DNA of 64,000 bases from Fibrobacter sp. UWEL. Lineage in GTDB: Bacteria; Fibrobacterota; Fibrobacteria; Fibrobacterales; Fibrobacteraceae. The notes beneath the pieces were generated by a model. It had not been told where the DNA came from and ran no database searches. It was given only the letters and a program-made list of their open reading frames with translations. This document shows positions 1 to 64,000 of this stretch, in pieces (the first letter of the stretch is position 1; each line of letters begins with the position of its first letter). The position numbers were made by a program, and so were the translations under genes. The stretch is taken from contig NZ_FRBE01000003.1 of the NCBI RefSeq assembly GCF_900142535.1, forward strand, positions 124,001 to 188,000. The letters are read 5' to 3'.

Positions 1-542
1 TCAACTTTGTGGATTTTGCCAACGGCGGCGTGAAAAAGACGGTCAAGCTGAAGAAACCCGCAGAAATGCAGAAGGAAAACTGGACTCCTGATAGTCCTAT
101 GATTTCCCCGGACGGCAAATTCATCGTGTTCAATGCTGTTAAGATCATGGGTAACAGCACTGTCATGAAGTCTTACATCCAAAAGCTGGATGCAAATGCA
201 ACCGCTGTAGAAATGGAACGTTCTTCTGACATGATGGGCGAGCCTATGCAGCCCCATTGGTTCAAGTATGGTGCACGTCTCTTTGTGACTTGGACTGAAG
301 TCTCTGAAAATAATTTCTTCGTTAAGGGTGATTTGTCCTTGGCCGAAACTCAGGATGGAAGCCTGGGCCGTACGGTTATGCGCGAAATTTCCCTGGATGC
401 AAACGCTCCTGCTGACTTGGCTATGCAGTGGGTGGGTTCTGTAATTGAAATTGCTCCTGTTCCTATGACTGGCGGACGCTCTCCTGATGGAAAGTTCCTT
501 GCCACTGGTTATCAAAACGGCTTTATGCTGGAACTTCCGTGA
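1..542 (+). CDS. Beta-propeller (TolB/WD40-like) protein, C-terminal part
   Basis: The reading frame is open to the left edge, so the gene starts before the window and only about 180 C-terminal residues are visible. The segments SPMISPDGKFIVF and GGRSPDGKFLATG are the SPDGK turn motif found in TolB and WD40-like beta-propeller blades. No enzyme motif is visible. The stop overlaps the region just before the next gene, which follows after 8 nt, so the two are probably co-transcribed. A periplasmic or surface partner for the barrel protein that follows is an inference. The family call rests on the blade motif alone. Confidence 0.5.
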   Translation, partial: NFVDFANGGVKKTVKLKKPAEMQKENWTPDSPMISPDGKFIVFNAVKIMGNSTVMKSYIQKLDANATAVEMERSSDMMGEPMQPHWFKYGARLFVTWTEVSENNFFVKGDLSLAETQDGSLGRTVMREISLDANAPADLAMQWVGSVIEIAPVPMTGGRSPDGKFLATGYQNGFMLELP

Positions 543-550
543 GGCTCTCG

Positions 551-1675
551 ATGAAATTTGATTACAGAAAGATTTGCGGAATTGCTGGCGTGGCCCTGTT
601 GGCCTCTATCGCAGGCTTTGTTGGCTATAAGGCTCCTGTTGAAGTTGCTACTCCGTGGCAGTCCATTGGTGGCTGCGGTGCTGGTGGCTCTGGTGGCGGT
701 TCCGGCGACGGTATTAAGTGGATTGGCCAGGGCGTCTCTGGTGGTTATCTGGAAGTGGAAGCCTTTACCAAGTATGCAGTGGGCCAGAATTTCTCCAGCA
801 TGACCTTTACGCCCCATTTGTCCGTGAAGCCCACCTGGTCTACGAAACTGGGCGTGAGCATTCCCATGATGAGTCATCAGGGTGAAGTGCAGTATCGAAG
901 CAACCAGAATCCTACCGATCGCACCACAGGCGGTCTGGGGGACGTGTCCTTTGACTTTAGCAAGACCATTGGTAGTGGTGGCGCAGCATCTCTTTCCGCC
1001 AGTTTGAGTATTCCTACGGGACAGTACGACATTAAGCGCGGTACTGATGGTGGTAAGGAAATTCTGCCTAGCAGTTTCCAGAAGGGTTCTGGCTTGTACA
1101 GCTTGACCTTGGGCTGGGACTATAGCCGCGATACGGATAAGGGCATCTGGCTTTACGGCTTGACTTATACCCATCCTTTTGCCATGCACCTGTTCTCCGG
1201 GGAAAACGAATTTAACGATTCCTACTGGAAGGACTTGGACCATAAGGGAGACCGGTTCAAGTATCGATTCAAGGCTTATGGCGAAAACGACCTTGGCGCC
1301 TATACGCCGCCCAGCGTAGGTGGTTCCATTGCCTACGGTTATCGTGGACGTCCGGGAATTGTGCAGTCCTTCGGCCTGAGTTTCTCTGCTCCGCTGGGTG
1401 TAGCCTGGATTTCTTCTGAAACGGAAGGCAAGTACGATCCTCGTCCGGATCCGGATCATAAGGCCTGGTCTGCGGCTCTTGCCTATGGTATCGAATTTTC
1501 CGATACGGACTTCCCCGTGTATTTTGCAGTAAGTATTCCTATTCACGACAAGTCCAACTCCAACTCTAAGGACGAGTACGATGAAAAGCCCATGCGCCAG
1601 TGGGACGCTCCCGATTGGTCTGATTTTGGACAGCAGTGGACTGTGGCTGTGGGCGTGAAGGGTTCGTTCTTCTAG
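551..1675 (+). CDS. Outer-membrane beta-barrel protein, transporter-like
   Basis: A product of 374 residues. The start is taken at ATG 551, which has a GAGG Shine-Dalgarno at 541-544; an in-frame GTG at 539 is less likely. Residues 1-27 form a signal or membrane segment (ICGIAGVALLASIAGFVG). After this comes a Cys and a Gly/Ser-rich linker (CGAGGSGGGSGDG), then alternating amphipathic strands with many aromatic residues. The protein ends in Phe (VKGSFF), the usual C-terminal residue of outer-membrane barrels. It resembles the MetA/phenol-degradation type of outer-membrane channel, but no specific family is certain. It follows the propeller gene directly. Confidence 0.6.
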   Translation: MKFDYRKICGIAGVALLASIAGFVGYKAPVEVATPWQSIGGCGAGGSGGGSGDGIKWIGQGVSGGYLEVEAFTKYAVGQNFSSMTFTPHLSVKPTWSTKLGVSIPMMSHQGEVQYRSNQNPTDRTTGGLGDVSFDFSKTIGSGGAASLSASLSIPTGQYDIKRGTDGGKEILPSSFQKGSGLYSLTLGWDYSRDTDKGIWLYGLTYTHPFAMHLFSGENEFNDSYWKDLDHKGDRFKYRFKAYGENDLGAYTPPSVGGSIAYGYRGRPGIVQSFGLSFSAPLGVAWISSETEGKYDPRPDPDHKAWSAALAYGIEFSDTDFPVYFAVSIPIHDKSNSNSKDEYDEKPMRQWDAPDWSDFGQQWTVAVGVKGSFF

Positions 1676-1796
1676 TTTGCTGGTTGGTCGCCTGTAGTTC
1701 ATCTTTGTTTCGTCGGGTTGATTTGGGGTTTGCCGCGAGTTTGCTGCGGGTTTGCTGTGGGTTTGCCTCGGGTGGGGCTCGGCGGTAACTAGTCCC

Positions 1797-1840
1797 TTCG
1801 CTCCGCTCCCTGCGCTTCGCTGGCGGCGATGTTTTTTATT
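1797..1840. repeat. Intergenic TTCGCT-rich repeat fragment
   Basis: A GC-rich stretch with repeated TTCGCT/CGCTCC units in the gap between the barrel gene and bamA. A related stretch occurs at about 59228-59280. It looks like a degenerate interspersed repeat. The rest of the 1676-1955 gap shows no gene. Confidence 0.4.
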
Positions 1841-1955
1841 GCGAAAAAAGGTAATTCTTATTACGTACAAAATAATTACGAACCTTTATTGTCCTGAGGG
1901 GTTTCTTTAGGGGGCTTTTTCCTGGTTGGCTGTGGTCTGGAAAGTTGGGTTTTTG

Positions 1956-1963
1956 TATCTTTG
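1956..1963 (+). promoter_or_regulatory. TATCTTTG promoter box upstream of bamA
   Basis: TATCTTTG matches the TAnnTTTG -7 element known from Bacteroidetes sigma-ABfr promoters. The same octamer occurs upstream of purT (26702) and of the FAD oxidoreductase gene (48346, minus strand). It favours a bamA start downstream of about 1970. No clear -33 element is seen. Confidence 0.45.
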
Positions 1964-1986
1964 TTGCCGAAATTGTCTTTTTTTTC

Positions 1987-4785
1987 GTGATAGGTAGGTT
2001 TATTCTGCAGTCCCGCTTGCTTTTTGTACTGTTGATGGTGGTTGGTTTTGCCCAGGCACAGCTTTTGGATATGTCGGAAATGTCCGAAAGTTATATGGCT
2101 GAAAATAAGATCCACAAGGTGAAGGTGGAAGGTATGGTCCATATGGATGAACGTTCGGTTCTGAGCCGAATTGGTATCCGTGATGGACAGAATTATGCTC
2201 CTTCTGCACTTTCTGAAAAGGTTCAGTCTTCTGTGACTTCCTTGTACGAATCTGGTTTGTTTGACGATGTGACTGCCTGGGTGGATTATGTGGGCGAGGG
2301 CACGGATGTGGACTTGATCTTCAAGGTGAAGGAACTTCCTGCTCTTGATACTGCCGTGATCGATGGCGCTGACGAAGTTTCTGAAGACGATTTGCGCTTG
2401 AAGATCCGCCTGATTCCGGGTCGTGTGTATAGTAAGAGCCAGTTGGAACGTGACCGTCAGGCTATTTTGGAACATTATCGTTCTGAAGGTTACCTGCTGG
2501 CAGAAGTGGGCTATCGCGAAACTCCTGTGGATGAAAATCGCAATATGGTGACTTTCATTGTTCGTGAAGGTGAAAAGGTCAAGGTTCGCGAATTTGATAT
2601 TCAGGGCAATGACAACGTTCCCCGCGAAGATATTCTGGATCATATGCTGACCAAGCAGGACCAGTGGTGGGGCGGTGGCGAATTTAAGGAAGTGGTTTTC
2701 AATGCGGACCGCGACACGGTGCTGAACGCCATTCGTCACTTTGGTTACCTTGATGCAGAACTGACTGAATATAGCGCTGAATATCTGCCGGACTCTACCT
2801 GCCTGTTCTATATGGGCCGTATGGTTCCCCTGGGCGAAAAACTGGAACCTCTCTATACTTTGATCAATTCTTCCCTGGAAGATACTTCCTCGGTGTTCTA
2901 TAAGATGGCGGGCAAGCCTACCATGCAGGTTACCCATCTCTTCCGTAACCATCGCCGCATTGGCGAAAAACAGTGGGTGACTCGTCCTATGCCCAAGGTC
3001 AAGTCTGAGGAAGATGCCTGGAAGTACTTGAACGATATTATCCGTTACGAGGATTCCCGTAAGGAATGGCTGTCCAGAGTGGAAGGTCAGAAGTGGAGCA
3101 ACCCCAAGATTGATTCCTTGCTGAAGATCAAGAAGCGTACCCAGTACGAAGACAAGTTGCTGGTCCGCTACATGATTGAAGATCTTTGCCCCATGCTGAA
3201 CAAGTATGACCAGATCAAGACTTCCAGTGCCATTATTGTTCATATCCATATGAACGAGGGCCGTCGTTACTATATGGGTGGTCTCCACTTCTCCGGTAAC
3301 GAAGTGCTGAACGACCAGATGTTGAAGTACGCCTTCCGTCTGGATAGTGGCATGGTGTTCGACCAGTATCTGTACGATGCATCCAAGAAGGCTCTTCTGG
3401 AAGCATATCGTGAAGATGGTTACCTGTTTGCTCAGTACGAAGAAGAACGTACTTTCGAAAATGACTCCGTGGTGAACCTGTCCTACAAGTTGACGGAAGG
3501 CCTGCCCGCCCAGATCCATAAGGTTCATATCCACGGCAACACCAAGACTAACGAAAAGGTGATCCGTCGTGAAGTCCGCCTGTTCCCGGGTGACACCTAC
3601 CGCCAGTCTTCTCTGGAACGTTCCTTCCGTGAAATCATGCAGTTGAACTACTTCGACATGGTTATCCCCGACATTAAGGTGGTGGGTGAACAGGAAGTGG
3701 ATCTTGACTTTGCCGTGCAGGAAAAGGAAGCTGGTACGGGTCAGTTCAGCCTTGGCGTATCCTATAGCCAGAGCGATGGACTTGTGGGTACTGCAAGTAT
3801 TTCTATTCCTAACTGCTGTATGGGTGACGGCCAGGCTGCATCTCTCAGCGTTGAATATGGTACGGACAAGAAGAGTGCTTCTATCAGCTTCCAGGAACCC
3901 TGGCTCTTGGATAAGCCCATTACCTTGGGTGCCAGCTTGAGCTACACCTGGTGGAACATGGAAGACTACGATGAACCGGATATTACCCGTTACGGTGGTA
4001 GCGTCTACCTGGGTAAGCGCCTGAAGTGGCCTGATGACTACTTCTACGGTCAGATTGGTTACAGCTGGCTCATGAACAAGCAGGGTAAGAATATTCCGGG
4101 TAGTTACGTTGTTAATACCGGTATCGAATCCTCCTTGAACTTCCGTCTGCTTCGTGATGACAAGAACCTGCCTCAGTTCCCCACCGATGGTTCTCGCTAC
4201 GTTCTTGACGTGCAGTGGGCTGACAAGATGTTCGGCAGTGACTTCAACTTCGTGAAGACGGAACTGACCGTGAAGTGGTGGTTCCCCATCTTCCGCGATC
4301 GTCTGACTCTCGCCTTGACTAACGAATATGGCATCATTATGGGTGACCGCCTGCAGAATCGAATTCTGTACTCTATGGGTGGCGTCATGGGCTACGAAGG
4401 CATGATGCGTGGTTACAGCTCTGGCTCTATCGGTTATAGCCGTCTGGGTCGTAGCTTCCAGTATGTAGGTGCTGAACTCCAGCTGGGCCTTGTTCCCCAG
4501 ACCTTCTACCTGTTGCCCTTCTTCTTTGATGCTGGTAACGTGTTCGGTGATCGCATTACTCGTAAGTCTAAGGTGGATGAACCTTCCCGTAGCCCGCTTG
4601 CTGAATGGGATCCCACTAGCCTGAAGAAGGATATTGGTTTCGGTTTCCGTGTGGTTGTTCCTATGCTGGGTATTATCGGCTTCGATTTCGCATGGCCTCT
4701 GGATAAGGGTGAAACCTACAGCGGCACTACTCGCGAAAAGGTGGGCGACATGGAATTCAACTTCGTGATCGGTCAGGGATTCTAA
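1987..4785 (+). CDS. bamA: Outer-membrane protein assembly factor BamA
   Basis: Central subunit of the machine that folds barrel proteins into the outer membrane. The GTG at 1987 is preferred: it gives a clean signal peptide (IGRFILQSRLLFVLLMVVGFAQAQ) and lies after the TATCTTTG box. A TTG at 1945 would add 14 residues. Tandem POTRA repeats (for example HKVKVEGMVHMDERSVLSRI and HKVHIHGNTKTNEKVIRREV) are followed by a 16-strand Omp85 barrel. The barrel carries the L6 loop motif as MRGY near residue 807 (usually VRGF/Y). The 932 residues exceed the usual ~800, because about 150 charged, probably helical residues (about 263-414) are inserted inside a POTRA. The gene is followed by skp after 21 nt. 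Confidence 0.93.
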   Translation: MIGRFILQSRLLFVLLMVVGFAQAQLLDMSEMSESYMAENKIHKVKVEGMVHMDERSVLSRIGIRDGQNYAPSALSEKVQSSVTSLYESGLFDDVTAWVDYVGEGTDVDLIFKVKELPALDTAVIDGADEVSEDDLRLKIRLIPGRVYSKSQLERDRQAILEHYRSEGYLLAEVGYRETPVDENRNMVTFIVREGEKVKVREFDIQGNDNVPREDILDHMLTKQDQWWGGGEFKEVVFNADRDTVLNAIRHFGYLDAELTEYSAEYLPDSTCLFYMGRMVPLGEKLEPLYTLINSSLEDTSSVFYKMAGKPTMQVTHLFRNHRRIGEKQWVTRPMPKVKSEEDAWKYLNDIIRYEDSRKEWLSRVEGQKWSNPKIDSLLKIKKRTQYEDKLLVRYMIEDLCPMLNKYDQIKTSSAIIVHIHMNEGRRYYMGGLHFSGNEVLNDQMLKYAFRLDSGMVFDQYLYDASKKALLEAYREDGYLFAQYEEERTFENDSVVNLSYKLTEGLPAQIHKVHIHGNTKTNEKVIRREVRLFPGDTYRQSSLERSFREIMQLNYFDMVIPDIKVVGEQEVDLDFAVQEKEAGTGQFSLGVSYSQSDGLVGTASISIPNCCMGDGQAASLSVEYGTDKKSASISFQEPWLLDKPITLGASLSYTWWNMEDYDEPDITRYGGSVYLGKRLKWPDDYFYGQIGYSWLMNKQGKNIPGSYVVNTGIESSLNFRLLRDDKNLPQFPTDGSRYVLDVQWADKMFGSDFNFVKTELTVKWWFPIFRDRLTLALTNEYGIIMGDRLQNRILYSMGGVMGYEGMMRGYSSGSIGYSRLGRSFQYVGAELQLGLVPQTFYLLPFFFDAGNVFGDRITRKSKVDEPSRSPLAEWDPTSLKKDIGFGFRVVVPMLGIIGFDFAWPLDKGETYSGTTREKVGDMEFNFVIGQGF

Positions 4786-4806
4786 CCGAGGCGAAAAGGA
4801 GCTCTT

Positions 4807-5331
4807 ATGCTGAAAAAGTTGTTGGTTCTGATTTCTTTGGTGACCCTGCTGGGCACAAGCGCAAGTTTTGCTGAAGACGGCCTGCGTATTGCCCATGTGG
4901 ATTCCAAGCTGATCTTCGATGGTTACAAGGGTACCAAGAAGGCTCAGGAAGAATACGACCGTCAGGTGGCAAAGTGGGAACAGCAGGGTAACTTGCTGCA
5001 GAAGGAACTTTCCGCCATTAAGGAAAAGTTGGACAAGCAGGTTCTTATGCTTTCTGACGAAAAGAAGCGTGAACTGGAAGCGGAATACGCCAAGAAGGAT
5101 ACGGAACTGAAAAACTTCATTGACCGCGTCTATGGACGTAAGGGTGAACTGATTTCTGAAAACGAAAAGGTCAGCGGTCCCATTATCCAGTTGATCCGCA
5201 AGGCTGTAAATGAAATTGCCCTGCAGGAAGGTTACGACATGGTGGTGGATCGTGCTACGGGTGCCGTTCTTTTCTGGAAGAAGGAAAACGACTTGACCCA
5301 AAAAGTTCTGGATTACTTGAACAATCGCTAG
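4807..5331 (+). CDS. skp: OmpH/Skp-family periplasmic chaperone
   Basis: Holds unfolded outer-membrane proteins in the periplasm before BamA inserts them. It has 174 residues, the normal size. A signal peptide (MLKKLLVLISLVTLLGTSASFA) is followed by IAHVDSKLIFDGYKGTKKAQ, the conserved N-terminal strand and helix of the family. After that comes a long charged coiled coil (about residues 45-120) that forms the tentacle helices. It has a GAGCT-type ribosome site just before the ATG. It lies 21 nt after bamA, a pairing conserved in many Gram-negative bacteria, and ends before a strong terminator. Confidence 0.88.
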   Translation: MLKKLLVLISLVTLLGTSASFAEDGLRIAHVDSKLIFDGYKGTKKAQEEYDRQVAKWEQQGNLLQKELSAIKEKLDKQVLMLSDEKKRELEAEYAKKDTELKNFIDRVYGRKGELISENEKVSGPIIQLIRKAVNEIALQEGYDMVVDRATGAVLFWKKENDLTQKVLDYLNNR

Positions 5332-5366
5332 TTCTTGAGACGGGCTGATTCAAAAAAGTTATCTTG

Positions 5367-5395
5367 ATACCGCGGATTTTCCCGCGGTATTTTTT
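5367..5395 (+). terminator. Rho-independent terminator after bamA-skp
   Basis: A perfect 9-bp stem (ATACCGCGG / CCGCGGTAT) with a 6-nt loop is followed by a T-run. It closes the bamA-skp operon. Confidence 0.9.
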
Positions 5396-5405
5396 GTTAG
5401 GAGAT

Positions 5406-5810
5406 ATGATGAAAAAGAGTATTCTTGCATTCAGTGCAATTTCTTTTGTAACCCTTGGTCTTGTTGCTTGCGGGGACAGCGATAGCTCTCCCAGTAGCCC
5501 TACAGGGACTCCGGTGGAAACCCCTGTAAGCTCCAGCAGCGTAGTTCCGGCTGCGATTTCTTCTTCCAGTACGTTGCCTGTGGCAGTTTCTTCCTCCAGC
5601 GTTGCCGCAGATACCATCGTGTGGGAATATGCCACGGACTGCTATGAAGGTGGCGCCAACATTACCATCAGCAATATTGAAAACTTGAATATGCAGTGTG
5701 GCGGTTCTACAGAAGGCTGGAAGATTTACGATAAGGATCACTGGCTCCTCTATACCTGCAAGAATGGCCAATGGCTGGAAGAAGAAGCCATTCCCTGCGT
5801 ATTGGAATAG
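5406..5810 (+). CDS. Fibrobacter-type Ser-rich lipoprotein
   Basis: A small secreted lipoprotein of unknown role, 134 residues. A lipoprotein signal peptide with lipobox LVAC (MMKKSILAFSAISFVTLGLVAC) is followed by a low-complexity Ser/Pro/Val linker with repeated SSSS blocks (about residues 25-60). This linker style is frequent in Fibrobacter secreted proteins. The C-terminal ~70 residues hold four Cys, consistent with disulphides. Two ATGs stand in tandem (5406, 5409); the AGGAG at 5399-5403 is better spaced for the second. It stands alone after the skp terminator. Confidence 0.75.
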   Translation: MMKKSILAFSAISFVTLGLVACGDSDSSPSSPTGTPVETPVSSSSVVPAAISSSSTLPVAVSSSSVAADTIVWEYATDCYEGGANITISNIENLNMQCGGSTEGWKIYDKDHWLLYTCKNGQWLEEEAIPCVLE

Positions 5811-5853
5811 CTGATTTTTCTATATTTTGCCCTTAGATAAAAACGAGGATTAT

Positions 5854-7542
5854 ATGGCCGATAATAAAGCAGAAAAGTTTGTATTCTACATGTATAAGAT
5901 GTGCAAGTCTTACCCCAACAAGGAAGTCTTGAAGGACATCTCCCTTAGCTTCTACTATGGCGCTAAGATTGGTATTATCGGTCAGAACGGTGCTGGTAAG
6001 TCTACGCTTCTGCGTATTATGGCTGGTATCGATAAGGAATTCCAGGGCGAAGCTTGGATTGAACCGGGCCGTACCGCAGGTTACCTGCCCCAGGAACCCC
6101 AGCTGGATCCGAACCTTACCGTTAAGGAAAACGTGATGCAGGCTGTGGCTAAGAAGCAGGCCGTTCTGGATCGCTTTAACGAAATCTCCATGAAGTTCGC
6201 GGAACCGATGGAAGATGATGAAATGAACAAGCTCCTGGATGAACAGGCAAAGCTTCAGGACATCATCGACGCTCAGGACCTGTGGAGCCTGGACCGCAAT
6301 ATTGAAATTGCTATGGACGCCCTCCGTTGCCCGCCGGGTGACTGGCCGGTGACCAACCTTTCCGGTGGTGAAAAGCGCCGTGTGGCTCTGTGCCGCCTGC
6401 TGCTTGAAGAACCGGACCTGCTTTTGCTGGACGAACCTACCAACCATCTGGATGCAGAAACTGTTGCATGGCTGGAACGTCACCTTCGTGAATACAAGGG
6501 TTCCGTCATTCTCGTGACCCATGACCGTTACTTCCTGGATAATGTTACCGGTTGGATTCTTGAAATCGACCGCGGTCGCGGCATTCCTTGGGAAGGTAAC
6601 TATGCTCAGTGGCTGGACCAGAAGCTTGATCGCATGAAGAACGAAGAAAAGGGCGAATCTGACCGTCAGAAGCGCCTGGCTCGTGAACAGGAATGGGTCA
6701 AGCAGAGCCCGAAGGCTCGCCAGGCCAAGAATAAGGCTCGTCTTAAGGCTTACGAAGAACTTCTTGCTGAAGATTCTAGAGAAAAGATCAATGTGGCTCA
6801 GATCCACATTGCTAACGGTAACCGTCTGGGTGACATCGTTATTCAGGCAGAACACCTGCAGAAGGCCTTTGGTGAAAAGGTGCTCTTCGACGATTTGAAC
6901 TTCAGTCTGCCTCGCTCTGGTATCGTGGGCATTATCGGTCCCAACGGCGCTGGTAAGACCACTCTCTTTAAGATGATTACCGGCTCTGAAAAGCCCGATG
7001 GCGGTACCTTGAAGATTGGCGAAACTGTCCAGATCATTAGTATGGAACAGGGCCGTGATTCTCTGGATGATACCAAGACCGTTTGGGAATCCATTACCGG
7101 TGGCTGCGACGAAATTATGGTGGGCGACCGCAAGATGAATGGCCGCGCTTACTGTGGCTTGTTCAACTTTACGGGCGCTGCCCAGCAGAAGAAACTGAAC
7201 ACTCTGTCTGGTGGTGAACGTAACCGCGTTCTCATGGCTAAGAACCTGCAGCAGCCCGGCAACCTGTTGTTCCTGGACGAACCTACCAACGATTTGGATA
7301 TCGAAACCCTCCAGGCTTTGGAACAGGCAATCCTCAAGTTCGCAGGCTGCGCCGTGATCATCTCCCATGACCGCTGGTTCCTGGACCGTATCGCAACTCA
7401 TATCCTTGCTTACGAAGGCGACTCCAAGGTTGTCTGGTTCGAAGGTAACTGGAGCGAATACGAAGCAGATCGCCGCAAGCGTCTGGGCGAAGATGCGGAA
7501 AACCCCAAGCCCATCAAGTACAAGACGCTGACAAGAAATTAA
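5854..7542 (+). CDS. ettA: ABC-F protein EttA (energy-dependent translational throttle)
   Basis: A soluble ribosome-binding ATPase that gates early translation elongation according to energy state. It has 562 residues (E. coli EttA has 555). It carries two ABC cassettes: Walker A GQNGAGKST near residue 49 with signature LSGGEKRRV, and GPNGAGKTT with signature LSGGERNRV. A charged linker (EQEWVKQSPKARQAKNKARL) lies between them and there is no membrane domain. ATG 5854 follows a GAGG site; upstream in-frame codons at 5827 lack one. Its stop codon lies inside the left arm of its own terminator. Confidence 0.93.
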   Translation: MADNKAEKFVFYMYKMCKSYPNKEVLKDISLSFYYGAKIGIIGQNGAGKSTLLRIMAGIDKEFQGEAWIEPGRTAGYLPQEPQLDPNLTVKENVMQAVAKKQAVLDRFNEISMKFAEPMEDDEMNKLLDEQAKLQDIIDAQDLWSLDRNIEIAMDALRCPPGDWPVTNLSGGEKRRVALCRLLLEEPDLLLLDEPTNHLDAETVAWLERHLREYKGSVILVTHDRYFLDNVTGWILEIDRGRGIPWEGNYAQWLDQKLDRMKNEEKGESDRQKRLAREQEWVKQSPKARQAKNKARLKAYEELLAEDSREKINVAQIHIANGNRLGDIVIQAEHLQKAFGEKVLFDDLNFSLPRSGIVGIIGPNGAGKTTLFKMITGSEKPDGGTLKIGETVQIISMEQGRDSLDDTKTVWESITGGCDEIMVGDRKMNGRAYCGLFNFTGAAQQKKLNTLSGGERNRVLMAKNLQQPGNLLFLDEPTNDLDIETLQALEQAILKFAGCAVIISHDRWFLDRIATHILAYEGDSKVVWFEGNWSEYEADRRKRLGEDAENPKPIKYKTLTRN

Positions 7543-7561
7543 AGCGTTGCTTTAATTTCTT
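7533..7561 (+). terminator. Terminator-like inverted repeat overlapping the ettA stop codon
   Basis: A perfect 13-bp inverted repeat (AAGAAATTAAAGC / GCTTTAATTTCTT) with a GTT loop. The ettA TAA (7540-7542) lies inside the left arm. The right arm contains the T-rich tract. Between here and 7664 there is only an imperfect inverted repeat of TATGAGTTATGAATTATGAG-type sequence (about 7564-7645), and no gene. Confidence 0.6.
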
Positions 7562-7664
7562 GAATTACGAAGTATGAGTTATGAATTATGAGATGGCACT
7601 AGGGTAGTGAATCCTTTCGTACTTAGTACTTCGTAACTCATAACTAAATTGCGAAGCAATTTGC

Positions 7665-8315
7665 ATGATTCTTCACGTTCTTAAACATGAGCTGCGATTG
7701 ATTTTCCGGGAGCCCCGCTTCTGGATTCCTTTTGTGATTCCACCGGTACTGTTAGCTGCATCTCAAGGAATTGCAGTGTCTCGCTATGGCGGGCAGATTA
7801 TGCAGGGCATGGAAGGATACATGATGCTATTGCTAGGTTGCCTCATGGCGCCTATGGGTGCGCCCCTTGCTGCCGATAGCTTTGCCGGTGAACGTGAAAG
7901 AAACTCCCTGGAGTTGCTGCAGCTTTCTCCTGTAAAGCCTGCGGATTTGTTCTGGGGTAAGCTTCTTGCAGTGTTGCCGTTCCCTTTGATATTTTCTTTG
8001 TTTTGCCAGCTGGTGTATTTTGCGGTGCATATGGATTCTGTTAGCGGTTGCATCGCGGTTGCCGCCATTCTCGGCTCCATGTCTGCTTGCCTTTTGGTGA
8101 ACGCCTTCTCACTATTGCTTTCGTTGAAGGCGAAGACCGTAAGGGCTGCTACTCAAGGCACCTTGTTCTTTATTGTTCCGTTGTTGCTTTTGGTGCAGTT
8201 CGGGTACCAAACTTTCCTGCAAAATTTGATGGTGCCTGTGATGACGCTGGTTCTTTCGCTTGCTGTTTGCGGGGTGGCAACAGTCCTTGGAATGCGCAAG
8301 TTTATCAGTTTATAA
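7665..8315 (+). CDS. Orphan ABC-2 type permease
   Basis: An integral inner-membrane protein of 216 residues with about six hydrophobic segments. The segment PLAADSFAGERERNSLELLQLSPVKPADLFWGK is the cytoplasmic coupling region typical of ABC-2 permeases of the NatB/CcmB-like type (ERERgTLe motif). An ABC-2 exporter needs an ATPase partner, but none is adjacent: the ABC protein upstream is EttA, a translation factor with a terminator in between. The gene is short compared with common ABC-2 permeases (250-400). The substrate cannot be predicted. No clear Shine-Dalgarno precedes the ATG; an AAATTGC-gaa-GCAATTT hairpin does. Confidence 0.75.
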   Translation: MILHVLKHELRLIFREPRFWIPFVIPPVLLAASQGIAVSRYGGQIMQGMEGYMMLLLGCLMAPMGAPLAADSFAGERERNSLELLQLSPVKPADLFWGKLLAVLPFPLIFSLFCQLVYFAVHMDSVSGCIAVAAILGSMSACLLVNAFSLLLSLKAKTVRAATQGTLFFIVPLLLLVQFGYQTFLQNLMVPVMTLVLSLAVCGVATVLGMRKFISL

Positions 8316-8339
8316 TTGTTGCGGGATGTTGCCGCGAGA

Positions 8340-9314
8340 TTATTGGAATAAGTCCGGCTGAACGCTGGGCTTTTTCTTTATCCAGGAAATTTGTTTTGCC
8401 TGGTGGATGATTTCGTCTGGCTTCACATTCCCGATAAGGAGTGGTGAGTCGGGGTCGTGCATATTATGCTTGCTTAGCACTTGGCCCTTGCCGTAGTTGG
8501 CGTAGCAGTATCTGCAGAGGTGGGGACAGTTGCTGTAGTTGCCGATGTCGCCGCCTACCACGCAGGCGGAACATTCCTCGCGGGCGTATTTCTTTTTCGG
8601 TGGCGAGAAAGTGAGGCCATGCTGTAGTAAACCCAAGGCTTGCTCAAAAACTGCGGGTGTGGAACATCCGCTGCAGTCTGCGCCGAATTCCGCAAGGGCG
8701 GCGTTTTCCACACAGGTCTTGATGGTAATGTTGTGCTGGCGGCCGATTTCTACGAAGGCTTTTGTAATGGTCACTTGATCTTCCCAGGAGACGGGGCGAA
8801 GTTCCGGAAAGTTCTTGGTGACGCAATTATAAATGTCCACGAAGCTGATGATACAGGTGCGGGTGTAGCCTTCCAGAAGGGCGGCCATGACTTCGAAGGA
8901 CTTGACGTGCTGCTCGACGGTGTAACGGCCTGTAATGCAGATGGGGTCGTAACGCCACTGGACTGCGTCCTCTCCGCCATTGTGGGCGTTGACCATTTCC
9001 GAGAGTTTCTGGAATTGTTCCACGATAAATCTCTTGTCGGGAACGTTGGGCTCAATGTCCTTGCCGTAGGGCGTGAGGGTTACGTGCCACATCCAGCGGT
9101 AGGCAGCAAGCTCATCTAGATGGGGGAGGAGTGGAGTCGGATTCTTTGTGCAGAAGAATAGGCAATCCACAACGCTTGGGGCCAGCTCGTAGCGGGTGAT
9201 GTAATCCTGATTGTAGGGATTGCGAACCAGCACATAACCGTCGCGGATTCTATTCAAGAACCATCTGGAATAGAAAGCTGGAATGTCCGTGCGGATGCTG
9301 GCTGATATAATCAT
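8340..9314 (-). CDS. DUF1848 family protein
   Basis: A conserved protein of unknown function, 324 residues, a typical length. It starts MIISASIRTDIPAFYSRWFLNRI, the characteristic DUF1848 N-terminus. The segments CLFFCTKNPTPLLPHLDEL and WHVTLTPYGKDIEPNVP are also family hallmarks. A C-terminal Cys cluster (CSGC, CSAC, CPHLCRYCYANYG) may bind an Fe-S cluster or zinc; the CRYCYA element recalls radical-SAM-like CxxxCxxC motifs. That reading is inference. It lies downstream of, and on the same strand as, the FliB-like gene with a 28-nt gap, so the two are probably co-transcribed. Confidence 0.88.
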   Translation of the reverse strand: MIISASIRTDIPAFYSRWFLNRIRDGYVLVRNPYNQDYITRYELAPSVVDCLFFCTKNPTPLLPHLDELAAYRWMWHVTLTPYGKDIEPNVPDKRFIVEQFQKLSEMVNAHNGGEDAVQWRYDPICITGRYTVEQHVKSFEVMAALLEGYTRTCIISFVDIYNCVTKNFPELRPVSWEDQVTITKAFVEIGRQHNITIKTCVENAALAEFGADCSGCSTPAVFEQALGLLQHGLTFSPPKKKYAREECSACVVGGDIGNYSNCPHLCRYCYANYGKGQVLSKHNMHDPDSPLLIGNVKPDEIIHQAKQISWIKKKPSVQPDLFQ

Positions 9315-9330
9315 TGCTAGAAGCGGACCT

Positions 9331-9359
9331 CTAGATCCTCGATCAGGTCGAGGATGACA
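9331..9359. repeat. Palindromic repeat, family GAT-stem-ATGAC (copy 1)
   Basis: A 29-bp unit, stem ATCCTCGA / TCGAGGAT with loop TCAGG, followed by GACA. It overlaps the 3' end of the FliB-like gene and supplies its last residues (MSSST) and stop. It is identical to copy 2 (10028-10056) apart from two compensating stem changes. Confidence 0.85.
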
Positions 9360-10482
9360 TGCGGGATATAATATTACGGAATTGACCCGGACAGAATACT
9401 TCGTTCTGGAAGAAATTATCCGCCAGGATTTCCATAATCTCTTCGGAGTATTCCGTCTGTTTGCTCAGAAGTTTTACGGCGTTGATTTTGCGGGTAAGAT
9501 CCGATGCACCTGCGGGTGAATCTGCGGAAAGTTCTTCACCGAATTGTTTCAGCATAATCCAGAAGTAAATGGCGAACTGGACTTTGGTCAGCCCGTCACC
9601 GTCAAAAAGGCTCTTGGCGTAATAGCGGAAAATCAGGTAGGCTACAATACGTGCGCCGTCATCGTCTGAGAAAGCGAATGCTTCGCTATGCTCGCAATGA
9701 CATGTGGTGGGCCAGCCTTTGCGAATCATGCGTTCGTAGGCGGCATCCCAGGCTGGTCCAAAACTTTCCCCTTCGCCCAGAATTTCAATCCACGTCTGAT
9801 GTATGGCCTGTTCGGAGAGACTGGGCTCTTCCGGTTCTTCATAGTCGGAGACGGCTACGGCGAAGTCTAGAACTTCGAGGAGGCGCTGATTCAGAGGGAT
9901 GCTCTTATTATTAAGGATCCCGAAAATAGTTTCACGTTCCTGGAAGATGGCGTCGCGGGCTTCTTCTACGCCTTCTGGCATTTCATCTGGGGCTTCGTCT
10001 ATTTCGCTTTCGATAAGAGGGAGAAGGCTAGATCCCCGATCAGGTCGGGGATGACACGGGGAGGTCAGCAATAGTCTTACCGCTTCTTCGCAGCAGAGGC
10101 CTAGGCCTTTTTCCATAATGTCGCCGTAGACTTCCACGAAGCGGGGGTGTTCTCGGCAGATATTGCTGAGAATGCTTTCTCCGGATTCGTCCAGATCGGT
10201 GCCGTTGACTCCCAGATGGCAAATCATGTCGCAGAGACCGTTTTCTTTTAAGAAAGGACAGCGGTCTCCCGGCAAAAGCTTGAAGTGCCCATCCTCAATA
10301 TTTTCCAGAAGTTTTTTTCCGAAGGCCTTGCGGGCCTGATCCGCGCCTGTTTTTGAATACTGGCGGTATTTAGCCAGCGTGGCCTCGTCAATGTCGATTT
10401 CCCAGCCTACGCAACAAGTGTCGGTGCATTTGTCGGCGATGCAGTGGAATTGGGGGTAGAAAAGTGGGGTTCGCAGGATCAT
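9343..10482 (-). CDS. FliB-like lysine-N-methylase (YkgJ-type CxxCxxCC) with repeat insertions
   Basis: A 379-residue protein of the flagellin lysine-N-methylase FliB family. The N-terminus YPQFHCIADKCTDTCCVGWEIDID carries the Cys motif of the family, followed by CPFLKENGLCDMICHLG and ICREHPRF. In the family these Cys bind metal or Fe-S. Two blocks look foreign: about residues 143-155 (SPCHPRPDRGSSLLPL), a translated GAT-stem-ATGAC repeat, and about 262-272 (CHCEHSEAFAF), a translated copy of the widespread GCGAGC..AGCGAAGC repeat. The last residues and stop also come from a repeat. No flagellar gene is nearby, so flagellin may not be the substrate. Confidence 0.78.
   Translation of the reverse strand: MILRTPLFYPQFHCIADKCTDTCCVGWEIDIDEATLAKYRQYSKTGADQARKAFGKKLLENIEDGHFKLLPGDRCPFLKENGLCDMICHLGVNGTDLDESGESILSNICREHPRFVEVYGDIMEKGLGLCCEEAVRLLLTSPCHPRPDRGSSLLPLIESEIDEAPDEMPEGVEEARDAIFQERETIFGILNNKSIPLNQRLLEVLDFAVAVSDYEEPEEPSLSEQAIHQTWIEILGEGESFGPAWDAAYERMIRKGWPTTCHCEHSEAFAFSDDDGARIVAYLIFRYYAKSLFDGDGLTKVQFAIYFWIMLKQFGEELSADSPAGASDLTRKINAVKLLSKQTEYSEEIMEILADNFFQNEVFCPGQFRNIISRMSSST
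9674..9700. repeat. In-gene copy of the common GCGAGCATAGCGAAGC repeat
   Basis: On the minus strand the unit reads ATTGCGAGCATAGCGAAGC, a well-known interspersed bacterial repeat. It is translated in frame as CHCEHSEAFAF within the FliB-like protein. Confidence 0.8.
10028..10056. repeat. Palindromic repeat, family GAT-stem-ATGAC (copy 2, inside a gene)
   Basis: Stem ATCCCCGA / TCGGGGAT, loop TCAGG, trailing GACA. It lies inside the FliB-like gene and is read through as SPCHPRPDRGSS. It differs from copy 1 only at paired stem positions. Confidence 0.85.
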
Positions 10483-10486
10483 TTGG

Positions 10487-10501
10487 TGGGGCCTTGTGGG
10501 G
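10487..10501 (+). promoter_or_regulatory. Possible MraZ box pair next to the FliB-like gene start
   Basis: TGGGG-N5-TGGGG, the spacing known for MraZ sites (TGGGN repeats every 10 bp). It lies 4 nt upstream of the minus-strand FliB-like start codon and 250 bp from mraZ, so it may be a distal site or a chance match. Confidence 0.35.
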
Positions 10502-10625
10502 AATTTTCGATGAGAAATTAGAAAATAAGTGACTTTTTGTTCACTAAAACGTGGCCGGACCTACGGTGGAGGTACGATTTTTTAGTGCTTCTGGAGGGGT
10601 GAAAAGTGGTGAAATCGGACCTCGG

Positions 10626-10699
10626 TGGGTGGTTGTGGGGCGAGAGTGTAAGAAAATGGTATACAATCTTGCCAAAGTGGGGCAAAGTGGGTATATTTA
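10626..10699 (+). promoter_or_regulatory. mraZ/dcw promoter region with MraZ boxes
   Basis: Two TGGGN-N5-TGGGN pairs are seen at 10626-10640 and 10678-10692. The second is part of a 10-bp direct repeat, CAAAGTGGGG/CAAAGTGGGT, and matches both the E. coli (TGGGN) and Mycoplasma (AAAGTG) MraZ consensus. It abuts TATATTTA (10692-10699), close to the TAnnTTTG -7 box. MraZ bound here would cover the promoter, which fits known autorepression of dcw clusters. A 53-nt leader separates the box from the mraZ ATG. Nothing else is seen between 10502 and 10752. Confidence 0.7.
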
Positions 10700-10752
10700 C
10701 CCTGTGTGTTTTTAATTCCATGTGTTGTGTACTTGTAATGGAATAGTGTGTA

Positions 10753-11232
10753 ATGAACGAACGTAAACGTTTTATAGGTCAAGCCAAGTCGGCTATCGAC
10801 GGAAAGGGTAGGTGCGCCTTCCCTCGGGAATTCCGTCGTCAATTGACCGCAGAAGACGGTACGGAGTTCGTATTGACTTTATGGGCAGACGGAAGACTTC
10901 GTTTGTTCGTACCGTCAGAATACGAGTCGTTCATGAACGAGTTGGATCAATGGTCCGACCGCGAACTAGCAGAACAATTCAGACTGGGACTCCGTTCCTC
11001 CCTGGTGGAGCTGGACGGCCAGAATCGAATCTTGCTTCCTAAGGACAAGATTCAGTATGCCGAATTGACGAACAGCATTACTTTCGTCGAATACCGCGGC
11101 AAGTCTCTGGAATTGTGGAACACAGACAAGTACGAGGCCAAGCTTGCTTCTCAGACCGAAGAAGCTAAGGCTCTATTCAACAAGCTCTGTTTTAATGCTG
11201 GTTTTGCGGGGGGATCGAATGTCCAAAAATGA
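10753..11232 (+). CDS. mraZ: Transcriptional regulator MraZ
   Basis: A DNA-binding regulator of the dcw cluster, acting as a ring-shaped oligomer. The 159 residues match the family (about 150). It has two AbrB-like MraZ repeats with the DxxxR signature: DGKGRCAFP near residue 17 and DGQNRILLP near residue 87. It is the first gene of the division cluster, and its own candidate binding sites lie upstream at 10626-10692. Its end overlaps the rsmH start by 14 nt. Confidence 0.95.
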   Translation: MNERKRFIGQAKSAIDGKGRCAFPREFRRQLTAEDGTEFVLTLWADGRLRLFVPSEYESFMNELDQWSDRELAEQFRLGLRSSLVELDGQNRILLPKDKIQYAELTNSITFVEYRGKSLELWNTDKYEAKLASQTEEAKALFNKLCFNAGFAGGSNVQK

Positions 11233-12271
11233 TCCTCAAGTAAAATCCTTACATACAAATGAAATTTCTGCGGCTGCAATTGCAGGCGTTGAAGGCGGCG
11301 TATTCTATCACGATCCCGTCATGCTCATGCAGTGCCTGCAGGGCTTGCGTATTGAAGCGGGTTCCGAGCTGAACAAGGCAAACGACGTGCTTGCCGACGG
11401 AACTTTCGTGGACTGCACCCTGGGCGGTGGCGGTCATTCCTACGCTATTGCAACTCGCCTTTCTGCTGCTGGCACCTTGCACGCTTTTGATCGCGACGAT
11501 GACGCCGTGAAGTTTGCTACCAAGCGCTTGGCTGGTGTAGCTCCCAAGTTTATTGTTCATCCGGTTCCTTTTGGTAAGCTGGGCGAAGAAATTGAAGTGG
11601 ATTCTCTGGATGGTGTCCTTTATGATTTGGGCATCAGCAGCCATCAGGTGGATGATTCCTCTCGTGGCTTCACTTTCGTTGGCAACAATCCGCTGGATCT
11701 CCGTATGGATCGTCGCGAAGAAGTTTCCGCACAGGAATGGCTCCGTACGGTTTCCGCAGACGACCTGGCAGAAGCTCTCCGCAAGAATGCCGATATGGAT
11801 CGTGCCTTCAAACTGGCTACCCGCATTATTGAAGTGGCTAAGGCTACTGGTGACGCTGGCCGCGATATTCTTCCCAGCGACATTAAGGAAGTGGTGGAAG
11901 CGGTTTTCCCGGATAAGCGTCGCGATGCCAACAGCTTGCTCGCTCGCGTGTTCCAGGCTGTTCGTATGGAAGTGAATGGCGAACTCCGCCAGATTGAAGA
12001 CAGCATCCGTGCTGCGGTAAACTGCCTCAAGGTGGGCGGTCGTCTGGTAGTTATGAGTTATCACTCTGTGGAAGACCGCTGCGTCAAGGATACTTGTGCT
12101 GAATTTGAAAAGGCATGCATTTGTCCGGAACATTTGCCGGTATGCATGTGTGGTGGTAACCATCAACGTTTGAAGAAGGTGAATCGCAAGCCGATTCTCC
12201 CGACCAATGACGAAATCGCAAAGAACAGCAGAGCTCGCTCTGCAAAACTGAGAGTGTACGAGAAGGTATGA
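11219..12271 (+). CDS. rsmH: 16S rRNA m4C1402 methyltransferase RsmH
   Basis: Methylates N4 of C1402 in 16S rRNA using SAM. The start is taken at ATG 11219 (MSKNDPQV), which overlaps mraZ by 14 nt; an upstream ATG at 11144 would add 25 residues deep inside mraZ. The product has 350 residues. Motif I is DCTLGGGGHSYAI; YDLGISSHQVDDSSRGF and LDLRMD are hallmark segments, and the C-terminus (RARSAKLRVYEKV) is typical. It sits in the conserved mraZ-rsmH-ftsL order. Confidence 0.95.
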   Translation: MSKNDPQVKSLHTNEISAAAIAGVEGGVFYHDPVMLMQCLQGLRIEAGSELNKANDVLADGTFVDCTLGGGGHSYAIATRLSAAGTLHAFDRDDDAVKFATKRLAGVAPKFIVHPVPFGKLGEEIEVDSLDGVLYDLGISSHQVDDSSRGFTFVGNNPLDLRMDRREEVSAQEWLRTVSADDLAEALRKNADMDRAFKLATRIIEVAKATGDAGRDILPSDIKEVVEAVFPDKRRDANSLLARVFQAVRMEVNGELRQIEDSIRAAVNCLKVGGRLVVMSYHSVEDRCVKDTCAEFEKACICPEHLPVCMCGGNHQRLKKVNRKPILPTNDEIAKNSRARSAKLRVYEKV

Positions 12272-12582
12272 GTGCTGTAGAGAACACAAAGCCTGCCGTT
12301 ACTTCGAACCGCAATATCGTGCGGTTGTTTGTGATTGCTGTCCTGGTGGCTGGCTGCTATATGATTCTGCCTTTGTACATGCAGAATCGTACCAATGCAC
12401 TTTATGAACAGTCCCATAAGCTGTCTGTCCAGATTAACCAGCTTCAGCGCGATGTGCTGACTCAGGAACTGGAAATCAACAAGCTTTCTTCCTTGGAATA
12501 CTTGTTGAACGCTTCCGAGGGGTGGGAACTGGGATTGAATGACGTTCCCACTAAGGTTCGTATTGTAGGAGGTTCTCGATGA
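12268..12582 (+). CDS. ftsL: Cell division protein FtsL
   Basis: A small bitopic division protein that joins FtsB/FtsQ in the septal complex. It has 104 residues: a short cytoplasmic tail, one membrane helix (about 17-36, IVRLFVIAVLVAGCYMILPL), then a periplasmic coiled coil (about 43-73). The sequence is poorly conserved across bacteria. The call rests on topology, size and position between rsmH and ftsI. It overlaps rsmH and ftsI by 4 nt each, which indicates translational coupling. Confidence 0.85.
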   Translation: MSAVENTKPAVTSNRNIVRLFVIAVLVAGCYMILPLYMQNRTNALYEQSHKLSVQINQLQRDVLTQELEINKLSSLEYLLNASEGWELGLNDVPTKVRIVGGSR

Positions 12583-14474
12583 ATTTCCTGAATACTAGCC
12601 CCATCGGAATTTGCCGCATGTTCGTGCTGGGCGTGGTTGGCGTTCTTGCTTTCCAGACTTTCAACATTCAGGTGTTGAATCGTGAAGTCTACCAGCAGGA
12701 AACCAAGAACATGGTGACCCAGACTAAGAACGTGTACGCTGAACGCGGTATGATTATGGACCGTAACGGCGTGGTGTTCGCTGATAACCTCCGCGACAAC
12801 GAAAATGCAACGGACTTTACCCGCATCTTCCTGCAGGGAAAGCTTGCTTCCCAGATTGTGGGCAAGGTGGGTTACAATGGCATCGGTTCTATGGGTGTTG
12901 AACGTATGTTCGATTCCCGTCTTCGCGGTAATGAAGGTTTCCGCCTCAGCTATCAGGATGCTCGCCGCAACGAAATTTACGGCCGTTCTGAAAATGTTGC
13001 CGAAGCAGAACCGGGTAAGAACCTGGTGCTGACCATCGACAAGAACATGCAGGAAATTGTGGAAAATGCTCTGAAGCAGGGCGTGGAAGAATTCATGGCT
13101 ACAAGCGCTAGTGCTGTGGTGGTGGATCCTTACACTGGCGAAATCCTTGCTATGGCAAGCTATCCCACTTACGATCCCAACTCCAAGAAGCAGGTGGTGG
13201 GTCGTATGTCCAAGAACGACATTGTGGCAATGTCTTACGAACCGGGCTCTACCTTCAAGGTGGTGACCGCTGCTGCTGCTCTTGAAAATGGAATTGTTTC
13301 TCCTGACACGATTTTCGCCGACGAAGGCAAGTGCTGGAAATGGAGTGAACGTTCCGAAAAGATTTGCGATACCCACGTCTATGGCGACATGGATATGGGT
13401 GAAGCCATGGTGCAGTCTTCTAACATCGTGTTTGGAAAGATTGCCGACAAGGTGGGTGCCGATAAGCTTTACCGTATGGCACGTAACTTCGGCTTTGGCA
13501 TGAAGACTTCTGAAAATCTTTATGGTGAAGAATCCGGAAAGCTTTACCAGCCTTACGAACTGACTCGTGATGATCGTACCTTGAAGACCATGGGTTTTGG
13601 CCATGCTTTGATGGCGACTCCTATCCAGCTGGTGATGGCTTATTCCGCTGTTGCCAATGGCGGTTACCTGATGGTTCCTCAGATTGTGAAGGAATGGCGC
13701 GACTCTAAGGGCGAACTGGTGGAAAAGTCCAAGCCGGATACCGTCCGTCGCGTGATTTCCGAAAAGACTGCTGCAGAGATTCGCAAGATGCTCCATCGCG
13801 TGGTGAATAACGGTACTGCTAAGAAGGTCATGAGCAAGAAGATTCCTGATGTGGTATTCGGCGGAAAGACTGGTACTGCAGAAAAGTACAACCGGGAAAC
13901 TCGCAAGTACGATCGCGATCATCAGGTAGCTTCCTTTATCGGTCTTGCTCCTGTTGAAGACGCTCGCTTTGTCTGCATGGTTCTGGTGGATGATCCTCAG
14001 ACCGCACAGCATCATGGTGGTAATTCTGCTGGCCCTATCTTCCGTCGCATTATGGAAGGCGCCTATTATCATCCGGATCTTTCCCCCCTGTCTCATAGTA
14101 TGGCAGTGGTGGATCAGAATTCCCCCTGTGATGATGACTATACCGGCATGATGGCCGCTGATGCAAAACAGCTGGCTGCTGCAAAGAACTGCAAGATTCA
14201 TTTTGAAGGCTCCGAAGAAAATGGTCGCGTAATCTCCATGCGTCGCGATATGGGCGATTCCTTGGGACTCGTACTTTTCCTCGGTAATGTGGACGGTAGC
14301 CGTATGCCTAACTTCAAGGGCCTTTCCCTGAAGGATGCTATGGAAGTGGCAAGTAACGTCCGCATGAAGGTTGAATTTACCGGCAAGGGTCGCGTTGTTG
14401 CCCAATCCCCGAAGGCCGATGAAGTATTGAGTAAAGGGCAAGTTTGCAAACTGACGTTGAAGGAGAAAGGCTAA
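12579..14474 (+). CDS. ftsI: Septal transpeptidase FtsI (PBP3) with C-terminal PASTA domain
   Basis: Class B penicillin-binding protein that cross-links septal peptidoglycan. It has 631 residues: one N-terminal membrane helix (about 10-28), a dimerisation domain starting at ERGMIMDRNG, and a transpeptidase domain. The transpeptidase carries SxxK at S224-K227 (PGSTFK), SSN at 280-282 and KTGT at 430-433. A single PASTA domain (MPNFKGLSLKDAMEVASN to the end) binds uncrosslinked wall in related proteins. It overlaps ftsL by 4 nt and murE by 1 nt (TAATG). Confidence 0.95.
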   Translation: MNFLNTSPIGICRMFVLGVVGVLAFQTFNIQVLNREVYQQETKNMVTQTKNVYAERGMIMDRNGVVFADNLRDNENATDFTRIFLQGKLASQIVGKVGYNGIGSMGVERMFDSRLRGNEGFRLSYQDARRNEIYGRSENVAEAEPGKNLVLTIDKNMQEIVENALKQGVEEFMATSASAVVVDPYTGEILAMASYPTYDPNSKKQVVGRMSKNDIVAMSYEPGSTFKVVTAAAALENGIVSPDTIFADEGKCWKWSERSEKICDTHVYGDMDMGEAMVQSSNIVFGKIADKVGADKLYRMARNFGFGMKTSENLYGEESGKLYQPYELTRDDRTLKTMGFGHALMATPIQLVMAYSAVANGGYLMVPQIVKEWRDSKGELVEKSKPDTVRRVISEKTAAEIRKMLHRVVNNGTAKKVMSKKIPDVVFGGKTGTAEKYNRETRKYDRDHQVASFIGLAPVEDARFVCMVLVDDPQTAQHHGGNSAGPIFRRIMEGAYYHPDLSPLSHSMAVVDQNSPCDDDYTGMMAADAKQLAAAKNCKIHFEGSEENGRVISMRRDMGDSLGLVLFLGNVDGSRMPNFKGLSLKDAMEVASNVRMKVEFTGKGRVVAQSPKADEVLSKGQVCKLTLKEKG

Positions 14475-15901
14475 TGCTTTCTGAAACTTTGATGAAGAAC
14501 ATGAATGTTCGTGGTTTGTGCGACGATTCCCGCCGCGTGAAGTCTGGTGACCTGTTTTTCTCGATGCCGGCTCCTAACTATGACGTATTCGCTCGTGACG
14601 CAGTGGCTGCAGGTGCGGTTGCTGTGGTAAGCGAGTCTGTGGCTCCCGAGGGACTTGCTTCCAAGTGGATTCAGGTTTCCGATGTGAAGGCCGCCCGTCT
14701 GGAAGCTGCAAAGATTTTCTATAAGGATCCGTTTGCGAAGCTGACCTGCCATGCTGTTACTGGTACTAACGGCAAGACCACTAGCGCTTTCCTCATGGAC
14801 GCTATGCTGACTGCTGCTGGTCACAAGGTTGCCCTGCTGGGTACCATCAAGAACAAGGTGGGGGATGTTTCCGTTCCTGCCAACCTGACCACTCCGGGTC
14901 AGCTTGACTTGTTCGCTTTTGCTGCTAAGGCTGTGGAAGTGGGTTGCTCTGACTTGGTGATGGAAACTTCTTCTCACGCCCTCCATCAGGGCCGTGTGGC
15001 AGGCATTAGCTATCGTAGCGGCCTGTTCAGCAACTTGACTCAGGACCATCTGGACTACCATAAGACTATGGATGCCTACTTCGACGCAAAGACTTTGCTC
15101 TTTACGAAGTATCTGGCTTCTGATGGTGTTGCCGTGATTAACGTGGATGACGCTCATGGCGCTTCCCTTTGCGAAAGCTTGAAGAAGGCTGGCCGTAATG
15201 CGGTGGGCGTTTCTCGCCTGGGTTCCGCTGCAGCTGATGTGAAGCCTGCTGGTATTGTTGAAAATACGGAAGATGGTCTGAAGTTCGATCTGTCTGGCTT
15301 TGGCGCTGAATCTCACTTTGAAACTGCCCTCTGCGGCGATTTCAATGTGGACAATGTAATGCTGGTCCTTTCCTGGGCAAATGCTATTGGAATTTCCAAG
15401 GCTGCCATGGATAAGGCTCTTGCAGAAGTTCGCGTTCCTGGCCGTTTCGAAAAGGTCTGGAATAAGAATGGCATTCATGTGGTTGTGGACTATGCTCACA
15501 CTCCCGATGCCCTGGAACGCGTTTTGATGACCGCCCGCAGCCTCTGCCGCGGCAAGCTCTCCTGCATTTTCGGTTGCGGTGGCGACCGTGATAAGACGAA
15601 GCGTCCCATTATGGGTGAAATTGCAGAACGCCTCTCCGACAAGGCTTGGCTCACTTCTGACAATCCCCGTACTGAAAATCCGGCTGACATCATTAACGAT
15701 GTTCGTGCTGGCATGAAGACTGACAAGTTTGAAGTGGTGGAACTTCGCGATGAAGCCATCAAGCGCGCTTGCGCTGAACTGAAGGATGGTGACTGGCTGG
15801 TGGTTGCTGGCAAGGGTCACGAAGACTACCAGATCATTGGCAAGACCAAACATCATTTTGACGACCACGAAGAAGTGGTGAAGGCTATGGAAAATGTTTA
15901 A
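14474..15901 (+). CDS. murE: UDP-MurNAc-tripeptide synthetase MurE (meso-DAP type)
   Basis: Cytoplasmic ligase that adds the third stem residue to UDP-MurNAc-Ala-Glu. ATG 14474 overlaps the ftsI stop and has an AGGAG site. It has 475 residues. The ATP loop is GTNGKTTS at 97-104. The motif DNPR near residue 396 is the one found in meso-diaminopimelate-adding enzymes (lysine types differ there), so the wall is predicted to be DAP-type. Its end overlaps murF by 8 nt. Confidence 0.95.
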   Translation: MLSETLMKNMNVRGLCDDSRRVKSGDLFFSMPAPNYDVFARDAVAAGAVAVVSESVAPEGLASKWIQVSDVKAARLEAAKIFYKDPFAKLTCHAVTGTNGKTTSAFLMDAMLTAAGHKVALLGTIKNKVGDVSVPANLTTPGQLDLFAFAAKAVEVGCSDLVMETSSHALHQGRVAGISYRSGLFSNLTQDHLDYHKTMDAYFDAKTLLFTKYLASDGVAVINVDDAHGASLCESLKKAGRNAVGVSRLGSAAADVKPAGIVENTEDGLKFDLSGFGAESHFETALCGDFNVDNVMLVLSWANAIGISKAAMDKALAEVRVPGRFEKVWNKNGIHVVVDYAHTPDALERVLMTARSLCRGKLSCIFGCGGDRDKTKRPIMGEIAERLSDKAWLTSDNPRTENPADIINDVRAGMKTDKFEVVELRDEAIKRACAELKDGDWLVVAGKGHEDYQIIGKTKHHFDDHEEVVKAMENV

Positions 15902-17276
15902 GCTGGATTTGAAAATCAAGGAACTGCTTGAAATCTTGGAAACCCAGGCTGTGGGCGTCAATGCTCGCACCCAGAACCGCAAGGTGAATCTTTGCATGGA
16001 TTCCAGGGAACCTGCCAAGGGTGTTGTTTTCTGGCCGATTAAGGGCGAACGTTTTGATGCCCATAAGTTTGTGACTGAGATGGAAAAGAATGGAGCTCTG
16101 ATGAGTGTTGTGAACCAGGATGCTGTCGGTATCGAAAATTTCAAGATGTATGCCCCTGTGGATGATACCACCAAGGCACTTCTCCGCTTGGCCAAGGGCT
16201 ATCAGAAGGGCTTCAAGGTAAAGAAGGTGGCTATTACCGGTTCTAACGGCAAGACCACCACTAAGGAGATGACCAAGGCTGTTCTTTCCATGAAGTACAA
16301 CACTCACGCTACTGCTGGTAACTACAATAACCACATTGGCGTTCCCATGACCTTGTTCCAGCTGAAGCATACTCACGAAGCTGCTGTTGTGGAAATGGGA
16401 ACTAGCGGTCCGGATGAAATCCGCCCCCTGTCCCTTGCTACTGAACCGGACATTGCTGTAATTACCAACATTGGCGCAAGCCACCTGGAAAAGCTGAAGG
16501 ATTTTGATGGCGTTTTTGCAGAAAAGCGCACGATTACCGCTGGCCTCAAGAAGAATGGCCTGCTGATCGTCAATGCGGATGACGTTCGTCTTTGCAAGCT
16601 CCGTTCCAACACCAGCTACAAGGTGGTGACTTTCGGTATCAAGCGTGGTATTTACAAGCCCGAAAAGCTGAGCTACGACGAAAACAACTGCGCTTCCTTC
16701 TTCATTGGACGCACCAAGTTTACTCTGTCTGTGCCGGGTATCCATAACGTTTATAACGCACTGGCTGCAATCGCCATCGGGGAAGCCATGAAGGTTTCCA
16801 AGACTGACATTGCTAAGGCTCTTGCCAACTTCCATTCCACCAATATGCGTATGGAAATCAAGAGTGCCAACGGTTTCAAGATCGTGTCCGACTGCTACAA
16901 TGCAAATCCCTCTTCTACCAAGATGGCTTTGCAAACCATCGGCAATATGAAGGTGAACCGTCGCATTGCCATTCTGGGCGATATGCTGGAACTGGGCGAT
17001 AAGACCGACGCTCTCCATCTGGAAATGGGTGCCATGGTTCCCGAAATGAATTTTGACATGCTCATGACTGTGGGCGAAAAGGCAAAACTCTATGTGAAGG
17101 GCGCCAAGTCCAAGGGCATGAAGTCCGCTTACCACTTTGACTCTGTACAGGATCTGATTGCGGCTCTTACGGAAGAAGTTTCCGAAGGGGATGTGCTTCT
17201 GGTGAAGGGTTCCCGCGGTATGCATATGGAACAGGTCGTAGAAGCAATGTTGAAACTGACCAAGGTGAACGCTTAG
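15894..17276 (+). CDS. murF: UDP-MurNAc-pentapeptide synthetase MurF
   Basis: Adds D-Ala-D-Ala to the UDP-MurNAc-tripeptide, the last cytoplasmic step before lipid I. It has 460 residues. The ATP loop is GSNGKTTTKEM near residue 117, followed by NYNNHIGVPMTL and EMGTSGPDEI, both characteristic of MurF. The C-terminal domain has DCYNANPSSTKMAL. It overlaps murE by 8 nt. In most dcw clusters mraY and murD follow; here ftsW starts 17 nt later. Confidence 0.95.
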   Translation: MFKLDLKIKELLEILETQAVGVNARTQNRKVNLCMDSREPAKGVVFWPIKGERFDAHKFVTEMEKNGALMSVVNQDAVGIENFKMYAPVDDTTKALLRLAKGYQKGFKVKKVAITGSNGKTTTKEMTKAVLSMKYNTHATAGNYNNHIGVPMTLFQLKHTHEAAVVEMGTSGPDEIRPLSLATEPDIAVITNIGASHLEKLKDFDGVFAEKRTITAGLKKNGLLIVNADDVRLCKLRSNTSYKVVTFGIKRGIYKPEKLSYDENNCASFFIGRTKFTLSVPGIHNVYNALAAIAIGEAMKVSKTDIAKALANFHSTNMRMEIKSANGFKIVSDCYNANPSSTKMALQTIGNMKVNRRIAILGDMLELGDKTDALHLEMGAMVPEMNFDMLMTVGEKAKLYVKGAKSKGMKSAYHFDSVQDLIAALTEEVSEGDVLLVKGSRGMHMEQVVEAMLKLTKVNA

Positions 17277-17293
17277 GAAGGTAACGAAAGGTT

Positions 17294-18466
17294 ATGGATA
17301 ATTCAGTCCAAAACAATGGCATGAACAAGATGCTGCTCATCGTAGTGATGTTGCTGCTGTGTCTCGGCGTGGCCGTGGTGTATACCGCGTCCGCAGCTCA
17401 GGCAAAGTCCATGGGTTTTGGTGCTGAATATTACATGGTGGCCCATTTGAAGAAGGCTGTTCCCTGCTTCATCATTATGCTGCTTCTTTCTAAGCTGGAT
17501 TACGGATATTGGAAGGTGCTGGGTCGCGTTGTATTTGTGGTATTCTTCATCCTGTCCGTGATAGCCCTTGCAAAGGGTCATGGCGTAAAGGGAGCAAATC
17601 GTTGGATTTTCGGTATCCAGCCTTCTGAATTTATGAAGCTGGGATTGTTGATCTGGATTAGCGCCAAGCTTTCTGAAGCCGGAGACAATATCAAGAGCAA
17701 GGCCTGCACTTTGATTCAGCCCGGTATTCCTTACGCGCTCTGTGCTGGTGTTCTTGTTCTGCAGCCTAATTTCTCCATGTTAATCATGATTTCTGCTATC
17801 GTGATTACGGTGATGGTGGTTGCTGGTGCAAACCTGAAGTATTTGGCTGCAATCCTTGGGGCGGTTATTCCTCTGGGTGTTTTGAAGCTGTTGTTCTCTA
17901 CACACTCAAGAGCTCGAATCATGGCGTTCTTTGCGGATGAAGGCCAGATGGTTGCTTCTAACTACCAGGGTGACCATGCCTTACAGGCTCTTGGTAACGG
18001 CGGATTGTTTGGTACGGGTTACGGCATGGGTCTTCAGAAGTTGGGTTACTTGCCTGAAGCTCATAAGGACGTGGTTTATGCCGTGATTGGTGAAGAAATT
18101 GGATTTGTAGGTACTTTCGCTGTTCTGATTGCATTTGCCATCCTGTTCTCTCAGGGTTTCAAGATTGCTCAGAATGCTTCTACCCGCTTTGGCAGATTCC
18201 TGGCATTGGCATTGACTCTTTCTCTGTTCTTCAACTTTGTGGTCCATGTATGTGTTTGCGTCGGCTTGATTCCTACTACGGGTCAGCCTCTTCCGTTCCT
18301 CAGCTTTGGCGGAACGAATCTGGGCTTCTCCTGCGTTGCTGTTGGAATTTTGCTGAACATTTCCCGTGCAAATTCTGGACGTAAGATTAACGAGCCTTAT
18401 ACTAGTGGTTCTTCGCTGGAAAGCAGCGTGTTTAGAAACTTTGAATTTACAAGGAGTGGCGTATGA
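17294..18466 (+). CDS. ftsW: Septal peptidoglycan polymerase FtsW
   Basis: SEDS-family glycosyltransferase that polymerises lipid II at the septum together with FtsI. It has 390 residues with about ten membrane helices. Hallmarks are GANRWIFGIQPSEFMKLGLL, GDHALQALGNGGLFGTGYGMG, VYAVIGEEIGFVG and PLPFLSFGGTNL (usually PL[PL][FL]SYGGSS). It has a GAAAGG-type ribosome site. It overlaps murG by 4 nt. Confidence 0.95.
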   Translation: MDNSVQNNGMNKMLLIVVMLLLCLGVAVVYTASAAQAKSMGFGAEYYMVAHLKKAVPCFIIMLLLSKLDYGYWKVLGRVVFVVFFILSVIALAKGHGVKGANRWIFGIQPSEFMKLGLLIWISAKLSEAGDNIKSKACTLIQPGIPYALCAGVLVLQPNFSMLIMISAIVITVMVVAGANLKYLAAILGAVIPLGVLKLLFSTHSRARIMAFFADEGQMVASNYQGDHALQALGNGGLFGTGYGMGLQKLGYLPEAHKDVVYAVIGEEIGFVGTFAVLIAFAILFSQGFKIAQNASTRFGRFLALALTLSLFFNFVVHVCVCVGLIPTTGQPLPFLSFGGTNLGFSCVAVGILLNISRANSGRKINEPYTSGSSLESSVFRNFEFTRSGV

Positions 18467-19533
18467 AAAAGTTCCTTTTCGTATGTGGCGGTACCGGTGG
18501 TCACATTTTCCCGGCCGTAGCCATTGCAGATAGCCTGAAGAAGATGGGCGTTACCGACATTACTTTTGCCGGCCGTAAGGATTCTATGGAAGAACGCCTG
18601 GTGGCAAAGAATTGGCCCTATGAATATATTTCTGCAGTTCCTCTGCACCGTGGTCCGTTCCTTAAGAATTTGGCACTTCCCTTTAATCTCACCAAGGCTC
18701 TGGTTCGCGCCAAGAGCGTTGTGAAGAAGGTGAAGCCCGATGTCGTTGTGGCAACCGGTGGTTACGTCTCTCTTCCCATCGTTCTTGCTGCAGGCTCCAT
18801 GGGTATTCCCGTCTATCTGCAGGAACAGAATGCTGTTGCAGGTGTTGCAAACAAGGTGGGTTCCCGTTATGCAAAGACCATCTTCGTGACTTCCGAAGAT
18901 GCTGCCAAGGGTTTCCCTGCTGAAAAGTGCATGGTATTCGGCAACCCCGTTCGTGAATTGCCTTCTGAAGATTCCCTGCCTCGTCCCATCGAATTTGCCG
19001 CTGGCAAGAAGGCCGTGTTTATCGTAGGTGGCTCTCAGGGTGCTGTAGGCATCAACAACAAGATTGAAGAAAGCATCAAGACCATTGCAGCTCGTAACGA
19101 TGTATCCGTAGTTTGGCAGGTGGGCGTCAAGAATGTGGAAACCATCAACAATCGCGTAGGTAACGTGAACAATGTGGCTGTTCGCGGCTTCCTGGATGGC
19201 ATCTACTCTTACATGAAGCACGCTGACTTGATCATCAGCCGTGCAGGTGCATCTGCCCTGGCTGAAATTCTCGCTTTCGGCAAGCCCTCCATCTTGCTTC
19301 CGTTCCCGCATGCTACTGCAAATCACCAGGAACATAATGCCCGCGTGGTAGAAAAAGCTGGTGCAGCCCTTGTGGAACTGGATGCAGAAGAAAATCACCT
19401 GTGGGAAAAGGTGGAATCCCTCTTGGCTGACGAAGGCCGCCTGGCCAACATGGCTGCCGCTGCAAAGACTCTCGGCATGCCCGATGCTGCCGATCAGATT
19501 GCAAAGATTATCCTCTCTAAGGAGAATGCATAA
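18463..19533 (+). CDS. murG: Lipid II synthase MurG
   Basis: Transfers GlcNAc from UDP-GlcNAc to lipid I on the inner face of the inner membrane. It has 356 residues. The N-terminal loop is CGGTGGHIFPA (8-18). GGYVSLPIVLAA, QEQNAVAGVANK, GGSQGA and ISRAGASALAEIL are the classic MurG segments. It overlaps ftsW by 4 nt and murC by 1 nt. Its substrate needs MraY, which is not in this cluster. Confidence 0.96.
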   Translation: MKKFLFVCGGTGGHIFPAVAIADSLKKMGVTDITFAGRKDSMEERLVAKNWPYEYISAVPLHRGPFLKNLALPFNLTKALVRAKSVVKKVKPDVVVATGGYVSLPIVLAAGSMGIPVYLQEQNAVAGVANKVGSRYAKTIFVTSEDAAKGFPAEKCMVFGNPVRELPSEDSLPRPIEFAAGKKAVFIVGGSQGAVGINNKIEESIKTIAARNDVSVVWQVGVKNVETINNRVGNVNNVAVRGFLDGIYSYMKHADLIISRAGASALAEILAFGKPSILLPFPHATANHQEHNARVVEKAGAALVELDAEENHLWEKVESLLADEGRLANMAAAAKTLGMPDAADQIAKIILSKENA

Positions 19534-20915
19534 TGCAGATTAATGATTGCAAACGTGTACGTCGTCTTCACTTCGTCGGTATCGGTGGTGCAGGCATGTC
19601 CGGTATTGCAGAAGTCCTTCATGCCAATGGCTTTGTGGTCAGCGGCTCCGATATGAGTGAAAGTGCTGTGGTGGATTACCTGAGAAACCTGGGTATCCGC
19701 GTAGATCCTAAGCACGACGCAAAGAACGTAGAAGACGCCGACCTGGTTGTCTATTCCTCCGCTGTTCCCCATGATAATCCGGAACTGGTTGAAGCTCGTA
19801 ACCGTCGCATTCCCGTCATCAAGCGCGCAGAAATGCTGGGCGAATTGATGCGTATGAAGTACACCCTGTCCATTGCCGGTACTCACGGCAAGACCACCAC
19901 CACTTCCATCGTGGGACAGATCTGGGAAGAAGCTGGCTTGGATCCCACCATCATCGTAGGCGGTGTGGTGAAGGGTCACGGCAGTGGCGCCAAGGTGGGT
20001 AAGGGTAACTACCTCATCGCTGAATCTGACGAATTTGACCGTAGCTTCCTTTCCATGATGCCTTCCTCTGCCATCATTACCAACATTGATGCAGACCATC
20101 TGGATACTTACGAAAATATTGAAGACATCAAGGACGCTTTCGTCCAGTTTGCAAACAAGATTCCGTTCTACGGACAGATTATCCTGTGCCTGGACGATCC
20201 TAACGCACAGCAGATCTTGATGCGCCTGAAGAAGCCGGTGATTACTTACGGTTTTACCCGTCAGGCTAAATATCGCGTGGATAACCTTCGTTTCGAAAAG
20301 GGTTTTCCGGTATTTGAAATCTTGAATGATGGCAAGAGTCTGGGCGAATTCCGCCTTCAGATTCCGGGCCGTCATAACGTGCTGAACGCAACCGCTGCAG
20401 TGGCCCTGGCTATTGAAGAAGGTATTTCTGCCGACATTGCTCGCAAGGCTGTTGCAGAATTTGAAGGCGTGAAGCGTCGTTTTGAATTTATTGGCGAAAA
20501 GAATGGCGTCATGGTCTTTGACGACTATGCTCATCATCCGACTGAAGCAACTGCAACCCTGCTTGGTTTCCGCGATGCTTTCCCGGACAAGCGTATCATC
20601 GTTGCTTTCCAGCCTCACCTCTTTACTCGTACTCGCGATCAGCACGAAGCTTTTGGTAGCGCTTTTGCCAACTGCGACGTCCTGCTTGCAACCGACATTT
20701 ACCCTGCCCGCGAAAAGCCTATTGAAGGTGTGACTGGCGCTCTGGTTTCCAACAGCGCAACTGCCCGTGGCCATCGCGATGCTCGTTTCATTGGCGATCA
20801 GATGAACCTGCTGCCTATCCTGAAGAAGGAATTGCGCGACGGTGACGTAGTGGTCCTGATGGGTGCCGGCAGTATCTACAAGCTTGGTGAAAAGATCCTT
20901 GAGGAATGCATCTAG
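19533..20915 (+). CDS. murC: UDP-MurNAc-L-alanine ligase MurC
   Basis: Adds the first stem residue, L-Ala, to UDP-MurNAc. It has 460 residues. The nucleotide loop is GIGGAGMSG at 16-24, the ATP loop is GTHGKTTTT near 115, followed by ESDEFDRSFL and the C-terminal DDYAHHPTE and FQPHLFTRT. murB and ddl, which often follow murC in other dcw clusters, are absent; ftsQ follows after 17 nt. Confidence 0.96.
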   Translation: MQINDCKRVRRLHFVGIGGAGMSGIAEVLHANGFVVSGSDMSESAVVDYLRNLGIRVDPKHDAKNVEDADLVVYSSAVPHDNPELVEARNRRIPVIKRAEMLGELMRMKYTLSIAGTHGKTTTTSIVGQIWEEAGLDPTIIVGGVVKGHGSGAKVGKGNYLIAESDEFDRSFLSMMPSSAIITNIDADHLDTYENIEDIKDAFVQFANKIPFYGQIILCLDDPNAQQILMRLKKPVITYGFTRQAKYRVDNLRFEKGFPVFEILNDGKSLGEFRLQIPGRHNVLNATAAVALAIEEGISADIARKAVAEFEGVKRRFEFIGEKNGVMVFDDYAHHPTEATATLLGFRDAFPDKRIIVAFQPHLFTRTRDQHEAFGSAFANCDVLLATDIYPAREKPIEGVTGALVSNSATARGHRDARFIGDQMNLLPILKKELRDGDVVVLMGAGSIYKLGEKILEECI

Positions 20916-20932
20916 GATATTGGAGTTAAACG

Positions 20933-21775
20933 TTGACTGAAAACAAGACAAACTTTTTCGGCCGCCGTATTGGCGTGAACGAACAGCTGCGTAAGGAAGC
21001 TAGAAGCCAGAAGATCAAATCTGGTATCTCTCGCACTTGCCGCTGGTTTGCTCGCCGTGGCTGGATTATTTGTGTTGTGCTTGCCGCTATCGGTGTGGTT
21101 GGCTATCAGCAGCGTTTTGAACTTCAGCGCTTTAACCCGATGGAATTCCGCCACCTGCAATATGTGGATATTGAAGGCAATCGTATGCTTTCCTGGGAAG
21201 ATGTGGTCCAGAATGCTCAGATTGAAACCGGCATGCTCATGAGTGACGTGGATGAAGATTCCGTCCGTCAGGCTCTGCTTCGCTTGCCGCTGATTCACGA
21301 TGTGACGGTCACGAAGGCTTTCCCGTCCACCTTGAACATCAAGCTGACTGAAACCTCTCCGGTGTTCTCCGTATTTGACGGCACCAGTGTGATTGGATAT
21401 TCCGAAAAGGGCTTGCCCATGTCCATCGCAAGAGCATCCGCCATGAGGCTTCCCATTTTCGATCATGAAAATCTGGACAAGGTTAAGGATGTGGCCGCTT
21501 TCCTCACGACCATGCGTCAAATGGATAGCGACCTGTACGAAAGAGTTTCTCAGGTGGGCTGGTCCGAAAAGGATAAGGCTTTCGAAGTTTTCTTCAAGGA
21601 TGCAGGTTATCACGTTCTGTTTGCCGCTTCTAGCTGGACGGAAGACGTGTTTGCCCTGTACGAATCACTGGGGAAGGGGTTTGGTAAGGACTTAAGATGC
21701 GCTGGCGAAGTTGATATGAGGTTTCCGGGCTTCGCCTATGTAAGGAATTATGAAAAGAGGTGTCTCAATGGATGA
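20933..21775 (+). CDS. ftsQ: Cell division protein FtsQ/DivIB
   Basis: Bitopic division protein that links early and late septal proteins. The start is TTG 20933, 7-8 nt after a GGAG site; no better ATG lies upstream. It has 280 residues: a basic cytoplasmic tail, one membrane helix (about 42-58), and a POTRA domain (about 70-140, FRHLQYVDIEGNRMLSWEDV) followed by the FtsQ beta domain. Its position between murC and ftsA fits. It overlaps the next gene. Confidence 0.9.
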   Translation: MTENKTNFFGRRIGVNEQLRKEARSQKIKSGISRTCRWFARRGWIICVVLAAIGVVGYQQRFELQRFNPMEFRHLQYVDIEGNRMLSWEDVVQNAQIETGMLMSDVDEDSVRQALLRLPLIHDVTVTKAFPSTLNIKLTETSPVFSVFDGTSVIGYSEKGLPMSIARASAMRLPIFDHENLDKVKDVAAFLTTMRQMDSDLYERVSQVGWSEKDKAFEVFFKDAGYHVLFAASSWTEDVFALYESLGKGFGKDLRCAGEVDMRFPGFAYVRNYEKRCLNG

Positions 21776-23006
21776 TAAACAGACCGTAAAGAAAGACGAT
21801 TACATCTTTGGTCTCGATATCGGGGCTTCCAAGGTCAACTTGTTTGTTGGCATTTCCGGCGGTGAATCCGTACGCGTGATTGAATGCGGCGATTTCACTC
21901 TGGCAAACGCTGACGAATTTGACTCCGTAGTGGAAAAGCTGCAGCAGGCTGTTCACATGCTGGAATCTTCCGCATGTGTGGATGTGCACGACGTGTACGT
22001 GGGCATTGCCGGTAAGCATGTGCAGCCCTTTAGCTACAAGGGCCTGATTACGCTGCCTACAGGTGAAGTTCGCGAAGAAGACATTGCTAGCGTCCAGAAG
22101 CAGGCAAGTACGCTTCCTGCTTCCGCAGGCGAAATCATCCATGTGTTCCCGGGTGAATATACTCTGGACGATGAAGAACATATCCGTAACCCCAAGGGCC
22201 GTTCCGGTCGCCGCCTGGGTGTAGAAGTTCAGTTGGTCACCTCCCGACAGAACGCTATGCAGAACCTGGCAAAGTGCGTCAATCGTGCCGGCCTCAATGT
22301 GCTGGGCTTTGTGCTGGAACCTCTTGCAGCCGCATGCGCCGTCCTTACAGAAGATGAACGTGAATTGGGCGTGGCCCTGGTGGATATTGGTGCAGGCTCT
22401 GCAGATATCGCCGTCTTCGTCAACGATTCCGTTCGCTACACCGCATCTCTGGATCTTGCTGGTAATGTAATCACCAGCGACATTAGCAAGTGCCTGCCGG
22501 TACCTATTTCTCTGTCCAAGGCAGAAGAAATCAAGAAGAAGTACGGCACCTGCCTCTTGAACAATCTTATTGAAGACGAAACCTTCCCGGTTCCCGCTGT
22601 AGGTGACCGCGGTGACGTTCCCTGCTCCAAGCAGCTGCTGGCTCGCGTGATTACCGCCCGCGTCCAGGAAATTTTCCAGCTGTTGGCAAAGGACTTGAAG
22701 AAGCATCAGATGGATTCCATCATCAATGGTGGAATTGTCCTGACGGGTGGCTGCTGCAACCTGGAAGGCATCGATACTGTTGCTGCCAAGGAATTCGGCA
22801 AGCCTGTCCGTATCGGCCGCCCCAAGGGCATGACTGGTATTCAGGAAGCCTTCCAGAATCCTTCTTATGCAACGGGCATTGGCCTGCTTCACTATGCCAA
22901 CAAGCAACATCGTGAAAAGAAGAACAAGGAAACTGGTGCCCAGATCGCGGTTTCCGTCAAGAAGGGCTTTAAGCGATTCTCTGAATTCCTGAAGACCTAC
23001 TTCTAA
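21768..23006 (+). CDS. ftsA: Cell division protein FtsA
   Basis: Actin-like ATPase that ties FtsZ filaments to the membrane. ATG 21768 has a well-spaced GAGG (21757-21760) and overlaps ftsQ by 8 nt; ATG 21750 would add six residues. It has about 412 residues. The phosphate-1 motif is FGLDIGASKVNLFVG, phosphate-2 is VALVDIGAGSADIAVF, and the 1C/SHS2 domain lies between them. The C-terminal KKGFKRFSEFLKTYF is an amphipathic helix suited to membrane binding. ftsZ follows after 62 nt. Confidence 0.95.
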   Translation: MDDKQTVKKDDYIFGLDIGASKVNLFVGISGGESVRVIECGDFTLANADEFDSVVEKLQQAVHMLESSACVDVHDVYVGIAGKHVQPFSYKGLITLPTGEVREEDIASVQKQASTLPASAGEIIHVFPGEYTLDDEEHIRNPKGRSGRRLGVEVQLVTSRQNAMQNLAKCVNRAGLNVLGFVLEPLAAACAVLTEDERELGVALVDIGAGSADIAVFVNDSVRYTASLDLAGNVITSDISKCLPVPISLSKAEEIKKKYGTCLLNNLIEDETFPVPAVGDRGDVPCSKQLLARVITARVQEIFQLLAKDLKKHQMDSIINGGIVLTGGCCNLEGIDTVAAKEFGKPVRIGRPKGMTGIQEAFQNPSYATGIGLLHYANKQHREKKNKETGAQIAVSVKKGFKRFSEFLKTYF

Positions 23007-23068
23007 TCACAAACCAAGAGATTTTAAACAACAAACCTACCCACTCAATAAATCAGGGAGATTAAAAC

Positions 23069-24721
23069 ATGAGTGAATTCGATAACATCAACTTTGAGGC
23101 TCAGTCCCGTATCATGGGAGATGACTCCTCTACTCGTAATGCAAAAGTCAAGGTTTTCGGTGTCGGTGGTGCCGGTGGCAACACTGTGAACCGTATGAAG
23201 CAGATGAACATTGACGGCGTTGAATACTATGCTGTCAATACTGACGCTATGGCTTTGGACCTGAGCCTCGCTGATCACAAGATCGTGATCGGTGAAAAGA
23301 CCACCAAGGGTCTGGGCGCTGGCATGGATCCGGATAAGGCTTCCAAGGCTGTTGAAGAAAACATTGAAGAACTGAAGGAAGCTATGAAGGGCGCCGACAT
23401 GGTGTTCGTCACCGCCGGTATGGGTGGTGGTACCGGTACTGGTGCAGCTCCTATCGTTGCAAACGTCGCCCGTGAAATGGGCATCCTGACTGTTGCTGTT
23501 GTGACCAAGCCGTTCCGCTTCGAAGGTAACGCTCGTTCTTCTATCGCTCAGTCTGGTATCAAGGCTCTCCGCGAATGCGTTGACACCATCATCGTTGTGG
23601 AAAACAAGAAGCTTTTGACTCTGCTCCAGAGCTCCAACCAGAAGGCTACTATGGAAGAAGCCTTCAAGATGGCTGACGAAATCCTGGGTAACGCAGTGCA
23701 GAGCATCTGCGGTATCATGTTCCATCATGGCCTGGTCCATGTTGACTTTGCTGATATCCGTAAGGTTATGCTGAAGGGCGGTAGCGCTCTCATGGGTACC
23801 GGTTGTGCTCAGGGCGAAAAGCGCGGTATTGCCGCTGCTGACCTGGCTCTCGCATCCCCGCTGCTGGAAGACATCAACATCGAAGGCGCATCCGGCGTTC
23901 TCATTAACGTTGCTCACGGCGAAAACTACTCCTTGCTGGAACATAGCGATGCTATGGAACACATTTATGAAAAGGTGGGTGAAGAAGGCAATCCCAACAT
24001 CATCATCGGCGACATCACTGTTCCGGAACTGGGTGACAAGGTTTGCATCACCATTATCGCAACTGGTTGCGGTGGCACTTCCAACGCTCAGCCTGCAGCA
24101 CCTTCTTTCACTGCCGCTCAGACCATGCAGATGACTGGCTTTGCTCCGAATCCCGTATTCGGCGCTTCTCAGCCCACCGTTGCTGTTCCCGCTGCAGCTC
24201 CCGCTGTTCAGCAGGCTACTCCCCGTCCGACTTCCGTGAACTTCTTTGCTGAAGCCATGGCTAGCGCAGCTCCTGCCGCAGCACCTGCTGTTGCTCCTGC
24301 CGCTGTCGCTCCCGTTGCTCCCGCTGTAGCACCGGCTGCTCCCCAGGTTGCTCCTGAAATGTTCACCCGTCGTATGGCTCCTGCTGCCGCTGTTGCTCAG
24401 CCCCGTCCTGTAGAAGTTGCTCCGGCAATCGCTACTGTCGCTCCGGCAGTTGCATCTGCTTTCGCATCTCCTGCATTTGACGCTACTGCAACCGCAGTTG
24501 CTGAAGAAGTTATTACTCGTGGTTCCGACACTTCCGAATTCTCCACTGTTGCTGATGAAGATCGCTATAACGGTGGCTGCGGTGGTTATGAAGAACCGGC
24601 TTTCACCCGTAAGCAAGCTTCTATGGAACGCCAGCCGGTTGTCGAAGAATCCCTCAAGGATAGCACCCAGGATTACTCCATCCCGGCTTACCTCCGTTCT
24701 AACTTCAACGACAACTTCTAA
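23069..24721 (+). CDS. ftsZ: Cell division GTPase FtsZ with long Ala/Pro/Val linker
   Basis: Tubulin-like GTPase forming the division ring. It has 550 residues, longer than the usual 380-450. The GTPase core (about 25-335) has GVGGAGGNTVN and the tubulin signature GGGTGTG at 119-125. The T7 loop reads HVDFAD at 224-229, where the usual motif is NVDFAD: His replaces the Asn equivalent to E. coli N207. A linker of about 195 residues, rich in Ala, Pro and Val, follows. The C-terminal peptide DYSIPAYLRSNF matches the FtsA-binding tail. An AGGGAG ribosome site precedes the start. It is the last gene of the cluster. Confidence 0.96.
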   Translation: MSEFDNINFEAQSRIMGDDSSTRNAKVKVFGVGGAGGNTVNRMKQMNIDGVEYYAVNTDAMALDLSLADHKIVIGEKTTKGLGAGMDPDKASKAVEENIEELKEAMKGADMVFVTAGMGGGTGTGAAPIVANVAREMGILTVAVVTKPFRFEGNARSSIAQSGIKALRECVDTIIVVENKKLLTLLQSSNQKATMEEAFKMADEILGNAVQSICGIMFHHGLVHVDFADIRKVMLKGGSALMGTGCAQGEKRGIAAADLALASPLLEDINIEGASGVLINVAHGENYSLLEHSDAMEHIYEKVGEEGNPNIIIGDITVPELGDKVCITIIATGCGGTSNAQPAAPSFTAAQTMQMTGFAPNPVFGASQPTVAVPAAAPAVQQATPRPTSVNFFAEAMASAAPAAAPAVAPAAVAPVAPAVAPAAPQVAPEMFTRRMAPAAAVAQPRPVEVAPAIATVAPAVASAFASPAFDATATAVAEEVITRGSDTSEFSTVADEDRYNGGCGGYEEPAFTRKQASMERQPVVEESLKDSTQDYSIPAYLRSNFNDNF

Positions 24722-25020
24722 TTAAAGAATTGATGGGCCGTCAGGCAATGTATTCTGCTACAAGTCTCTTGTAGCGGGGTATGCTTGATGCGCTCCGCCG
24801 AAACACACACACACAAGAGTGCGCGAGTGCGTACTCGACACAACACAAAGGGATTACCTGGGTCTCCCTGCCTGGGTAATCCTTTTTTATACCGCGAGCC
24901 CACACTGTACGGATGTTTCGTGTGACAGGGCTCGCTCTCGTCGCCACGGCTGATTAAGATCAGCCGCTTGCTCCTCACATATTTTGCGCGGGCAGTACGC
25001 TTTTTTACTACATTCAGAAT
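24722..25020 (+). other. Hairpin-rich intergenic region after ftsZ (possible small RNA)
   Basis: No gene is visible in these 299 nt. There are several inverted repeats: GCTACAAG-tct-CTTGTAGC (about 24757-24775) with flanking partial pairing; GAGTGCGC-gagt-GCGTACTC with one G-U pair (about 24818-24837); a terminator (24850-24888); GCGAGCCC...GGGCTCGC (about 24894-24935) enclosing ACAC/GTGT; and GGCTGATTAAGATCAGCC (about 24947-24964). A CA-dinucleotide run lies near 24804-24814. It is either a structured ftsZ 3' UTR or a small RNA. Confidence 0.4.
24850..24888 (+). terminator. Terminator of the dcw cluster
   Basis: Stem GGATTACC / GGTAATCC closed by a 16-nt partly paired loop and followed by six T. 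It lies about 130 nt after the ftsZ stop. Confidence 0.75.
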
Positions 25021-26646
25021 ATGGATTTTTTCCCTGGACGTTTTGTTTTATCCCTTGCGCTTGGAATTTCTGCTGTGTACGCCGCAGAGGTGGTTCCGCC
25101 TGAGATTTTTGTGGATAGCACGGTTTCTGTGGAACAGTGGCGTTCATCCTTGTGGAAGGATTCGTCAGCCCATAAGGGATACGTTCAGGTGGGTACGGAC
25201 TTTAACTTTGGCTTTAACGGTGGGCCCACTGCCTCCTATTTCGCGGCGGATACATCGGACTGGTTTGGCGGTAATTGGCGTGGACTTCAGATTCCTCTGG
25301 AAACGGCCCGCAATTACGAAGATCGCATCGAGCCTTTCTTTACCTTGAGTTTCCGCGCGGGTTACAAGAATTTCCATTTCTTGATGGAACTGCCTTTGCG
25401 GAAAGATCTGGAGGCCTGGTATCAGAGCGGGACGAAAACCAATCTGACTTACAAGCCCAGCGAATTGGATATTAACGTTCCCTACAACGCTTATGCCCGC
25501 TGGAACAATCCCGTAGGCTATGTGCAGATTGGTCGATTTGATGCGGATGTGAAGACCTCTCCCAACGATGTGTTCATCGGGGGAATTCCTTATCATGATG
25601 GAATCCACTGGAAGTTTAATCCTGGAATTTTCCGTTACGACTTCTTGCTCAGTTCCTTGAACGCCTGGCTTTATGGGGACATTATCAATCACGATACGGG
25701 TTGCCCGTACGATGAATACTCCGAGGCATATGCCCAGAAGTGTACCATCATGAATTCCGAACACATGGTTCCCAATCAGCGTCACAGAACGTATTCCGAG
25801 AACGTGAAGAATTTGGTGTTTCATCGTTTTGGAATCGAGACAAATAAGTTCTGGGCCTATGTGGTTGAAACCAGCATGATTGGGGGCAAGTCCCTGGAGT
25901 TCCGTTCCATCAATCCCTTCATGTACTGGCATGATAATTACGCAACGGGCTATACGTCTGCGGCAACCTCCCTGGAATTTGGCTACAAGCCTATTCAGGG
26001 CGGCAAGTTCTACGGCCAGATGAATATGGAAGACATTAACAGCCCTGTTGGGGAGGATGACGATAAGGGAACTTCCCGATCCATCATCAACTATCTGGTG
26101 GGCTACTATCAGGAAATTCCTACTGCAAAATACGGAACCTTTACGGGACGTTTCGATGTGGTCTTGACGGATCCCGCATCCAACAATAGCCGCCTCCCAT
26201 TGTTGAAGTACACCGGGCGAAAGCTGTATCGCAGTAACTATCGCGAGCAGGATGATTCCGATTACGCCGATGCTTATTTCGTTGACTATCCGGTGGGCTA
26301 TCGTCGCGGACCCGACGCTGCAGATATCTGGCTGGATGTGAGCTGGAAATACAAGAATCGTTCCGTTGACTTAAGCCTTGCCTGGCTCCGTCAGGGAGAC
26401 AAGGAACTTTATTCCGATTACAATACGGCTTTGGCTACCGAGAATTCCACCTCTGGCGTGGAAGAGGCCCAGTACGTCTTTGATGTTTTGTATCGTGAAA
26501 AGGTCAAGAGCTGGTTTGAATATTATGCCGGCGGTGGTTTCCGCGTGTATGAGAATTTGGACCACATTAACGGTAACGACGGTGCCGATGGATGGGTCCG
26601 TGCGGGCATTAAACTGATCTTCAACCCTGTGGACTATCGTTTCTAG
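25021..26646 (+). CDS. Outer-membrane beta-barrel protein, unknown family
   Basis: 541 residues. A signal peptide (FVLSLALGISAVYAAE) is followed by strands rich in alternating aromatic residues, with no soluble-enzyme motif. Segments such as FTLSFRAGYKNFHFLMELPL and AYARWNNPVGYVQIGRFD, and the final NPVDYRF with C-terminal Phe, fit an outer-membrane barrel. The family is not recognised; capsule-assembly (Wzi-like) barrels have a similar look, but this is weak. It stands alone between the ftsZ region and purT. The ATG has no strong Shine-Dalgarno. Confidence 0.6.
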   Translation: MDFFPGRFVLSLALGISAVYAAEVVPPEIFVDSTVSVEQWRSSLWKDSSAHKGYVQVGTDFNFGFNGGPTASYFAADTSDWFGGNWRGLQIPLETARNYEDRIEPFFTLSFRAGYKNFHFLMELPLRKDLEAWYQSGTKTNLTYKPSELDINVPYNAYARWNNPVGYVQIGRFDADVKTSPNDVFIGGIPYHDGIHWKFNPGIFRYDFLLSSLNAWLYGDIINHDTGCPYDEYSEAYAQKCTIMNSEHMVPNQRHRTYSENVKNLVFHRFGIETNKFWAYVVETSMIGGKSLEFRSINPFMYWHDNYATGYTSAATSLEFGYKPIQGGKFYGQMNMEDINSPVGEDDDKGTSRSIINYLVGYYQEIPTAKYGTFTGRFDVVLTDPASNNSRLPLLKYTGRKLYRSNYREQDDSDYADAYFVDYPVGYRRGPDAADIWLDVSWKYKNRSVDLSLAWLRQGDKELYSDYNTALATENSTSGVEEAQYVFDVLYREKVKSWFEYYAGGGFRVYENLDHINGNDGADGWVRAGIKLIFNPVDYRF

Positions 26647-26668
26647 CAGTTCTTTCCTTAAGTTCTAT

Positions 26669-26696
26669 CCCCTAGTCCCTAGCCCCTAGCCCCTAT
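26669..26696 (+). repeat. Four tandem CCCCTAG-type heptamers upstream of purT
   Basis: Four consecutive 7-mers read CCCCTAG, TCCCTAG, CCCCTAG, CCCCTAT. They end 5 nt before the TATCTTTG box of purT. Confidence 0.85.
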
Positions 26697-26701
26697 TTAT
26701 C

Positions 26702-26709
26702 TATCTTTG
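26702..26709 (+). promoter_or_regulatory. TATCTTTG promoter box of purT
   Basis: The same octamer as upstream of bamA. A CAGGAG ribosome site follows at 26723-26728 before the ATG at 26735. Confidence 0.5.
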
Positions 26710-26734
26710 TAATATCTTCAAACAGGAGTTATGT

Positions 26735-27919
26735 ATGGCTGAAATTGGTACCCCCCTAAGCTCTAGTGCAACTAAGGTTCTCTTCTGCGGTGCAGGTGAA
26801 CTGGGCAAGGAAGTCATTATCGAAATGATGCGCCTTGGCGTAGAAGTGGTTGCCGTGGACCGTTATCCCAATGCTCCTGGTATGCAGGTGGCTCACCGTT
26901 CCCATGTGATTAACATGCTGGACGGTGCCGAACTCCGCCGCGTAATCGAACTTGAAAAGCCCGACTACATCGTCCCCGAAGTGGAAGCAATCGCTACCGA
27001 TACCTTGGTCCAGATGGAATCTGAGGGTTACACTGTTATTCCCACTGCAAAGGCAACTAAGCTGACCATGAACCGCGAAGGCATTCGCCGTCTGGCCGCC
27101 GAAGAACTGGGCATTAAGACTAGCCCCTACAAGTTTGCCGACAATTTCGAAGACTTCAAGGCCGGCGTCAAGGAAATCGGTATTCCTTGCGTAATCAAGC
27201 CTGTGATGAGCTCCTCCGGCCATGGCCAGAGCGTCATCAAGTCCGAAGCAGATATCGAAAATTCTTGGAACATTTCCCAGAACGAAGGCCGCACCGGTAA
27301 GGCAAGCCGCGTGATTATCGAAGGCTTTGTTCCCTTCGACTACGAAATCACCTTGCTCACCGTCCGTCACGTTGCTGGCACCAGCTTCCTCGCTCCCATC
27401 GGTCACCATCAGGTTGGCGGCGACTACCAGGAATCCTGGCAGCCCCAGCCCATGAAGCCGGAACTCTTGGAACAGGCCAAGGAAATTGCGAAGAAGGTTA
27501 CCGACGCTCTTGGTGGCCGCGGTATCTTCGGTGTTGAACTGTTCGTCTGCAAGGACGAAGTTCTGTTCAGCGAAGTGAGCCCCAGACCTCATGACACTGG
27601 CATGGTGACCTTGATTTCTCAGGACCTTTCTGAATTCGCTCTCCACGCACGCGCCATTCTGGGCCTGCCCATTCCCAACATTGCATTCCACGGCGCCAGC
27701 GCCTCCAAGGCAATCGTTGTGGACGGCAACTCCGATCACGTTAAGTTCGGCGGCCTGGAAGAAGTGCTCGCAGAACCCGACACCGGTCTCCGTCTGTTCG
27801 GCAAGCCTGAACTGAAGGGCCACCGCCGTTTGGGCGTTCTTCTGGCTCGCCGCGACACCGTCGACGAAGCTCTCAAGACCGTCATGGAAATGCGCGAAAA
27901 GGTTAAAGTTACTCTATAA
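26735..27919 (+). CDS. purT: Formate-dependent GAR transformylase PurT
   Basis: ATP-grasp enzyme that makes formyl-GAR from GAR, formate and ATP in purine synthesis, bypassing folate-dependent PurN. It has 394 residues (E. coli has 392). Hallmarks are [26 protein letters not shown], the ATP-grasp core [14 protein letters not shown] and [19 protein letters not shown]. The start ATG 26735 is chosen because the ATG at 26731 is followed at once by a stop in its own frame. It is monocistronic, with its own promoter box and a terminator downstream. Confidence 0.95.
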
Positions 27920-27927
27920 AGATGCAT

Positions 27928-27945
27928 GGGGGGTTGCCACCCCCC
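27928..27945. repeat. GGGGGGT-TGCC-ACCCCCC hairpin
   Basis: A perfect 7-bp stem with a 4-nt loop, 8 nt after the purT stop. It is similar in style to the G/C hairpins beside other gene ends (28164, 41902). Confidence 0.7.
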
Positions 27946-27970
27946 TGGACCCCCCACAAAAGAATTCAGC

Positions 27971-28006
27971 CGGCCAAGTAGGAATACTTGGCCGTCTTTT
28001 TCTTTT
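27971..28006 (+). terminator. Terminator of purT
   Basis: A perfect 10-bp stem (CGGCCAAGTA / TACTTGGCCG) with a GGAA loop, then a pyrimidine tract TCTTTTTCTTTT. Confidence 0.9.
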
Positions 28007-28105
28007 GTGTTTGAAGGGCGCTGAAGCGCCTCTTCAATTGCTTTAAGATATGGCATCACTTTTTTTCAATAAATCTTTGAGTAGGAAGCTTGCTTCCACT
28101 CAAAT

Positions 28106-28152
28106 AAAAAAGAATGGTCCCAAAGCGTTGCTTTGAGGACCAATTCTTTTTT
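28106..28152. terminator. Bidirectional terminator between purT and the HD-GYP gene
   Basis: A long imperfect inverted repeat: AAAAAAGAATGGTCC and CAAAGC on the left, GCTTTG and GGACCAATTCTTTTTT on the right, with a GTT loop. T-runs lie on both strands between convergent genes. Two smaller hairpins (GGCGCT-gaa-GCGCC near 28017; GGAAGC-tt-GCTTCC near 28084) precede it. Confidence 0.75.
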
Positions 28153-28187
28153 CGGGGTTCCAAGGGGCGGTAGCCCCTTTGCAACAT

Positions 28188-29882
28188 TTATTCCCCGCAG
28201 GATTCGTAGTAGGCTTCCAGTTCCTTATGGCAGTTGATGAAGGGCACCTTCAGGGCCGGGTCAAACTGAGTTCCCATGGCGCTGGTAATGATGTCGAAGG
28301 CTTCGGAGTAGGACATCTTTTCCTTGTAGCAGCGACGGCTGACCAGTGCGTCGTAAACGTCTGCAATAGCCATAATACGTGCTTCAAGGGGAATTTCATT
28401 TCCCTTGAGATGATCGGGATAGCCGGAGCCGTCCCAACGTTCGTGATGGTAGTGGGCCACGTTTCTTGCGATGTTGACCAGCTGTTCTGATTCCACATCC
28501 TTCAGCAGGTTTTCAACGATAACTGCACCCTTTTCGGAGTGAGTCTTCATCACTTCAAATTCGCTGGTTTCAAACTTACCGGGCTTACGCAGGATGGCGT
28601 CTTCCACGGCAATCTTACCCAGGTCGTGCATGGGAGCTGCCTTGACGACTGCGTTGAAGAATGCGTTCATGGAGGTGTAGGCCCCACTTTTCTTCATTTC
28701 GTTAATGAGAATCTTCACCACATGGCTGGTACGGCGGATGTGACCGCCCGTATTGCTGTCGCGGCTTTCCACCATATTGGCCATACCCACAATCATCTGT
28801 TCCTGGATGTTCTGGATGTGCTCGTCCTTTGTCTGGACGTCATTGGCAAGTTCGCTATTGTACTTGTCCAGAAGCTTGATGTAACGCTGCATCTTGGTGT
28901 CGTCTTCGATACGGAACATGTAACCGCAGACCTTTCCTGCGTGATGCAAGTTTCTCAGAACCACCTTGTAATGTTTCTTGCCATACTGGAAGCAGTCTAC
29001 AAGGCACAGCTCCTGGGGGGAGAACTTTTGGATCAGCTTTAGAAGGATGTTTCCGAACTCGTCATCCGGAACCTTGGAGTCCACACGATATGTCTTTAAG
29101 GTGGGGAAGTGATGCAGGGCGATGTCATTACAACCGATGTAGCAAAGATCCTTGGTGACGGACAGGTAGACATTTTCGTTCTGGAATTCCAGGGTGTCGA
29201 TAATGGTGCTCTGGATGTCGTATTTGCCCAGTCGATGATTGATGGTCAGCAGAACGTATTCGATGATCAAGTAAACTGCCGGCATGACCAGCATGTCGTA
29301 ACCCAGTTCTCTACAGATGAGGAAGGTTCCGATTCCGAAAACGCCAATAGCCACCATGGAAATGAGGTTCTTGTAGGATACGTTCTTTTTATTGAACAGA
29401 GCGTAGAAGAAAATAATGAAGCCCGCCAGCATGTAGGTCCCAAGCATGATATTGTAAAGAATGTGGGCAGGACCGTATTCCGGCTGGATGTCTGTAATCC
29501 CGTTATGGGTAATGAGCTGGGGCATGCCTTTGTAATAGATGTCGTTCCATCCGGTTGTCAAGGCCAGCAATAGAATGACAATATTAATGATAAAGGGGAT
29601 GGCCAGGGCTCTCCTGGAAATCTTGAAACCACACAGCTTGAATTCTTCTAGAACGAAAAGACCGGGAATGAAAATCGCTCCGATGTAGGCAATCTTGTTT
29701 GCGAGGACCGCTTCTTCAGGATTTGTGGAGAGCATCAGCGTCAGATGGCCGAAGATACCTACTGTCATGATGAGGAACATGGTGGCGTAGGCTGATTGCG
29801 TGTGTCTAGGATTGTTTCTTAGCAAAATGCCAAGATTCACAATAGAAAGTAATAGAGCTGCAACCATGTAAGAAACAATCAT
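28188..29882 (-). CDS. 7TM-sensor HD-GYP domain protein (predicted c-di-GMP phosphodiesterase)
   Basis: 564 residues. The N-terminal ~220 residues form seven or eight hydrophobic helices that resemble the histidine-kinase N-terminal 7TM module (AYIGAIFIPGLFVLEEF). A PAS-like or linker region (about 230-325) and a coiled coil (about 330-365) follow. The HD-GYP domain has H381, H419-D420 (MHDLGKIAV), the pair H479/H480 and G487-Y488-P489 (HERWDGSGYP). All key metal and GYP residues are present, so c-di-GMP hydrolysis is expected. The start has a GAGG site. No cyclase (GGDEF) gene is nearby. Confidence 0.88.
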   Translation of the reverse strand: MIVSYMVAALLLSIVNLGILLRNNPRHTQSAYATMFLIMTVGIFGHLTLMLSTNPEEAVLANKIAYIGAIFIPGLFVLEEFKLCGFKISRRALAIPFIINIVILLLALTTGWNDIYYKGMPQLITHNGITDIQPEYGPAHILYNIMLGTYMLAGFIIFFYALFNKKNVSYKNLISMVAIGVFGIGTFLICRELGYDMLVMPAVYLIIEYVLLTINHRLGKYDIQSTIIDTLEFQNENVYLSVTKDLCYIGCNDIALHHFPTLKTYRVDSKVPDDEFGNILLKLIQKFSPQELCLVDCFQYGKKHYKVVLRNLHHAGKVCGYMFRIEDDTKMQRYIKLLDKYNSELANDVQTKDEHIQNIQEQMIVGMANMVESRDSNTGGHIRRTSHVVKILINEMKKSGAYTSMNAFFNAVVKAAPMHDLGKIAVEDAILRKPGKFETSEFEVMKTHSEKGAVIVENLLKDVESEQLVNIARNVAHYHHERWDGSGYPDHLKGNEIPLEARIMAIADVYDALVSRRCYKEKMSYSEAFDIITSAMGTQFDPALKVPFINCHKELEAYYESCGE

Positions 29883-29957
29883 AATGACCTCATAAACACC
29901 TAATCGGAATACTGGAAAAATAAGAAAAAAAATTTGTACTGAATGGAGAGGATCGCC

Positions 29958-30668
29958 TTAGCACACGATTTTGCCCAAGGCAATGATGGCTGCGGTTCGT
30001 GCACGGAGTCTTGTGGGACCCAACTTCATCAGGTGAACCTTGCCGTTCTGGAATTCCTTGATGGCCTGGATTTCCGCAGGGGAGAAACCACCTTCGGGAC
30101 CTACTAACAACGTTGTGGGATTTGCCAGGGTTTCGGGGGAGGGGGCGCTTTCGCCATCCATGTCGCAAAGGACCAAGTCACCCTTGTAGCTTTTCAGCCA
30201 GTCCTTGAATTCTATGGGCCCGTCAATTTGGGTAAGCCAGGGTTTCTTGGATTGTTTTAGGCTTACAAGACTTTTTAGCTCTGCACGGCGTACCGTCTTT
30301 TTCAAGTCGGAATTCTTGGGCTCCTGGGAATAGTCCGTGCGCAGAAAGATAATGCTGTCAATTTCTGTCTGTGCCGCATGGAATACTACTTCTTCCAGGG
30401 CGTCATCCTTCAGGCAGGCGATACCTAGGGATACCTTGGGACGTTCCGTGCTAGGCGTGATGACCGTGTCAACCTGGACTTCACATGCCTTGGGGTCTGC
30501 TTTCACGATGGTGGCGTCGGCAAAATGTCCTAAACCATCGGAAAGCTGCAATACGTCACCTACGGCGGCACGGCATACGCGTACGGCGTGGGTACTTTCA
30601 TTCTCGTCCAGCGTGATCACGCCTTCGGTAATGAGCGGGCAATAGAAGCGACTATCAGGAGTTTTCAT
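29958..30668 (-). CDS. rsmE: 16S rRNA m3U1498 methyltransferase RsmE
   Basis: SPOUT-class methyltransferase acting on U1498 of 16S rRNA. ATG 30668 (MKTPDSRFYCPL) is chosen over an upstream ATG at 30740, whose extra residues are hydrophobic and non-conserved. It has 236 residues. The knot motifs LVGPEGGFSPAEI and KLGPTRLRARTAAIIALG are diagnostic. The N-terminal PUA-like domain has HAVRVCRAAVGD. No Shine-Dalgarno is present; TATCTTGC lies 6 nt before the ATG (30674-30681). Confidence 0.93.
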   Translation of the reverse strand: MKTPDSRFYCPLITEGVITLDENESTHAVRVCRAAVGDVLQLSDGLGHFADATIVKADPKACEVQVDTVITPSTERPKVSLGIACLKDDALEEVVFHAAQTEIDSIIFLRTDYSQEPKNSDLKKTVRRAELKSLVSLKQSKKPWLTQIDGPIEFKDWLKSYKGDLVLCDMDGESAPSPETLANPTTLLVGPEGGFSPAEIQAIKEFQNGKVHLMKLGPTRLRARTAAIIALGKIVC

Positions 30669-30808
30669 GTGCTGCAAGATAGTAAAAATGAAATGTGAAG
30701 AATGGAGTATGAAGAATGCTAATAATGGCGCCTGCGGCACATTCTATAAAGGGGTATATCATCTTTCACCTTTCATCGTTCATTTTTCATTTTTTATAAA
30801 TTTACACT

Positions 30809-31606
30809 ATGACTCGAAAGCCGGTAAAAGCTGTTGTATTTGACTTGGATGGTACTTTGTACCTGAGTGGTCGTCCTTATCCTAAAGCGGTAAAGACTGT
30901 AAACAATGTGGCCAAGCACGTTCCCGTGTACTACTTAAGTAACAATACCAGCAAATCGCCGGTCTTTTACGAGAATCGCCTGAAGGTTATGGGCCTTCCT
31001 CTTCGTGACGATGCCATCATCTCGGCACTCTACCTTTCCCTGAACGCCATTCACGAAGAAGGCATCAAGAATGTTTTCTTCTTTGCAAATCCCGAAGTGA
31101 CGGAATGGTTTGCCGCACAGGATCCGAGCCTGAATTTGCGCCCTAGCGTTGCGGAAACGGAACTGGTCCTGATTGCCTATCACAACAGCTTTGATTACCG
31201 GGAACTTTGCGAATTGTCCTTCCGAGTCCAGCGTAAGATTCCTTTCTGGGTGACCCATACGGATTTTGTCTGCCCCGACGCCAACGGCCCCGTGCCTGAC
31301 ATCGGCAGCTTTATGGCCTTGCTGAAAACCGCCTACGGCGTAGAACCGGAACGAAGCTTCGGGAAGCCTAATCCAGCGATGTTGTCGGAACTTCTGAAGA
31401 AGTACGACCCTGAAGAAATCCTGTTCGTGGGGGATCGCCTGTATACGGACTTTGAATTGGCCAAGCGTAGCGGTTGCCGGTTTGTTCTGCCTCTTTGTGG
31501 CGAAACAAAGTTGGCTGACTTGGAAAAGCTGGATGTGAAGCCCGAAGTGGTGGTGGACATGGTCAGCGATATTGACTTTGAAGGTTTCTTCGAGGGACGA
31601 ATCTAA
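30809..31606 (+). CDS. HAD-IIA family phosphatase (NagD-like)
   Basis: Haloacid-dehalogenase-type sugar or nucleotide phosphatase, 265 residues. Motif I is VFDLDGTLYL (Asp nucleophile), motif II is YLSNNTSKS, and motif III/IV is FGKPNPAML...ILFVGDRLYTDFELAKRSG, all as in the NagD/p-nitrophenylphosphatase subfamily. The true substrate is unknown. The start has no Shine-Dalgarno but has TAAATTTA 4 nt before the ATG. The stop overlaps the znuA start (TAATG), which makes it first gene of the zinc-uptake operon; the functional link is unclear. Confidence 0.85.
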   Translation: MTRKPVKAVVFDLDGTLYLSGRPYPKAVKTVNNVAKHVPVYYLSNNTSKSPVFYENRLKVMGLPLRDDAIISALYLSLNAIHEEGIKNVFFFANPEVTEWFAAQDPSLNLRPSVAETELVLIAYHNSFDYRELCELSFRVQRKIPFWVTHTDFVCPDANGPVPDIGSFMALLKTAYGVEPERSFGKPNPAMLSELLKKYDPEEILFVGDRLYTDFELAKRSGCRFVLPLCGETKLADLEKLDVKPEVVVDMVSDIDFEGFFEGRI

Positions 31607-32532
31607 TGAGTCGTCTTGAACGTTTTTTCTTCCGTCACCCTGAGCGCAGCGTAGCGAAGTCGAAGGGCCTAGTAGTATTACTCTTGCTTTTCTGCTTGGC
31701 TCTGCCGTCCCTTGCAGCAGACCTGACGGTAGCTGTTTCTCTCCAGCCATATTCCAGTGTGGTTCATGAAATCGGTGGAGAGCAGGTGAACGTGGTCTCC
31801 ATGGTTCCCGCAGGTTCTGGCCCCCATACATTTGAACCTAAGCCCGCTTCCCTCAAGGAATTCGCCAAGGCTACAGTTTACTTCAGTGACGGATCCGGTA
31901 TGGATGCCGCCTGGTTGCCTCGTTTCAAGGGCGTGAACAAGAACGTGAATGTCATTTCCCTCTCTCAAGGAATTTCCTGGATGGAAGAAGATGAACATCA
32001 TCATCACGAAGGCGAGGAACATCATCCCGAGGGCGAAAAAGATGAGGATGAGTTGGATCCCCACCTGTGGACATCTCCCGTCCAGATGATGCAGATTGCA
32101 GAAAATGTCTGCGAAGCTCTCATGTCTCTGGACGCCGCCCATAAGGACCTTTACCGCAAGCGCGCCAATGACTTGATCTTCCGCCTGAAAAAGTTGGACG
32201 TGGAGCTGCGCCAGACCGTCAAAAAGCTTCCCGCCAATGGCCGCACCTTTATCGTCTTCCATCCGGCTTATGGCTACTTCGCCCGAGATTACGGCATGAA
32301 ACAGCTTACGGTGGAAGTGGCCGGCAAGGAACCGAAACCTCGTGACCTGGCAAACCTGATAAAGACCGGTAAGGCCAACAATGTCCATATTGTTTTCGTC
32401 CAGCCCCAGTTTAGCAAGCGTGCTGCTGCCACCATCGCAAAAGAACTGAACGCAAAGATTCTGGATACGGATCCCCTGGCTTACGATTACGAAGGCAATA
32501 TCCGTGCACTTTTAAAATCCATTAGTCAATAA
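31606..32532 (+). CDS. znuA: Zinc ABC transporter substrate-binding protein (ZnuA-like)
   Basis: Periplasmic metal-binding protein of the cluster A-I family, 308 residues. The signal peptide core is LVVLLLLFCLALPSLAA. Predicted metal ligands are H74 (GPHTFEPKP), H153 (LDPHLW), H219 (FHPAYG) and a C-terminal Asp (DTDPLA). A His/acid-rich loop (HHHHEGEEHHPEGEKDEDELDPH, about 131-153) is typical of zinc-specific members. The residues before the signal core (about 10-21, RHPERSVAKSKG) are a translated interspersed repeat. znuC follows after 5 nt; no permease gene is present. Confidence 0.88.
   Translation: MSRLERFFFRHPERSVAKSKGLVVLLLLFCLALPSLAADLTVAVSLQPYSSVVHEIGGEQVNVVSMVPAGSGPHTFEPKPASLKEFAKATVYFSDGSGMDAAWLPRFKGVNKNVNVISLSQGISWMEEDEHHHHEGEEHHPEGEKDEDELDPHLWTSPVQMMQIAENVCEALMSLDAAHKDLYRKRANDLIFRLKKLDVELRQTVKKLPANGRTFIVFHPAYGYFARDYGMKQLTVEVAGKEPKPRDLANLIKTGKANNVHIVFVQPQFSKRAAATIAKELNAKILDTDPLAYDYEGNIRALLKSISQ
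31635..31668. repeat. CCCTGAGCG..GTCGAAGGG repeat inside znuA
   Basis: The unit reads CACCCTGAGCGCAGCGTAGC then GAAGTCGAAGGG. Its outer arms CCCT.GA / TCGAAGGG make it one of the common interspersed repeats of bacteria. It is translated as HPERSVAKSKG just before the signal-peptide core. Confidence 0.8.
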
Positions 32533-32537
32533 AATCT

Positions 32538-33308
32538 ATGAACGCAATTGAAGTCAACAACCTGTCCTTCTCTTATGGCAAGTCCAAAATCCTCGACAAG
32601 GTAAACCTTGAAATCGAGGAGAACGACTTCGTTGCAATTATTGGCCCTAATGGGGGCGGTAAGTCCACCCTCATGAAATTGATTGTGGGGCTTCTGTCCC
32701 CTGCAGAAGGTGACGTTCGACTTTTTGGGGAAAAGGTTCCTACCAAGAAGGTGGCTGTAGGCTATGTCCCCCAGAACACCAGCCGCAATCTGGAATTCCC
32801 CATTACGGTTGGCGAGTGCGTCGCACTTGGTAAAATCGGCTTGAAGGCAAAATCCCCCGAGGTGATCGCGGCCCTTTCTAAAGTTCATCTGGAGGGCTTT
32901 CTGGATCGCCGTCTGGGCGAACTGAGCGGTGGCGAACGCCAGCGAGTTTTGATTGCCCGTTCCCTGGTTTGTAATCCCCGCATTCTATTTCTGGATGAAC
33001 CTAGCAACAACATTGACGCCGCCGGCCAGGAAAACCTTTACAACCTGCTGGAAGAATTCAGCAAGACCATGACCATCGTTATCGTCACTCACGACCTGAT
33101 GGCCCTTTCCCATAAGGTCCGGAGCGTGGTCTGCGTCAACCGTAGCGTTCACTATCACGAAGGCTCCGGTCTTACCCAGCAGATGATTACAGATACTTAC
33201 GGTTGTGATGTGGACTTGATCGCCCATGGCATTCCTCATCGCGTTTTAGGAAGTCACGATCACTCCCACGGGGGCTGCTGTGAAGGACATCATCACCACC
33301 ATCACTAG
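32538..33308 (+). CDS. znuC: Zinc ABC transporter ATPase (ZnuC-like) with His-rich tail
   Basis: ATP-binding subunit for metal uptake, 256 residues. Walker A is GPNGGGKST at 36-44, signature LSGGERQRV near 129-137, and Walker B ILFLDEP near 149-155. The C-terminus is strongly His-rich and ends in six consecutive His (HDHSHGGCCEGHHHHHH, about 240-256), which could bind zinc or act as a sensor. It is 5 nt downstream of znuA. The usual membrane subunit ZnuB is missing; a lipoprotein gene follows instead. Confidence 0.88.
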   Translation: MNAIEVNNLSFSYGKSKILDKVNLEIEENDFVAIIGPNGGGKSTLMKLIVGLLSPAEGDVRLFGEKVPTKKVAVGYVPQNTSRNLEFPITVGECVALGKIGLKAKSPEVIAALSKVHLEGFLDRRLGELSGGERQRVLIARSLVCNPRILFLDEPSNNIDAAGQENLYNLLEEFSKTMTIVIVTHDLMALSHKVRSVVCVNRSVHYHEGSGLTQQMITDTYGCDVDLIAHGIPHRVLGSHDHSHGGCCEGHHHHHH

Positions 33309-33323
33309 ATTTTTGGGATAAAT

Positions 33324-34304
33324 ATGAAAAAGAATTTTAAGTGGATGACTTTGGCCCTGGCAGCCTGTGGCGCCTTTGTGGGCTGTAGCGATCAGGGCGG
33401 ATCTCCCGAATTCAACGTAGAGGATCCTTTTGACATCGTCCTTTCCAAGTCCAGCTATAGTTACAAGTCCAAGGATTCCTTGCTCATTGTGAAGGAACCT
33501 GTCTGTAAGGAAGTGAAGGAGGGCGGCCTCAAGTATTTGCAGTGGAAGAAGGAAACTTCCACTCCTGATTCCATCTTCGCTTATCGTTCCAAGTCTACCG
33601 CCTATGTGCGTGAAGATCGTGACGATGATGAGGATGGTGAAGTCGCCTACGTTTACGACGGATCTTCTTTCCCCGGCGGAAACTGGGTTCGTGCTGACGA
33701 AAATAAGAATTCCATCCATCACGCGCTGGTATTCTCTTCCGGGGTCCTGAAGAAGACTTTCCAGTATGATGGTTCCTGCTTCATGAAGTCCTTCTATACC
33801 CAGCTGTTTAACAAGAATAGTTCCTTGAAGGGCGCCGAAACTGCACTGGGCAAGTTCTACGAAATGTTCAGCGATGACGATGAGTATGAACTGGATGAAA
33901 ATGAAATCATCGAGGACATGCGCGTTCCTGATTGCGATGAACTGAGCATGCATGATGGCGACGTTGGCATTAAGGTGAATATGTTGAAAGCTTCCAGTGG
34001 TAAGATTTCCCTGAACTACTTGAACAAGACATGCCTCATCAAGTTCAGCCTTCGATATGCCAATAAGGAAAGCGATTGTCAGGATGCCTATGATGAGTAT
34101 AAGCTGAACCGCAATACGGACAAGTCCTTTGCATTTGAGGATTATGACCGCTCCATCGAGTATAGCTACGATTGCATTACGGAGCTTGTGAAGAAGGTAA
34201 AGGCCGACAGGACGACCCTCAAGAAGTCTACCGCAAGCGATGAAGATCTGGCTAAGGAAATGACATCAGCGGCAGTTGATGTAATCCTCTCTGGCTTGAA
34301 ATAA
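33324..34304 (+). CDS. Lipoprotein of unknown function
   Basis: 326 residues. The signal peptide with lipobox FVGC (MKKNFKWMTLALAACGAFVGC) predicts lipid anchoring. The mature part is acidic, with an aspartate-rich stretch (REDRDDDEDGE, about 95-105) and another (FSDDDEYELDENEIIEDM, about 180-197), and it has six Cys. No known domain is recognised. It starts 15 nt after znuC and so is probably co-transcribed with the zinc genes. Acidic stretches could bind metal, but there is no direct support. A terminator follows. Confidence 0.7.
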   Translation: MKKNFKWMTLALAACGAFVGCSDQGGSPEFNVEDPFDIVLSKSSYSYKSKDSLLIVKEPVCKEVKEGGLKYLQWKKETSTPDSIFAYRSKSTAYVREDRDDDEDGEVAYVYDGSSFPGGNWVRADENKNSIHHALVFSSGVLKKTFQYDGSCFMKSFYTQLFNKNSSLKGAETALGKFYEMFSDDDEYELDENEIIEDMRVPDCDELSMHDGDVGIKVNMLKASSGKISLNYLNKTCLIKFSLRYANKESDCQDAYDEYKLNRNTDKSFAFEDYDRSIEYSYDCITELVKKVKADRTTLKKSTASDEDLAKEMTSAAVDVILSGLK

Positions 34305-34325
34305 ACCGCGCTGGTTTTACACAGA

Positions 34326-34358
34326 AAAAGACTCCGTCCAGACAAGACGGAGTCTTTT
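34326..34358 (+). terminator. Terminator after the zinc-lipoprotein operon
   Basis: A perfect 13-bp stem (AAAAGACTCCGTC / GACGGAGTCTTTT) with a 7-nt loop and a following T-run. Confidence 0.9.
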
Positions 34359-34422
34359 GTGTTTTTTAGGAGGAGAGTAGTAGTATGAGAGAGATTCGTA
34401 TGGGAGCGCTAAAGCGCCCTAC

Positions 34423-35130
34423 CTAGCGAAGGTCAGCAACGCAACGGACGTAGAGACCCTTGGTGCGGGTTTCGTCGGTGCGGTTGATGTTCTTTGCAAC
34501 GCTGCGGAATTCCCAGGAACGACCGGTGCCCTTTTCTACAGAGGTTGCAGACCAGTAGTGACCGGAGGTATTGCTTTCGCAATAGCCGCCCCATTCCTTG
34601 CAGCCGCCCTGACCCAGGTTCTTCCAGTCAACCTTGGACTGATCCTTCTGGAAATCGCGCCATTCTCCATCATCGGGGAGGTGCCAGCCAGCGGGGCAAG
34701 CCTGCTTGGCTTCGTTGTGGCTGTAGAAGCGACCATACTTCTGGCAGTATTCTTCGCTTTCCATGAGGCACTGGTTCGGGTTGGAAATGCTAAATGCAAG
34801 ATTCTTCTTCATCCAGGCCTTGTCGCCACGGATTTCGATGCCATACTTCTTGCCGTCACGAGAATCGGTAAGAACCTTACCGTCTGCGGAAATATTCTTC
34901 TGTTGGAGAATACGGTTGAAAATTTCTTCTTCAGATAGAACTTCGCTATCTGCGGTCATCTTCACTTCGTGAGTCTTGACCATGTGAGTCTTTTGCTTGT
35001 TAGTCTTCACCATGCGGTGAGCGCCCATCTTGGGGCCTGCAGCAAAAGCGGTTGTACAAAGTGCGGACACAGCGAGAACGCTCAGTACACGTCCGGAACA
35101 CTTGACGAGAGTAGTGATTAATCCATGCAT
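34423..35130 (-). CDS. FISUMP-domain protein (Fibrobacter succinogenes major paralogous domain)
   Basis: Secreted protein of a large paralogous family typical of Fibrobacter, 235 residues. ATG 35130 is chosen because AAGGA (35139-35143) is spaced 8 nt before it; ATG 35151 lacks a site. The signal peptide ends at TTAFA. The domain (about 85-235) shows DGKKYGIEIRGDKAWMKKNLAF, CPAGWHLPDDGEWRDF, WSATSVEKGTGRSWEFRS and GLYVRCVAD, the family's signature segments. The fold is related to C-type lectin/sulfatase-modifying-factor folds. The function is unknown; a surface or adhesion role is inferred. Confidence 0.88.
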   Translation of the reverse strand: MHGLITTLVKCSGRVLSVLAVSALCTTAFAAGPKMGAHRMVKTNKQKTHMVKTHEVKMTADSEVLSEEEIFNRILQQKNISADGKVLTDSRDGKKYGIEIRGDKAWMKKNLAFSISNPNQCLMESEEYCQKYGRFYSHNEAKQACPAGWHLPDDGEWRDFQKDQSKVDWKNLGQGGCKEWGGYCESNTSGHYWSATSVEKGTGRSWEFRSVAKNINRTDETRTKGLYVRCVADLR

Positions 35131-35247
35131 AACAGCCATCCTTAATTCCATAAAAGCGCACCTTGCGAGCTCTGATAAGCCAGTGCTCTGCGCTTACATT
35201 GAAGAATATATACCGGATTATTTCAAGTTGGATGTTACAAAAAGTTT

Positions 35248-36036
35248 TCAAAGGGAAAATGTGACCCCGGTCATGCCGGGCCCTACCCAGAAAGAAAACT
35301 TTTCGTTCCGCTTTTTATGCATGGCAAGAATTCCGTAACTCACCGCGGTTCCAACCAGCGCTCCAGCCAATGCGTCAGAGGGATAATGCTTTCCTGCGGC
35401 AATCCGAAGGGCGCTTTCAAGCCCCGCCAAAGAAAAGGCCAATGCCCGTACAACCCCCGTATTTACTGAGTTCGGGTGTGTTTGAGCGAACCATTCGGAG
35501 GTGAAAACTGCAACTGTAAATGCGGCAGATGCGTGTCCCGAAAAGAAGCTTCCGTAGGCTTCGCCCTTTGCATTTTCGGCGGCCTTTTTCCCCTTTCCGC
35601 TCTCTGCATATACGTACGGTCTTGGCCAAATTTCTAAAGATCTAAGGGCTAGATTTATTCCAGATTGGAATAGTGCGGCTTGGACTAACATAAGGCTGAA
35701 AGTACCGAATTCTTGCCAGTCGGAGTCCTTGGAATACAGGGCTAAACCACCTACGGCGAGGGGGGCGACTGCAAAAACCACCCCAATATCGCTGGCCAGA
35801 TCCGCGGATTCGCTGTATCGACCTGCAAATTTACGGTCCCAGGGCAAAAGATTCCCTTTGTCCATCACATGGTCGGGGATTTCCATCTGGCTATAGAGAT
35901 AGCTGCCGAACCCGCTGGTAAGCAGGGCCATGGTTGTTAGGGGAATGTCGTTGGAATAACTGAGGCTGTATTCCTCGCGAGCTCCCGAAAGGGAGAATGC
36001 TAGAGCTAGCAGGGGGAGGATGAGCCTGATCTTCAT
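35248..36036 (-). CDS. PAP2-family phosphatase
   Basis: Membrane phosphatidic-acid or undecaprenyl-pyrophosphate-type phosphatase, 262 residues with a signal peptide (LILPLLALAFSLSGA) and several hydrophobic segments. The PAP2 motifs are visible: RSLEIWPRPYVYA (motif 1, RP), SFFSGHASAAF (motif 2, SGH) and RIAAGKHYPSDALAG (motif 3). The substrate is not predictable. No Shine-Dalgarno is present; TAGCTTAG lies 6 nt before the ATG. The C-terminal GPGMTGVT is encoded by a small CCGG-palindromic stretch that may be repeat-derived. Confidence 0.85.
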   Translation of the reverse strand: MKIRLILPLLALAFSLSGAREEYSLSYSNDIPLTTMALLTSGFGSYLYSQMEIPDHVMDKGNLLPWDRKFAGRYSESADLASDIGVVFAVAPLAVGGLALYSKDSDWQEFGTFSLMLVQAALFQSGINLALRSLEIWPRPYVYAESGKGKKAAENAKGEAYGSFFSGHASAAFTVAVFTSEWFAQTHPNSVNTGVVRALAFSLAGLESALRIAAGKHYPSDALAGALVGTAVSYGILAMHKKRNEKFSFWVGPGMTGVTFSL

Positions 36037-36091
36037 ATGGGCCTAAGCTAAAAAAATTATATTGTCAAAAAAAAGACCTTAGGTTGTTTTT

Positions 36092-37042
36092 ATGGCGAAA
36101 ACGAATAATAACCGCGAGCCCATTGTTCCCAACATGGATTTGTTTGGGGCAATTTCAGACGAGATGCGTCTGAAGATCCTCTTGCTTTTGGATCAGGCTG
36201 AATTTACGGTTAACGAGATTAAGGATATTCTGGATATTCACCAGAGTAACGCCAGCCGCCATCTGGCAAAGCTTTCTTCCTGTAACTTGCTGAAGGATCG
36301 TCGTGACGGTATCAAGGCTTATTACCGCCTAAGCGAGGAACTTTATTTGAGTGATCGCATGCTGTCCATGATTCGTGAGGCTTATGAAGATCTGTCGGAC
36401 AAGGATATTCTGAAATGCCGTGCCGCCCAGGTGCTGGAAGACCGTAGCGACAAGACTAAGGGTCAGATTCATAAACTGGATCAGGCCGGCGGAAGCCTAA
36501 AGGCTCAGATCAGCCTTTTCAGTAAGCTGATGGTTCAGTTTGACAATGCCGTGGATGTGGGGTGCGGTGAAGGGGGCGACTTGTCCCTGATGCTTGCAAA
36601 CCGCTGCAAACATGTGACATCCCTGGACTGCAATCCCAAGGTGGTTAGCGGTCTTCAGAAGATTTTAAAGCAGAAAGGTATCCAGAATGTTCAGCCCAAG
36701 GTGGCGGACATGGTCAATACGGGCCTTCCTGATGATTTTGCTGATCTTGTCCTGATGAGTCAGGTTCTCCATCATGCTATGGACCCGCGCCATGCCCTGC
36801 AGGAAGCGGTTCGTATCCTGAAGCCTAACGGGACTTTGGCCCTTTTGGACCTGGCTCAACACAAGGAAGAATCTTTCCGTACGACCCATGGCCATATCTG
36901 GCTGGGCTTCGATCGATCCCAGCTGGAATTTTTCGTGAAGGAATTGAATTGTACCATTATGGAAAGTGAAATCATCCCTAGCGAAAATGAAGTGGATAAG
37001 AAGCTTCCTGTGATTTGCATGATCTTGACGAAAAACGCGTAA
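36092..37042 (+). CDS. ArsR-type regulator fused to SAM-dependent methyltransferase
   Basis: 316 residues with two domains. An ArsR winged helix (about 15-90) has DILDIHQSNASRHLAKLSS as recognition helix. A class I methyltransferase (about 140-315) has motif I DVGCGEGGD near 155-163 and a UbiE-like SQVLHHAMDPRHALQEAVRILKPNG. No metal-binding CxC motif of arsenic sensors is seen. Fusions of this type are known; in some the methyltransferase fold senses SAM/SAH instead of methylating. It has TAGGTTGT 4 nt before the ATG and no Shine-Dalgarno. The YfhO-like gene follows after 32 nt. Confidence 0.82.
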   Translation: MAKTNNNREPIVPNMDLFGAISDEMRLKILLLLDQAEFTVNEIKDILDIHQSNASRHLAKLSSCNLLKDRRDGIKAYYRLSEELYLSDRMLSMIREAYEDLSDKDILKCRAAQVLEDRSDKTKGQIHKLDQAGGSLKAQISLFSKLMVQFDNAVDVGCGEGGDLSLMLANRCKHVTSLDCNPKVVSGLQKILKQKGIQNVQPKVADMVNTGLPDDFADLVLMSQVLHHAMDPRHALQEAVRILKPNGTLALLDLAQHKEESFRTTHGHIWLGFDRSQLEFFVKELNCTIMESEIIPSENEVDKKLPVICMILTKNA

Positions 37043-37074
37043 CAGAATTTTCTTGAGGAATTGGAATAGACTTT

Positions 37075-39855
37075 ATGAAACTCTTTGAAAAAAAGCCAGC
37101 CTTCTTTGTGGCAATTGCTGCCATCTTCTTTGCGATCTTGCTGATTGTATTCCGCGACTTCGCTTTTGATTCTAACCAGCTGATGCTGAATTCCGACCAG
37201 TTGAATGGTATCGGTAGCCGAATCCTTCGTGCGGAAAGCGCCCTGGTGACGGAATGGGACGACAGCCGTCTAGGTGGAGTTCCTACCATCGATGCTCTGT
37301 TTGCCGATGTGTATCACCCGCTGGTATGGACCCAGTTCTTGATGGATCCTGCAAGAGCTGTGGGATTTAAGTTTATCCTGACTCTGTGGGTAGCCTTCAT
37401 GAGTGCATTTGCTCTGGGCTGGCACCTGACGAAAAACAAGTGGTGGGGCGCTCTCCTGGGCCTTCTCTACGCCTTCGCTCCGGAATTCTTTACTTATCTC
37501 TATGGCGGTCACGATGGCAAGATGATGGTCTTTGCCATTGCCCCGCTGGCCCTGCTCTGTATTCGTAAGGTGGTCCGCACGGGAAGCATTCCCTACATGG
37601 TGCTTCTTGCCTTGAGCGTTGCCTGGATGATTCTTGGCTCTCACCTGCAGTTGACTTACTTGTTCCTGTGGGGCGCCGGCCTTTATACTCTTTATGAAGT
37701 GGCCTTCCATTGCGATGCCCTGAAGACTCGCGGCAAGCGCCTGGGCCTTGCTGCAGTGGGTCTTGCTTTTGGCCTTGCTCTTTCCTGCTTCCAGATTGTG
37801 CCGCCCTATCTGTATACCACCACACAGTCTGTTCGCGGTGACGATAGCCATACCAATTACGGCCATGCAGTGAGCTGGTCTTTGCATCAGGAAGAAATGG
37901 CCCAGATGATCCTGCCGGGCTTTATCGGCGTGGATGTTTATGAACAGAATGAAAAATCCGGCGACCTGGAAGGTAGTTCCTTCGTGAATTTCTCCATGGA
38001 CGAAGTTCGCAAGATGGGCGGAGGCTCTCCTTTCTACTGGGGCCACAACAGCTTCAAACTGGATCATAATAACGCGGGCGCACTTCTTACCTTCCTGGGT
38101 TTCCTCTGCCTGTTCCTGCCGGGCAAGCGTCGTTATGCAGCCTTCTGGGGCGTAGGCGCTGTCGTTGCCCTCAGCTACGGTATGGGCGATCATTCTCCCT
38201 TGTTCAAGCTGTGGTATAATGTTCTGCCTGGTGTCAAGAATTTCCGTGCTCCGGGTATGGCCTTGTTCTGGTTGCCGCTTCTGCTGGTTATGATGGCTGG
38301 TCCTGTGCTGAAGGCTTTGACTGCTGACAATTCTGAAGTTGCTGAAGGTGGACGTTCCGCTGATGATGACCGTCGCGCCTTGATGCACGGTACTGCAATG
38401 TATGGCGTTCTCCTGTTGATCGTCTTGATTGCCCGCTTTGCCTGGACTGCATTTATCGGCCCTGTAGGACTTGTGGTGATGATTGCCTATGCGGTTCTTT
38501 GCCTGGGTGTCATGAGCTTGGACGACCAGAAGAAAACTCTTACGGTTAATAACCTGATGGCTGCCTACAGTGCAAAGCTTCCGGGTACTAGCCGCGTGAT
38601 TCAGGCTGCGCTTTTCCTGGCTGCGGCTTACATTGGTGTGATGCTGATGAGCGGTCAGAAACTGCTGGAAGATGCTGTGACTGCTCCGTACTTTAAACCT
38701 CTGAACGAAGCTGTCATGGAGGCAACCGCTGGCAAGGTGGTGCCGGGCTTTATCCTGGTTCTTGTAGTGATTGCAGCAGCTCTGTTCGTGACCAAGAGCA
38801 AGATGAGTTCTCTTGCCAAGGTTGTAGTTCTTGCTGCTGTAGCTGGTATTGAACTGTTCGTGATTGATGGAGCCTTTATCCAGAATGTTCCTGCTCAGGA
38901 ATACTTGCAGCCTGACAATCAGTTGGTAACCGCCTATAAGGGCTACTTCAAGGCGGATTCCCTCAATACGCCTCGTGTGCTTTCTCTGTCCAACAGTAAG
39001 TCCTTGGGCGCAAATTCCTTCCCGCAGTATAACCTGCGTAATGCAGATGGCATTCACGATAACGAACTGGCCAGCTATCGTGCTTTCCGTGGTGGCCAGC
39101 AGAACTCCAATTACTTGCTGAACATCAATGAACCTAACGCAGCACATCCTTTCCTGGATCTGATGAACGTAGGTGTGATCTTCTTCGATACTCAGCGTGG
39201 TACCTCCATGTTCCCCAACATGACTTACATGGGCGAAGCTTACCTCTTTGGTGAAGCGGTGGTCATGAACGATGAGGATGCCATCAATACATTGAAGACT
39301 CAGGGCGCAATTCGTGCGGAAATGACCGAAGAACCTAAGGTCGCCGAATCTGCTGAAGTGTCTGATTCGGCCAAGGTTGCCGCAGATTCTGCAAAGGTCA
39401 CCGCAGAAAAGGTCGCTGAGCCAGCCGAAGCGAAATCCAAGTACGCAGACGAAGACGGTAAGTTCTTCTATCGCGAAAAGGTTATCCTGTCTGAAGCCCC
39501 CGCTAATGACTACAAGGGTAGCGTAGCTTCTGCTGGTCCTATCCAGGGTAAGGCTCGTCTTGTAGAACGTCCCAAGATGGATACCCAGGTCTTTGAAGTA
39601 GAAGCAGATCGTCCTGGCTTTATGGTGGTTGCTGGTAACTACCATCCCTACTGGAAGGCTTACGTCAACGGTAATGAAGTGAAGGTGTACAAGGCTTTTG
39701 GAACTCTCCGTGCAATTGAAATTCCTCAGGGCAAGTCTCAGGTCCGTATGGAATATCGCAGCGTTCCCTTCCACAAGCTGGTTTACGTATCCTTCGCCGC
39801 TGGTGCAATTCTCATTGTGCTTTGCGTTGTGGCTGTGGTACGCCGCAAGAAATAA
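37075..39855 (+). CDS. YfhO-like multi-pass membrane protein
   Basis: 926 residues with about 12-14 membrane helices and large outer loops. It resembles the YfhO family (lipid-linked sugar transfer in Firmicutes), with the N-terminal SDQLNGIGSRILRAESALVTEWDDSRLGGVP and the C-terminal beta domain GNYHPYWKAYVNGNEVKVYKAFGTLRAIEIP. A low-complexity insert (about 752-785) contains KVAESAEV, KVAADSAKV and KVAEPAEAK, the same repeat as in the TPR and FecR-operon proteins. Substrate and product are unknown. A terminator follows. Confidence 0.75.
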   Translation: MKLFEKKPAFFVAIAAIFFAILLIVFRDFAFDSNQLMLNSDQLNGIGSRILRAESALVTEWDDSRLGGVPTIDALFADVYHPLVWTQFLMDPARAVGFKFILTLWVAFMSAFALGWHLTKNKWWGALLGLLYAFAPEFFTYLYGGHDGKMMVFAIAPLALLCIRKVVRTGSIPYMVLLALSVAWMILGSHLQLTYLFLWGAGLYTLYEVAFHCDALKTRGKRLGLAAVGLAFGLALSCFQIVPPYLYTTTQSVRGDDSHTNYGHAVSWSLHQEEMAQMILPGFIGVDVYEQNEKSGDLEGSSFVNFSMDEVRKMGGGSPFYWGHNSFKLDHNNAGALLTFLGFLCLFLPGKRRYAAFWGVGAVVALSYGMGDHSPLFKLWYNVLPGVKNFRAPGMALFWLPLLLVMMAGPVLKALTADNSEVAEGGRSADDDRRALMHGTAMYGVLLLIVLIARFAWTAFIGPVGLVVMIAYAVLCLGVMSLDDQKKTLTVNNLMAAYSAKLPGTSRVIQAALFLAAAYIGVMLMSGQKLLEDAVTAPYFKPLNEAVMEATAGKVVPGFILVLVVIAAALFVTKSKMSSLAKVVVLAAVAGIELFVIDGAFIQNVPAQEYLQPDNQLVTAYKGYFKADSLNTPRVLSLSNSKSLGANSFPQYNLRNADGIHDNELASYRAFRGGQQNSNYLLNINEPNAAHPFLDLMNVGVIFFDTQRGTSMFPNMTYMGEAYLFGEAVVMNDEDAINTLKTQGAIRAEMTEEPKVAESAEVSDSAKVAADSAKVTAEKVAEPAEAKSKYADEDGKFFYREKVILSEAPANDYKGSVASAGPIQGKARLVERPKMDTQVFEVEADRPGFMVVAGNYHPYWKAYVNGNEVKVYKAFGTLRAIEIPQGKSQVRMEYRSVPFHKLVYVSFAAGAILIVLCVVAVVRRKK

Positions 39856-39893
39856 CCTGCGATATGGGGCTGAAAAAGCCTGCTTAAAAGCTT

Positions 39894-39923
39894 AAAGGCA
39901 AGAGGTTTTCCTCTTGCCTTTTT
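39894..39923 (+). terminator. Terminator after the YfhO-like gene
   Basis: A perfect 12-bp stem (AAAGGCAAGAGG / CCTCTTGCCTTT) with a TTTT loop and T-run. Confidence 0.92.
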
Positions 39924-39961
39924 CATGTTCAAAAAAACTCTAGCGTAGAGTTTGGACGGGG

Positions 39962-40165
39962 TTAGGGACGAGTGTCCTGTCCGGGGGGCATCTTGATGTA
40001 GTAGATGACGCAGGGGATGACGATGGCCAAAATCTGGATCAGGGGGAGGAGTACGTTATACCAGCCGGCTGCCTGAACTGCTTCGGATACCAGAAACATA
40101 TGGGCGAGAAGGAGCAGAACGTCCAGGAGGAATCCGGGGAGGATATAGAGAAGTAGTCTTGTCAT
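39962..40165 (-). CDS. Small two-helix membrane protein
   Basis: 67 residues with two hydrophobic helices (about 3-30 and 36-57) and a polar tail (KMPPGQDTRP). No family is recognised. It has no Shine-Dalgarno, but TATCTTAT lies 5 nt before the ATG (40171-40178), like several other genes here, which supports it being real. It is convergent with the YfhO-like gene and separated from it by a terminator. It could still be a spurious ORF. Confidence 0.5.
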   Translation of the reverse strand: MTRLLLYILPGFLLDVLLLLAHMFLVSEAVQAAGWYNVLLPLIQILAIVIPCVIYYIKMPPGQDTRP

Positions 40166-40257
40166 AGGCCATAAGATAAAAAAAAGCCTGTGTTTTGGTA
40201 GCGCTAAAGTGGTAAAATCCTAGAAACCTGAAAAAGGACGCGATTTGGCGTAACTTA

Positions 40258-40288
40258 TTGACTGTCAATGAGTTGCGTGTTTTAAAAT
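40258..40288 (+). promoter_or_regulatory. Possible promoter of the TPR gene
   Basis: TTGACT (40258) and TAAAAT (40283-40288), 19 nt apart, resemble sigma-70 boxes. TAAATTTA (40293-40300) lies 5 nt before ATG 40306 and is the alternative TAnnTT box. Confidence 0.3.
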
Positions 40289-40305
40289 ATGTTAAATTTA
40301 TGGGT

Positions 40306-41748
40306 ATGAATAAGAAGTTTTCTCTTTTTGCAATTGCATGTCTGTTTGCCGCTTCCCAGGCAATGGCAGAAGATCCTCGTATTGCCCAGGGTAGAGTTTT
40401 TGAATCCCAGGGAAATTATGAAATGGCTTTGGGTGAATATCGTGCCATGCTGGCCGAGGATTCCAAGAATTCCGAAGCCTATCTTGCTGCAGCCAATGTC
40501 CGCGTGAAGATGAAGGACTATAGCGGTGCACTTGCGAACTATCGCTTGGCTTATAAGTTTAATCCCAAGATGAGCGCTGCCTACGAGGGTGCCGCCAAGG
40601 TCTACGAATTGCTGGGTGACAAGAAGCGCGCCGAAGCGGAACGAGCCAAGGATCCGAAGAATATGCCTGCGGAAGAGGTTGCAGAAGCACCCGCAAAGGT
40701 TGCTGAGCCTGTCGAAGCGCCGAAACCCGCGCCCAAGGTCGCCGAGCCCGCCGAGGTGAAGACCTCGCCTAAGGTTGCTGAGCCTGTCGAAGCACCGAAG
40801 CCTGTTGAAGCTGCCAAGCCGGTGGAAAAGGTTGCTGAAGTGACCAAGCCTGCTGCTAAGGTCGCCGAGCCCGCCGAGGTGAAGCCCGCACCCAAGGCCG
40901 CCGAGCCTGCCGAGGTGCCTACAGATCCTTTCGAAAAGGGTAAGGCTCTCTTTGCTCAGGGTAAGTATAACGAAGCTGCTCCGATGTGGCGTGAAGTATT
41001 GAAGAAGACTCCTGGTCATGCCGGCGCCTATTTCTATGCAGGGCTTACCCGCTTTGAGCTGGGTGAATACGACAAGGCCGAGTTCAACTTGAAGAAAGGT
41101 CTGGAATATAAGGAAGAAGGTAACGACGCTAACTACTATCTGGCTTGCGTCTACCAGAAGTCTAATAAGACTGAACTGGAAAAGCGATTCCTGAATAATT
41201 ATCTGAAGAAGGCCGCTCCCAACGCTAAGTTCCGTCGCAAGGCAGAAAACCGTCTGGCTGAAATGGAAGCTGCAAAGGCTGAAGCCGCTGCCGCCAAGGA
41301 TGCTGAACTTGCTGCGAAGGCTGAGGCTGCCGAAGCACCTGCAGCAAAGGTCGCTGAGCCTGCCGAGGTGAAGACTGCTAAGGCTGACGTACCTGCTGTG
41401 TACAGACCCGCAAAGGCTGAGGAACCTGCCCCTGTGATGGATGCTGATGGTAATGTCCTTTCTATTGCTGGTGCTGTGGCTAAGTTCCGCGCTGGAAATC
41501 TGGAAGAAGCGCTCCAGTCCTACAAGTCCCTGCTGGAAACCCAACAGAACCCAGAGGAACGTTATTTCACCTTGCTGCAGATGGGCAATATCTACCGCGA
41601 GATGCGTGACTTCCATAGCGCTGTAACCCGCTATCGCGAAGTGGTGCAGCAGTTCCCCGACTCTGACTGGGCAACTGAAGCAGAACGTGCCCTGGAAGAC
41701 GCCGTGTGGCTTGAAAAACACGCCGGTGAACTTCCCAGACGTAAGTGA
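40306..41748 (+). CDS. Periplasmic TPR protein with KVAEPAE repeats
   Basis: 480 residues. ATG 40306 gives a clean signal peptide (MNKKFSLFAIACLFAASQAMA); ATG 40300 and TTG 40258 are upstream alternatives. N-terminal TPRs (about 24-105) are followed by a repeat region (about 125-205) with KVAEPVEAP, KVAEPAEVK and KAAEPAEV units. More TPRs (FEKGKALFAQGKYNEAAPMWREVL onward) and a second short repeat (about 345-365) come next. The C-terminal TPR pair (EEALQSYKSLLETQQNPEERYFTLLQMGNIY) resembles the BamD/YbgF type. A scaffold role in the envelope is an inference. Confidence 0.78.
   Translation: MNKKFSLFAIACLFAASQAMAEDPRIAQGRVFESQGNYEMALGEYRAMLAEDSKNSEAYLAAANVRVKMKDYSGALANYRLAYKFNPKMSAAYEGAAKVYELLGDKKRAEAERAKDPKNMPAEEVAEAPAKVAEPVEAPKPAPKVAEPAEVKTSPKVAEPVEAPKPVEAAKPVEKVAEVTKPAAKVAEPAEVKPAPKAAEPAEVPTDPFEKGKALFAQGKYNEAAPMWREVLKKTPGHAGAYFYAGLTRFELGEYDKAEFNLKKGLEYKEEGNDANYYLACVYQKSNKTELEKRFLNNYLKKAAPNAKFRRKAENRLAEMEAAKAEAAAAKDAELAAKAEAAEAPAAKVAEPAEVKTAKADVPAVYRPAKAEEPAPVMDADGNVLSIAGAVAKFRAGNLEEALQSYKSLLETQQNPEERYFTLLQMGNIYREMRDFHSAVTRYREVVQQFPDSDWATEAERALEDAVWLEKHAGELPRRK
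40696..40920 (+). repeat. Tandem KVAEPAE-coding DNA repeat
   Basis: Five or six in-frame copies of a unit related to AAGGTCGCTGAGCCTGCCGA, spaced irregularly. A further copy lies at about 41347. The same unit occurs in two other genes (39339-39437; 54871-54900 on the minus strand). Confidence 0.85.
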
Positions 41749-41790
41749 TGCAAGGTGCTCTGCGCACCCAACTCTTCTGAATGAAAAAAG

Positions 41791-41819
41791 ACCTCTGGCA
41801 AAAACCAGAGGTTTATTTT
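41791..41819 (+). terminator. Terminator after the TPR gene
   Basis: An 8-bp stem (ACCTCTGG / CCAGAGGT), loop CAAAAA, followed by TTATTTTTTT. An A-run on the left side may serve the opposite strand. Confidence 0.85.
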
Positions 41820-41833
41820 TTTGGGGTGCTCAA

Positions 41834-41929
41834 GGGACGGGGATGAGTCCGCCCTTTGCAACAAGACCTTTTATTCTTGAACGAAGGGGTGGGAGTCCAG
41901 AGGGCGGGGAAATGCCCGCCCTTTGCAAC
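41834..41929. repeat. Two G/C hairpins each followed by TTTGCAAC
   Basis: Hairpins at about 41834-41854 and 41902-41921 (GGGCGGG / CCCGCCC) are each followed by TTTGCAAC (41855-41862 and 41922-41929). A third copy lies at 28164-28185 (GGGGC-ggta-GCCCC-TTTGCAAC). Two of the three lie 2-3 nt from the stop codon of a minus-strand gene (gpsA, HD-GYP). Confidence 0.75.
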
Positions 41930-41932
41930 TGA

Positions 41933-42946
41933 TTACGCCCAGTTTTCGGCCTTGAGTTCGCGACCCCAGATTTCGGCGAAGACTTCCTTAACGGTCTTGC
42001 CACCGTAAAGCAGTGCGTACACTGCATTGACGATAGGCATATCCACGCCAAGCTTGTCTGCCAAAGCCTTGGTGCTACGGCAGGTGGGAACGCCTTCCGC
42101 AATCATCTTCATTCCAGCCAGAACCTGATCGATGGTTTCGCCCTTACCGATGTGTTCGCCCACATAACGGTTACGGCTATGCTGGGAGAGACAGGTCACG
42201 ATCAAGTCGCCCATACCGGCAAGACCTGCGAAAGTTTCGGACTGAGCGCCCATTGCCTTGCCCAGACGGCACATTTCAGCCTGACCACGGGTAAGGAGGG
42301 CTGCGCGAGTGTTGTCGCCAGCGCCAATGCCATAGAGCACGCCAGAAGCAATTGCAATGACGTTCTTCACGGAACCGCAAAGTTCCACACCGATGATGTC
42401 GGTGGAAGTATAAACGCGGAGGTAGGAGCAGCTCATTGCCTTCTGAACCAGCTTTGCGGAGTCTTCGTTGGTAGAAGCTGCAACGATGGCGGTGAGCACA
42501 TGACGGCTGACTTCTTCTGCGTGAGACGGACCGCTAAAGGCTACCATTTTGTCGTCGGTGAGCCAAGGTACCTTTTCCAGAAGGACTTCGCTCATGAGCT
42601 GGTTGGTGCCTTCCAGAATACCCTTGGTAGCGCAAACCACGACGGGTTCCTTGCCCTTTTCCGGAGTCCACTTGCCCAGGTTTTCAGCGACGCCGCCCAT
42701 GAACTGGGAGGGCACCACGATCATGACCATTTCCGCACCTTCGAGAGCTGCGTTCATGTCGGTAGTGTACTTGAAATCAGACGGGAAGATTACGCCGGGG
42801 AGCTTATCCTTGTACTGATGTTCCGTGGACAGCAGGTCTACTTCGGCCTGAGAGTTTGTCCAAAAAGTGATATCATTCTTATTTTCGTAAATCACCTGGC
42901 CCAGGGTAAGACCCCAGCCACCGGTACCTAAAACTGTAACTTTCAT
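41933..42946 (-). CDS. gpsA: Glycerol-3-phosphate dehydrogenase [NAD(P)+] GpsA
   Basis: Reduces dihydroxyacetone phosphate to sn-glycerol-3-phosphate for phospholipid synthesis. It has 337 residues. The nucleotide loop is VLGTGGWGLTLG at 4-15; CATKGILEGT, FSGPSHAEEV and the C-terminal substrate domain LCGSVKNVIAIASGVLYGIGAGDNTRAAL are diagnostic. plsY, which uses its product, lies just upstream on the same strand with a 36-nt gap, so the two steps are probably co-transcribed. Confidence 0.96.
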   Translation of the reverse strand: MKVTVLGTGGWGLTLGQVIYENKNDITFWTNSQAEVDLLSTEHQYKDKLPGVIFPSDFKYTTDMNAALEGAEMVMIVVPSQFMGGVAENLGKWTPEKGKEPVVVCATKGILEGTNQLMSEVLLEKVPWLTDDKMVAFSGPSHAEEVSRHVLTAIVAASTNEDSAKLVQKAMSCSYLRVYTSTDIIGVELCGSVKNVIAIASGVLYGIGAGDNTRAALLTRGQAEMCRLGKAMGAQSETFAGLAGMGDLIVTCLSQHSRNRYVGEHIGKGETIDQVLAGMKMIAEGVPTCRSTKALADKLGVDMPIVNAVYALLYGGKTVKEVFAEIWGRELKAENWA

Positions 42947-42982
42947 AATAAAAACCTCGTGTGAAACTTAAACTATAAAAAT

Positions 42983-43663
42983 TTAAGCCTTTGGAGTCTT
43001 TCTCTTGCTGCCAAAACCATTTTCTGTGCCATTCATCAAACGCTTGATATTACCGCGATGCTTCACGATAATGAAGATGCCGATGAGGGATGTCACGATG
43101 GCAAGGGGAAGGGTAAAGTTGTCGTACACCGGATACGGTGCGCCGCAGTAGCCCATGATGGACAGAACCACCAGCATGACGCAAGCGCCGATGCTACCGA
43201 CGGAAACGTACTTGGTGGAGATGGTCAGGACGAGCCATACTGCAAATGCGGTGAGTGCTGTAACCGGGCACAGGCAGAGGAATACGCCCAGTGCTGCCAG
43301 AACGCCCTTACCACCGCGGAAACCTGCGAAGCAAGTATAGCTGTGACCGAGAATCACCAGAAGACCAGCAACCACGGGGAGCCAAGCAGTATAGTCTGCA
43401 CCGCCTGCGGCCACCTGTGCTGCACACATCTTGAGGGCAATAAAGGGACCAAAGAATCCCTTCAGCAAGTCCATGAAGACTACGGGAAGAGCGGGCTTCC
43501 AGCCCAAGACGCGGAAGGTGTTGGTTAGACCTGCGTTCTTGGATCCGTAGTCACGGATATCAAAGTTTTTTCCTTTCGCGAGTTTTGCGATCCAGATTGC
43601 GCTGGGGATCGCCCCCAACACGTACGCTATTGGAAGACTCAGTAAACTGTTCAAGTTCTTCAT
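42983..43663 (-). CDS. plsY: Acyl-phosphate:glycerol-3-phosphate acyltransferase PlsY
   Basis: Inner-membrane enzyme that acylates glycerol-3-phosphate, first step of phospholipid synthesis. It has 226 residues and about five membrane helices. Motifs are YVLGAIPSAIWIAKLAKGKNFDIRDYGSKNAGLTN (motif 1), HSYTCFAGFRGGKGVLAALG (motif 2) and VKHRGNIKRLMNGTEN (motif 3). The start at 43663 lies inside der, which gives a 104-nt out-of-frame overlap. The first helix begins at residue 7, so a much later start is unlikely. Confidence 0.95.
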   Translation of the reverse strand: MKNLNSLLSLPIAYVLGAIPSAIWIAKLAKGKNFDIRDYGSKNAGLTNTFRVLGWKPALPVVFMDLLKGFFGPFIALKMCAAQVAAGGADYTAWLPVVAGLLVILGHSYTCFAGFRGGKGVLAALGVFLCLCPVTALTAFAVWLVLTISTKYVSVGSIGACVMLVVLSIMGYCGAPYPVYDNFTLPLAIVTSLIGIFIIVKHRGNIKRLMNGTENGFGSKRKTPKA

Positions 43664-44996
43664 CCTTTCTGAGGGTTAATTTCATATCGAAGTTCAAACG
43701 GAGGGGAGCGCCTTGGAGCTGGAACTCTTCGTAGAACTTCTTCATCAGGTAGCGCTTGTAAGATTCTGCTACCAATTCCGGAGTGCGGGTTTCGATGGCG
43801 ATGACCGGAGGTTCCACCATGATCTGGCAGGCGCGGGTCAACTGAACCACGCGAGCGTTCTGGCTGGGAACCGGATTTTCTTCCAGGAAACGAGCGAATG
43901 CCTGTGCCACATTGTCACGTCCCAGGACGCGGCGGCAGTTGGCGTAAACGGTCTGGATGGCCTGGACTACGCGGTTCACGCGCTGGCCTTCCTTGGCGCT
44001 GATGGAGAGGATAGGAACGTATTCCAGCATGGGTTCACGTTCCAGCATTTCCTTCACCATATGGTCGAAAGACTTGTCGTTCTTGTTGGGGAGAATGTCC
44101 CACTTATTCAACACCAGCACCAGGCCCTTGCCGGCCTTGCGAATGTCGGTAATGATGCGGAAGTCCTGAACTTCCAGACCGCGGGTGCAGTCCACCATCA
44201 GAACGGAAACGTCGGAGCGACGGATACTTTCCAGGGTGCGCATGTTGCTGAAGATTTCAACTTCATCATCCACCTTGGCCTTCTTGCGGAGGCCTGCAGT
44301 ATCGGTCACCACGAACTTCTTGCCGTCGACGATAAAGTCACAGTCGATGGAATCGCGGGTCGTACCCGGAATGTCGGAAACCACGGCGCGGTCTTCGTTC
44401 AGCAGGCGGTTCAGCAAGGTGCTCTTACCGGCGTTAGGACGACCCAAGATTGCGAACTTGATGGGACGTTCTTCCTTACGCTGGCCGCGAACGGGAGTGG
44501 GGAGAATGGTCACCACTTCGTCCAGTAGGGAAAGGCATGCGTAACCCGTGAGAGCGCTGATGGTGCGGGGCTGGCCAAAACCAAGCTTCAGAAATTCATA
44601 GGATTCCTGACGATCGCCACCATTCTCGCTCTTGTTGGCAACCAGAATCACCTTCTTGTCCAGCTTGCGGACAAGTCGTGCAAACTGCTGGTCCAGCTTG
44701 GTGATACCCACGCGGACATCCACCATGAACAGCACCAGGTCGGATTCCTGCACGGCGTTGAAAATCTGGGTGCGGACGCTATCTGCCAACACGTCGATGG
44801 AATCGTCCGGCAAAAATCCGCCAGTGTCCACTACGGTAAATTCATGACCCTTGAAACTAGCAGTCTGGTAATGACGATCGCGGGTGACACCATCACGGTC
44901 GCTCACCACTGCGGCACGACGGCCCAGAATGCGGTTGAACAAGGAGGACTTGCCCACGTTAGGGCGTCCAATAATACATACGATAGGTAATTTCAT
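43560..44996 (-). CDS. der: Ribosome-assembly GTPase Der (EngA)
   Basis: Double GTPase needed for 50S subunit assembly. It has 478 residues. G1 motifs are GRPNVGKSSLFN (near residue 8) and GRPNAGKSTLLN (second domain). DTGGF and DTAGL are the G3 motifs, and NKSE and NKWD the G4 motifs. A KH-like C-terminal domain is present. The last ~35 residues (EELEQFTESSNSVRVGG... RERKKL) extend beyond the usual end and overlap plsY. TATAATTT lies 7 nt before the ATG and there is no Shine-Dalgarno. Confidence 0.95.
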   Translation of the reverse strand: MKLPIVCIIGRPNVGKSSLFNRILGRRAAVVSDRDGVTRDRHYQTASFKGHEFTVVDTGGFLPDDSIDVLADSVRTQIFNAVQESDLVLFMVDVRVGITKLDQQFARLVRKLDKKVILVANKSENGGDRQESYEFLKLGFGQPRTISALTGYACLSLLDEVVTILPTPVRGQRKEERPIKFAILGRPNAGKSTLLNRLLNEDRAVVSDIPGTTRDSIDCDFIVDGKKFVVTDTAGLRKKAKVDDEVEIFSNMRTLESIRRSDVSVLMVDCTRGLEVQDFRIITDIRKAGKGLVLVLNKWDILPNKNDKSFDHMVKEMLEREPMLEYVPILSISAKEGQRVNRVVQAIQTVYANCRRVLGRDNVAQAFARFLEENPVPSQNARVVQLTRACQIMVEPPVIAIETRTPELVAESYKRYLMKKFYEEFQLQGAPLRLNFDMKLTLRKDEELEQFTESSNSVRVGGDPQRNLDRKTRERKKL

Positions 44997-45089
44997 TATG
45001 CGAAAATTATAGAAAATTTCGGGTAAGGCGAGCGTCGCGAAAAAATTCGTAATTACAAAAACCAGCAGAATTGATCCGCTGGTATTTAT

Positions 45090-45491
45090 TTAATCCGCTA
45101 ATTTTTCAATCTTTTCAACGACTGCAATGTCCGCCGGGAGCCACGGGACTGTTCGTAGATTTTCCAGGGTGAGCCACTGGGCGGATTCGTGCTCCAGCAG
45201 GGTAGGGGTGCCGTCCACGATTTCGCAGAAATAACAGTGCAAGCTCACATGGCGTTCGGGGTAGTCCTGCTCCACCGTACAGAGAAAGTCTTGCACGTCC
45301 ACTTGTATGGCAAGTTCTTCACGGAGTTCGCGTGCTAAGGCCTGCTGGTGGGTTTCGCTGGGTTCCACTTTCCCGCCGGGAAATTCCCACTGGCCTTTGT
45401 GATCGCCATAACCTCGCTGGGTGGCGTAGTAATGCATTACGTTGTTTGCACACTTGCGGATAATACCGGCAACAACTTCTAGATGCTTCAT
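45090..45491 (-). CDS. Nudix hydrolase, MutT-like
   Basis: A 133-residue Nudix enzyme. The Nudix box is complete: GGKVEPSETHQQALARELREELAI (G38-type start, REXXEE core). WEFPGGK and the overall size fit the 8-oxo-dGTP/(d)CTP pyrophosphohydrolase MutT, which removes oxidised nucleotides; other substrates are possible. It is the last gene of a three-gene minus-strand set, 29 nt after the pseudouridine synthase. Confidence 0.88.
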   Translation of the reverse strand: MKHLEVVAGIIRKCANNVMHYYATQRGYGDHKGQWEFPGGKVEPSETHQQALARELREELAIQVDVQDFLCTVEQDYPERHVSLHCYFCEIVDGTPTLLEHESAQWLTLENLRTVPWLPADIAVVEKIEKLAD

Positions 45492-45520
45492 GTTTCGTTT
45501 CCGCGGGTTTGTGTCGCGGG

Positions 45521-46702
45521 TTAGCGGCGGCTACGCTGGAAGTTGTTTTCCTTGCGTTCGTAGGGCTTGCGCTTCAGCTGGTCGATAACTGCCTGCAGTT
45601 CCTTAGGCAGCGGGCAATCCAGAACAATCTTATCACCGTTCCAGGTGAATTCCAGACGGCAGCTATGCAGGAAAAGGCGGTGGAGACCCAGCTCCTTCTT
45701 TACTTCATGATTGAGGGCGAAGTCCCCATAACGGGAGTCGCCCAGCAGGGGATGGCCAATGCTTGCGAAGTGTGCGCGGATCTGGTGCATACGGCCGGTT
45801 TCCAGCTGAATTTTCACCAGATCGTAACCGATGTAGTGCTGCTTCACGCGGTAGTGAGTGACGGCTTCCTTGGCGTCCTTATCATCCTGGCCCACCTTCA
45901 TCTTGCTGCCCTTGGCTGCGTCGGTGCGGGTTAGCTTTTCGCTGATGGTGCCACGTTCCTTGGAGAGGTTGCCCTTGACCAATGCGAAGTAATACTTGTC
46001 CACTTCATGTTCGCGGATCATGCGGGTCAATTCGCGGAGAGTGTCGCCATGGAGAGCTACCAGCAACATACCGGAAGTTTCCTGGTCTAGGCGGTGCGCA
46101 ATTGTGGGGCGAAAATCCAGCTGTTCCTTGCGGCCCCATTCCCAAAGATATTCCACTAGGCTTTCGCCGGGCTTGGTGCCGGAACCGGGCTGGCTTGCCA
46201 ATCCGGAGGGTTTGTTCACCACCAGATAGTCTTCCGTCTGGATCACGATATCCAGTTCCTGTGCGCCCCAGTTAGACTGCTTTTCGGCGCCGGACATGGT
46301 CTTTCCCCAGGTAGACTTCTTCTTGGCGAAGCCGGTGACTGCGGATTTATCGCGGGCGGCTGCGGTGCCGGGGAAGGCGATGATGTTGGTTTCTTCGCCG
46401 GATTCAAGGGCTGCTTCTCGGGCTGCTTCTCGGGCTGCGTCAACGTCAGCCTTGATCTGTGCGGACTGGGCGCGGCTCATGTCTTTTTCATCGTCGGAAA
46501 CAGACTTGAAGTTTTCGTAGATGTTTACCAGATCGCCTTCCTGGAGCATCAGGTTGGCCTTGGCCACCACGCCGTTGACGCGGACTTTCTTCTTACGGAT
46601 GATGGAGAAGAATACGGAGAGGGATTCCTCGGGGAAAGCCTTGCGGAGGAATCGGTCGAGACGCATATTTGCGAAGTTGCGGTCAATCTGGCGAGTAATC
46701 AT
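45521..46702 (-). CDS. RluA-family pseudouridine synthase with S4 domain
   Basis: Isomerises uridines in rRNA (RluC/RluD type). It has 393 residues. An N-terminal S4 RNA-binding domain (about 14-65) is followed by a charged Ala-rich linker (about 66-147) that is unusual in length, then the catalytic domain with HRLDQETSG at 203-211 (catalytic D206) and RMHQIRAHFASIGHPLLGDSRYG. The linker contains a small tandem duplication (REAAREAA). It starts 2 nt after the FAD oxidoreductase stop. Which U positions are targeted cannot be told. Confidence 0.88.
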   Translation of the reverse strand: MITRQIDRNFANMRLDRFLRKAFPEESLSVFFSIIRKKKVRVNGVVAKANLMLQEGDLVNIYENFKSVSDDEKDMSRAQSAQIKADVDAAREAAREAALESGEETNIIAFPGTAAARDKSAVTGFAKKKSTWGKTMSGAEKQSNWGAQELDIVIQTEDYLVVNKPSGLASQPGSGTKPGESLVEYLWEWGRKEQLDFRPTIAHRLDQETSGMLLVALHGDTLRELTRMIREHEVDKYYFALVKGNLSKERGTISEKLTRTDAAKGSKMKVGQDDKDAKEAVTHYRVKQHYIGYDLVKIQLETGRMHQIRAHFASIGHPLLGDSRYGDFALNHEVKKELGLHRLFLHSCRLEFTWNGDKIVLDCPLPKELQAVIDQLKRKPYERKENNFQRSRR

Positions 46703-46704
46703 AA

Positions 46705-48339
46705 TTATTTGCTCCTCTTTGCGAAGTGAGCGAGGCGGATGCCGTCGGCGGCGCTGGTGACAATTCCGCCGGAGTAACCTGCGCCTTCACCGAGGACGTA
46801 AAGACCCTGGGTGTTGACGCTTTCCAACGTGTCGTTGTTGCGGGTGATGCGGAGCGGCGAACTGGTTCGAGTTTCCGGAGCCACAATCAAACCCTCTTCA
46901 ATAAAGCCAGGAATCTTCTTGTCGAAATTCTGGAAGCCTTCTGCCAAGGAGGCGCAGATGGTCTTGTCCATCCAATCCCACATGTTGCAGTTTACAAGGC
47001 CACAAGGGTATGTTGTTTTCGGGAGGCTGCCGGCGCGGTCCTCGCGCTTGGCCAAAAAGTTCTTGATGGTCTGGGCGGGGGCGGCGTAGTTCTTGCCACC
47101 TACAGCGTAGGCGTCTGCTTCAATTTTTCGCTGCAGGTCCAGGCCGCCGAACAATGTGCCTGCGGTCTTGATGTCAAAACCCACTGCACCGGGCGTGATG
47201 GGAACTGCGATGGCGCCGTTGGCGGTAGCGCCGTTACGGCTGCTGTAGCTCATGCCGTTGGTGGCGAGGGTGCTGGGCTCCGAGGCGCAAGGCACTAGAA
47301 CACCGCCGGGGCACATACAGAAACTGTAGGCGCTGGAAGTCTTGTTCAGCGTAGGCGTTGCCAAGAAATATTCTGCGGCACCAGTCAGCTTGGTGTCGAT
47401 GTCGCGACCCAGCTGGCGCATGTTAATAAGCATCTGAGGATGTTCCACACGGACGCCCATGGCAAAAGCCTTGCTTTCCAGGGTGACGCCTCGGGCGTGA
47501 AGCATCTCGTAAATAGAGCGAGCCGAATGGCCTACAGCCAAAACCAATGCCTCGCAGGGCTGCCAATGCCCCTGGGTATTGGGGGAGGAAACGTCGCGGA
47601 ACTTCACCCCGCAAATACGCCCGTCCTTAATTTCAATATCTTCGAGTGTGGTGCTGTAGTGAATCTTGCCGCCCCGTCGTGCGATCTCTGCACGAATCTG
47701 GCGCAACATCAGAACCAGCTTGTCGGTGCCGATGTGGGGCTTCGCGAAAGTGACCACAGATTCGTCCACACCGAAGGAAACCATGTCCTTCAGCACCGCT
47801 TCAGAGAACAGGTTGCGACTGCGGGTGTTCAGCTTTCCGTCACTGAAAGCGCCTGCGCCACCTTCGCCATAAAGTACATTGCTGTAGGCGTTAAATTCGC
47901 GATTTACGAAAAAGCGGCGAATGTCGCGGAATCGTTCTTCCACCAGCTTGCCCTGTTCGTAAAGATCCACCTGGAATCCTTTACGGAGCAAATGGAGGGC
48001 GGCCCACAAACCGCTGGGGCCTGCGCCAATCACATCCACATGGCCTGCCATGGGAACGGTGTTGCGCTGCGGGTCATTTTCCAGAGATTCCGTTTCGCGG
48101 GAGGCCTCTACCAAGCCCTTGGCATGATTACCTGTGGCTCGCAGCTGGCGCTTCACATCAAAAATCACATTGTAAGACCACTTGGGGTCTCCCTTACGGC
48201 GACTATCCAGAGAAAAACGTTCCACCTGGAGATTGAAAATCTCCTCGGGATGCACACGCAATTCCCGAGCCAATGCGGCACGGTACTCACCCTTTTTAGC
48301 AAGGGCAACGGAAAGCTCTCTGTAGCGGTAAGTAAACAT
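46705..48339 (-). CDS. FAD-dependent oxidoreductase (COG2509 type)
   Basis: 544 residues. ATG 48339 (MFTYRYREL) is chosen: TATCTTTG lies 6 nt upstream, and the extra 18 residues of a start at 48393 would be read from the palindromic repeat. An N-terminal RNA-binding-like domain (about 1-75) is followed by the dinucleotide motif VIGAGPSGLWAALHLL and a C-terminal FAD-binding GLYVLGEGAGYSGGIVTSAADG, as in the YhfW/COG2509 uncharacterised flavoprotein group. The reaction is unknown. First gene of the operon with the pseudouridine synthase and the Nudix gene. Confidence 0.85.
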   Translation of the reverse strand: MFTYRYRELSVALAKKGEYRAALARELRVHPEEIFNLQVERFSLDSRRKGDPKWSYNVIFDVKRQLRATGNHAKGLVEASRETESLENDPQRNTVPMAGHVDVIGAGPSGLWAALHLLRKGFQVDLYEQGKLVEERFRDIRRFFVNREFNAYSNVLYGEGGAGAFSDGKLNTRSRNLFSEAVLKDMVSFGVDESVVTFAKPHIGTDKLVLMLRQIRAEIARRGGKIHYSTTLEDIEIKDGRICGVKFRDVSSPNTQGHWQPCEALVLAVGHSARSIYEMLHARGVTLESKAFAMGVRVEHPQMLINMRQLGRDIDTKLTGAAEYFLATPTLNKTSSAYSFCMCPGGVLVPCASEPSTLATNGMSYSSRNGATANGAIAVPITPGAVGFDIKTAGTLFGGLDLQRKIEADAYAVGGKNYAAPAQTIKNFLAKREDRAGSLPKTTYPCGLVNCNMWDWMDKTICASLAEGFQNFDKKIPGFIEEGLIVAPETRTSSPLRITRNNDTLESVNTQGLYVLGEGAGYSGGIVTSAADGIRLAHFAKRSK

Positions 48340-48345
48340 TGGCCG

Positions 48346-48353
48346 CAAAGATA
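48346..48353 (-). promoter_or_regulatory. TATCTTTG box, predicted leaderless start of the FAD gene
   Basis: An exact TAnnTTTG match on the minus strand with only CGGCCA between it and the ATG. There is no Shine-Dalgarno. The 19-bp palindrome at 48374-48392 lies 20 nt further upstream. Confidence 0.5.
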
Positions 48354-48373
48354 GAAAATCAAAAAAGAAAGGC

Positions 48374-48392
48374 TGTCGCAAATTTTGCGACA
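48374..48392. repeat. TGTCGCAAA-t-TTTGCGACA palindrome (intergenic copy)
   Basis: 9-bp perfect arms around one central T. With the preceding C, 20 nt (CTGTCGCAAATTTTGCGACA) are identical to a site inside the rhuM-like gene at 48868-48887. It is a candidate operator near the FAD-gene promoter. Confidence 0.8.
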
Positions 48393-48427
48393 ACCACTTG
48401 GATTTAATACGAGAGGAATCTGTTTAA

Positions 48428-48475
48428 TTGTGAACGCACTGCGTTCATAATTGCGAATATGCTGTATTCGCAATT
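48428..48475. repeat. Two adjacent inverted repeats upstream of the rhuM-like gene
   Basis: GTGAACGC-act-GCGTTCAT (about 48430-48448) and AATTGCGAATA-tgctg-TATTCGCAATT (48449-48475, 11-bp perfect arms). The rest of the gap to 48650 is AT-rich with no gene visible. Confidence 0.7.
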
Positions 48476-48650
48476 GAGTAAAGGGTGTAAGTTTTTTATC
48501 CCTATGTACAAATTTTGCACATGAGATATTTTCCTTGAATTCAGCTGCTCCAATGTAAACTTTTACGCCCTTATGTAAATAATCCCTGAAAATTGCATCA
48601 AACGGGGTGAAAAAAGCGTGTTAAGGAATAAACCCTAAAAAAGGAATTCC

Positions 48651-49562
48651 ATGGATAAGATAAACCAAGAAAATACGCTTGAAAAATCACAAGTAGGAGA
48701 AATCATTGCATATCACCCTGAAGGATCCATACACTTAGATGTAAGGGTTGTAGACGATTCGGTGTGGTTGAATAGGCAACAAATCTCGTTGCTATTTGGT
48801 AGGGATGTCAAAACTATTGGCAAACATATCAATAACGCATTGCAAGAGGAGTTGCGGGATATGCCAACTGTCGCAAATTTTGCGACAGTTCAACGCGAAG
48901 GTGAAAGAATTGTGTCCAGAAATATTGAGCACTATAATCTTGACGTTATTCTTTCCGTAGGCTATCGTGTAAAGTCATCAAATGGCGTAAAGTTCCGTCG
49001 CTGGGCTAATCAAGTGCTTAAGGATCACTTGCTCAAAGGATACAGCATCAATCAGCGATTGATGTTGACGGAGGCGCGCATTGACCAACTGCATGCCGAA
49101 ACAGAATCTCGACTTTCGTCTTTAGAAAAACAGGTTGAATTTTTCGTGAAAGCCAACATACCTCCTGCGGAAGGCACAATCCCTGCGAAATCCTGGTGGA
49201 GCGGCTACGATTTTGCTGTTCAACTGATTCAGTCCGCGCAAAAGGAGGTTGTGGTTATCGATCCTTATGCTAATGAAGTTGTAGTACGGCTTCTTGCTAA
49301 GCGGAATCCGGGCGTAAGTGCGCTTGTATATGCAACGCGGAAGAACCGCACTTTGCAAGAAGAGGTGGACTTGCTCAATCGCCAGATGCCGTCGGTGAAA
49401 CTTGTTGGAATGCAGAACGTCCACGACCGTTTTATAATCGTGGACGAAACGGTTTATCACCTTGGCGCTTCCATCAAGGATCTTGGCAAGGAACTGACAG
49501 CGTTTTCTATTTTGGAATTGCTGACAAAGGAACAACTACTTGCTATGATAGGAAGCAAATAG
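48651..49562 (+). CDS. RhuM-like protein fused to PLD-like domain
   Basis: 303 residues. The N-terminal part (about 30-135) is RhuM/KilA-N-like: VWLNRQQISLLFGRDVKTIGKHINNAL, EHYNLDVILSVGYRVKSSNGVKFRRWANQVLKDHLLKGY. A coiled coil (about 140-165) leads to a C-terminal domain (about 180-290) with HDRFIIVD (H258, R260, D265) and GAS at 272-274, like one half of a phospholipase-D/nuclease HxKx4D site. RhuM is a virulence- and phage-associated family of unknown biochemistry. It has an AAGGAATTCC-type ribosome site. The palindrome lies in codons for TVANFATVQ. Possible accessory or defence gene. Confidence 0.78.
   Translation: MDKINQENTLEKSQVGEIIAYHPEGSIHLDVRVVDDSVWLNRQQISLLFGRDVKTIGKHINNALQEELRDMPTVANFATVQREGERIVSRNIEHYNLDVILSVGYRVKSSNGVKFRRWANQVLKDHLLKGYSINQRLMLTEARIDQLHAETESRLSSLEKQVEFFVKANIPPAEGTIPAKSWWSGYDFAVQLIQSAQKEVVVIDPYANEVVVRLLAKRNPGVSALVYATRKNRTLQEEVDLLNRQMPSVKLVGMQNVHDRFIIVDETVYHLGASIKDLGKELTAFSILELLTKEQLLAMIGSK
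48869..48887. repeat. TGTCGCAAA-t-TTTGCGACA palindrome (copy inside the rhuM-like gene)
   Basis: In the gene the arms extend to 12 bp (AACTGTCGCAAA / TTTGCGACAGTT). It encodes residues 73-80 (TVANFATV). Confidence 0.85.
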
Positions 49563-49571
49563 GGATTCCTT

Positions 49572-51362
49572 TTACAGCGTTCCTTCGTACACTACCAATC
49601 TCTTTCCGTCGATGGTTACGGCCATGCCGCTTTCCAGGGCGTTGAAGGCGTTCTTGGCGTTGGTGAGCCATACCAGGCGGGGGTTAATCAGGGGCAGGGT
49701 TTCTGCAGGGATTCTGCTTTCGCCTTCCACGATTACGCCGCGAACGTCACGGAGCACGGGGATGTATTCTTCAGTGAGGGTATTGCACAGCAGAATTTCG
49801 TTGCTGTCGCGACGGAGAAGCATGTAGGCTTCGGTGGGTGTCTTTGCGCGAAGGATACGGCCGTTGGCGCGTTCCACATCGGCAGAGGCGCAGCCGCCCT
49901 GTTCGCCCTTCACCAGTTCGTTACCTACGTGAAGCACGCGGATGGTGTTCACGATCTGGGCAGAAATGGGATAGCCAGAAGCCATGACAATCAGGTCGGA
50001 AATGTGGACGGCGCCGGCATCGTGGGCACTCTTGATGGCGTTCTGCACCATGGAATCGGAATCGTTCACCTGGTCAGCATACAGGGGGAATACGCCCCAG
50101 TTCAAAAGCAGCTGGCGCTTGACCTGAGCGTAGGGGGTCACAGCCAAAATGGGCTGGCTGGGACGGAACATGCTGATCATGCGGGCGGTGTTTCCCGTCA
50201 GGGTGGGGGTAATCAATGCGGCTGCCTTCACTTCGCGAGCGGTCTGGTAGGCATTCTGGGACACGATGCGGCTCATGTCGCCCTGCAGATCCATCTCGAA
50301 GGATTCGCGCATCTTCTTGTAGTATTCCGGGGAGTATTCAACGGTAACAGCCACGCGGACCAGAGTTTCCACCGCTTCGATGGGATAGAGTCCGTTGGCG
50401 GTTTCGCCAGAGAGCATCACGGCGTCGGTACCGTCAAAAATAGCGTTTGCTACGTCGGTCAGTTCCGCACGAGTGGGGCGGGGATGCTGGATCATGGAAT
50501 CCAACATCTGGGTGGCGGTAATCACCGGCTTGCCCAATTGGCGGCAAACGCGGATAATGTGCTTCTGTGCCAGAGGAATCTTTTCGGTGGGCAGCTGAAC
50601 GCCAAGGTCACCGCGGGCAATCATGATGCCGTCTGCAGTGCTTGCAATTTCGCGGATGTTGTTCAGACCTTCTTCGTTTTCGATCTTGGCAATAATCTTT
50701 GCCTTGGAATTGAGACTTTCCAGGTAGCGGCGGATTTCCTGCACTTCGCTGGCGTAGCTTACGAAGGAGGCTGCCACAAAGTCTACGTCCTGTTCGGCGC
50801 CGAACTTAATGTCGTTCTTGTCCTGTTCGCTCATGATGGGAAGGCCGGCGTGCAAACCGATGAGGTTCACGTTCTTCTTGCTTCCGATGGCGGCGGAGTT
50901 CTTGGCCACACACTTGACGGTAAAACCATCAGTTTCTTCTACGTCCAGTTCCAGGAGGCCGTCGGCAATCAAAATGCGGTGGCCGGGCTGAACCTTCTGG
51001 GGCAATTCCTTCCAGGACAGGCTCAACTTTGCCGGTTCCGAACCTGCAGCGCCGCGAGTCAACGTATCGTCAACGGTAACCCAGACCTTGTCGCCCTTGT
51101 TGAACTGAATGACTGCATCGCCCTCGGTATTGCCGGTACGGATTTCGGGACCCTTGGTGTCCAGCATCAATGCGATGGGGCGCTTGAGGCTTGCGGAAAC
51201 GCGCTTCACCCTGTCCATGGCTTCCTTGTGGGATTCGTGGGAGCCATGAGAAAAATTGAAACGGGCCACGTTCATGCCTGCGATAATCAGGCGGGAGACT
51301 ACGTCGTCGTCCTTAGTGGTGGGGCCCATGGAGCATACAATTTTTGTCTTGTGGGTGAACAT
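49572..51362 (-). CDS. pyk: Pyruvate kinase
   Basis: Makes pyruvate and ATP from PEP and ADP, last step of glycolysis. It has 596 residues. Core motifs are KIVCSMGPTT, GMNVARFNFSHG, LDTKGPEIRTG and the active-site IMIARGDLGVQLPTEKIPLAQKHII, followed by TATQMLDSMIQHPRPTRAE. Beyond the usual ~475 residues it has an extra C-terminal PEP-utilising-like domain (about 490-596), also seen in Bacillus stearothermophilus-type enzymes. A GAGG site precedes the start. Its stop is 9 nt from the stop of the convergent rhuM-like gene, with no hairpin between. Confidence 0.95.
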   Translation of the reverse strand: MFTHKTKIVCSMGPTTKDDDVVSRLIIAGMNVARFNFSHGSHESHKEAMDRVKRVSASLKRPIALMLDTKGPEIRTGNTEGDAVIQFNKGDKVWVTVDDTLTRGAAGSEPAKLSLSWKELPQKVQPGHRILIADGLLELDVEETDGFTVKCVAKNSAAIGSKKNVNLIGLHAGLPIMSEQDKNDIKFGAEQDVDFVAASFVSYASEVQEIRRYLESLNSKAKIIAKIENEEGLNNIREIASTADGIMIARGDLGVQLPTEKIPLAQKHIIRVCRQLGKPVITATQMLDSMIQHPRPTRAELTDVANAIFDGTDAVMLSGETANGLYPIEAVETLVRVAVTVEYSPEYYKKMRESFEMDLQGDMSRIVSQNAYQTAREVKAAALITPTLTGNTARMISMFRPSQPILAVTPYAQVKRQLLLNWGVFPLYADQVNDSDSMVQNAIKSAHDAGAVHISDLIVMASGYPISAQIVNTIRVLHVGNELVKGEQGGCASADVERANGRILRAKTPTEAYMLLRRDSNEILLCNTLTEEYIPVLRDVRGVIVEGESRIPAETLPLINPRLVWLTNAKNAFNALESGMAVTIDGKRLVVYEGTL

Positions 51363-51525
51363 ATTTCGCCTCTTTTTCCTTCTTAATTGGCTTTCGTATT
51401 TTTCGGCGCCAATGATAAAAATTTTTGATACATTCCCAAAGGGTAAAAATGCACGTACTAAAAAAGTATGAATCCCATATTTTGAATCCTTTTCATATTC
51501 CGTACAATAAAAACGCTAGAGTTAC

Positions 51526-51557
51526 AAAAAAGGTGAGGCTTGTGGCCTCACCTTTTT
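51526..51557 (-). terminator. Terminator after the beta-helix/barrel gene
   Basis: A 13-bp stem (AAAAAGGTGAGGC / GCCTCACCTTTTT) with A/T runs on both sides, so it can act in both directions. It lies 18 nt from the stop of the minus-strand gene and also shields pyk. Confidence 0.88.
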
Positions 51558-51575
51558 AAATCCTGCGGGGTTTTA

Positions 51576-54500
51576 TTAGAATACGTAATTCAGTCTTACG
51601 CCGCCAAAGATGTCCTTGTATTCGTCGCTACGATTGTCGGGACGATAATACAGGCCTGCGCCGGTATACCATTCGGAATAGAAGGATTTGGTGTGGTTGA
51701 CGCGGAGGCTTAAGTTGCCTACAACGTCCATTTCTGTTTCTTCCACTTCGTCGTCTTGGTCATCCCAGCTGGTGGTCAAGTAACGGAACTGGGCGTCTGC
51801 GCTGAGAACCAGGAATCGACTCAGGAACGGCATCTCGAATTCGTCTTCGATGACGACTTCTGCTTCGCTCATGTTGTCGCGGGTGTAGCTCTTGAATCGG
51901 GGGGTCACTGCAAAACGATTCTGGAGCATGCTCAGTGTGGTGGTCACAGAGATGGGGTATGCCTGGTCGAAGTAGTCTGCGCCGCCATAATAGTAACCCA
52001 GCTTTTCCCAGGTAGTATTGGCAAAGTTGAACTTACTTGCAAGACTATCCTTCTCGAATTCTGAAATATCGGAACGCACTGTCCAGCGGCCGCCTGCCTT
52101 GAATACGGACTTGTAGGCGTTCATGGATGCGTTCAGGCTAAAGACATGCTTGAGGGATTTTTCCACCAAGCCGGATGCAAGATATTCCTCAGAGAAGGTG
52201 GAAGTGTATTGGGCCCAGCGTTCTGCGTCCACTTCATATTCTTCGCCGTCATCATCGATGGTGGTGGTTTCCTTGTTCTTGCGGGGCTTGAACCACTTGT
52301 CCTTATAGATGCCGTCTTCCAGGATGTAGCTGCCGTGAAGCTGGGTGGGTCGATTCTGGCTTCTGTATTCCAGGTTATAGCCCACCTTCAGGTCCACCAG
52401 CTGGGCAATCTTGAAGGAGTTTTCCAAGTTGAATTTCTGGATGTACTTGGTACGGTCATTATCCAGTTCGTGTTCGTCCAGCCATTCGTCGGATGCGTCC
52501 TGGAAGAAGCCCCAGCGGGTACCTTCACCAAGGCCAAACAGGTTGGTCTTGCTTCCGTTACCGGCGTTTTCCACATTCAAGTCATAGCTGAAATTCAAGG
52601 TCCAGAAATTGGTAATGATCTGTTCCAATTCGCCGCCGAATTCACGAGTGTCGGACAGCTGGTCCGGAGAGCCTACGCTGTAGAAGTCTTCGCCCACATA
52701 CTTGATGTGGCCGGAAATCTGGGTCTTGTAAATCTTCCAGTAGAGGGTTGCACCGATGGCGAAATTCTGACTTCCCCAGTTGAGACCTGCCACGCGACTG
52801 TCATCAACGTCATCTTCCTTAGCGGCTTGAGCCTTCTTGGCCTTGTTAATCAAGTCTTCCAGAAGGGTGCGCATTTCAGAGGGATTGAGGGAGGAATTTT
52901 CTCCAAAGATTTCCTGCAGTTCTGCAATGGACAAGCTTGAGATTCTGTTAGGATGCTGCATCAGCTGACGTAACTTGGTGTAGTTGCTGACGCTGATTCC
53001 TTCTTCGGAAAAAACCTTGTTGATGGCTCGTTCTGCCTGGACTTGGGCGGTGTCTGCACGACCAACAGCAATCATGCCTTTCAGTTCGATATCGCCCGGA
53101 TAGAAAAGCCAGTTACCGTCGGCAAAGGCGGTAAGGGACTTCTGCATCGGCTCGCTGGTCAAGTCACTGTGGTTGTTTCCGCTGCGAAAGACGGGGTCCG
53201 CAATTTCGTCATTGGCATAGAGCATGCCGAGGGTGGCGTCAAATCTGCGGAGGGGAGCCCACTTAATCTGGCCGCCATAGACCATGCGCTGGGCCTGAGC
53301 TTCGCCATCGTCAATGTAATCGTTGTACAAGTACGGATGACGATCTCCCACCAGATACGGCTTGCGGTTTTCGCCACCGAATGCATTAAACTGCAACAGA
53401 GGCTGTTCCGCATTGTTCTTGGAAAGAGACAAGGTGTAGTCTACGCCAAACAACGGCATGGAGGACATATAGATGTCTCCACCAGTTTTTTGATGGTCGC
53501 CCACAATGACCTGGTTCTTGTCGTCCTTATAGCTCAAGGTTACAGGGTTGGGGGAAAAGTGATTCCAGGAATCCGCCGTCATGTCGGTGTTGAATTCGAT
53601 GGTCTTGCCTTCGGGCGAGGTCATGAGCATATAGACGCTTGCCTCACCGCCAAAGCCTGGAACCTGGAAGGTGTTCTTATAATGCTTCTTGTAGAAGATG
53701 GTGTCTTCGCCCACCACGTCCGGAGTCTCTTTGTGGTTCTTGCGAGTCTGTACGTAGTGGTAGTTTCCACCAAGCATTACATTACCGATGATAGACCATT
53801 CCTTAGAGGTGGTGTCGGCAACATTTTCGGCTTTTTCCTTAGCGGCTACCAAATCCTTGATTTCCTCTTTGCCCATTGCCTTTCGGCTTTGAACGCCGGG
53901 GATTTCCGGATCCGGAGGAAGCATGGAAATCACAGCATCTACGTTGGGGTCAAAGTCCTTGACGTTTCCGGAAATACTTGCCAGAACGGACTTTTCGAGA
54001 ACTTCCCTGGATGCAGAACCGAGCTTGTTCTTGGTTACGGTCGTGTTGGTGAAGGTCAGGTAGGTGTTGCCCTTGTCCACCACGCCTACCTGGTTTTCTT
54101 CCATGGTGACGGTAACGACGTCGGTCTGTGCCAATTCGGAATTCAGCAATGCCACCTTGTTGTTGATGAACTTGGTTCGCTGAACGCTGGAAATGGAGTG
54201 GTTTGCCAGATGGAGGGCTGCGCCTTCGTTATCGAAGAAGTAGCTGTCGCTTAGGTCTAGCTTGGAGTTTCTTGCGAAAAGGCCGCGGCTTGTGGTCTTC
54301 TCGATGGTGGAAGACTGTATGGTCAGTCGGCTGTTTTCAAGAATGATGCCGTTTTCTGCGCCAGAGATGGTGGCGAAGTGAATTTCGGACTTCATGTCGC
54401 CGGACAGGTAGATTCCCTTCCAGTCTCCATTTTTCGGGACGGAAGCGGCAGACTTGAAGATCACATTCTGGTTGCGATTGCCTGCTACAATGAGCTGGCC

Positions 54501-54968
54501 CTGAACATCAATAGCGGTATTGGGGGCGAACTGCAGGACAACGCCGGGTTCAATCACCAAGACTGCATGAGGTTCCACGAAAAGGTTTTCCTGTACCAGG
54601 TAGGGGGATTTATCCGCCTTTAAGAAACCGTGGAGCTTACCGCCGATCTTGGTTCCCTTCTGCAAAATCACGGGAACTTCTTCGTCTGGAATAAATACGC
54701 TAGGATTGTTTTGAACGATAGGGGCGGGTTCCGCTGCGGGTGCTGCAGGTTCTGCAACAGGTGCCGGTTCTGCTACCGGAGCGGCTGGTTCTGCGACTGG
54801 TGCCGGGTTTGCAACAGGTGCGGGCACAGCAACTTTTGTTGTATCAACGGCCGGAGCTTCTGCAACGGGAGCAGGTGCTTCGGCAGGCTCAGCAACCTTG
54901 GTAGTATCCTGTGCCAATGCCATGGCGGTGGTCACGGCAACTGCGGTCATCACGAAAGGTATCTTCAT
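51576..54968 (-). CDS. Large secreted protein: Ala/Pro repeats, beta-helix, outer-membrane barrel
   Basis: 1130 residues. A signal peptide (MKIPFVMTAVAVTTAMALAQ) is followed by a low-complexity region (about 21-90) of KVAEPAEAP and PVAEPA units. Next comes a right-handed beta-helix-like region (about 115-330: LVIEPGVVLQFAPNTAIDVQGQLIVAGN, then NSRLTIQSSTIEKT-type turns), a charged linker, and a very long C-terminal part with barrel-like strands ending GGVRLNYVF (C-terminal Phe). It is translationally coupled (TAATG) to the FecR-domain gene upstream, suggesting joint surface function. The role is unknown. Confidence 0.7.
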   Translation of the reverse strand: MKIPFVMTAVAVTTAMALAQDTTKVAEPAEAPAPVAEAPAVDTTKVAVPAPVANPAPVAEPAAPVAEPAPVAEPAAPAAEPAPIVQNNPSVFIPDEEVPVILQKGTKIGGKLHGFLKADKSPYLVQENLFVEPHAVLVIEPGVVLQFAPNTAIDVQGQLIVAGNRNQNVIFKSAASVPKNGDWKGIYLSGDMKSEIHFATISGAENGIILENSRLTIQSSTIEKTTSRGLFARNSKLDLSDSYFFDNEGAALHLANHSISSVQRTKFINNKVALLNSELAQTDVVTVTMEENQVGVVDKGNTYLTFTNTTVTKNKLGSASREVLEKSVLASISGNVKDFDPNVDAVISMLPPDPEIPGVQSRKAMGKEEIKDLVAAKEKAENVADTTSKEWSIIGNVMLGGNYHYVQTRKNHKETPDVVGEDTIFYKKHYKNTFQVPGFGGEASVYMLMTSPEGKTIEFNTDMTADSWNHFSPNPVTLSYKDDKNQVIVGDHQKTGGDIYMSSMPLFGVDYTLSLSKNNAEQPLLQFNAFGGENRKPYLVGDRHPYLYNDYIDDGEAQAQRMVYGGQIKWAPLRRFDATLGMLYANDEIADPVFRSGNNHSDLTSEPMQKSLTAFADGNWLFYPGDIELKGMIAVGRADTAQVQAERAINKVFSEEGISVSNYTKLRQLMQHPNRISSLSIAELQEIFGENSSLNPSEMRTLLEDLINKAKKAQAAKEDDVDDSRVAGLNWGSQNFAIGATLYWKIYKTQISGHIKYVGEDFYSVGSPDQLSDTREFGGELEQIITNFWTLNFSYDLNVENAGNGSKTNLFGLGEGTRWGFFQDASDEWLDEHELDNDRTKYIQKFNLENSFKIAQLVDLKVGYNLEYRSQNRPTQLHGSYILEDGIYKDKWFKPRKNKETTTIDDDGEEYEVDAERWAQYTSTFSEEYLASGLVEKSLKHVFSLNASMNAYKSVFKAGGRWTVRSDISEFEKDSLASKFNFANTTWEKLGYYYGGADYFDQAYPISVTTTLSMLQNRFAVTPRFKSYTRDNMSEAEVVIEDEFEMPFLSRFLVLSADAQFRYLTTSWDDQDDEVEETEMDVVGNLSLRVNHTKSFYSEWYTGAGLYYRPDNRSDEYKDIFGGVRLNYVF

Positions 54969-56887
54969 TACTTTACCTCGCTAGACTTGGAATTGGTGCT
55001 AAGGTCATACGTCTTGGTTGCCTTGATAATGGCGCCATTCTTCATCTTGACTTCGACGTTAATCGTTGTGACGGATCCCCAGGGTAATTCTACCTGGTAA
55101 TCAACGCTGTGGGACTGAAGGCTAGAACCTTTGATGATTTCTGTCTTCTTGTCCTTCTGGGAAATGGAAATTTCCTTGATGTATACAGGATTGTTCTGGG
55201 TCATGCCGTTAATGGTGAAATGCATGGTTCTGTAAAGCAACTTGCTAGCTCCCTTGGGCGGAGGCGGCACACGATGCTTTTCGTAGTTGGATCCCTGGAA
55301 CTGGATGCTGAACTTGTCCTTCTTGGGATAGCAGCCCAACTTGCGGGAAATGCTGTTCTTACGTCCTGCCAGGTCCTGGACCAGGAAGGAGTAATCGTAC
55401 AGTCCGCTGGAAAGATCCATGGATGTCTGGCCATCGTTCTGGAAGGAAACGTCCATCAGGGGAGAACCTTCCTGGCTGGGGGTAAGCAGCACGATATCGC
55501 CCTTAGTCCCGCTGATATATAGTTCTACCTGGCACTTAACAGAGTCTGAACTCAAGAAAGTAACAGTGGGGGCTGTAAGGTTTACGTCGGGGCAGCTCTT
55601 GTTCACGCTAAGTTCGGCTGTTGCGACTTCCTTGCCTAAGGAGTTGGATTCGTATTCCACCTTAATCTGACTCTCGTTCCAATTACCTGCCACGTCACTT
55701 ACGGGGGTAGAATAGCTGAACTTGCCATTGGGGAACAGCAGAAGCAGATTGTCAGAAACATATTTGTTTCCGATTTTCACGCGGAGAGATGCAGAAGGAT
55801 CGCTGGGGTCGAAAACGCCTTCCACGGTAGCGGTACCCCTATCGCAAACGTCAATGACGGCGGGGGAGGTCAGTGCCAGCGGGACGTGGACGGGAGTGGT
55901 GTCCTGCTTGACGGTGTCTGCTGCGGGGCTCTTGTAGAAGGTCTTGATGAGGCCGCAATCGGTGCTTATCTTGCCCAGGGAACAAGTGATGGGGAATTTC
56001 TTGTCCCCTTCGGAGTCGGATGCCCAACCGGTAGTTACGGAAATTTCATCGCCGGTAGATGCAATGGTCTGGCCTGCTATAGTCACATTTAAGCCCTGCT
56101 TACAAATGGCCTTCAAGGTGACTGTGGTAGTGGTAATGGTGTCGGGGAGGTTGCTGGTATTGCACTGGAGGGAATCCTTGAGGCTGTTCAGCAGTTCCAC
56201 GTACTGGCTGTCCATCTGCTTTGCCTTCTGGATAATGGAGTCCAGGACTACGGTGGAGTCCTCGAAGAGCTTTTCGACTTCTTTCAGGAATTCCATTTCA
56301 CCGGAAGCGGCCAAGTTGATCACCTGGTAGATTCCGTCAGCATCAGGCAGGAGGGTCTGTCCACCTGTAATGGAATAGCTCTGATTGCCGAAAATCAGGT
56401 CAAGCGCACCTTCGAGAAGGGAGGCGTAGGCCATGCCATTGGGCAATGTGCCGAACACACCCTGGGTACCGCGGATTGCTGCTGTGGCGGTACCGGTCGT
56501 GAACTTGATGGAACTTTTTGCATTTGCCTGTTTCTGGACGCTGAATTTCATGCGGCCTTTCTTGATTTCGGCAGCGAACTTGTTGACGCCGTCCTCCGAG
56601 AGTAGTTCGGGGATTTCCACCATGGAATTTTCATCGATGGTTACGGAACTTCCGTCGGGAAGGGCTATGATGACCTGTTCTTCCAGAATCGTGCGGATTT
56701 TGTCGTTCTGGTTAACTTTTTTACCGGACTGGCGGATAGACTTCCAGTCACTCTTGCCGGCTTTCATGATCTGGGGGTCGCCCAGGGTAAAGGTAATCTT
56801 GCCGGAACCAGACTTGGCGGCAGAAGAAAAGCATACTAGGACCGCTGTAAGCAGTGTTACGGCCTTAAAATACTTCGAAAACGTCAT
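54968..56887 (-). CDS. FecR-domain periplasmic protein
   Basis: 639 residues. A signal peptide (KYFKAVTLLTAVLVCFSSAA) is followed by a FecR domain (about 28-190), with VNQNDKIRTILEEQVIIALPDGSSVTIDENSMVEI and GTATAAIRGTQGVFG as hallmarks. The C-terminal ~400 residues are Ig- or fibronectin-like beta-rich segments with pairs of Cys. No sigma factor or TonB receptor is nearby, so it is not a classic FecIR system. TATATTTG (56918-56925) precedes it at leader distance and a GAGG site at the start. It overlaps the barrel gene by 1 nt. Confidence 0.8.
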   Translation of the reverse strand: MTFSKYFKAVTLLTAVLVCFSSAAKSGSGKITFTLGDPQIMKAGKSDWKSIRQSGKKVNQNDKIRTILEEQVIIALPDGSSVTIDENSMVEIPELLSEDGVNKFAAEIKKGRMKFSVQKQANAKSSIKFTTGTATAAIRGTQGVFGTLPNGMAYASLLEGALDLIFGNQSYSITGGQTLLPDADGIYQVINLAASGEMEFLKEVEKLFEDSTVVLDSIIQKAKQMDSQYVELLNSLKDSLQCNTSNLPDTITTTTVTLKAICKQGLNVTIAGQTIASTGDEISVTTGWASDSEGDKKFPITCSLGKISTDCGLIKTFYKSPAADTVKQDTTPVHVPLALTSPAVIDVCDRGTATVEGVFDPSDPSASLRVKIGNKYVSDNLLLLFPNGKFSYSTPVSDVAGNWNESQIKVEYESNSLGKEVATAELSVNKSCPDVNLTAPTVTFLSSDSVKCQVELYISGTKGDIVLLTPSQEGSPLMDVSFQNDGQTSMDLSSGLYDYSFLVQDLAGRKNSISRKLGCYPKKDKFSIQFQGSNYEKHRVPPPPKGASKLLYRTMHFTINGMTQNNPVYIKEISISQKDKKTEIIKGSSLQSHSVDYQVELPWGSVTTINVEVKMKNGAIIKATKTYDLSTNSKSSEVK

Positions 56888-56917
56888 ATTGCCTCACGAG
56901 ATGAATGCAAACTGGGT

Positions 56918-56925
56918 CAAATATA
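56918..56925 (-). promoter_or_regulatory. TATATTTG promoter box of the FecR-barrel operon
   Basis: An exact TAnnTTTG match on the minus strand, 30 nt before the ATG. A TCCGAG/CTCGGA inverted repeat with an 11-nt spacer lies just upstream (about 56943-56965) and could be an operator shared with the divergent gene at 57036. Confidence 0.45.
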
Positions 56926-57035
56926 TGTATTTTTCTTTACAAGTCCGAGGTATGTATAATCTCGGAAGGTAAGAAAAACGCTACTTTTTTCAAAGCAAAT
57001 TGAAAGAAGTTCGTTTTATAACCCAAAGGATAAAT

Positions 57036-57320
57036 ATGGAAGTTGAAGAATTGACCGTTGCCTTTAGCGACGAAGACTCCGGCGAAGAAGTCATCAAGGA
57101 ACTGGGTAAGGAAATCCTTTCCAAGGGTGCATGGCCCACCGTCATGTTCCATTACCAGGAGAAGGATCCCAAGACCGGTGATTTCGGTGAACCGAAGGTT
57201 TCCCTCCGCCGTTACCGCAAGATGAATGGCAACTTCAAGGCTCAGGGCAAGTTCAAGATTACTGGAAAGGCTCAGGCCGAAGCAATCATCGAAGTTCTCA
57301 AGAAGTGGTACAACATCTAA
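57036..57320 (+). CDS. Conserved small protein of unknown function
   Basis: 94 residues. ATG 57036 is chosen because of the AAAGGA site 5 nt upstream; an in-frame start at 57000 has none. The sequence is compact and mixed alpha/beta (SKGAWPTVMFHYQEKDPKTGDFGEPKVSLRRYRKMNGNFK), with no membrane segment or known motif. Similar small proteins seem to exist in other bacteria, but I cannot name the family. It is coupled to ybeY by a TAATG overlap, so a role in RNA processing or translation is possible by context only. Confidence 0.75.
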   Translation: MEVEELTVAFSDEDSGEEVIKELGKEILSKGAWPTVMFHYQEKDPKTGDFGEPKVSLRRYRKMNGNFKAQGKFKITGKAQAEAIIEVLKKWYNI

Positions 57321-57844
57321 TGGACCCTGCTAGTAAAAAGACAACTAAGACTCAGAAGGCTGCAAAGCCAGTAAAGAAGGCTGTCAAGAAGGCGGCCCCC
57401 GAATATAATATCGATTTCCTCCTGGAGGGGGATATCGATGTTTTTCCGTACAAGGACAAGTTCGAAACCATGGCTCGCAAGCTCCTTGCCGAAGAAGGCA
57501 AGGAGAAGGACGTGAACATCGTTCTCTGCTCTGATGAATTTGTTCGTGAAATGAACAAGAACTACCGCGGTCTGGACAAGGTGACCGACGTGCTTTCCTT
57601 TGAATGGCATGCCGAGTTCCCCGGTGAACCTGAAATGCTGGGCGAAATCTACATCGCCAAGGAACAGGTGAAGCGCCAGGCTCCCGAATACGGCAATACG
57701 TTCTATGCCGAAATGAAGCGCGTCATTGTTCATGGCCTGCTCCATCTGTCTGGCTACGACCATATTAAGGCTGCAGACCGCAAGGTCATGCGCGCCCGCG
57801 AATGCGAATTCCTGGGTCTCGATCCCTATAAGGAGAAAGACTAA
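57320..57844 (+). CDS. ybeY: Endoribonuclease YbeY
   Basis: Zinc-dependent RNase for 16S rRNA 3' maturation and ribosome quality control. ATG 57320 overlaps the previous stop. It has 174 residues. The metal site is complete: HGLLHLSGYDH at 138-148. VTDVLSFEW is the conserved strand and helix. A Lys/Ala-rich tail at the N-terminus (about 1-27, KKAVKKAA) is extra compared with E. coli YbeY and could contact RNA. Coupled on both sides (TAATG at start and end). Confidence 0.94.
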   Translation: MDPASKKTTKTQKAAKPVKKAVKKAAPEYNIDFLLEGDIDVFPYKDKFETMARKLLAEEGKEKDVNIVLCSDEFVREMNKNYRGLDKVTDVLSFEWHAEFPGEPEMLGEIYIAKEQVKRQAPEYGNTFYAEMKRVIVHGLLHLSGYDHIKAADRKVMRARECEFLGLDPYKEKD

Positions 57845-59181
57845 TGGAAAACGCTGATAGTTGGGCGATAGCTTTTCTCGCACTCTTTTTAATTGTTTCT
57901 TTCTCCTTCTCCCTGGTGAAGGCTTCCTTCAGCGCTATTTATGCAAAGCGTGACGCCAAGGACCGTGAAGGTCGTGAAGAAAAAGTGGCTGCCCTGGTAG
58001 AATTGGGTGGCTTTAATGAAACCATTTCCATTGGTCGCATCTTCTGCAATGTGGGTAGCGGCGTTCTTGGTTTCTACCTGTTTGAAATGATTCCCTGGGA
58101 CTGGGTTCAGCAATACTGGATCCTGGCTTTTGTTGCCTATATCATTGTGGCTTGCATGATTATCTACACGTTCACCGTGTTCTTTGCAAACCTGCTGGGC
58201 AACCTGAAGCCGGATACCTTGGCGGTGGTCCTGATTCCGCTGTATCGCTATATCCGCCTGCCCTTTATTATTCCCGCAAAGATTTGCCACGCCCTGTTTG
58301 TGAAATCCCTGAAGGGCATGGGTTACGATTCCAAGCTGAGTTTCCTTCCGGAAGAACGTCGCGACGCCGTGCAGGCGGACCTGTCTGACGATAACGGCGA
58401 AGATGGCGAAGGTCTGGAAAAAGAAGAACGTCAGATGATTCTGAACATCTTCGACTTTGTGGAAACGCCTGTTCGTGAAATCATGACTCCCCGCGTGGAC
58501 ATGTGTGCCATTGACGTGGAAACTCCCCTGGATGACCTGGTGAAGGTGCTGAACAGTGAACGTCATTCCCGTTTGCCGGTCTATAAGGAAACGGTGGATA
58601 ACATTGTGGGTATTCTTTCGAACCGTGATTTCCTCCAGTGGTATACCGAGCGTCATGAAAATGAAGCCTTTGATATTATGAAGCTGGTCATGCCGCCAGT
58701 ATTTGTGCCGTACCACAAGAAGATTGATGATATGCTGACGGAACTCCGCAAGACGGGCAATCAGTTGGCAATCGTGGTGGACGAATATGGTGGAACCGCA
58801 GGTCTTGTGACTCTGGAAGATATTCTGGAAGAAATCGTTGGTGAAATTCGCGACGAAGACGACGTGGATGAAGACGAAGATGTCCAGAAGCTGAAGGATG
58901 GCCGCTACATTCTGGATCCGCTGATGACTCTGTCGGACTTGGAATACGAACTGGGTGTGGAACTGGAAGCTCCGGAAAATTCCCATGTGGAAACCCTCTC
59001 CGGCTTGATTCAGGCTACCTTGGGAATTATTCCGTCACCGGGTGCTGAAGTCACCATCAAGGGGTATACCTTTAGAGTCCTCAAGATGGACGGAACCCGT
59101 ATGGAAAAGGTTCTGATGATTCAGCCGGGCAAGGCAAAGCCTAAGGGCGCTCCCCGCACACAGGCCTTCAAGGTCGTGTAA
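57844..59181 (+). CDS. CNNM/CorC-type transporter-associated protein (DUF21-CBS-CorC_HlyC)
   Basis: 445 residues. An N-terminal DUF21 membrane domain with about four helices (1-150) is followed by two CBS domains (about 210-330: REIMTPRVDMCAI, SRLPVYKETVDNIVGIL) and a C-terminal CorC_HlyC domain (VVDEYGGTAGLVTLEDILEEIVGEI, then DLEYELGVEL). Members affect Mg2+/Co2+ efflux or are called hemolysins. ybeY-corC adjacency is common in bacteria (with lnt, phoH). It overlaps ybeY by 1 nt (TAATG). Confidence 0.9.
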   Translation: MENADSWAIAFLALFLIVSFSFSLVKASFSAIYAKRDAKDREGREEKVAALVELGGFNETISIGRIFCNVGSGVLGFYLFEMIPWDWVQQYWILAFVAYIIVACMIIYTFTVFFANLLGNLKPDTLAVVLIPLYRYIRLPFIIPAKICHALFVKSLKGMGYDSKLSFLPEERRDAVQADLSDDNGEDGEGLEKEERQMILNIFDFVETPVREIMTPRVDMCAIDVETPLDDLVKVLNSERHSRLPVYKETVDNIVGILSNRDFLQWYTERHENEAFDIMKLVMPPVFVPYHKKIDDMLTELRKTGNQLAIVVDEYGGTAGLVTLEDILEEIVGEIRDEDDVDEDEDVQKLKDGRYILDPLMTLSDLEYELGVELEAPENSHVETLSGLIQATLGIIPSPGAEVTIKGYTFRVLKMDGTRMEKVLMIQPGKAKPKGAPRTQAFKVV

Positions 59182-59227
59182 ATAAGTACGTCTATCGCAG
59201 GAGTCGGCTCCGGGCTGGACATTGGTC

Positions 59228-59280
59228 TCTCCCTCCGCTCCTTCGCTTCGCTCAGTCACCCGGCTTCGCCGGACTCAGTC
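59228..59280. repeat. TTCGCTTCGCTC-type intergenic repeat with CGGCTTCGCCGG hairpin
   Basis: A repeat stretch with CTCCGCTCCTTCGCTTCGCT then CCGGCTTCGCCGGACTCAGT. It resembles the one at 1797-1840. It lies between the CorC-type gene and its terminator. Confidence 0.5.
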
Positions 59281-59291
59281 GTTGCCTGTAC

Positions 59292-59327
59292 ACCACCTTG
59301 CGCTAATCCGTAGGGTGGTTTTCTTTT
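59292..59327 (+). terminator. Terminator after the ybeY operon
   Basis: Stem ACCACCTT / AGGGTGGT (one G-T pair), 12-nt loop, then TTTCTTTTTT. Confidence 0.75.
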
Positions 59328-59345
59328 TTACACGTTGTCTTGCTG

Positions 59346-60908
59346 CTATTTCAAGAAGATATAGCCGGAGAAGTTTAGGTTGTTTTCGCCGGTGGTGTCG
59401 GGGTAGATGGCGACACGCATCTGGTTTAACAGCAGGGTGGCGTTTTGATTGTTCAGTTCTAGCGGGGGGAGTGTGTCGGAGTCGACGCTGTCGGGGACGC
59501 TTATTTGGGACAGAGCGATGGAGAAGTTTTCCTTCAGGCTGTCATTTACGGATAGGGTAAATGCTAGGGTGTCATTGCTGACGGTCATCAGGGAGTCGTC
59601 AACATTGTGATAACCCAAACGCAGCATTCGGGAACGATTCTCAGGGAGCGAGACCCAGTTGTCCTTATTGCTGTAGTAGGAATAACTTTTGTGGGTGGGT
59701 GTACATTCTTGACAGGAGTCGCAATTCCCTTCGGCTTCGGTTTGGGCTTCTTCCAACGCTTTTTCTGCAAGGATGGTTGATGCTTTTAAATGATAGGTAA
59801 GCCATTTCACGTTATAAGGACTGCAGGTGGTCACTAGGTAGGTGAGGCAAAGGCTTGCTAATGTCCACCATACTTTCTTCTTGATTTTGGGGATGAAAAG
59901 GATGGCCATTTCACCGAAGAACCATAGGTTCAATATCAGTAAGTAAATGTCGATCCCATCTAAATGGGTGGAATCGATAATGCTGAGAACATCGGCCACC
60001 ATGAGGAACAGTAGGGGCGTCACTGCGACGGGTAGGACCTTCAGAAAATACTTGTCAAAGGATTTCTCGCTTTTTTGACCAGCGGGGTAGAGTAACAGGC
60101 TTATGATAATGGATACTCCCGCAGCAATGGAAACAAAGAGGGTTACCATATAGTGGGGTGTGTATTGCTGCATCAAGGTCTTGCAACCAAAGATGTACAG
60201 GATAATCAGGAAGATGGTCAGTACTGGAATGAAAAGAAAATGGATGGCGCCGGAGATGAACTTATTTAGGGGCTTCTCCTCTTCCAATTCCTTCAAGTTG
60301 GGCATGCCTGCCAGGGCAATGATAGGAGCCACAAAGCCCCAGCAGATTTGCATCACGTACTGGTAGAGGATCCTTTCCAAATCCAGGTTGAAAAGGGCTT
60401 CGCAGCTAACAATCAGTAGAGCGAGCCCGCCAAGGAATAGTCCTGCAATGATAATGGCGGTAAAGAGGGCCTTGATGGTTCTGCCTAAAAAATTCCAGAG
60501 GAAGATGTCGTTCTTTTCCTTCAGGGAAGGAACTAGCAGAATGGATAGAACGCAGGCGGGGCCTATTGCGGAAAGGTACAGTGGACCGTCGATAAAGACG
60601 TAGATGGACAGGTAGGCAATGAGGGCCAGGCCCCCGTAGATCGCAAGCTGAAATAGGGGATGGATTCGCTTGTAGCGTTCCTGGGCAAATTCCAGCATGA
60701 CGCTTATGCTGGTGGCCAATCCTAAAAAAGTGAACATCCAGAAGATCACGCGGTAGTATTCATCCATGAAATCGGGATGATGCTCTGCCATTTGAACAGT
60801 TCCAATGGTCAGAAGCGTTATAAACGTCAAGAACCCGATGGTTACGGGAAATCTCTTAAAGGCAGAGGAAATCTGTGCTGGGTATTGCTTGATCTTTTCA
60901 AAGGTCAT
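59346..60908 (-). CDS. DUF4153-type membrane protein
   Basis: 520 residues. About ten to twelve hydrophobic helices (residues 20-385) are followed by a polar C-terminal domain (about 400-520) with CDSCQEC. The layout and segments such as FAVAPIIALAGMPNL-type loops fit DUF4153, a family of unknown function. There is no ribosome site: a terminator-like hairpin and T-run sit directly before the ATG. It lies downstream of parE on the same strand. Confidence 0.7.
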   Translation of the reverse strand: MTFEKIKQYPAQISSAFKRFPVTIGFLTFITLLTIGTVQMAEHHPDFMDEYYRVIFWMFTFLGLATSISVMLEFAQERYKRIHPLFQLAIYGGLALIAYLSIYVFIDGPLYLSAIGPACVLSILLVPSLKEKNDIFLWNFLGRTIKALFTAIIIAGLFLGGLALLIVSCEALFNLDLERILYQYVMQICWGFVAPIIALAGMPNLKELEEEKPLNKFISGAIHFLFIPVLTIFLIILYIFGCKTLMQQYTPHYMVTLFVSIAAGVSIIISLLLYPAGQKSEKSFDKYFLKVLPVAVTPLLFLMVADVLSIIDSTHLDGIDIYLLILNLWFFGEMAILFIPKIKKKVWWTLASLCLTYLVTTCSPYNVKWLTYHLKASTILAEKALEEAQTEAEGNCDSCQECTPTHKSYSYYSNKDNWVSLPENRSRMLRLGYHNVDDSLMTVSNDTLAFTLSVNDSLKENFSIALSQISVPDSVDSDTLPPLELNNQNATLLLNQMRVAIYPDTTGENNLNFSGYIFLK

Positions 60909-60940
60909 AAAAAATCCCTTAAGAATTTGTTCTTAAGGGA
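60909..60940 (-). terminator. Terminator whose T-run abuts the DUF4153 start codon
   Basis: A perfect 11-bp stem (TCCCTTAAGAA / TTCTTAAGGGA) with a 4-nt loop, then six T on the minus strand, directly followed by the ATG at 60908. It may end the parE-like transcript or attenuate the DUF4153 gene. Confidence 0.8.
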
Positions 60941-60968
60941 ATATATAAAATTGCCGGTTGCCATGGCG

Positions 60969-60994
60969 GATGCCGACCTAAGTCGGCATGACTA
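60969..60994. repeat. GAT-stem-ATGAC palindromic repeat (copy 3)
   Basis: Stem ATGCCGAC / GTCGGCAT with loop CTAA, flanked by GG and GAC. It has the same architecture as the copies at 9331 and 10028. It lies 8 nt from the stop of the parE-like gene. Confidence 0.65.
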
Positions 60995-61001
60995 TGTGGA
61001 A

Positions 61002-62846
61002 TTACAGCTCTTCTACGGCTTCGGCGCGGAGGTTTGCCACGATGTGGTCCTGACGCTGGGGGGTGTTGGCTCCCATGTAGTAAGCCAGCATCTTGCCGAA
61101 GTTTGCATCCGGCGGGAGAATGACGGTTTCCAGGCGCATGTCTTCGCCAATGAACTGTCCGAATTCTTCCGGGCTGATTTCGCCAAGACCTTTGAATCGG
61201 GTGATTTCCAGACCGGTCTTGCCGATTTCCTTGGCTGCCTTATCACGTTCAGCTTCGTCGTAGCAGTACTTGGTGACCTGCTTGTTGCGGACGCGGAACA
61301 GCGGAGTCTGCAGGATGAACAGGTGCTTCTGTTCCACCAGTTCCGGGAAGAACTGCAGGAAGAAGGTCATGAGCAGGAGACGGATATGCATGCCGTCCAC
61401 ATCAGCATCGGTTGCGATAATCACCTTGTCGTAGCGCAGGTCTTCCAGACCGTTTTCGATGTCCAGAGCGCTCTGCAGCAGGTTGAATTCTTCGTTTTCG
61501 TAAACAACCTTCTTGGTGAGACCGAAACTGTTCAACGGCTTACCGCGAAGGCTGAACACAGCCTGGGTCTGAACGTTACGAGCCTTGGTGATGGAACCGG
61601 ATGCAGAGTCTCCTTCCGTAATGAAGATCATGGATTCCTTGTTCAGGGCATTCTTCACGTCGGTGAGATGGATCTTGCAGTCACGAAGTTTGCGGTTGTG
61701 GAGGTTTGCCTTCTTGGCGCGTTCGTTAGCCAGTTTCTTGATGCCCGCAATTTCCTTGCGTTCACGTTCATTCTGGGTAATACGATCCTGAAGGGCCTTT
61801 GCCGTTTCCGGATTCTTATGGAGGTAATTGTCCATTTCGCGGGAAACGTAATCCACGATCCAGGTGCGGAGCTGGGCGCCGCCCGGAGCAACGGTGGTGC
61901 TACCTAGCTTAGTCTTGGTCTGAGATTCGAACACCGGTTCCTGAATACGGACGGAAACGGCGCCGATAATGCAGTTACGGACGTCGGAGGGGTCCAGGTC
62001 CTTCTTGAAGAAGTCGCGGGCGCCCTTGACGATACCTTCGCGGAAAGCCTGCTGGTGAGTACCACCCTGTGTGGTGTACTGACCGTTGACGAAACTGTAG
62101 TAGTGTTCGCCATACTGGTTTCCGTGAGTAAATGCGATTTCAATATCGTTCTGCTTGAAGTGAGCCACCGGGTAGCGGATGGAATCGTCCACATGCTTCT
62201 GGAGCAAATCCAGAAGGCCGTTGGGGCTCACATAGGTCTTGCCGTTCATGATGAGGGAAAGACCGTTGTTCAGGTAGGCGTAGTTCCATACCTTTTCTTC
62301 CATATAGGCAGGAAGGAACCTGAAGTTCTTGAAAATGTTTGCATCCGGCTCGAAGTAGATTTCGGTACCGTTCTTTTCGGTGGTAGCGCATTCCTTTTCT
62401 TCGCGAACCAGCACGCCCTTGCTGAATTCTGCTTCCTTACAGCGACCGTCGCGGAAACTCTTGACAATGAACTTGGTGGACAGTGCGTTCACTGCCTTGG
62501 TACCCACGCCGTTCATACCTACAGACTTCTGGAAAGCTTCGGAATCGTACTTACCGCCGGTGTTGATCTTGCTGACGCAGTCGATGACCTTGCCCAGAGG
62601 AATGCCGCGGCCAAAGTCGCGGATGCGGGCAAAATGGTCTTCAATATCGATAATTACCTTCTTACCGGCCCCCATGACGAATTCGTCGATGGAGTTGTCG
62701 ATAATTTCCTTGACGAGAACGTAAATACCATCGTCGGGGCTCTGGCCATCGCCAAGCTTACCGATGTACATACCCGGACGTTCGCGGATATGTTCGTTCC
62801 ATTCCAGTGTTCTAATGCTGTCGTCTGTATAATTGCTTGCTGCCAT
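61002..62846 (-). CDS. parE: Type IIA topoisomerase subunit B (ParE-type)
   Basis: ATPase subunit of topoisomerase IV or gyrase. It has 614 residues, shorter than E. coli GyrB (804) and close to the ParE class. The GHKL ATPase has [10 protein letters not shown] (Asn near residue 51), DFGRGIPLG and [14 protein letters not shown]. The QTKTKLGS loop lies near residue 306. The Toprim part has EGDSASGS (near 410) and [13 protein letters not shown] (near 480), and the C-terminus has [13 protein letters not shown]. The parC partner is not in the window. GyrB versus ParE assignment rests on length only. Confidence 0.88.
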
Positions 62847-63041
62847 AATAATCAGAACTCTTTTGTTGCAGTAAAATCAAAATTTCGCCCACAAAAGTAC
62901 AATTTTTTCATGTCACTTTTGTGTCACGGGGCCGTTGAAATAAAATATAACAAAAGATTGGTGCACGAATGTGTAAGTTCTGCGCGATAAAACCTAAAAC
63001 AAAAAATGCTTTTTCCTTTGATTTATTTCGCTTTGCTAAAT

Positions 63042-63049
63042 TATTTTTG
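63042..63049 (+). promoter_or_regulatory. TATTTTTG promoter box of the sensor kinase gene
   Basis: An exact TAnnTTTG match, 24 nt before the ATG at 63074. The divergent gap 62847-63073 holds no gene; it contains AT-rich promoter-like sequence only. Confidence 0.4.
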
Positions 63050-63073
63050 CAATAAGAAGCGAGAAATAGATTG

Positions 63074-64000
63074 ATGCAACGTTTGGGTAATTTTTTTAGG
63101 ACTTTACTGCGACTGTATTTTGACGAGCAGTTGGGTCTTCAGGTTCGTCTGCTGAACTTGATTCTTTGGGCGGTACTTGTTGGTGGCAGCATTTTTGCAA
63201 TTGTTCTGTCTACGACGGTCAGTATCAATGATGGTCTGGTGATTGTACCGTTGCTGATCGCTGTTGCTATCGCTCTTATCTTTTCCTTGAAAAAGCATTA
63301 CCAGATTGCCGGCTTTATTGGAACCGGTACTTGCGATATTATTCTATTCCCCATACTCTTCTTTCATAGAGGAATCGGTACAGGTGTCATTATATGGTTC
63401 ACCCTGGGATTGATCTTTAGCTGGCTTACCGTGAAGGGCATTCCTGGCTTCATAACGTTCCTGCTGGGCTATGGGGCGATGAGCGCCGCCATTTATTACG
63501 GGACTGTACTCCATCCGGAAATGGTGAATGCCATACCGTTCCCCGATAATGTGACCGACGTGATTACGAGTCTGGGAGCGGTTTCTGTGGTTGTGGGGGT
63601 TATCTTTAGGTACCAGAACCGTGTTTACGAAAAGAAGAATCACGAGCTGGATGAAAAGAGTCATACCCTGGAACTCACTGCGGCACAGCTGGAAGTGGCT
63701 AGCCGTGCCAAGTCGGAATTCCTCGCTAATATGAGCCATGAAATCCGCACTCCCATCAATGGTATTATCGGTATGAATACCATGATGCTCAAGGAATGTG
63801 AAGACAAAAATTTGCGGGAATATGCCTTGAATATTCAGAGCGCCAGCCAGACTCTGTTGTCCTTAATCAACGATGTGCTTGACATTTCAAAAATTGAATC
63901 GGGTAAGATGGAAATTTTACCGGTGGACTATGAAATGTTTTCTGTGCTCAATGATTGCTACAACATGATTCATCCAAAGGCGGAGGCCAAGGACTTGATC
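63074..64000 (+). CDS. Membrane sensor histidine kinase, N-terminal part
   Basis: The frame runs off the right edge after 309 residues. Five or six membrane helices (about 25-48, 54-71, 78-97, 103-120, 124-143, 160-178) are followed by a coiled coil (about 182-214). The HisKA domain has the H-box [18 protein letters not shown] with phospho-acceptor H222 and the second helix [19 protein letters not shown]. The style is that of hybrid kinases, so an ATPase domain and possibly receiver domains are expected beyond the window. The ligand is unknown. Confidence 0.9.

Follow-up and report, generated by a model that had tools for sequence, protein, structure and literature searches.

In Fibrobacter sp. 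UWEL, the sequence TAnnTT most likely acts as the housekeeping −10 promoter element, and about one in six of the genes that lead a transcript would be leaderless through the spacing of this box to the start codon. Judged from DNA sequence, the probability of this reading is roughly nine in ten.

The window is a stretch of 64,000 nt (contig 3, 124001–188000) of the 3.53-Mb genome of this strain. Together with forty 20-kb genome stretches it gave a sample of 864 kb (24% of the genome) with 632 called genes, including 375 lead (first-in-transcript) and 138 operon-internal genes. Genes were called with a coding-potential model that picked starts blind to the upstream sequence, and hence to the box. 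Box positions refer to the first T of TAnnTT relative to the start codon. Shine-Dalgarno (SD) strength was taken as duplex energy (strong, ≤ −6 kcal/mol; weak or none, > −4 kcal/mol), and the background rate for lead genes is that of TAnnTT at flanking positions −25 to −60. The 16S rRNA end has an intact anti-Shine-Dalgarno (GGATTACCTCCTTTA), and the nearest named relatives of the RsmE of the window all belong to Fibrobacter or Fibrobacterales, including F. succinogenes MAGs and F. intestinalis.

Position and consensus of the box

The initial annotation described a TAnnTT box shortly before the ATG of eight genes, and all eight boxes are present at the spacing it gave (Table 1). In the stretch holding them, TAnnTT lies at −12 to −14 in 7 of 16 called genes, compared with an expectation of 0.03 per gene (binomial p = 4e-7). 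Genome-wide enrichment, the check proposed by that annotation, was examined in a quarter of the genome and extends beyond the window: 71 of 583 sampled genes outside it carry the box, against 19 expected (Poisson p = 1e-19).

Table 1. Boxes and associated genes in the window (box positions given for the first T)
Feature	Position	Strand	Details
−10 box TATCTT of rsmE	30676..30681	−	first T at −13; start codon 30668–30666
rsmE, 16S rRNA methyltransferase; predicted leaderless	29958..30668	−	PF04452, 99.6 bits
−10 box TAAATT of HAD gene	30797..30802	+	first T at −12; start 30809
HAD-family hydrolase gene; predicted leaderless	30809..31606	+	PF13344/PF13242
−10 box TAGCTT of PAP2 gene	36045..36050	−	first T at −14; start 36036; T tract precedes
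PAP2-family phosphatase gene; probably leaderless	35248..36036	−	PF01569, 64 bits
TAGGTT before ArsR fusion, read as no promoter box	36080..36085	+	relatives: GGAG + GTG
TATATT, likely real −10 box of ArsR-methyltransferase gene	36058..36063	+	leader ~22 nt
ArsR-HTH/methyltransferase fusion gene; leadered, not leaderless	36092..37042	+	PF01022 + PF08241
−10 box TATCTT of small membrane protein gene	40173..40178	−	first T at −13; start 40165
67-aa membrane protein gene; predicted leaderless	39962..40165	−	tblastn relatives, residues 1–67 or 1–66
−10 box TAAATT of TPR gene	40293..40298	+	first T at −13; start 40306
TPR protein gene; predicted leaderless	40306..41748	+	start ATG 40306, not 40300
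−10 box TATAATTT of der	45004..45011	−	TATAAT at −15 or TAATTT at −13; start 44996
der (engA) GTPase gene; predicted leaderless	43560..44996	−	PF01926 ×2, PF14714
−10 box TATCTT(TG) of FAD gene	48348..48353	−	first T at −14; start 48339
FAD-dependent oxidoreductase gene; predicted leaderless	46705..48339	−	PF21688, 193 bits
Further box TACATT, outside the span of the initial annotation	25009..25014	+	at −12 of gene starting 25021

Before the lead genes of the sample, TAnnTT occurs 27 times at −12, 23 times at −13 and 11 times at −14. From −25 to −60 the background is flat, with about 5.5 genes for each position, and the single occurrence at −11 marks a hard edge of the peak. The peak stands seven-fold above background in lead genes with weak or no SD (n = 191), and the 108 strong-SD lead genes have no box at −12 to −14. 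SD energy is above −4 kcal/mol for 60 of the 61 boxes at these positions and at or below −6 kcal/mol for none, a mutual exclusion that is partly forced because box and SD share the same bases. The start codons of 67 boxed genes are ATG in 64 cases and GTG in three.

An unsupervised EM motif search of the 375 lead genes, which was not given TAnnTT, returned TTTTcTATATTTgggcca as its top motif, with a main peak placing the box at −12/−13. When genes are aligned on the box, its 5′ side is directly flanked by some five T-rich positions and no clear −35 is visible. The final G of TATATTTg is weak at protein genes (0.31–0.34). The tRNA genes carry a TATATTTG-like box 16–28 nt before the tRNA, and several of these boxes have TTTACA or TTGACA (TTKACA) about 17 nt further upstream. 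The same box at genes that have no start codon indicates that TAnnTT is the housekeeping −10 element of Fibrobacter, with the consensus TTTTcTATATTTg.

A pyrimidine occupies −1 in 27/27 genes boxed at −12 and 21/23 boxed at −13 (together 48/50); the share is 68% among SD-led genes and 49% among operon-internal genes (boxed versus SD-led, Fisher p = 3e-5). This Y(−1)R(+1) step reads as an initiator that would place +1 at the first base of the ATG. Where SD-led genes have a box further out, C then A is preferred at the equal offset of 11–12 nt, with no ATG there.

The 67 boxed genes have no conserved column 20–30 nt upstream of the box that would correspond to a −33 TTTG element. A conserved −35 in the leaderless set was likewise unconvincing: TTKACA, with up to one mismatch at 15–19 nt, was found in 19% of 43 genes versus 7% of shuffles. 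Four RpoD-like sigma factor ORFs (298, 303, 242 and 270 aa) have no long N-terminal region, and the 298-aa ORF is the best sigma-70 match. CarD assists promoter melting in other groups rich in leaderless genes. A stand-alone gene of CarD size was not found here, the two CarD_TRCF matches lying in frames of 1141 and 780 residues, and CarD has been reported absent from Fibrobacter (PMC4593161).

The box could instead act in translation, its AT richness at −12 aiding 30S binding on a normal leader. Bacteroidetes, without SD, show AT enrichment centred at −12/−13 (PMC3155529), a second study (PMC6847099) concerns Kozak-like positions in Bacteroidetes, and the box genes of Fibrobacter likewise lack an SD. 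However, the motif is TA..TT with a T tract on its 5′ side, it also occurs at tRNA genes and at −32 to −41 of leadered genes, and the Y/R step at the start codon comes after it. It is also nearly absent from operon-internal genes (motif match in only 4 of 138), which need translation too. A translational role is on these grounds very improbable, and the −10 element remains the preferred reading.

Conservation and start codons of individual genes

At rsmE, TAnnTT is found at −12 to −14 in all 54 named Fibrobacter loci. Columns of the T tract, the box and position −1 carry much information, those at −6 to −2 and beyond −23 little, indicating that box and spacing are kept while the flanks drift. 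Among four rsmE loci of another genus, designated g7, several lie directly behind an apparent tRNA 3′ end (GGTTCGAATCCCTCTCCCTCTTC); these have no box at −12 to −16 and may be co-transcribed with the tRNA.

The der box is present in 29/29 genus loci and in 15/20 loci elsewhere in the class (other genera, families and orders), including leaderless-type GTG starts. Corresponding boxes were found in 28 of 29 genus rows for the TPR gene, and in 11 of 12 genus loci plus most of the family for the FAD gene. The HAD box occurs in 19 of 22 relatives; it is missing from the three in which the gene overlaps the end of the upstream ORF, which fits a promoter rather than a translation signal. Six of eight rows retain the box of the small membrane gene, the remaining two having SD-like purine runs. 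Two starts of this gene score about equally. One is 40165, and alignments of orthologues begin at residue 1 of that form. For PAP2, TTTTTTTAGCTTAGG is preserved in the nearest relatives.

Start prediction is imperfect, and at the TPR gene the upstream one of two ATGs is wrong: the box fits only 40306, not the in-frame ATG at 40300, and orthologues back 40306. The boxes might then be promoters whose true start codons lie further downstream, giving ordinary leaders. Against this, in der, which reads MKLPIVCIIGRPNVGKSS, the GTPase motif GRPNVGKS starts at residue 10, and the HAD protein begins MTRKPVKAVVFDLDGTLY, so that a later start would leave an incomplete protein in both cases; orthologues align from residue 1 or close by. 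We consider misplaced starts very improbable as a general explanation, and prefer promoters adjoining correctly called start codons.

The initial annotation took all eight genes to be leaderless. This holds up for seven, but the ArsR-methyltransferase fusion can be ruled out: its genus relatives have a GGAG-type site before a GTG, AAAAAATTATATTG is conserved in the nearest of them, and so is a TATATT about 34 nt upstream of the start. The accompanying claim that none has an SD is borne out for rsmE, HAD, der, TPR and FAD (−1.1 to +1.7 kcal/mol), and is less clear for PAP2 (−2.4) and the ArsR fusion (−3.5). Overall, these comparisons support its interpretation of the boxes as promoters of leaderless genes. 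The short pattern TAnnTT may match AT-rich intergenic DNA by chance at single genes, as at the ArsR fusion, and by the flanking rate some of the listed boxes (about 9 of 72) will be of this kind, but for the set chance is effectively refuted by the sharp position, by the enrichment outside the window and by the conservation of box and spacing over drifting flanks.

The PAP2 and ArsR fusion genes diverge across only 55 bp (36036–36092). With hardly a gap between the PAP2 box and the likely ArsR box, their promoters must overlap. Elsewhere in the window, an Rfam ftsZ-DE RNA (RF02985, 83.6 bits) was detected at 24817–24886 (+), in the gap that precedes the gene with start 25021. Elsewhere in the genome, a 20-kb stretch (C8, 110001–130000) has 38% GC, compared with about 50% for the genome, and is a probable mobile or foreign island.

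Leader lengths and phylogenetic range

Motif matches before lead genes number 72 at −12 to −16, 26 at −17 to −31 and 50 at −32 to −41. These two humps imply leaders that are either absent or about 20–30 nt long. The bimodal promoter spacing, together with an SD energy of −6 kcal/mol or below in 108 of 375 lead genes, agrees with the earlier suggestion that two initiation modes coexist. After subtraction of the flanking rate, about 17% of lead genes look leaderless, which we would extrapolate to roughly 300 genes in the whole genome. Boxes at −14 to −16 may give leaders of 1–4 nt rather than exact leaderless ends.

In the proposed mechanism, RNA polymerase with the primary sigma factor would initiate on the A of the ATG or at most about 4 nt upstream, and the resulting mRNA, with a 5′-terminal AUG (GUG in some relatives), would be recognised by the ribosome without SD pairing. 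A promoter placed 32–41 nt upstream would give leaders of 20–30 nt, and operon-internal genes would mostly use a Shine-Dalgarno. The transcriptional part is strongly supported by the sequence patterns, from which we infer that transcripts do start at these sites. Translation of the predicted leaderless mRNAs is proposed from established knowledge, leaderless mRNAs elsewhere having been shown to enter ribosomes without SD pairing.

The range of the trait was surveyed with a strict pattern, TTTNNTANNTT with 6–10 nt before an ATG, using as controls the reversed pattern and a spacing shifted to 11–15 nt. The Fibrobacter sp. UWEL genome has 204 strict matches versus 61 reversed and 72 at shifted spacing. 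An excess over the reversed pattern was found in every searched genome of the genus, and an excess over shifted spacing also in the sampled other families of class Fibrobacteria. Six genomes from other classes of the phylum show almost no difference in count between the two spacings, indicating that within the phylum the trait is confined to class Fibrobacteria. One genus of the family has about 700 strict matches versus about 230 at shifted spacing. Genus g7 (four genomes) exceeds other Fibrobacteraceae about threefold in box-plus-ATG matches, and leaderless genes may be far more numerous in it. We lean towards an old, class-wide leaderless regime, in which the promoter would be kept while a gene leads its transcript and lost on entry into an operon, with a large expansion in one genus.

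Relation to known systems

Descriptions of leaderless translation usually have it common in archaea, Actinobacteria and Deinococcus-Thermus but rare in Gram-negatives such as Bacteroides; the leaderless mechanism is known in Actinobacteria and Deinococcus-Thermus. In Deinococcus-Thermus, the −10-adjacent ORFs described by Zhong et al. (2025, PMC12340547) resemble the present genes: the −10 box precedes the ORF by a few bp, expression depends little on a −35, and genes carrying a ribosome binding site occur alongside. That layout covers about 30% of ORFs there and is backed by reporter and RNA data, whereas Fibrobacter, a member of another phylum not named in the main text of that study, has the box TATATTTg with a 5′ T tract, at about 13% of genes before background correction. 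The TA-led class of Zheng et al. (2011, PMC3160421) is marked by TANNNT some 12 bp ahead of the start, interpreted as the −10 of a leaderless promoter, and its defining TANNNT-like signal, about 10–12 bp before the start and above background, is present here. In that survey Fibrobacteres are not among the groups with leaderless genes, although a Fibrobacter genome may sit in 'Other Bacteria', and Bacteroidetes/Chlorobi are leaderless in 1 of 37 genomes.

The initial annotation used the Bacteroidetes −7 box as its model. The likeness is sound, in that the TATATTTg box obtained by EM and at tRNA genes is near-identical to that of the sigma-ABfr promoter (−7 TAnnTTTG), and the 298-aa ORF is likewise a short RpoD-like sigma factor; the host, however, is a Fibrobacter, a relative but not a member of Bacteroidetes. 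In place of the −33 TTTG, Fibrobacter tRNA promoters have TTKACA at about 17 nt, and the SD, absent from Bacteroidetes, is common among Fibrobacter lead genes. Leaderless mRNAs are rare in Bacteroidetes, with 5′ UTRs below 10 nt making up 3.7% in B. thetaiotaomicron and 5.5% in F. psychrophilum. A logo survey (PMC3155529) found the SD of Fibrobacteres less obvious but detectable, which a mixture of two initiation modes would explain. The open-access literature yielded no report on transcription start sites or leaderless mRNA in Fibrobacter; the box, its position, consensus, conservation and phylogenetic range all come from the present analysis.

The practical uses are corrected start-codon calls, such as that of the TPR gene, and a promoter consensus for Fibrobacter, and the results suggest that a ribosome site is not always necessary in expression constructs for this genus. 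A major rumen cellulose degrader would have a conserved second initiation mode, beside Bacteroidetes that dropped the SD in another way, and the two groups would offer a comparison for the gain and loss of initiation modes.
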